Of a stretch of DNA of 16,433 nucleotides, positions 1-16,433 are shown piece after piece. Below the pieces are notes generated by a model. That model searched no databases. It was given only the letters and a program-made list of their open reading frames with translations, and was not told the origin of the DNA. Position numbers and translations under genes: made by a program. This DNA is from Oscillospiraceae bacterium (GTDB taxonomy: Bacteria > Bacillota_A > Clostridia > Oscillospirales > Oscillospiraceae). Location: the NCBI GenBank assembly GCA_016302015.1, contig JAEDOJ010000012.1, forward strand, positions 1 to 16,433. The letters are read 5' to 3'. Positions within the stretch are counted from its first letter, which is position 1; the number at the start of each line of letters is the position of its first letter.

Positions 1-252
1 GAGCCTGGGGTGGCACTAACCCGGAAGTTTCCTCGTCAGAGGGAGCCTTGGATGGTGCAATCCTCCTATCTCTTTCCTCAGAGGGAGCCTGGGGTGGCAC
101 TAACCCGGAAGTTTCCTCGTCAGAGGGAGCCTTGGATGGCGCAGTCCTCCTGTCTCTTTCCTCAGCGGGAGTCTGGGGTGGCACTAACCCGGAAGTTTCC
201 TCGTCAGAGGGAGCCTCGGATGGTACAAACCCGGAAGCTCCCTCGTCAGAGG
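1..252. repeat. Six tandem 42-bp repeats of two alternating types
   Basis: Six consecutive 42-bp units start at 1, 43, 85, 127, 169 and 211. Units 1, 3 and 5 are type A (GAGCCTGGGGTGGCACTAAC then CCGGAAGTTTCCTCGTCAGAGG). Units 2 and 4 are type B (GAGCCTTGGATGG... ending TTTCCTCAGAGG). Unit 6 begins like B and ends like A, so the array looks like an 84-bp A-B dimer amplified by unequal crossover. The array probably continues past the window edge. Because 42 is a multiple of three, several frames stay open and encode 14-residue repeats, for example SDEETSGLVPPQAP on the minus strand. I found no start codon with a ribosome binding site for any of these frames, so I treat it as intergenic repeat DNA. 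It lies just past the terminator of the GntR gene. Confidence 0.9.
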
Positions 253-272
253 TAGGCGCAGGTTTTCCGCAG

Positions 273-303
273 AAAAGGACGTGGTTCGTTCCAAACCACG
301 TCC
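273..303 (-). terminator. Rho-independent terminator after the GntR gene
   Basis: A perfect 10-bp stem (GGACGTGGTT pairing with AACCACGTCC, arms 277-286 and 294-303) with a 7-nt loop is followed on the minus strand by TTTTCT. It begins 5 nt after the stop codon at 309, so it closes the GntR transcript and, through readthrough, probably the whole catabolic operon. Confidence 0.9.
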
Positions 304-308
304 ATTTC

Positions 309-989
309 TCATTTCTCGTTTTTAATCTGAACCAGCTTATCCGGGGAGTTCAAGATCGTCAGCCAGTTCTGGAACATTGCGTCAAACGCCCGCTTCTCAT
401 CCCGGTTCTCCAAGGCCTCCAGCACGTCTTCATGGGTCGTAAAGTTGGCGGCGTTCATGCCGGATCGCTCAAAGAAGATATACTCGATTCGTTGGACGTG
501 GAGCATCAGGGTGTCGGAAAAATCCGACAGAATCTCATTGTCCGCAATATCCAAAATCCGCTTGTGCAGCAGCAGGTCAGCCCGAAGGGTATTGATGGTA
601 TCCCGCTGCTCCAGGAACTCCTTGATACGGCTCTCGATCTCCCGAAGCTCCTCCACCTGCTCCTTCGTGATCACCGCAGCCGCAAACTGCGCCGCCAGAG
701 CATGGATATATGCCAGAGGCAAATACCACTTCTCCAGATGATCGAAATCCACCTCGGTAACACAGGTTGCCCGATTTGGGTAGACTACCACAAGCTTCTG
801 GGCCTCCAGCATCTGTATGGCTTCCCTGACGGGGGTACGGCTGACTTCAAAATAATCGCTGATCTCCTGATCGTTCAGCTTCTCTCCAGGCTTCAGCGTT
901 CCGTATGCGATCCACTCCCGAAGGGTATTAAAAATCCGGGTTTTTGCAGATTGTCGTTTGACTTCCACGTTCTTTACAGGAATGGGCAT
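309..989 (-). CDS. GntR-family transcriptional regulator, FCD (FadR-type) subfamily
   Basis: This 226-residue protein has the standard length and layout of FCD-type GntR regulators. An N-terminal winged helix-turn-helix (about residues 12-80) contains LKPGEKLNDQEISDYFEVSR followed by TPVREAIQMLE. A C-terminal helical ligand domain (about 90-215) carries the usual metal-site pattern D138xxxH142, with H164 and H186. The start is supported by AGAGGTGG just upstream of ATG. It is the last gene before the terminator, follows the YgeY-type gene by 61 bp, and has its own strong promoter. FCD regulators commonly sense small organic acids or pathway intermediates and bind short palindromes. The TGATATATCA sites upstream of the preA-like gene are therefore its likely targets, by inference. 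Ligand unknown. Confidence 0.93.
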   Translation of the reverse strand: MPIPVKNVEVKRQSAKTRIFNTLREWIAYGTLKPGEKLNDQEISDYFEVSRTPVREAIQMLEAQKLVVVYPNRATCVTEVDFDHLEKWYLPLAYIHALAAQFAAAVITKEQVEELREIESRIKEFLEQRDTINTLRADLLLHKRILDIADNEILSDFSDTLMLHVQRIEYIFFERSGMNAANFTTHEDVLEALENRDEKRAFDAMFQNWLTILNSPDKLVQIKNEK

Positions 990-1009
990 GCCACCACCTC
1001 TTTCCAGTA

Positions 1010-1038
1010 ATTATACCATATTATGTCATATATTTCAA
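1010..1038 (-). promoter_or_regulatory. Strong sigma-A promoter of the GntR gene
   Basis: On the minus strand, TTGAAA (1033-1038) and a perfect TATAAT (1010-1015) are separated by exactly 17 bp. The -10 is preceded by TGG, giving an extended -10 element (TGGTATAAT). The predicted start near 1003 gives a very short leader of about 14 nt that includes the Shine-Dalgarno sequence. The regulator can thus be made independently of the operon upstream of it. No terminator hairpin is visible between 1050 and 990, so readthrough from the operon is also expected. Confidence 0.85.
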
Positions 1039-1050
1039 ACATTTTTTCGA

Positions 1051-2253
1051 TTATTCGCTGATCTGGCTCTTCACCAGCAGTGCATTTAAAATTGCGGCAT
1101 AGCCCTCCGCGCTCTTATGGAGCTGTTCCAGCAGAATGTACTCGTCCACGGTATGGGCGAGGTTCTCCATAGAGGGGCCGAAGCCGATGGTACGGATGCC
1201 CTTCTCCCCTGCGTAGTGACTGCCGTTGGTGCAGAAGGAGTAGTTGGTGATGGTAGGCTCCAGGCCGATGGCCCGCAGGTCTGCGTAGGTATCCTGAACG
1301 AATTTTTCATCCTGCTTGAAGAGCCAGCCGGGGAAGAAGCGTTCCGCATAAATTTCATTGCCGGTGTAGCAGGTTTTCGTCTCCGCCCGGAGATAAACCT
1401 TCGCCTGAAAGGTGGGATCGGCGGCGGCCAGATCGTCAATTTTTTCCTGAATGGGCGCCAGAACACTTTCCCTGGTATCCCCCACCAGGAGGCGGCGATC
1501 CAACGTTGCAATACAGCGTTCGGGAACCACGGACGCACCGGGGAAGGGAGAGGAAATGATGTCCGTTAATTCCATAATCCCCTTGCCAAGTCCCTCCTGC
1601 TCTTCGGGAACAATATCCTCCATGGCCTTCAGCAGCTTCATCATGGACTTGACGGCGTTGATGCCCTTCTCCGGGTTGGCGGAGTGGGCGGGCTTGCCGA
1701 TGGTCTCCAAACCGATCTCCGCACGACCCCGCTGACCGATTTTCAGGTTCAGATTGGAGGCCTCGCCAATGACAACGTAGTCCGGCTCCACCCGCTGGGA
1801 GATCATCCGTGCGGACACGCCCTCGTACAATTCCTCGTAGACCACGCCGGCCACATAAATCTCTCCGGGGAAGTCCCGGTTGCAATTTTCCGCATAATAG
1901 GCCGCGCCGCAGATCATCGCCGCCACCGCGCCCTTCATATCGGAAGCGCCACGGCCACAGACACGATCCTCCAGCACTTCCCCGCCGAAGGGATCATAGG
2001 TCCAGCGTTCCGGCTCGTTCACCGGGACGGTATCAATATGTCCGTCCAGCAAAACCTTTGCGCCGGGACGGCTGCCCTTGATACAGCCGATCACATTTCC
2101 GTACACATCCACAAACACGTCATCGTAGCCCAGCTCTTCCATAGCCGTTCTGACTACGTTGGCAACGTCAGACTCCTGACCGGAGTAGCTCTTCGCCCGG
2201 ATCATTTTGCTGCAAAGCTCCGTGGCCTTCTGATGCAGCTGTTCCCGTGTCAT
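1051..2253 (-). CDS. ygeY: YgeY-type M20-family metallohydrolase
   Basis: A 400-residue M20-family amidohydrolase/peptidase. The two-metal site is complete: H72 and D74 in DGHIDTVP, D105 in GRGASDMKG, catalytic E140-E141 in VVYEELYEG, E164 in VIGEASN, and H367 in ENLAHTVDEY. H190 in GKPAHSANPEKG belongs to the dimerisation/lid domain. Overall it resembles YgeY, the selenium-metabolism-linked hydrolase found with SsnA and HyuA. M20 enzymes hydrolyse N-carbamoyl, N-acyl or peptide bonds, so here it probably trims a ring-opened ureido or amide intermediate in the cytoplasm. GGAGGG lies 5 nt before ATG, and the SsnA gene ends 18 nt upstream. The YgeY assignment is by recalled family similarity. 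Another M20 member, such as a carbamoylase, is the main alternative. Confidence 0.88.
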   Translation of the reverse strand: MTREQLHQKATELCSKMIRAKSYSGQESDVANVVRTAMEELGYDDVFVDVYGNVIGCIKGSRPGAKVLLDGHIDTVPVNEPERWTYDPFGGEVLEDRVCGRGASDMKGAVAAMICGAAYYAENCNRDFPGEIYVAGVVYEELYEGVSARMISQRVEPDYVVIGEASNLNLKIGQRGRAEIGLETIGKPAHSANPEKGINAVKSMMKLLKAMEDIVPEEQEGLGKGIMELTDIISSPFPGASVVPERCIATLDRRLLVGDTRESVLAPIQEKIDDLAAADPTFQAKVYLRAETKTCYTGNEIYAERFFPGWLFKQDEKFVQDTYADLRAIGLEPTITNYSFCTNGSHYAGEKGIRTIGFGPSMENLAHTVDEYILLEQLHKSAEGYAAILNALLVKSQISE

Positions 2254-2271
2254 AATATCCCTCCAAACTTA

Positions 2272-3597
2272 TTACATTGCATCCCAGAGTCTCTGCGCCT
2301 CCTGACGGCAGGCAGCAAAGACCTCTTTTTCATCCACCTTGGTGCATTTGTGGTTCTCCACCACAGTCTCTCCGTCCACAACGACGGTATGTACATGGCC
2401 GCTGAAGCCGCTGGTCATATGGGACAGGACGTTCCCGCTGTTCAGCGGCGTAGGCGGATCATAATCCAGAATCAGGAAGTCTGCGGCGCTGCCGGGACGA
2501 AGCACGCCCACGTCATAGCCGAAAACATTTCTGGCAAGACGCTGATTGTTGGTAAAGGCCATATCCAGCACCTGTCTGCCGGAGAAGGTGGTGCAGTCCA
2601 TGGTGCGGATATGCTGCAAAATAGAGGCAAAGCCCAGCTCCGTGAACAGATCATAGGTATAGCCGTCGCCGCCCAGCGCCACATGAACCCCGGCCTCCAT
2701 GAGAGGCACCACCGGGCAGATGCCCACGGCGTTATTGGTATTGGACTGGCAGTTATGAGCCGCGGTAATGCCGGTGCGCCGCATGATCTCAAACTGAGGC
2801 GCAGCCACATGGACATTATGGGCGGTTATGGTCTTTTCATTCAGGATGCCAAACCGTTCCAGGCGTTCGGTGACGTGCATATCGTAGAGCTTGTAGCTGT
2901 CGCTGACGTCGGCGGCGGCCTCCGCCATATGGATATGGAAGCCGGCATTGCAGGCCTTTCCCGCCTCCGCCGCCAAGCCCAGCGTCTCATCTCCCAAGGT
3001 ATAAGAAGCATGAAGCCCGAAGAGACCCGCAAAACGGTCATCCTGACGTACCTTTTTCAGATAGCGGCGGTTTTCCTCGATGCCCTGAAGGGCACGCTCC
3101 CTGCCGTCACGATCCGTGATCTCATAGGCAAGGCAGCCCCGGCCGCCCACCAAACGCATGGCGTCCTCGATCACATCCAGACTGCCGGAAATGAAATTCG
3201 GGCTTGCCTGATGGTCAAAATAGGTGGTGGTTCCGGCCTTCAGACCCTCAATCATGCCCATCATGGTGCTGTAATAGGTCTGCTTTTCGTCCAGCAGCTT
3301 GTCCACCTTCCACCACATTCTGGAAAGCACCTGCTGCCAGTTCAAAACCGGCTGGTTCAGGGACATTCCCCGGACAAACTGACCGTAAAAATGGCAATGG
3401 GAGCTGATCATGCCGGGCATGAGGATGGCGCCGCCCAGGTCGTGGCGCACCTCCGCCTGAGGCAGTTGGTCATCGGGACAGAGCCCCACCCCGGCGACCC
3501 GGTTGCCTTCCACCAGCAGGTAACCGCCGGGTAGCAGCATTTGCTCCACATCCCCTGTGATGATGTTGGCATGATAGTATAATGTTCGCTGTTTCAT
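2272..3597 (-). CDS. ssnA: SsnA-type aminohydrolase (amidohydrolase superfamily)
   Basis: A 441-residue member of the TRZ/ATZ, cytosine- and guanine-deaminase branch of the amidohydrolase superfamily. Its length and sequence fit SsnA. The mononuclear metal site is visible: H67 and H69 (SSHCHFYG), H221/H223 (FHIHMAEA), H260 (ITAHNVH) and D311 (GGDGYTYDLF). A C-terminal composite beta-domain ends the fold (PGSAADFLILDY, VVVDGETVVEN). SsnA proteins were first linked to selenium metabolism by genome co-occurrence and later to bacterial purine/urate breakdown. The likely reaction is hydrolytic deamination or ring opening of a pathway intermediate. It starts one base after the hyuA-like stop (TGATATG), so the two are probably translationally coupled. 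Confidence 0.9.
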   Translation of the reverse strand: MKQRTLYYHANIITGDVEQMLLPGGYLLVEGNRVAGVGLCPDDQLPQAEVRHDLGGAILMPGMISSHCHFYGQFVRGMSLNQPVLNWQQVLSRMWWKVDKLLDEKQTYYSTMMGMIEGLKAGTTTYFDHQASPNFISGSLDVIEDAMRLVGGRGCLAYEITDRDGRERALQGIEENRRYLKKVRQDDRFAGLFGLHASYTLGDETLGLAAEAGKACNAGFHIHMAEAAADVSDSYKLYDMHVTERLERFGILNEKTITAHNVHVAAPQFEIMRRTGITAAHNCQSNTNNAVGICPVVPLMEAGVHVALGGDGYTYDLFTELGFASILQHIRTMDCTTFSGRQVLDMAFTNNQRLARNVFGYDVGVLRPGSAADFLILDYDPPTPLNSGNVLSHMTSGFSGHVHTVVVDGETVVENHKCTKVDEKEVFAACRQEAQRLWDAM

Positions 3598-3598
3598 A

Positions 3599-4984
3599 TC
3601 AAGTCAACCTTCTTGCCGATTGCGGCAAACCCCTTTCCAGAAGATTTCCTGTACCCGCCGCCGTATGATCCTCGGCGCCGTCAATCACAACTCTCCCGTT
3701 GGACAGAACCTTATCTACCCCAACATGAAGCTTCACACCCTCAAAGGGGGTATAATCTGTCTTTTCATGGAGCATGGAAGCCGTCAGCGTCCGCTCAACG
3801 CCGGTGTCCAGCAGGACAATGTCCGCATCCGCGCCTACGGTCAGGCTGCCCTTTCGGGGATAGAGACCGTAGAGCTTGGCAGGCGTCTGAGAGGTCAGCT
3901 CCACCAGCCGCTCCATGGAAATCCTCCCGGTATAAACGCCCATTTCATACAGGAGAACCAGTCTGGTTTCAATGCCGGGCATACCGCCGGGAATTTCATA
4001 GAATTTATCCGACACCCGTTTCTGACTCCTGTAGAAGCCGCAGTCGTCGGTGCCGATGGTAAAGGCCGTGCCCTCCTGCAGAACCTGCCAGATCTCCTCC
4101 CGATCCGCCGCCGTGCGGATGGCGGGGTTGACCAGAAAGTCGCTGGCGTCCTCCCGCTCATAGACGGTCTCGTCGAAGTACAAATAGTGGGGACAGGTCT
4201 CGCCGTAGACCTCCAGACCCTCCTTCTGGGCCTGCGCGATCAGTCTCGCCCCCGCTCCGCTGGAAACGTGGCGAATCAGAATTCTGGCTCCGGTCTTCCG
4301 GGACAATTGGATCAGCCGCTCCACCGCGGAGGATTCCACAGCCTTGGGCTTGCTTTCCAGAAAATATCTGGGAGAGGTCTTCCCCTCTGCCTTCAGCCTT
4401 GCGGTGGCTTCGTCGATCATATCTTCATTTTCCGCATGGATCGTAGCGATGGCTCCATGCTCCGCAATCACCTGAAAGGCCCGCTCCATGTCCTCGTAGG
4501 GCACCAGAAGGGTTTCACGGTAGGCGGTATAAAATTTGAAGGAGGTAAATCCTTCCTCTATTAAAGCGGGAATGGCCCGCAGAGTTTCCTCGTTGATGTC
4601 CGTCAGCGTGCAGTGGAAGCTGTAGTCCACGGCGCACTGGCTTCGGGCAATGCTGACCCGTTCTTCCCTGGCGGCAAGAATGGAGCCCCCTCTGGCCTGA
4701 TCGGCAAAATCGATCAGGGTGGTGACGCCGCCAAAAGCACCGGCTCTGGTGCCGTCATAAAAATCGTTCATGGTCTGGGTTCCGCCAAAGGGCAGAAGCA
4801 TATGCGCGTGGGTTTCAATCACTCCGGGAATGGCCAATCGGCCGCTTCCGTCGATTTCCCGTTCTGCCTCACCGGGAAGCTTTGCCGCTATGGCTGCGAT
4901 TTTGCCGTCTTTCACGGCGATATCTACGATCCCCAAATCTTCGGGAGCGTAGGCATGTACGTTACGAAGGATCAAGGAATACAT
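3599..4984 (-). CDS. hyuA: HyuA-type dihydropyrimidinase / D-hydantoinase
   Basis: A 461-residue cyclic amidohydrolase of the dihydropyrimidinase/allantoinase group. All binuclear-zinc ligands are present: H59 and H61 (ETHAHML), the carboxylated lysine K150 (FTSFKFYTAY), H183 (IHAEN), H239 (IRHVSS) and D313 (IGTDDCGF). The family opens five- or six-membered cyclic ureides to N-carbamoyl acids. In this operon it would open a ring already saturated by the PreA-like reductase, the same order as in reductive pyrimidine breakdown. A purine-derived imidazole or pyrimidine ring is an equally good substrate. GAGAGGAAG precedes ATG. The ABC lipoprotein gene ends 82 bp upstream, with a strong hairpin in between. 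Allantoinase specificity cannot be excluded. Confidence 0.9.
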   Translation of the reverse strand: MYSLILRNVHAYAPEDLGIVDIAVKDGKIAAIAAKLPGEAEREIDGSGRLAIPGVIETHAHMLLPFGGTQTMNDFYDGTRAGAFGGVTTLIDFADQARGGSILAAREERVSIARSQCAVDYSFHCTLTDINEETLRAIPALIEEGFTSFKFYTAYRETLLVPYEDMERAFQVIAEHGAIATIHAENEDMIDEATARLKAEGKTSPRYFLESKPKAVESSAVERLIQLSRKTGARILIRHVSSGAGARLIAQAQKEGLEVYGETCPHYLYFDETVYEREDASDFLVNPAIRTAADREEIWQVLQEGTAFTIGTDDCGFYRSQKRVSDKFYEIPGGMPGIETRLVLLYEMGVYTGRISMERLVELTSQTPAKLYGLYPRKGSLTVGADADIVLLDTGVERTLTASMLHEKTDYTPFEGVKLHVGVDKVLSNGRVVIDGAEDHTAAGTGNLLERGLPQSARRLT

Positions 4985-5012
4985 TCGTCTCTTCCTCTCT
5001 TCTCAGTTCTTC

Positions 5013-5049
5013 ACAGCGGCGGGGCGGGCATTGCCCGCCCCCTGGCTGT
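5013..5049 (-). promoter_or_regulatory. GC-rich intercistronic hairpin between lipoprotein and hyuA genes
   Basis: A 9-bp perfect stem GGGGCGGGC/GCCCGCCCC (5021-5029 and 5033-5041) has a 3-nt loop. An outer ACAGC/GCTGT stem lies across a 3x3 internal loop. On the minus strand it is followed by GAAGAACTGAG with no U-tract, so it is not a classical terminator. Such hairpins after a solute-binding-protein gene commonly protect the upstream mRNA from 3' exonucleases and raise its level over downstream genes; that role here is inference. Confidence 0.7.
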
Positions 5050-5066
5050 TTGCGTCAGATTCTTTT

Positions 5067-6118
5067 TTACTTCTCGTAGGATTCTACCACGTTGACGGTG
5101 CCGTTGGCAACGTTGCCAATCAGAGTTTCGATCTCTGCTGCCAAATCCGCGTCAACGATTGCGCTGTTCAGCTCTGCCAGCTCAACGCCAACACCCAGGC
5201 CGGGCTTGTAAACGCCGCCGAAGGAGCCGTCCTTAATTCTGTCAACCTGGCTTGCGATAACGGGAGGAACGATCTCAACAACAGAGGTGAGCATCAGTTC
5301 GGGAGCCAGATCGTGCTGGTCAGAGCCGTAGCCCATGACATAGATGCCGGCTTCCACGCAGGCCTCGATCACGCCCAGACCGGTGGTATCGGCTGCGTGC
5401 ATGATCACGTCAGCGCCCTGCTCGATCATGGAGTTTGCGCTCTCCTTGCCCAGAGCGGTGTCGTCGGTGTTGCCGGTCATGATGACCTTCACGTCCACAT
5501 CAGCATTGGCGTCCTTTGCGCCCTGAACGTATGCGTTCTTCATGGTGAGCTGGCCTGCGGACTCGGTGCCGCCGATGTAGCCAACCACGCCGGTCTTGGA
5601 CATCTTGGCAGCCAGATAGCCGCAGATGTAGGTTGCGTGATAAACAGCGGTGTCAACAAAGCCGATGTTGTCGGGATAGTTGTCCACAGGAGCCTTGCCG
5701 TAGACAAAGAAGTAGTTGTTGGGGTTGTTCTCAGCCACATGGCGTCGCCGAACTGGGAGCCGTGAGCGATCACCAGGCTGTAGCCCTCGTCCACGAAGTT
5801 CATCGCGACAGCTTCGCAGTTGGAGGTGTCGGTGTTTTCCACATACTGGGTCTTGTAGCCTTCAGCCTTCAGCTGCTCCAGGCCCTGATATGCGGTGTAG
5901 TTCCAGGATTCGTCCGTAATAACGCCGGGGAGGATCAGTGCGATGGACAGTTCTTCGTCGCCGGTGGGTTCGGCATCGGGCTTGGTAGCCTCTTCGGTTG
6001 CCTTCGTTTCTTCGTTTGCTTTGGTTTCGTCGGGCTTGTCAGCGTCATCGGAGCCGCCGCAAGCAACCAGGCTCAGTACCATGACCAAGCAGAGCAGGAT
6101 AGCGAGTAACTTTTTCAT
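5067..6118 (-). pseudogene. BMP-family ABC transporter substrate-binding lipoprotein, interrupted by a 1-bp frameshift
   Basis: Two halves in different frames make one basic-membrane-protein (PnrA/Med-type) binding protein of about 350 residues. The N-terminal half (6118 down to about 5739) begins MKKLLAILLCLVMVLSLVAC, a lipoprotein signal peptide with lipobox LVAC. A Glu/Lys/Thr-rich linker follows, then ALILPGVITDESWNYTAYQG, and the half ends at HGSQFGDAM. The C-terminal half (about 5738 to 5067) resumes at VAENNPNNYFFVYGKAPVDN and continues through VGYIGGTES and DVIMHAADTTGLGV to the stop. ATGTGGCTGAG needs one extra G (ATG GTG GCT GAG) to rejoin the frames. GGAGG lies 5 nt before ATG at 6118; an in-frame ATG ten codons upstream lacks one. 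BMP proteins deliver nucleosides or purine-like ligands to the adjacent permeases. The break is either a recent mutation or a sequence error. Confidence 0.85.
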
Positions 6119-6133
6119 ATTGTCCTCCAAAAT

Positions 6134-6162
6134 TTTATATTTTTTCAAGCACGGTTGTGCAA
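6134..6162 (-). promoter_or_regulatory. Possible internal promoter for the lipoprotein gene
   Basis: TTGCAC (6157-6162) and TATAAA (6134-6139) are separated by 17 bp in the 57-bp gap upstream of the lipoprotein. The -35 matches the consensus at only three positions and the -10 at five. An internal promoter here would help make binding protein in excess of the permeases. AT-rich gaps give such matches by chance, so this is tentative. Confidence 0.35.
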
Positions 6163-6175
6163 TGAAAACAAGGTT

Positions 6176-6925
6176 TTACAGCGATGCCGCCAGCTCGATG
6201 GCCCGGGCGATCTTCTCGGATTGTTTTTCCATAAATTCTCTGCCGAATTCCGGAGAGGAGAGAATGGGGTCGCCTACCACGCCGTCAACGCTGATATCGT
6301 CGATGTACCAGCAGGAGATCAGGTCTCCCCGGCAGTCCGCGGCTTCATGCCACTTGTCGATGGATGTGCTGAGATGCTGGGTAATCTGTTCGGTGTCCAC
6401 TCCTTCCGGGTGGGAGGCCATCATCACGCTGGTCTCGATGCAGTCGGCATGGACGTGGTATTCCTTTGCGCCCAGAGCGTCCCGAATGGCGCCGCCGTTT
6501 ACCATATAGACCATCATGCCTTTGCCTCTCAGAAGCCGGCCGGCGATCTGAATGGCGGAATCGTTGCCGCCGTGACCGTTGACCAGCACCAGCTTTTTCA
6601 CCCCCAGCCGGAGAAGGGAATCGCCGATGTCCGTGAGCACGTGGATCAGGGTCTCCGGCATCAGGGTGATGGTGCCGGGAACGTGGATATGCTCAATGCT
6701 CAGCGCATAGGTCACCGTGGGAAGGAGGAAGAACTGACTGTCGGAGTTGAGCTTCTCCATTGCCATCAGGGCAACGTCCTCCGCTGCCAGATAATCCGTC
6801 CCCACGGGAAGATGGGGGCCGTGCTGCTCCACCGCGCCGATGGGCAGGACGGCAACCGCTTTCCCGTCAGCGGCAAGTGCCTGAAGCTGACGGGCGGTTT
6901 TCATAGAATACTTACACCAGGGCAT
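6176..6925 (-). CDS. Creatininase-family amidohydrolase
   Basis: A 249-residue creatininase/creatinine-amidohydrolase family protein of normal length. Family motifs are VLPIGAVEQHGPHLPVGTDY near the N-terminus (metal-binding Glu, His and Asp), VLVNGHGGN in the middle, and HADCIETS later (His and the conserved Glu). Members hydrolyse cyclic or linear amides in compounds such as creatinine and formamidopyrimidines (archaeal FAPy deformylase), so a nitrogen-rich heterocycle intermediate fits. Its ribosome binding site GGAGGG overlaps the stop codon of the upstream permease (TAGGAGGG, 9 nt before ATG), indicating translational coupling. It sits between permease and binding-protein genes, which marks it as part of the pathway. 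The exact bond cleaved cannot be read from the sequence. I do not recall it as a member of described urate-degradation clusters. Confidence 0.9.
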   Translation of the reverse strand: MPWCKYSMKTARQLQALAADGKAVAVLPIGAVEQHGPHLPVGTDYLAAEDVALMAMEKLNSDSQFFLLPTVTYALSIEHIHVPGTITLMPETLIHVLTDIGDSLLRLGVKKLVLVNGHGGNDSAIQIAGRLLRGKGMMVYMVNGGAIRDALGAKEYHVHADCIETSVMMASHPEGVDTEQITQHLSTSIDKWHEAADCRGDLISCWYIDDISVDGVVGDPILSSPEFGREFMEKQSEKIARAIELAASL

Positions 6926-6939
6926 AACTCAGTTCCCTC

Positions 6940-7872
6940 CTATCGACCTTCTTTTTCGAAGATGCCGCCAACGGTTTTGGGGCCTCTCTTGTTCCGTCCG
7001 GCCAGCAGCAGGCTGAGGATCGCCACAATATAGGGCAGAGCCAGCAGCAGCTGATAGGGACAGTTGACGCCCATCGCCTGCAGACGAAGCTGGAAGGCAT
7101 TGATGAAGCCGTAGCCGAAGGAGCCAAGCATCACGTAGGTGGGATGCCAGCCGCACAGCAGGCAGACAGCCAGCGCCAGGAAGCCCCGGCCTGCGGAAAT
7201 TTCAGGAGCAAAGCTGCCGGTAATGCCGCAGACCAGATAAGCGCCGCCCAGACCGGCAAGGAAGCCGGAGAGGATCACCGTACCCCAGCGGTAGCCCACC
7301 ACGTTGATGCCGCAGCTCTGAGCCGCCCGGGGATTTTCACCAAGGGAGCGGGTCTTCAGACCCAGCTTGGTACGGTACAGGACGAAGCCCGCCAGAATGG
7401 AGAGGGCGACGGCCAGATAACCCATGATATCCATGGAGAAGACGGAGCCGCCCAGAATGGGGATCTTGCTCAGCAGGGGGATGGGCAGCTTCTGCAGCAG
7501 CTCAACCTTGGGTCTCTGACCGCTGAGGCCGTAGAGAACCCGGTAGAGATAGGCGGTGAGGCCGGTGGCAAAAATGTTGAACATAAAGCCCACAACCGCC
7601 TGAGGCTGGTTTCTGGAAACGCCTACAAAGGCGATGATCACGGCGGAGAAGGCGCCGATCAGGCCGCCCAGCAAAATTGCGAGGAACAAGGAGGCGGTAA
7701 GCTGATAGATCATCAGGGAGGCCAGTGCGCCAATGAGCATATTGCCCTCCAGGCCAATGTTCATAACGCCGGCACGTTCCGCAATACTTTCGCCCACCGC
7801 AGGGAGCAAAATGGGCACGCCCTGGGTGATGGTAGAAGCAAGGAGCGCAGTAATAAATTCAACATTAAACAT
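6940..7872 (-). CDS. ABC transporter permease, BMP/nucleoside type (second permease)
   Basis: A 310-residue hydrophobic protein with about eight to ten predicted membrane segments, of the branched-chain-amino-acid/ribose permease superfamily found in BMP-type nucleoside importers (YufQ/NupQ-like). Diagnostic stretches are LLPAVGESIAERAGVMNIGL followed by EGNMLIGAL near the N-terminus and the cytoplasmic coupling-loop sequence RTKLGLKTRSLGENPRAAQS. The C-terminus is short and basic (GRNKRGPKTVGGIFEKEGR). It overlaps the upstream permease gene by 8 bp, and its stop lies within the next gene's ribosome binding site. It pairs with the adjacent permease to form the membrane channel. Substrate is assigned only as nucleoside/purine class, from family and context. 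Confidence 0.9.
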   Translation of the reverse strand: MFNVEFITALLASTITQGVPILLPAVGESIAERAGVMNIGLEGNMLIGALASLMIYQLTASLFLAILLGGLIGAFSAVIIAFVGVSRNQPQAVVGFMFNIFATGLTAYLYRVLYGLSGQRPKVELLQKLPIPLLSKIPILGGSVFSMDIMGYLAVALSILAGFVLYRTKLGLKTRSLGENPRAAQSCGINVVGYRWGTVILSGFLAGLGGAYLVCGITGSFAPEISAGRGFLALAVCLLCGWHPTYVMLGSFGYGFINAFQLRLQAMGVNCPYQLLLALPYIVAILSLLLAGRNKRGPKTVGGIFEKEGR

Positions 7873-8968
7873 GAGCGGCCTCCTTCTTTCCTGCCTTCCG
7901 CTTCTTAAGGAACCGGATGGTCTTAAAGCTGAAGCTGGTCAGGATGAACAGAACGATGATGCCCTGAAGAATATCCACCAGCGTAACGGGGACGCCACAG
8001 GCCACCTGCATTTTCTCAGCGCCTGCGTCCAGACCGGCCATCATCACCGCAGCGGCCACAAGACCCACAGGATTCAGGCAGCCGATCAGGGCGACGACCA
8101 TGCCGGTGATGCCCATGCTCTCGCAGATGCCTTCGATCAGACGATACTGAACGCCGAAGATTTCCACAGCGCCGGCCAGACCCGCAAAAGCGCCGGCCAG
8201 AACCATGGAGATAAAGCGGTAGAATTTCACGTTGCAGCCTGCGTACTGGGCTGCCTTGGGGCTTTTGCCCACAATGCGAAGGTTGTAGCCGAAGGTGGTA
8301 TACTTCCGAACGAACCAGTAAATGAGGACGCAGGCCAGAGCGATGAACAGGCCCACATGAGCGCGGGTGCCTTCCCACAGCTTGGGCAGCCGCATGGAGG
8401 CGTCAATGGCAGCGGACTGGGGATTGACGCCGCCGGGCTCCATAATGGGGCCGTGCACCAGATAGGCGATGAGCTGTAAGCAGATGTAGTTGAGCATCAG
8501 GGTGACGATCAGCTCGTTGGAGCCGTAGTAGGCCTTCATAAAGCCTGCGAAGCCGCCCCAGATGGCGCCGAAGAGGGCGCCCACCAGCATACCCACGGGG
8601 ATGGCCCAGGCCCCAAGGCTGGAGCCGAAGGAAGAGGTGGCAAAGAGGATCGCGCCCAGACAGCCGATATAAATCTGGCCTTCGCCGCCCAGGTTGTTGC
8701 AGCCGCCGGTGGCGGCAAAGGCAACGCCCACGCCAACAATAATCAGGGGAATGGATTTGGTAATCACTTCGCCGATGCCCAGCTTTGTGGTATAGGGACG
8801 AATGATCAGGTAGAAATACGCTTCCTTGGGATCGGTGTCAACCAGAGAAACAAAGATTGCGCCGATGAGCAGAGCCGCAAGGATGGACAGGAGGATCAGT
8901 CCAAAGGTACGCAGGCCGCCGAACAGTTCCGATTTGTCCAGACGGGAACGGATTTTACTTTGATTCAT
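7865..8968 (-). CDS. ABC transporter permease, BMP/nucleoside type (first permease)
   Basis: A 367-residue membrane protein of the YufP/NupP-like type. It has a first membrane segment at about residues 22-44 and a periplasmic-side loop (SLVDTDPKEAYFYLI). Typical family motifs are AFAATGGCNNLGGEGQIYIG, YGSNELIVTLMLNYI and the coupling loop TFGYNLRIVGKSPKAAQYAG. I chose the ATG at 8968 because it forms an ATGA overlap with the stop of the ATPase gene, the usual arrangement for coupled subunits. A longer reading from 9136 would only translate the ATPase C-terminus in another frame. It ends 8 bp inside the second permease gene. Together the two permeases and the double ATPase form a complete importer core. 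Confidence 0.9.
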   Translation of the reverse strand: MNQSKIRSRLDKSELFGGLRTFGLILLSILAALLIGAIFVSLVDTDPKEAYFYLIIRPYTTKLGIGEVITKSIPLIIVGVGVAFAATGGCNNLGGEGQIYIGCLGAILFATSSFGSSLGAWAIPVGMLVGALFGAIWGGFAGFMKAYYGSNELIVTLMLNYICLQLIAYLVHGPIMEPGGVNPQSAAIDASMRLPKLWEGTRAHVGLFIALACVLIYWFVRKYTTFGYNLRIVGKSPKAAQYAGCNVKFYRFISMVLAGAFAGLAGAVEIFGVQYRLIEGICESMGITGMVVALIGCLNPVGLVAAAVMMAGLDAGAEKMQVACGVPVTLVDILQGIIVLFILTSFSFKTIRFLKKRKAGKKEAAHV

Positions 8969-10485
8969 TTGCTCACCCCCATCATCATTCTGCCGATCTC
9001 GTAGGCGTCGAAGTCCTTCGGGAAGACCTCGCCTACAATCTGTCCCTTGTGCAGGACAAGAATCCGGTCGGAAATGGAGAACAGCTCTTCCATTTCGCCG
9101 GAGAACAGCATCACGCCGATGCCCTCGTCCCGGCACTTCTGAATGGTCTCACGGATAAACCATGTGGCCTTGATATCCAGACCACGGGTGGGATAGGAAC
9201 AGACCAGAATCTTCGGGTTCTTATCCAGCTCCCGGGCCAGAATAAACTTCTGCATATTGCCGCCGGACAGGTTGCCGATGCGCTGACCGATGCCCGTGGT
9301 TCGGACGTCGTAATCCTCGATGGCCTGCCGGGATTCCTGCTTGATCTTCCGGTAGTTCAGCAGACCCCATTTCTTCGGCGGGTTCATTTTCCGGAGAATC
9401 CAGTTCTGATACAGGGGATCGTCCTTGACGGTGCCCACCGTGATCCGGTCTGCCGGGACGCAGGACACGCCCTTTTCAATAAAGGGAACCGCGCTGGAGG
9501 TGTCCATATCCTCCCCGTCGATGTACAGGTTTCCGCCGGATTTCTGGCGCAGGCCGGTGATGACCTCTGCCAGCTCCGCCTGACCGTTGCCCTCCAGCGC
9601 CGCAATGCCGATGACCTCTCCGGCCTTCAGCTCAAAGCTCACGCCGTTGAGCATATTTGCGCCACGGTCGTCCCTGGCCTGCAAATTCTCCGCCCGCAGC
9701 AGGGGAATTCTCTTCTCCTCCGGGATTTCTTTCTTTGCGAAGGCCGGCGCGTCCACGTTTTCACCGATCATCATCTGGATGATCTTCTGCTTGTCCGCAT
9801 CCTTCGTCATCATCTGACCGCAGACCTTGCCGAGACTCAAAACGGTAATCCGCTGGCTGATTCGCAGAACCTCCTCCAGCTTGTGGCTGATGAAGATCAC
9901 GCTCTTGCCATGGGCAATCAGCTTCTCGATGGTATCAAAGAGGGCGTCAACCTCCTGAGGCGTGGAGAAGGAGGTCGGCTCGTCCAGCACCAGAACATCC
10001 GCGCCGATGTAGAGCAGCTTCAGAATCTCCACACGCTGCTGGGTGGAGATGGACAGCTTTTCGATGGGCGTGTGGACATCCACATCCATGCCGTATTCCC
10101 TGGCCAGCTTGTCCAGCTCCGCTTCGATTTCCTTGTCCTTTTTCAGCTTCCACCAGGGGTCCTTGCCCATAAGGAAGACGTTTTCCGCAGCAGAGTAGAT
10201 GTCAACCAGCATATAATGCTGATGCACCATGCCAATACCGTTGCGAATGGCGTCCTGCGGGGAGCGAATGGTAAGCGGCTGTCCGTTCTTGAACAGCTGA
10301 CCCTCATCCGGCTTGTAAATGCCGTAGAGAATATTCATCAGCGTGGTCTTACCGGCACCGTTTTCGCCAAGCAGGGCGTGAACCTCGCCGGGGTAGATCT
10401 TCAGATCAATGTGGTCGTTGGCGGTAAAATTGCCAAATCGTTTGGTGATGCCCCGAAATTCAATTGCGGGGGTTACTTCAGGCAT
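8965..10485 (-). CDS. ABC transporter ATP-binding protein, tandem ATPase, nucleoside/BMP type
   Basis: A 506-residue protein with two fused ATPase domains, as in the YufO/NupO and sugar-type importers. Domain 1 (about 5-240) has Walker A GENGAGKTT (40-48), a degenerate signature LSISTQQRVEIL (about 144-155), Walker B VLVLDEPTS and switch His201 (ISHKLEEV). Domain 2 (about 260-500) has a degenerate Walker A (ALEGNGQAE), signature LSGGNMQKFILARE and a Walker B ending in CSYPTRGLD that lacks the catalytic Glu. This asymmetry of one good and one weak site is normal for the family. GGAGG lies 7 nt before ATG, and the 2Fe-2S subunit gene ends 28 bp upstream. It powers import of the pathway substrate. 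Confidence 0.92.
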   Translation of the reverse strand: MPEVTPAIEFRGITKRFGNFTANDHIDLKIYPGEVHALLGENGAGKTTLMNILYGIYKPDEGQLFKNGQPLTIRSPQDAIRNGIGMVHQHYMLVDIYSAAENVFLMGKDPWWKLKKDKEIEAELDKLAREYGMDVDVHTPIEKLSISTQQRVEILKLLYIGADVLVLDEPTSFSTPQEVDALFDTIEKLIAHGKSVIFISHKLEEVLRISQRITVLSLGKVCGQMMTKDADKQKIIQMMIGENVDAPAFAKKEIPEEKRIPLLRAENLQARDDRGANMLNGVSFELKAGEVIGIAALEGNGQAELAEVITGLRQKSGGNLYIDGEDMDTSSAVPFIEKGVSCVPADRITVGTVKDDPLYQNWILRKMNPPKKWGLLNYRKIKQESRQAIEDYDVRTTGIGQRIGNLSGGNMQKFILARELDKNPKILVCSYPTRGLDIKATWFIRETIQKCRDEGIGVMLFSGEMEELFSISDRILVLHKGQIVGEVFPKDFDAYEIGRMMMGVSK

Positions 10486-10513
10486 GAATATTCCTCCTTT
10501 TCCCTGTATTTTC

Positions 10514-10984
10514 TCAGTCCGCCTTGGCGGCTGCTTCCACTGCGTTCACGATGGGAACATAGCCGGTGCAGCGGCACAGGTTTCCGGACATTGCCAGACG
10601 GATTTCATCTCTTGTGGGATTGGGGTTATGCAGCAGGAGGCAGTAGGCGCTCATCAGCATTCCCGGCGTGCAGAAGCCGCACTGGACTGCTCCGTGATTC
10701 ACAAAGCATTCCTGCAGCCGCCGTCCGATTTTCAGCTCAGACAGCCCCTCCACCGTTAAAATATCGCTTCCCTCCACCTGTCCCACCAGGGTCAGGCAGG
10801 AGGCACAGGCCTCGCCGTTGATGGCTACGGTGCAGGCGCCGCACTCTCCCACGGCGCAGCCCTCCTTCGTCCCGGTCAGGCGAAGCTCCTCACGGATGAC
10901 ATCCACCAGCCGTGCGGCAGGATCGCAGAAGACGCTGGTGGGTTTTCCGTTGATGGTAAATTGAATTACCCGTTTTTCAGCCAT
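10514..10984 (-). CDS. xdhC: Xanthine dehydrogenase family 2Fe-2S subunit
   Basis: The 156-residue iron-sulfur subunit of a three-subunit molybdenum hydroxylase. The plant-type 2Fe-2S cluster ligands are C43, C48, C51 and C63 (EGCAVGECGACTVAINGEAC), though the last is closer than in many relatives. The helical-domain cluster ligands are C102, C105, C137 and C139 (QCGFCTPGML and GNLCRCTGY). It passes electrons from the molybdenum centre to the FAD subunit. The start follows GAGGTG and overlaps the end of the FAD subunit gene by 8 bp (ATGGCTGA). I use xdhC in the E. coli XdhABC sense, not for the unrelated maturation factor of the same name. Substrate specificity lies in the large subunit. Confidence 0.93.
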   Translation of the reverse strand: MAEKRVIQFTINGKPTSVFCDPAARLVDVIREELRLTGTKEGCAVGECGACTVAINGEACASCLTLVGQVEGSDILTVEGLSELKIGRRLQECFVNHGAVQCGFCTPGMLMSAYCLLLHNPNPTRDEIRLAMSGNLCRCTGYVPIVNAVEAAAKAD

Positions 10985-11840
10985 CTTCCTTCACCTCATA
11001 GATCTGACATAACAGCCGCTGGATCAGCTTCTCGCTCACCGGCTGCTTATACATGGTAGAGGCTCGAACGCCGGCAATTTCCGGCAGCTTTGCGGCCTCC
11101 GCTTTTGCGATACTGCGGAACAGCTCCACAGAGGGCTGTTTCCCTTCCCCCATGGCGTTGATTTCGGGGAACATTCTGGGGCTGGGGAAGGCAGAACCGA
11201 TGGCAATCCGCAGGTCCGCGATCCGTCCCTCCTCCAGCCTGCCCGCCGCACAAACGGTCAGTCTGGAAATGGCGAGGGCTTCCCGGCGGCCCAGCTTGTA
11301 ATAGGTCTGGCGGTAATTGCTTCCCAGCTTCTCCACCACAACCTCCCGGATCAGCTCGCCCTCTTTCAAGGCATTGCGGTAGGGGCCGGTAATGAACTGA
11401 TCCACGGGAAGCTCCCGGCGTCCCTCCGACCCCTCCACCACGATCACGGCCTTCAGCAGCACCAGAGGCGCCAGGGTATCCGCCGCCGGGGAGGCATTGC
11501 CCAGATTTCCGCCGATGGTGCCCCGGTTCCGAATCTGGGGAGAGCCTACAGACCCGCTCCCCTCCGCCAGCACGGGGGCATACCGCCGCACCGGCTCGGA
11601 AGCCGCGATCTCTCTATGGGTGGTCATAGCGCCGATGCGGAGAACGGTTTCCTCCTCCACAATGTAGCGAAGCTCCCGCACCGACGTCAGATCAATGGCT
11701 GCTTTTCCTCTGTAGCACTGACTTTCCCGGTTTTTGACCACCACGTCCGTGCCCCCCGCCAGATAAACGCCCTGATGCTCACGGTGGAGCCGGATGGCCT
11801 CCTCTACGGTTGCCGGTCTGAAAAAATTACTGAAATTCAT
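10977..11840 (-). CDS. xdhB: Xanthine dehydrogenase family FAD-binding subunit
   Basis: A 287-residue FAD-binding subunit, normal length for bacterial XdhB/CoxM-type proteins. FAD pyrophosphate contacts are seen in VYLAGGTDVVVKNR (about residues 25-38) and in SPQIRNRGTIGGNLGNASPA (about 103-122). A CO-dehydrogenase-flavoprotein C-terminal domain follows. It takes electrons from the iron-sulfur subunit and hands them to NAD or another carrier; which one cannot be told here. The ATG at 11840 lies inside the last codons of the molybdenum subunit gene, a 14-bp overlap, with AAGGAGGG nine bases upstream. The three subunits are therefore made as a coupled set in the order Mo, FAD, Fe-S. Confidence 0.92.
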   Translation of the reverse strand: MNFSNFFRPATVEEAIRLHREHQGVYLAGGTDVVVKNRESQCYRGKAAIDLTSVRELRYIVEEETVLRIGAMTTHREIAASEPVRRYAPVLAEGSGSVGSPQIRNRGTIGGNLGNASPAADTLAPLVLLKAVIVVEGSEGRRELPVDQFITGPYRNALKEGELIREVVVEKLGSNYRQTYYKLGRREALAISRLTVCAAGRLEEGRIADLRIAIGSAFPSPRMFPEINAMGEGKQPSVELFRSIAKAEAAKLPEIAGVRASTMYKQPVSEKLIQRLLCQIYEVKEDG

Positions 11841-14121
11841 CCTTCAGTCCCTCCTTGCCACAGAAAAATACGGATTCCAGATCAAAGGGCAGATCATGGA
11901 GTCTGCCAATGCCCCGCAGTGCATGGTTGACTGCACAGGCAACTGCTGCGGCTCCCGGCTCCGTCGCCGGTTCTCCCAGAGATTTGGCTCCGTAAGGCCC
12001 TCTGGGATCGGGATTGTCCACCATAATGGCTTCGTTTTCCCCCACATCCATAAAGCTGGGGATGATATAGTTGTCAAAATTCAGATTTTTGTAGATGCCC
12101 TTCCGGGTGCCGATGTCCTCGGTCAGACCCATGCCCGCACCCATGACCATTCCGCCGTAGACCTGTCCGCAGGCCAGGGTTTCATTGATCACCCGTCCGG
12201 CGTCGTGGGAACCGGCCATCTTGATCACCTTGACCTTGCCCGTGGCCAGATCCACCTCTACCTCGGCGGCGTGGCAGGAATAGGTATAGGACACAAAGGC
12301 TTCTCCGCAGCACTTTTCGTGATCCCACTCCAGAGGGAAGTTCACGAAGGTGCCGTTGGCACAGGGGGTATCACCCACACCGTAGCAAACCGCCACGGCT
12401 TCCGGGAAGGACAACTCCTGTTCCCCGGCCTTTACCCGGTCACCGAAGAAGGAAATCTCCTCCGGCTTCACGCCGTATTTTTCGGCAACAGGCTTTGCGA
12501 TGATCTTTTTGATCTTTTCGGCGGCGTCAATGATGGCATGACCGCCGGTGAAGGTGCCCCGGGAGGCAATGGCTGCGCCGGAGGAAGGCGCGCGGCTGGA
12601 ATCGGCGATGTTCATGGTGATTCGTTCCAGGTCGCAGCCCAGCGCCTCCGCGGCAATCTGCGCCAGGGCGGTACGCAGTCCCTGTCCCTGCTCCGTATAG
12701 CCGCAGGAGACCAGGACGCTGCCGTCCTCCTCCACTTCTATGTAAACACGGGAGACGTCCAGACCCTCAGAGCCGATGCTCACACCCCGGAGGCTGCAGG
12801 CAATTCCCACGCCCCGACGGATCAGACCCTTGTTTTCCCGATTATACTTCTCATATTTTTCATCGTAGCCAATGGCGTTGGCTGCGTTATTCAAAACCTC
12901 CAGCACCGTAACCTTGTGCTTGTCCAGCAACTGACCGGTACCGGAAACATCCCCGGTTCGCAGGGCGTTCTTCCGGCGGAAGTCCAGAGGGGACATCCCC
13001 AGCTTCTCTGCCAGCTCATCCATGGCATTTTCCATGGCGAAAATGGATTGCGGTGTGCCGAAGCCCCGCATGGAGCCGGTGTGGACGTTGTTGGTGGTAA
13101 TGGCCCGGGCGTTGTAAAGCACATTGGGATTCCGGTAAGGTCCCGGCCCCAGATGGGAGGATTTTCCGATGACGCCGCAGGCCCAGTTTGCATAGGAACC
13201 GCTGTCCGCCACCGCCTCGGTATGAAGCGCCTGCAACGTGCCGTCCCGGTTGGCGCCGATGCGGATATGAAACTGAAAAGGATGCCGTTTATAGGACTCC
13301 CGGACGGATTCCTCCCGGGTCAGCACGTATTTTACCGGCCGCCCGGTTCTCAGGGCGATCAGTCCCGCCCGAATTGCCAGCGGCTCTACGCTTTCCAGCT
13401 TGCCGCCGAAGGTGCCGCCCAAGGTGCTCTGCACCACGTCCACCTTCGCCATAGGCAGGTTCAGGGAGCGGCAGACGGAAAGGCGCACCATATAGGGATT
13501 CTGAAGAGACCCGTAGACGGTCAATTTCTTGCTTTCAAAGTTCGGGATGACCACGATCGCTTCCGGTTCAATATACGCATGCTCCACAAACTGGGTGGAG
13601 TAATGGGTGTCTACCACCACATCGCATTCCGCAAGGGCCTTTTCCGCATCACCCTTGCAGGTGCGGCTGGTGGCGACCACATTTCCGGGATAATCATTGG
13701 TAATAATGGTTTCATTATTTTCGGCTTCCTCGGGAGAATACAGGCCGGGAAGCGGGTCGTAGGTGACACGAACCAGCTTTGCGGCCTCCTCGGCGATTTC
13801 CTTGGTCTCCGCCGCCACACAGGCCACCACATCCCCCCAGAACCGGGTCTTGTCATCCGCCAGAATGTACTGATCCAGCATGACCTCTCCGATCACCTTC
13901 AGGCCGGGAATGTCCCTGGCGGTAATCACCGCCGCAACTCCCTCCACAGCTTCTGCCGCAGAGGTGTCAATGGAGACAATCCTTGCGTGAGGGTTCTCGG
14001 CGTACACGCCCTTGGCGTACAGCATTCCCTCAAACCGAAGGTCGGCACCGTATTTCGCTTTCCCGGTGACCTTTTCATATACATCCAGTCGGTTGACGGG
14101 CTTATGAATGGAATGATACAT
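11827..14121 (-). CDS. xdhA: Xanthine dehydrogenase family molybdenum-binding subunit
   Basis: A 764-residue large subunit carrying the molybdopterin cofactor. Landmarks are the N-terminal a/b hammerhead (KVTGKAKYGADL), EHAYIEPEA (180-188), GGTFGGK (235-241), MRGFGTPQ (351-358), YTEQGQG (475-481), and the catalytic Glu E717 in GPYGAKSLGEPATEP. I set the start at 14121, where AAGGAG lies nine bases before ATG. The same frame is open 96 codons further upstream but overlaps the preA-like gene and adds nothing family-like. The residue after GGTFGGK is Leu242, where bovine xanthine oxidase has Glu802, and the Arg880 position aligns with Lys320. Canonical xanthine specificity is therefore doubtful. 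SsnA and YgeY neighbours suggest a selenium-containing hydroxylase. No cofactor-maturation genes are in the window. Confidence 0.92.
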   Translation of the reverse strand: MYHSIHKPVNRLDVYEKVTGKAKYGADLRFEGMLYAKGVYAENPHARIVSIDTSAAEAVEGVAAVITARDIPGLKVIGEVMLDQYILADDKTRFWGDVVACVAAETKEIAEEAAKLVRVTYDPLPGLYSPEEAENNETIITNDYPGNVVATSRTCKGDAEKALAECDVVVDTHYSTQFVEHAYIEPEAIVVIPNFESKKLTVYGSLQNPYMVRLSVCRSLNLPMAKVDVVQSTLGGTFGGKLESVEPLAIRAGLIALRTGRPVKYVLTREESVRESYKRHPFQFHIRIGANRDGTLQALHTEAVADSGSYANWACGVIGKSSHLGPGPYRNPNVLYNARAITTNNVHTGSMRGFGTPQSIFAMENAMDELAEKLGMSPLDFRRKNALRTGDVSGTGQLLDKHKVTVLEVLNNAANAIGYDEKYEKYNRENKGLIRRGVGIACSLRGVSIGSEGLDVSRVYIEVEEDGSVLVSCGYTEQGQGLRTALAQIAAEALGCDLERITMNIADSSRAPSSGAAIASRGTFTGGHAIIDAAEKIKKIIAKPVAEKYGVKPEEISFFGDRVKAGEQELSFPEAVAVCYGVGDTPCANGTFVNFPLEWDHEKCCGEAFVSYTYSCHAAEVEVDLATGKVKVIKMAGSHDAGRVINETLACGQVYGGMVMGAGMGLTEDIGTRKGIYKNLNFDNYIIPSFMDVGENEAIMVDNPDPRGPYGAKSLGEPATEPGAAAVACAVNHALRGIGRLHDLPFDLESVFFCGKEGLKDEFQ

Positions 14122-14177
14122 GGCTCTGTTCTCCTTTTTCATCCGATCCTGAATGTCCCTCTGTGAAAAAGAGGAGC

Positions 14178-14220
14178 GACATTGGGAACACCGCTGGAGT
14201 GTGGCGATGTCCCCAATGTC
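14178..14220 (-). promoter_or_regulatory. Imperfect 15-bp hairpin between preA-like and Mo-subunit genes
   Basis: GACATTGGG (14178-14186) pairs with CCCAATGTC (14212-14220). After one mismatch ACA pairs with TGT, and after another CGC pairs with GCG, leaving a 9-nt loop. On the minus strand a CTCTTTTTC tract begins about 6 nt past the stem, so it could act as a leaky terminator or a processing site lowering expression of the genes after preA. The remaining intergenic sequence (14122-14258) holds the Mo-subunit ribosome binding site and nothing else I recognise. Confidence 0.6.
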
Positions 14221-14258
14221 TGAGGAACATGGAGTGAAGTCAATGAAAAAACTTGCAA

Positions 14259-15464
14259 TTATTTCAGTGAGATACAGGACTTGGGGCAAACGCTGAGGCA
14301 AAGGCCGCAGCCCCGGCACACAGAGGCGTCTACCCTGGGGACGGAGCCCTTCACATGGGTCAGCGCTCCAAAGCCCGCATCCTGACAGGCGGTAGCGCAG
14401 CTTCCGCACTTCAGGCAGTTGGCCTGATCAATGGTGCAAAGCTGGCGGTTGTTCCGATCCAGCTCAGAGTGATCCACCAGATACTTCAGGGAGCTGCCCG
14501 CCATCTCATCCAGAGAGCTGTAGCCCTTCTCCTCCAGATAGCCCAGCAGACCCTTCCGCATATCGGAGACCATCTTAAAGCCATACTTGGAAATGGCCGT
14601 GCAAACCTGAACGTTCCTTGCGCCCAGGAGGATAAATTCCGCTGCGTCCCGCCAGTTGCTGATGCCGCCGACGCCCGCCACGGGAATCTCCAGCTCCTTG
14701 GTGATCTTGGAGACGCAGCCAAGGGCAATGGGCTTGATTCCGGGGCCGGACAAGCCGCCCCAGGTGGAGTAGCCGCCGATGTTTAGCTTGGGATAGCCGG
14801 TTTCCAGATCAATACCGATAAATCCACGGACAGTATCAATGGCGCACAGGGCGTCCGCCCCGCCTTTGACCGCTCCCTTGGCAATGTCCACAATGTCCGT
14901 AACATTGGGGGTCATCTTGACAATGATGGGTGTCCCCTTCTTCGTTGCGTTCTTAATGACCCGGGTCGTCTTCTCCATCAGGTCACGGTCGGCTGCGGGA
15001 ATGGCATTGCTGGCGTGGTCCGCATCCCCCGCGATGCTGTGCTCGCCCTGAGGGCAGGACATACTGCATTCGATCATATCCGCACCGGCTTCCTCCAGCC
15101 GGTTTACCAGCTCCAGCCACTCGTCGTCTCCGGAAGCCATAATGCTGCCGATGAAGCGGCGGTCGGGGAAGAGCTGCTTGAAATAGGCGATTTCTTCCTG
15201 AATCTCCTCGATGGTTCTCTCGGAGATCAGATCGATATTGTAGAACAGAGACTGGGTCTTGCCTGCGAAGGGCAGACCGGCCATATTCGGCTCCGCCAGT
15301 TGGGGGCAATGCTTGGGTAGGGCCGTGGTCTTGAAGACGATGCCGCCCCACCCGGCCTCCAAAGCCCGGCGAACCTTCTCACGACTGTCAGAGGAAGGAG
15401 AAGCTGCAACAGTGAAGGGGTTTTCAAATGTTACACCGGCAAAATCAATGTTTAAATTTTTCAT
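14259..15464 (-). CDS. PreA-like FMN oxidoreductase with two 4Fe-4S clusters (dihydropyrimidine dehydrogenase family)
   Basis: A 401-residue protein homologous to PreA and the C-terminal half of mammalian dihydropyrimidine dehydrogenase (DPD). The FMN barrel (about 1-330) keeps the catalytic cysteine C137 (SMSCPQG), the lysine K183 in VKMTPNVTDI and N76 in YNIDLIS. The ferredoxin tail binds two clusters: C350, C353, C356, C360 and C383, C386, C389, C393. DPD saturates the 5,6 double bond of uracil or thymine. Here two of three pyrimidine-binding asparagines are changed (S134 and D210), so another ring is likely reduced. No PreT-type flavoprotein partner is present in the window. It is the first gene of the operon, with AGAAAGG 11 nt before ATG and a strong regulated promoter upstream. 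Confidence 0.88.
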   Translation of the reverse strand: MKNLNIDFAGVTFENPFTVAASPSSDSREKVRRALEAGWGGIVFKTTALPKHCPQLAEPNMAGLPFAGKTQSLFYNIDLISERTIEEIQEEIAYFKQLFPDRRFIGSIMASGDDEWLELVNRLEEAGADMIECSMSCPQGEHSIAGDADHASNAIPAADRDLMEKTTRVIKNATKKGTPIIVKMTPNVTDIVDIAKGAVKGGADALCAIDTVRGFIGIDLETGYPKLNIGGYSTWGGLSGPGIKPIALGCVSKITKELEIPVAGVGGISNWRDAAEFILLGARNVQVCTAISKYGFKMVSDMRKGLLGYLEEKGYSSLDEMAGSSLKYLVDHSELDRNNRQLCTIDQANCLKCGSCATACQDAGFGALTHVKGSVPRVDASVCRGCGLCLSVCPKSCISLK

Positions 15465-15570
15465 TGGTCTATGTACCTTTCTCTGATCCCAGTCAGATCA
15501 GTCTGATTCTTTACCGCATTGTTGCGGTCGTTATCCTCAAGTCCGATATGCGATATATCACTCTCTTTAT
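15465..15570 (-). promoter_or_regulatory. Structured 5' leader of the catabolic operon
   Basis: From the predicted start near 15570 to the ATG there are about 105 nt. They contain two small hairpins: ACCGCA/TGCGGT (15513-15518 and 15523-15528) and CTGATC/GATCAG (15483-15488 and 15496-15501). The second sits directly against the Shine-Dalgarno sequence at 15477-15483. I see no match to a purine, 2'-dG or PreQ1 riboswitch core and no terminator alternative, so ligand sensing by RNA is not claimed. Confidence 0.45.
15551..15560. promoter_or_regulatory. Operator-like site 1 (CGATATATCA), just downstream of the transcription start
   Basis: The sequence GCGATATATCACTC at 15550-15563 shares the 12-base arm GATATATCACTC with site 3. 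It lies about 11-20 bp downstream of the predicted transcription start, a classical position for a blocking repressor. Probable GntR-family target, by inference. Confidence 0.6.
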
Positions 15571-15576
15571 AGCCTA

Positions 15577-15605
15577 AGTATATTCCCCTTTTTTCAGATT
15601 GTCAA
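15577..15605 (-). promoter_or_regulatory. Sigma-A promoter of the catabolic operon
   Basis: A perfect TTGACA (15600-15605) and TATACT (15577-15582, five of six) are separated by exactly 17 bp on the minus strand. Predicted start near 15570. It drives the preA-like gene and, given short or overlapping junctions, probably the genes down to 1051. Such a near-consensus promoter would be strong unless repressed, which fits the adjacent palindromes. Confidence 0.85.
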
Positions 15606-15707
15606 TACACAGGATGCCCAAATTTTCGACAATATTTTGTGCAATCTGCCTGAATTCAACCGTAAGATTTCGTTTTTATGGGCACAATATCAGACATCAG
15701 TAGAACG

Positions 15708-15717
15708 TGATATATCA
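15708..15717. promoter_or_regulatory. Operator-like site 2 (TGATATATCA)
   Basis: A perfect 10-bp palindrome centred 157 bp upstream of the centre of site 1, close to fifteen helical turns, and 16 bp from site 3. Its last two bases overlap the end of the 26-bp palindrome around site 3. It lies roughly 140 bp upstream of the predicted transcription start. Inferred role: auxiliary operator for DNA looping or a cooperative site. Confidence 0.6.
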
Positions 15718-15741
15718 GTTGAGTGATATATCACTCAACTG
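15716..15741. promoter_or_regulatory. Operator-like site 3: perfect 26-bp palindrome around TGATATATCA
   Basis: Thirteen bases (CAGTTGAGTGATA) are followed immediately by their exact reverse complement (TATCACTCAACTG) with no loop, so it is a protein-binding palindrome rather than an RNA hairpin. The core TGATATATCA is at 15724-15733. It is about 155-165 bp upstream of the operon's predicted start and no gene is read divergently from it. Likely bound by a dimeric regulator, most simply the GntR protein encoded at the operon's end. Confidence 0.7.
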
Positions 15742-15790
15742 TTGTCTCTCCCCTGCACGGGAATCCAGACTCCAAATTTCGATCATACGC

Positions 15791-15821
15791 AAAAAGAGAC
15801 CACCCGCAAGGGGGTGGTCTC
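15791..15821 (-). terminator. Rho-independent terminator for the upstream surface-protein gene
   Basis: A perfect 10-bp stem GAGACCACCC/GGGTGGTCTC (15796-15805 and 15812-15821) with a 6-nt loop is followed on the minus strand by TTTTTGCG. It lies about 150 bp past the stop of the gene ending at 15972 and insulates the catabolic operon from it. Confidence 0.85.
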
Positions 15822-15933
15822 AGACTGTTGAAAAAGTCCAGCTTATGCGGGGCTTTTTCCATATATTTTTGCCTCAATATGCTCAAAACCACAGTTTTGC
15901 ATAACGCAAAACTGTGGTTTGTCGACAGTCTGA
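15820..15933. repeat. Nested inverted-repeat element (possible miniature element)
   Basis: Twelve-base ends (TCAGACTGTTGA at 15820-15831 and TCGACAGTCTGA at 15922-15933, one G-T wobble) bracket about 114 bp. Inside are a hairpin with GAAAAAG/CTTTTTC ends (15830-15859) and a perfect 15-bp stem with a 5-nt loop (AAACCACAGTTTTGC at 15886-15900 pairing with 15906-15920). There is no coding content and no obvious target-site duplication. It may be a small non-autonomous repeat or simply a stacked 3'-end structure. Confidence 0.5.
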
Positions 15934-15957
15934 GGCCCGTGCCAAAGCACGGGCCTC
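15932..15957. terminator. Strong hairpin directly after the surface-protein gene
   Basis: A perfect 11-bp GC-rich stem GAGGCCCGTGC/GCACGGGCCTC has a CAAA loop and lies 14 nt past the stop codon at 15972. On the minus strand it lacks a U-tract, so it is more likely an mRNA 3'-end stabiliser than a stand-alone terminator. On the plus strand it is followed only by TTGTTATG. The U-tract terminator at 15791-15821 completes termination. Confidence 0.55.
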
Positions 15958-15971
15958 TTGTTATGCAAATA

Positions 15972-16433
15972 TTATACGAGCTTCCAAATGGTAATCACAC
16001 GGCTGTATTCGCTGGTGGAGTTGGAAAGCGCATATGCTCGGAACTGGGGAATGCCGCCGGAAGGCAGACGGAAGAACAGTGCGCGTTGGGTGCTGGCAGA
16101 TTCCGTAGCCAACAGGAACAGCTCGGAGGCGCCTTCGCCACACGTGAAGCGGAAGCTTGTGCCTTCCGCACCAATGCCCAGTTTAGTACTGCTTCTCCAG
16201 ACAATTGCGCCCTTGTCGGTGCACAGGGTATTGCCCTCGCCGATGGTCCAAACAGCACTGGCCTCGCCCAACTCCAGCTTGCCATCCGTAACGGAAACCG
16301 TTGACGCAACCAGAGCGTCGCCGGAGGTCTCATCGGTCAGAGCATAGAGAATCCCGTTATGCTCCACGACAACCGCGATGGTATCGCCGACTTCCACGGA
16401 CTCTGCAATGACCCATTCGCCCTCGGCGGGTTC
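15972..16433 (-). CDS. C-terminal end of a probable large surface/secreted protein (partial)
   Basis: The frame is open to the window edge, so only the last 153 residues are visible (EPAEGEWVIAESVEVGDTIA to SRVITIWKLV). The GTG at 16397 has no ribosome binding site and is unlikely to be the true start. The segment is beta-rich, with short strands and many Gly, Ser and Thr. It ends in a pattern (GIPQFRAYALSNSTSEYSRV then ITIWKL) resembling the C-terminal repeat domains I recall in large extracellular nuclease/5'-nucleotidase-like and Ig-repeat proteins of gut Clostridia. No catalytic motif is visible here. If it were an extracellular nucleotidase it could supply nucleosides to the neighbouring importer, but the operon is separated by terminators. 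That link is speculation. Confidence 0.6.
   Translation of the reverse strand, partial: EPAEGEWVIAESVEVGDTIAVVVEHNGILYALTDETSGDALVASTVSVTDGKLELGEASAVWTIGEGNTLCTDKGAIVWRSSTKLGIGAEGTSFRFTCGEGASELFLLATESASTQRALFFRLPSGGIPQFRAYALSNSTSEYSRVITIWKLV

What the first reader, a model, noticed from the sequence alone, without database searches (positions are those of the whole stretch)
1051..15464. Variant anaerobic N-heterocycle (probably purine) degradation operon: PreA-like reductase, Mo-hydroxylase, BMP importer and four hydrolases
Seen: eleven co-directional genes with short or overlapping junctions encoding import, hydroxylation, reduction, cyclic-amide hydrolysis (HyuA type), amidohydrolases (SsnA, creatininase) and an M20 hydrolase (YgeY type). 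Known: SsnA, HyuA and YgeY homologues occur with xanthine dehydrogenase-type enzymes in bacterial purine/urate catabolism, usually with YgeX, YgeW and YgfK. Inference: YgeX, YgeW and YgfK are absent from this window, while a PreA-like reductase and a creatininase homologue take their place. This suggests a different chemical route (hydroxylate, reduce, hydrolyse stepwise) or a different substrate.
Basis: partly seen in the sequence, partly recalled or inferred. Interest (0 to 1): 0.75.

Follow-up and report, generated by a model that had tools for sequence, protein, structure and literature searches.

The report
Gut-bacterial urate degradation operon variant
A gene cluster from a gut-type anaerobic bacterium that most likely takes apart uric acid without oxygen by a route described in 2025, in a version that carries an extra enzyme of unknown job and a different importer.

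Summary
The operon is real: twelve tightly packed minus-strand genes (1051-15464), then a GntR regulator. It is best read as a lineage-specific variant of the reductive uric-acid (yanthine) pathway (PMC12507026). A PreA-like reductase replacing YgfK is already known (UacX there; "dehydrogenase X1", PMC4016543). Its pocket has the Asp/Ser pair of all 22 UacX-type loci examined, not the Glu/Asn of pig DPD and 12 pyrimidine-type relatives.

New here: (1) an added Asn-to-Asp change in the reductase pocket, linked to two changes in SsnA on 14 of 14 contigs of this lineage (13 paired by equal contig length) and on 0 of 20 comparators; (2) a creatininase-fold hydrolase, lacking creatininase's Glu122, that no comparator stretch contains (0 of 99) but whose clade shares exact contig lengths with this reductase or SsnA on ten other contigs; (3) a YgeY of the type found with UacY (7 of 8 loci) and not with YgeW (0 of 8). 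The creatininase may replace UacY; nothing proves it. The window is a whole contig, so YgeX and UacY may lie just outside it, and no genome of this lineage could be inspected.

The parts
14259..15464 (-). UacX/PreA-like reductase (DHO_dh + 4Fe-4S dicluster domain, 401 aa), first gene of the operon; Asp78, Ser134, Cys137, Asp210 at the pig DPD positions E611, N668, C671, N736
   Evidence: PRK08318 409.5 bits over cut-off 335; residues
11827..14121 (-). XDH-family molybdopterin subunit (764 aa), like the XdhA of the XdhABC module next to SsnA in UacX clusters; bovine Glu802 position is Leu, Arg880 and Glu1261 positions kept (residue numbers recalled)
10977..11840 (-). XDH-family FAD subunit (XdhB-like)
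10514..10984 (-). XDH-family 2Fe-2S subunit (XdhC-like)
8965..10485 (-). BMP/PnrA-type ABC importer, ATPase
   Evidence: best model NF047930 (putative B6 importer), 461 bits, below its cut-off 670
7865..8968 (-). BMP-type importer permease
   Evidence: best model NF047929, 163 of 400 bits
6940..7872 (-). BMP-type importer permease
   Evidence: best model NF047928, 203 of 465 bits
6176..6925 (-). creatininase-superfamily hydrolase of an unnamed subfamily; Glu33, His35, Asp44, His118, Glu164 kept; creatininase Glu122 position is Gly120
   Evidence: PF02633 208 bits
5067..6118 (-). BMP/PnrA-type substrate-binding lipoprotein, gene split by a frameshift near 5730 (pieces 5540-6118 and 5067-5738)
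3599..4984 (-). HyuA/D-hydantoinase
   Evidence: TIGR02033 428.5 bits over cut-off 393
2272..3597 (-). SsnA-type amidohydrolase of a divergent lineage (Gly72, Trp87)
   Evidence: PRK07203 426 bits, just under cut-off 444
1051..2253 (-). M20 hydrolase of the second YgeY type (61% to the Cetobacterium YgeY next to UacY, 32% to E. coli YgeY)
   Evidence: PRK13004 466.5 bits over cut-off 321
309..989 (-). GntR/FCD regulator, 61 bp downstream, same strand; probable regulator of the operon (inference)
   Evidence: PF00392, PF07729
15577..15605 (-). sigma-70-like site (11 of 12 matches) upstream of the operon; consensus match only
   Evidence: one site found, 1.0 expected in shuffles

Best explanation
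The operon encodes a lineage-specific variant of the reductive uric-acid (yanthine) degradation pathway in a gut Clostridia-type bacterium. Proposed steps, all inferred from family and neighbourhood and none shown here by activity: a BMP-type ABC importer brings in the purine or a nucleoside; XdhABC delivers yanthine (2,8-dioxopurine), in the published pathway by removing the 6-oxygen of urate; the UacX-type reductase dearomatises yanthine at the C5/C6 side, with ferredoxin as the likely donor because no PreT or YgfK-type FAD partner is present in the window; SsnA opens the ring to ureidomethyl-hydantoin; HyuA opens the hydantoin to 2,3-diureidopropionate; YgeY of the second type and one more hydrolase remove the two ureido groups. 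The creatininase-fold enzyme is the best candidate in the operon for that extra hydrolase, in the place held by UacY or YgeW elsewhere. YgeX, the final lyase, and possibly UacY, may lie off the contig.
For: Published pathway and enzymes: PMC12507026 and PMC12990295. 27 polar positions are invariant (over 98%) across 76 SsnA of this lineage and 59 standard SsnA. Reductase: Asp611/Ser668 (pig DPD numbering) as in 22 of 22 UacX-type loci, 20 of them with SsnA in the stretch, against Glu/Asn in pig DPD and in 12 of 12 relatives with no SsnA in their roughly 4-kb stretch, 8 of these beside a hydantoinase-type gene. In the DPD-5FU structure N668 and N736 donate to O4 (PMC10970046); if hydride goes to purine C6, as the structures of the published products imply, the O4 place is taken by N9-H, so loss of donors (N668S, N736D) fits yanthine (inference). 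XdhA resembles (44-48%) the XdhA of the XdhABC module next to SsnA in 10 loci. YgeY is of the type found with UacY in 7 of 8 loci, YgeX in 8 of 8, YgeW in 0 of 8; E. coli-type YgeY goes with YgeW in 35 of 40 and UacY in 0 of 40. Reductase, SsnA and creatininase of these lineages share exact contig lengths.
Against: No UacY, YgeW or YgeX in 16.4 kb. No NCS2 urate permease; the importer is BMP-type, and its best models are putative vitamin B6 importers, all below cut-off. XdhA lacks the E. coli XdhD Glu606 loop and is 26% identical to XdhD, so urate dehydroxylation is not shown. SsnA scores below both curated cut-offs (426 of 444, 404 of 455). A second reductase type in SsnA clusters, 16 loci, has Glu611 with Ser668, so Asp611 is not general for SsnA clusters. 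The extra Asp in the reductase and the Gly/Trp pair in SsnA could mean a different purine. The BMP gene is frameshifted. Of the close reductases P0123-P0178 (about 79%) only P0173 shares a contig length with the creatininase or SsnA rows compared, so this reductase may also occur without the operon; those lists are capped.
Confidence: 0.72

Rival explanations
1. The operon degrades a related but different purine (for example an amino- or methyl-substituted 8-oxopurine) by the same order of steps; the reductase Asp210 and SsnA Gly72/Trp87 mark the changed substrate.
For: The changes sit in consecutive enzymes and go together: 14 of 14 contigs of this lineage have Asp + Gly/Trp, 20 of 20 comparator clusters have Asn + Ser/Phe. 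A carboxylate at the N736 position could bind an amino group (inference). The importer and the extra hydrolase also differ.
Against: SsnA keeps the 27 polar positions shared with standard SsnA. The 14 contigs are one clade, so one ancestral change in each gene can explain the linkage, and 13 of them are paired only by equal contig length. Loss of the O4 donors also fits yanthine itself.
Confidence: 0.15
2. A reductive pyrimidine pathway (PreA-like dehydrogenase, dihydropyrimidinase, M20 ureido hydrolase) with accessory hydrolases.
For: PreA model PRK08318 and D-hydantoinase/dihydropyrimidinase model TIGR02033 both pass their cut-offs; M20 enzymes can cleave ureido acids (general knowledge).
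Against: Two of the three uracil-binding Asn are replaced (N668 by Ser, N736 by Asp) and Glu611 is Asp. An XDH and SsnA are not needed for uracil. YgeY is the UacY-linked type.
Confidence: 0.06
3. Two neighbouring functions in one operon: a purine module plus an unrelated creatininase-fold enzyme and BMP importer, for example for nucleoside or vitamin uptake.
For: BMP-type permeases occur near SsnA without a creatininase in 14 of 87 SsnA loci, 2.7-9.2 kb away. The creatininase sits between importer genes.
Against: The creatininase clade shares exact contig lengths with this SsnA or reductase on ten other contigs, and its gene is 14 bp from the permease and 57 bp from the binding-protein gene.
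Confidence: 0.07

Closest known systems
Reductive uric acid degradation cluster, C. difficile variant (Li et al. 2025, PMC12507026)
   Same: XDH homologue, PydA-like UacX without FAD domain, SsnA, HyuA, YgeY; hydrolytic rather than carbamoyltransferase style
   Different: no UacY or YgeX on the contig; creatininase-fold hydrolase and BMP importer added; XDH has an FAD subunit; extra pocket changes in UacX and SsnA. The C. difficile sequences themselves were not compared
E. coli ygeW-ssnA-xdhD cluster (NC_000913)
   Same: SsnA, HyuA, XDH, and a hydrolase named YgeY
   Different: YgfK, YgeW, YqeA, YgeX and an XdhD-YgfM-type enzyme not found in the window; E. coli YgeY is only 32% identical, a different type
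Cetobacterium somerae plasmid cluster (NZ_CP143320)
   Same: YgeY type (61%), SsnA, hydantoinase, a DHO_dh-type reductase
   Different: has D-aminoacylase (UacY), diaminopropionate lyase and NCS2 permeases; its reductase is only 31% identical and shows a gap at the Cys671 position
Dehydrogenase X1 neighbourhoods (Barba et al. 2013, PMC4016543)
   Same: PreA-like dehydrogenase with hyuA, ygeY, ssnA, xdhABC
   Different: there also with ygeW, yqeA and a ygfU permease
Creatininase (PDB 1j2t, 1q3k, 3a6d-l)
   Different: 26% identity over that alignment; Glu122 position is Gly; 93.5 bits against the TIGR04448 cut-off of 235

Membership tests
Reductive uric acid (yanthine) pathway cluster | SsnA homologue with intact catalytic residues | tested here: met
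   27 polar positions shared with standard SsnA are kept, the HxH and Asp motif residues among them (motif roles recalled); the curated SsnA cut-offs themselves are missed
Reductive uric acid (yanthine) pathway cluster | YgfK or UacX-type reductase in the cluster | tested here: met
   UacX-type residues Asp611/Ser668, family and neighbourhood. The C. difficile UacX sequence itself was not at hand
Reductive uric acid (yanthine) pathway cluster | XDH homologue able to reduce urate at C6 | tested here: inconclusive
   three XDH subunits present; no XdhD-type Glu606; resembles the XdhA of modules next to SsnA
Reductive uric acid (yanthine) pathway cluster | HyuA hydantoinase and YgeY hydrolase | tested here: met
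   TIGR02033 and PRK13004 pass; YgeY is the second type
Reductive uric acid (yanthine) pathway cluster | YgeW(+YqeA) or UacY for the 2-ureido group | tested here: inconclusive
   none on the contig; the contig ends about 300 bp past the regulator gene
Reductive uric acid (yanthine) pathway cluster | YgeX diaminopropionate lyase | tested here: inconclusive
   none on the contig; same limit
Reductive uric acid (yanthine) pathway cluster | turnover of urate to yanthine and ureido acids | not testable with these tools
   needs culture or enzyme assays
PreT-PreA dihydropyrimidine dehydrogenase | three uracil-binding Asn (N609, N668, N736) and a PreT partner | tested here: not met
   N609 kept, N668 is Ser, N736 is Asp; no YgfK/PreT-like match in the window
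Creatininase EC 3.5.2.10 (TIGR04448) | curated cut-off and Glu122 | tested here: not met
   93.5 of 235 bits; Glu122 position is Gly120
MftE (TIGR03964) | curated cut-off | tested here: not met
   119.9 of 172 bits
YgeY (PRK13004 / TIGR03526) | curated cut-offs | tested here: inconclusive
   PRK13004 met (466.5 of 321), TIGR03526 not met (251.6 of 321.5)
Xanthine dehydrogenase XdhA (NF043082) | curated cut-off | tested here: not met
   511 of 780 bits; bovine Glu802 position is Leu (residue numbers recalled)

The most novel reading that the evidence does not exclude
In this gut Clostridia lineage a creatininase-superfamily enzyme, unrelated to YgeW and UacY, has become the ureido-cleaving hydrolase of the reductive urate pathway, while the yanthine reductase and the ring-opening SsnA acquired matched pocket changes (N736D with S72G/F87W) that tune them to a purine whose C4 side donates rather than accepts a hydrogen bond.
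Probability: 0.3. Interest if true: 0.62.

Novelty: new variant of a known kind. Interest (0 to 1): 0.5.

Why it matters
Anaerobic urate breakdown by gut bacteria affects host urate, and its pathway was worked out only in 2025. A separate lineage with its own reductase/SsnA pocket, another importer and an unassigned hydrolase gives direct test material: it would widen the list of candidate urate-degrading gut bacteria, help settle which enzyme removes which ureido group (the two published schemes disagree, PMC12990295), and give a function to an orphan subfamily of the creatininase fold.

Tried and rejected
Viral-contig scans with the reductase (no relative) and with the creatininase alignment (one locus, 38%). 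One search was wasted by a threshold that was too strict. Plasmid collection: SsnA 9 records, best 35.6%; reductase 62 records, best row 39.6%; creatininase 3 records, 42-44% over part.

Rejected: a uracil pathway (pocket residues), true creatininase (cut-off and Glu122), creatininase replacing YgeX (different chemistry, by general knowledge).

Rows dropped or double: L293 (45% YgeY, at a contig end) was left out of the YgeY-type counts. L192 and L288 are the same genome, so the 22 UacX-type loci are 21 genomes and the 40 E. coli-type YgeY loci are 39 genomes; neither has SsnA in the stretch and both are outside the 20 comparators. L294 overlaps L231.

Not found in print: no held paper joins creatininase, hydantoinase and xanthine dehydrogenase (0 papers); the listings show no paper on a creatininase in a urate cluster. 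In PMC12507026 'creatinin' occurs once, in the mouse work, and 'ABC transporter' not at all. Most subscription papers are not in that library, the second pathway paper (Liu et al.) among those I did not see.
Full report
What is there. The window holds one operon on the minus strand. In transcription order: UacX/PreA-like reductase, XdhA, XdhB, XdhC, BMP-type ABC ATPase, two permeases, creatininase-fold hydrolase, BMP binding lipoprotein, hydantoinase (HyuA), SsnA, YgeY-type M20 hydrolase, then a GntR/FCD regulator. Twelve genes span 1051-15464, with gaps of -14 to +137 bp. A sigma-70-like site lies 113 bp upstream of the first start codon (one found, 1.0 expected in shuffles). No tRNA, and no Rfam family at gathering score, was found. 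The BMP binding-protein gene is broken by a frameshift near 5,730. The window equals the whole public contig (16,433 bases) and ends on the left in 42/84-bp tandem repeats, a likely assembly break.

What it is. The published reductive urate pathway (PMC12507026: I read abstract, introduction, the first of three parts of the results, discussion and passages) runs: XDH homologue (urate to yanthine), YgfK or UacX, SsnA, HyuA, YgeW or UacY, YgeY, YgeX. The window has a match for the XDH, UacX, SsnA, HyuA and YgeY steps. The commentary PMC12990295 (first of two parts read) notes that the order of ureido cleavage is disputed. A PreA-like dehydrogenase with hyuA, ygeY, ssnA and xdhABC was described in 2013 (PMC4016543, passages). 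So the main point of the finding, PreA in place of YgfK, is known. Passages of PMC2276186 and PMC11448449 list the E. coli, Enterococcus and C. difficile clusters and name no creatininase.

Tests of the reductase. I aligned it with pig DPD and relatives from unnamed Bacillota genomes. Pig DPD and 12 of 12 relatives with no SsnA in their roughly 4-kb stretch (L149-L160; 8 beside a hydantoinase-type gene) carry Asn609/Glu611/Asn668/Asn736. All 22 UacX-type loci (21 genomes; 20 loci with SsnA in the stretch) carry Asp611/Ser668/Asn736, two of them with Phe in place of Cys671 (L205, L206). A third group, 16 loci with a shorter Cetobacterium-type reductase, has Glu611/Ser668/Asn736 and a gap at 671. 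The window has Asp611/Ser668/Cys671/Asp736, as do 119 of the 120 listed database relatives; the other one differs at 611. In the DPD-5FU complex Asn736 binds N3 and O4, and Asn668 binds O4 (PMC10970046, passages). Inference: the names of the published SsnA products imply a CH2 at the old purine C6, so hydride goes to C6; uracil O4 then corresponds to yanthine N9-H, and donors at 668 and 736 should give way to acceptors, as seen. A PreT or YgfK partner lies within 4 kb of UacX in 18 of 22 loci; three of the other four stop at a stretch or contig end, and L198 has none. The window has none, which suggests ferredoxin as donor.

Tests of SsnA, XDH and YgeY. The window's SsnA lineage (76 full-length sequences) and standard SsnA (59) share 27 polar positions invariant above 98% and differ consistently at three positions only. 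Positions 72/87 are Gly/Trp in 81 of 81 lineage rows (P0241-P0321), Ser/Phe in 88 of 91 SsnA from loci, and Ser/Phe in 33 of the 39 lower database rows, where one has Gly/Trp, four Gly/Phe and one Gly with a gap. Where both proteins could be placed on one contig, Asp736 goes with Gly/Trp on 14 of 14 (the window, plus 13 paired by equal contig length) and Asn736 with Ser/Phe on 20 of 20 comparators. The 14 are one clade, so this is one or few events. The window XdhA is 44-48% identical to the XdhA of the XdhABC module next to SsnA in UacX clusters; 10 of 10 such proteins share its GS-x-QNP and RG motifs. It lacks the XdhD Glu606 that PMC12507026 links to urate orientation. YgeY falls in a second type: 61% to the Cetobacterium protein beside UacY, 32% to E. 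coli YgeY. E. coli-type YgeY has YgeW in 35 of 40 loci and UacY in 0 of 40; the second type has UacY in 7 of 8, YgeX in 8 of 8, YgeW in 0 of 8 (8 loci, 6 genomes). L231 is the one without UacY, so UacY is not strictly needed beside this YgeY. The window thus belongs to the hydrolytic branch, and UacY and YgeX are the expected missing genes.

The importer. BMP-type permeases (34-39% identical) occur 2.7-9.2 kb from SsnA, same strand, in 14 of 87 SsnA loci. So a BMP importer near SsnA and XDH genes is not unique, though none of those 14 stretches has a YgeY of either type.

Limits. No genome of the window's lineage could be inspected. Operon linkage in relatives rests on equal contig lengths, not on reading their DNA. 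The window's taxonomy (gut Clostridia, perhaps Oscillospiraceae-like) rests on GC content, a database name for one relative (Eubacteriales bacterium) and general impression.

Verdict. A real, well-packed purine operon, most likely a variant of the reductive urate pathway.

Noticed in passing
window 5067-6118: The BMP substrate-binding protein gene reads in two frames with a break near 5730; either an assembly error or a broken gene.
   Followed up: partly
window 1-252: Tandem repeats of 42/84 bp at the contig's left end, probably where the assembly broke.
   Followed up: no
window 15483-15957: Four terminator-like hairpins on both strands (1.2 expected in shuffles), three with ten or more pairs, lie between the operon and the next open frame.
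   Followed up: no
window 15972-16397: An open frame of 141 aa on the minus strand near the contig end matches no NCBIfam family.
   Followed up: partly
L205:8405-9634 and L206:8988-10211: UacX-type proteins in two clusters that also hold full-length YgfK have Phe in place of the Cys671; possibly a reductase that lost or changed its activity.
   Followed up: no
L129 and 15 unnamed loci (for example L223, L228, L232, L251): A second DHO_dh-type protein (366 aa in Cetobacterium; gap at the 671 position in the alignment) sits in SsnA clusters without PreA-type UacX; its relation to the C. difficile UacX is unclear.
   Followed up: partly
SsnA loci: Proteins named YgeY split into two types, one tied to YgeW and one tied to UacY plus YgeX.
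   Followed up: yes
L083 and L089: Distant creatininases in two unnamed Bacillota genomes sit next to an amidohydrolase 24-26% identical to SsnA.
   Followed up: no
P0123-P0178 (protein search): A large group of near-identical reductases about 79% identical to the window's; only P0173 shares a contig length with the creatininase or SsnA rows compared. Their context is unknown.
   Followed up: no
L219:16391-28000 (Pusillibacter faecalis plasmid): A gut Oscillospiraceae replicon carries preA with an amidohydrolase, a carbamoyltransferase, a carbamate kinase and a cytosine permease, which looks like a pyrimidine cluster.
   Followed up: no
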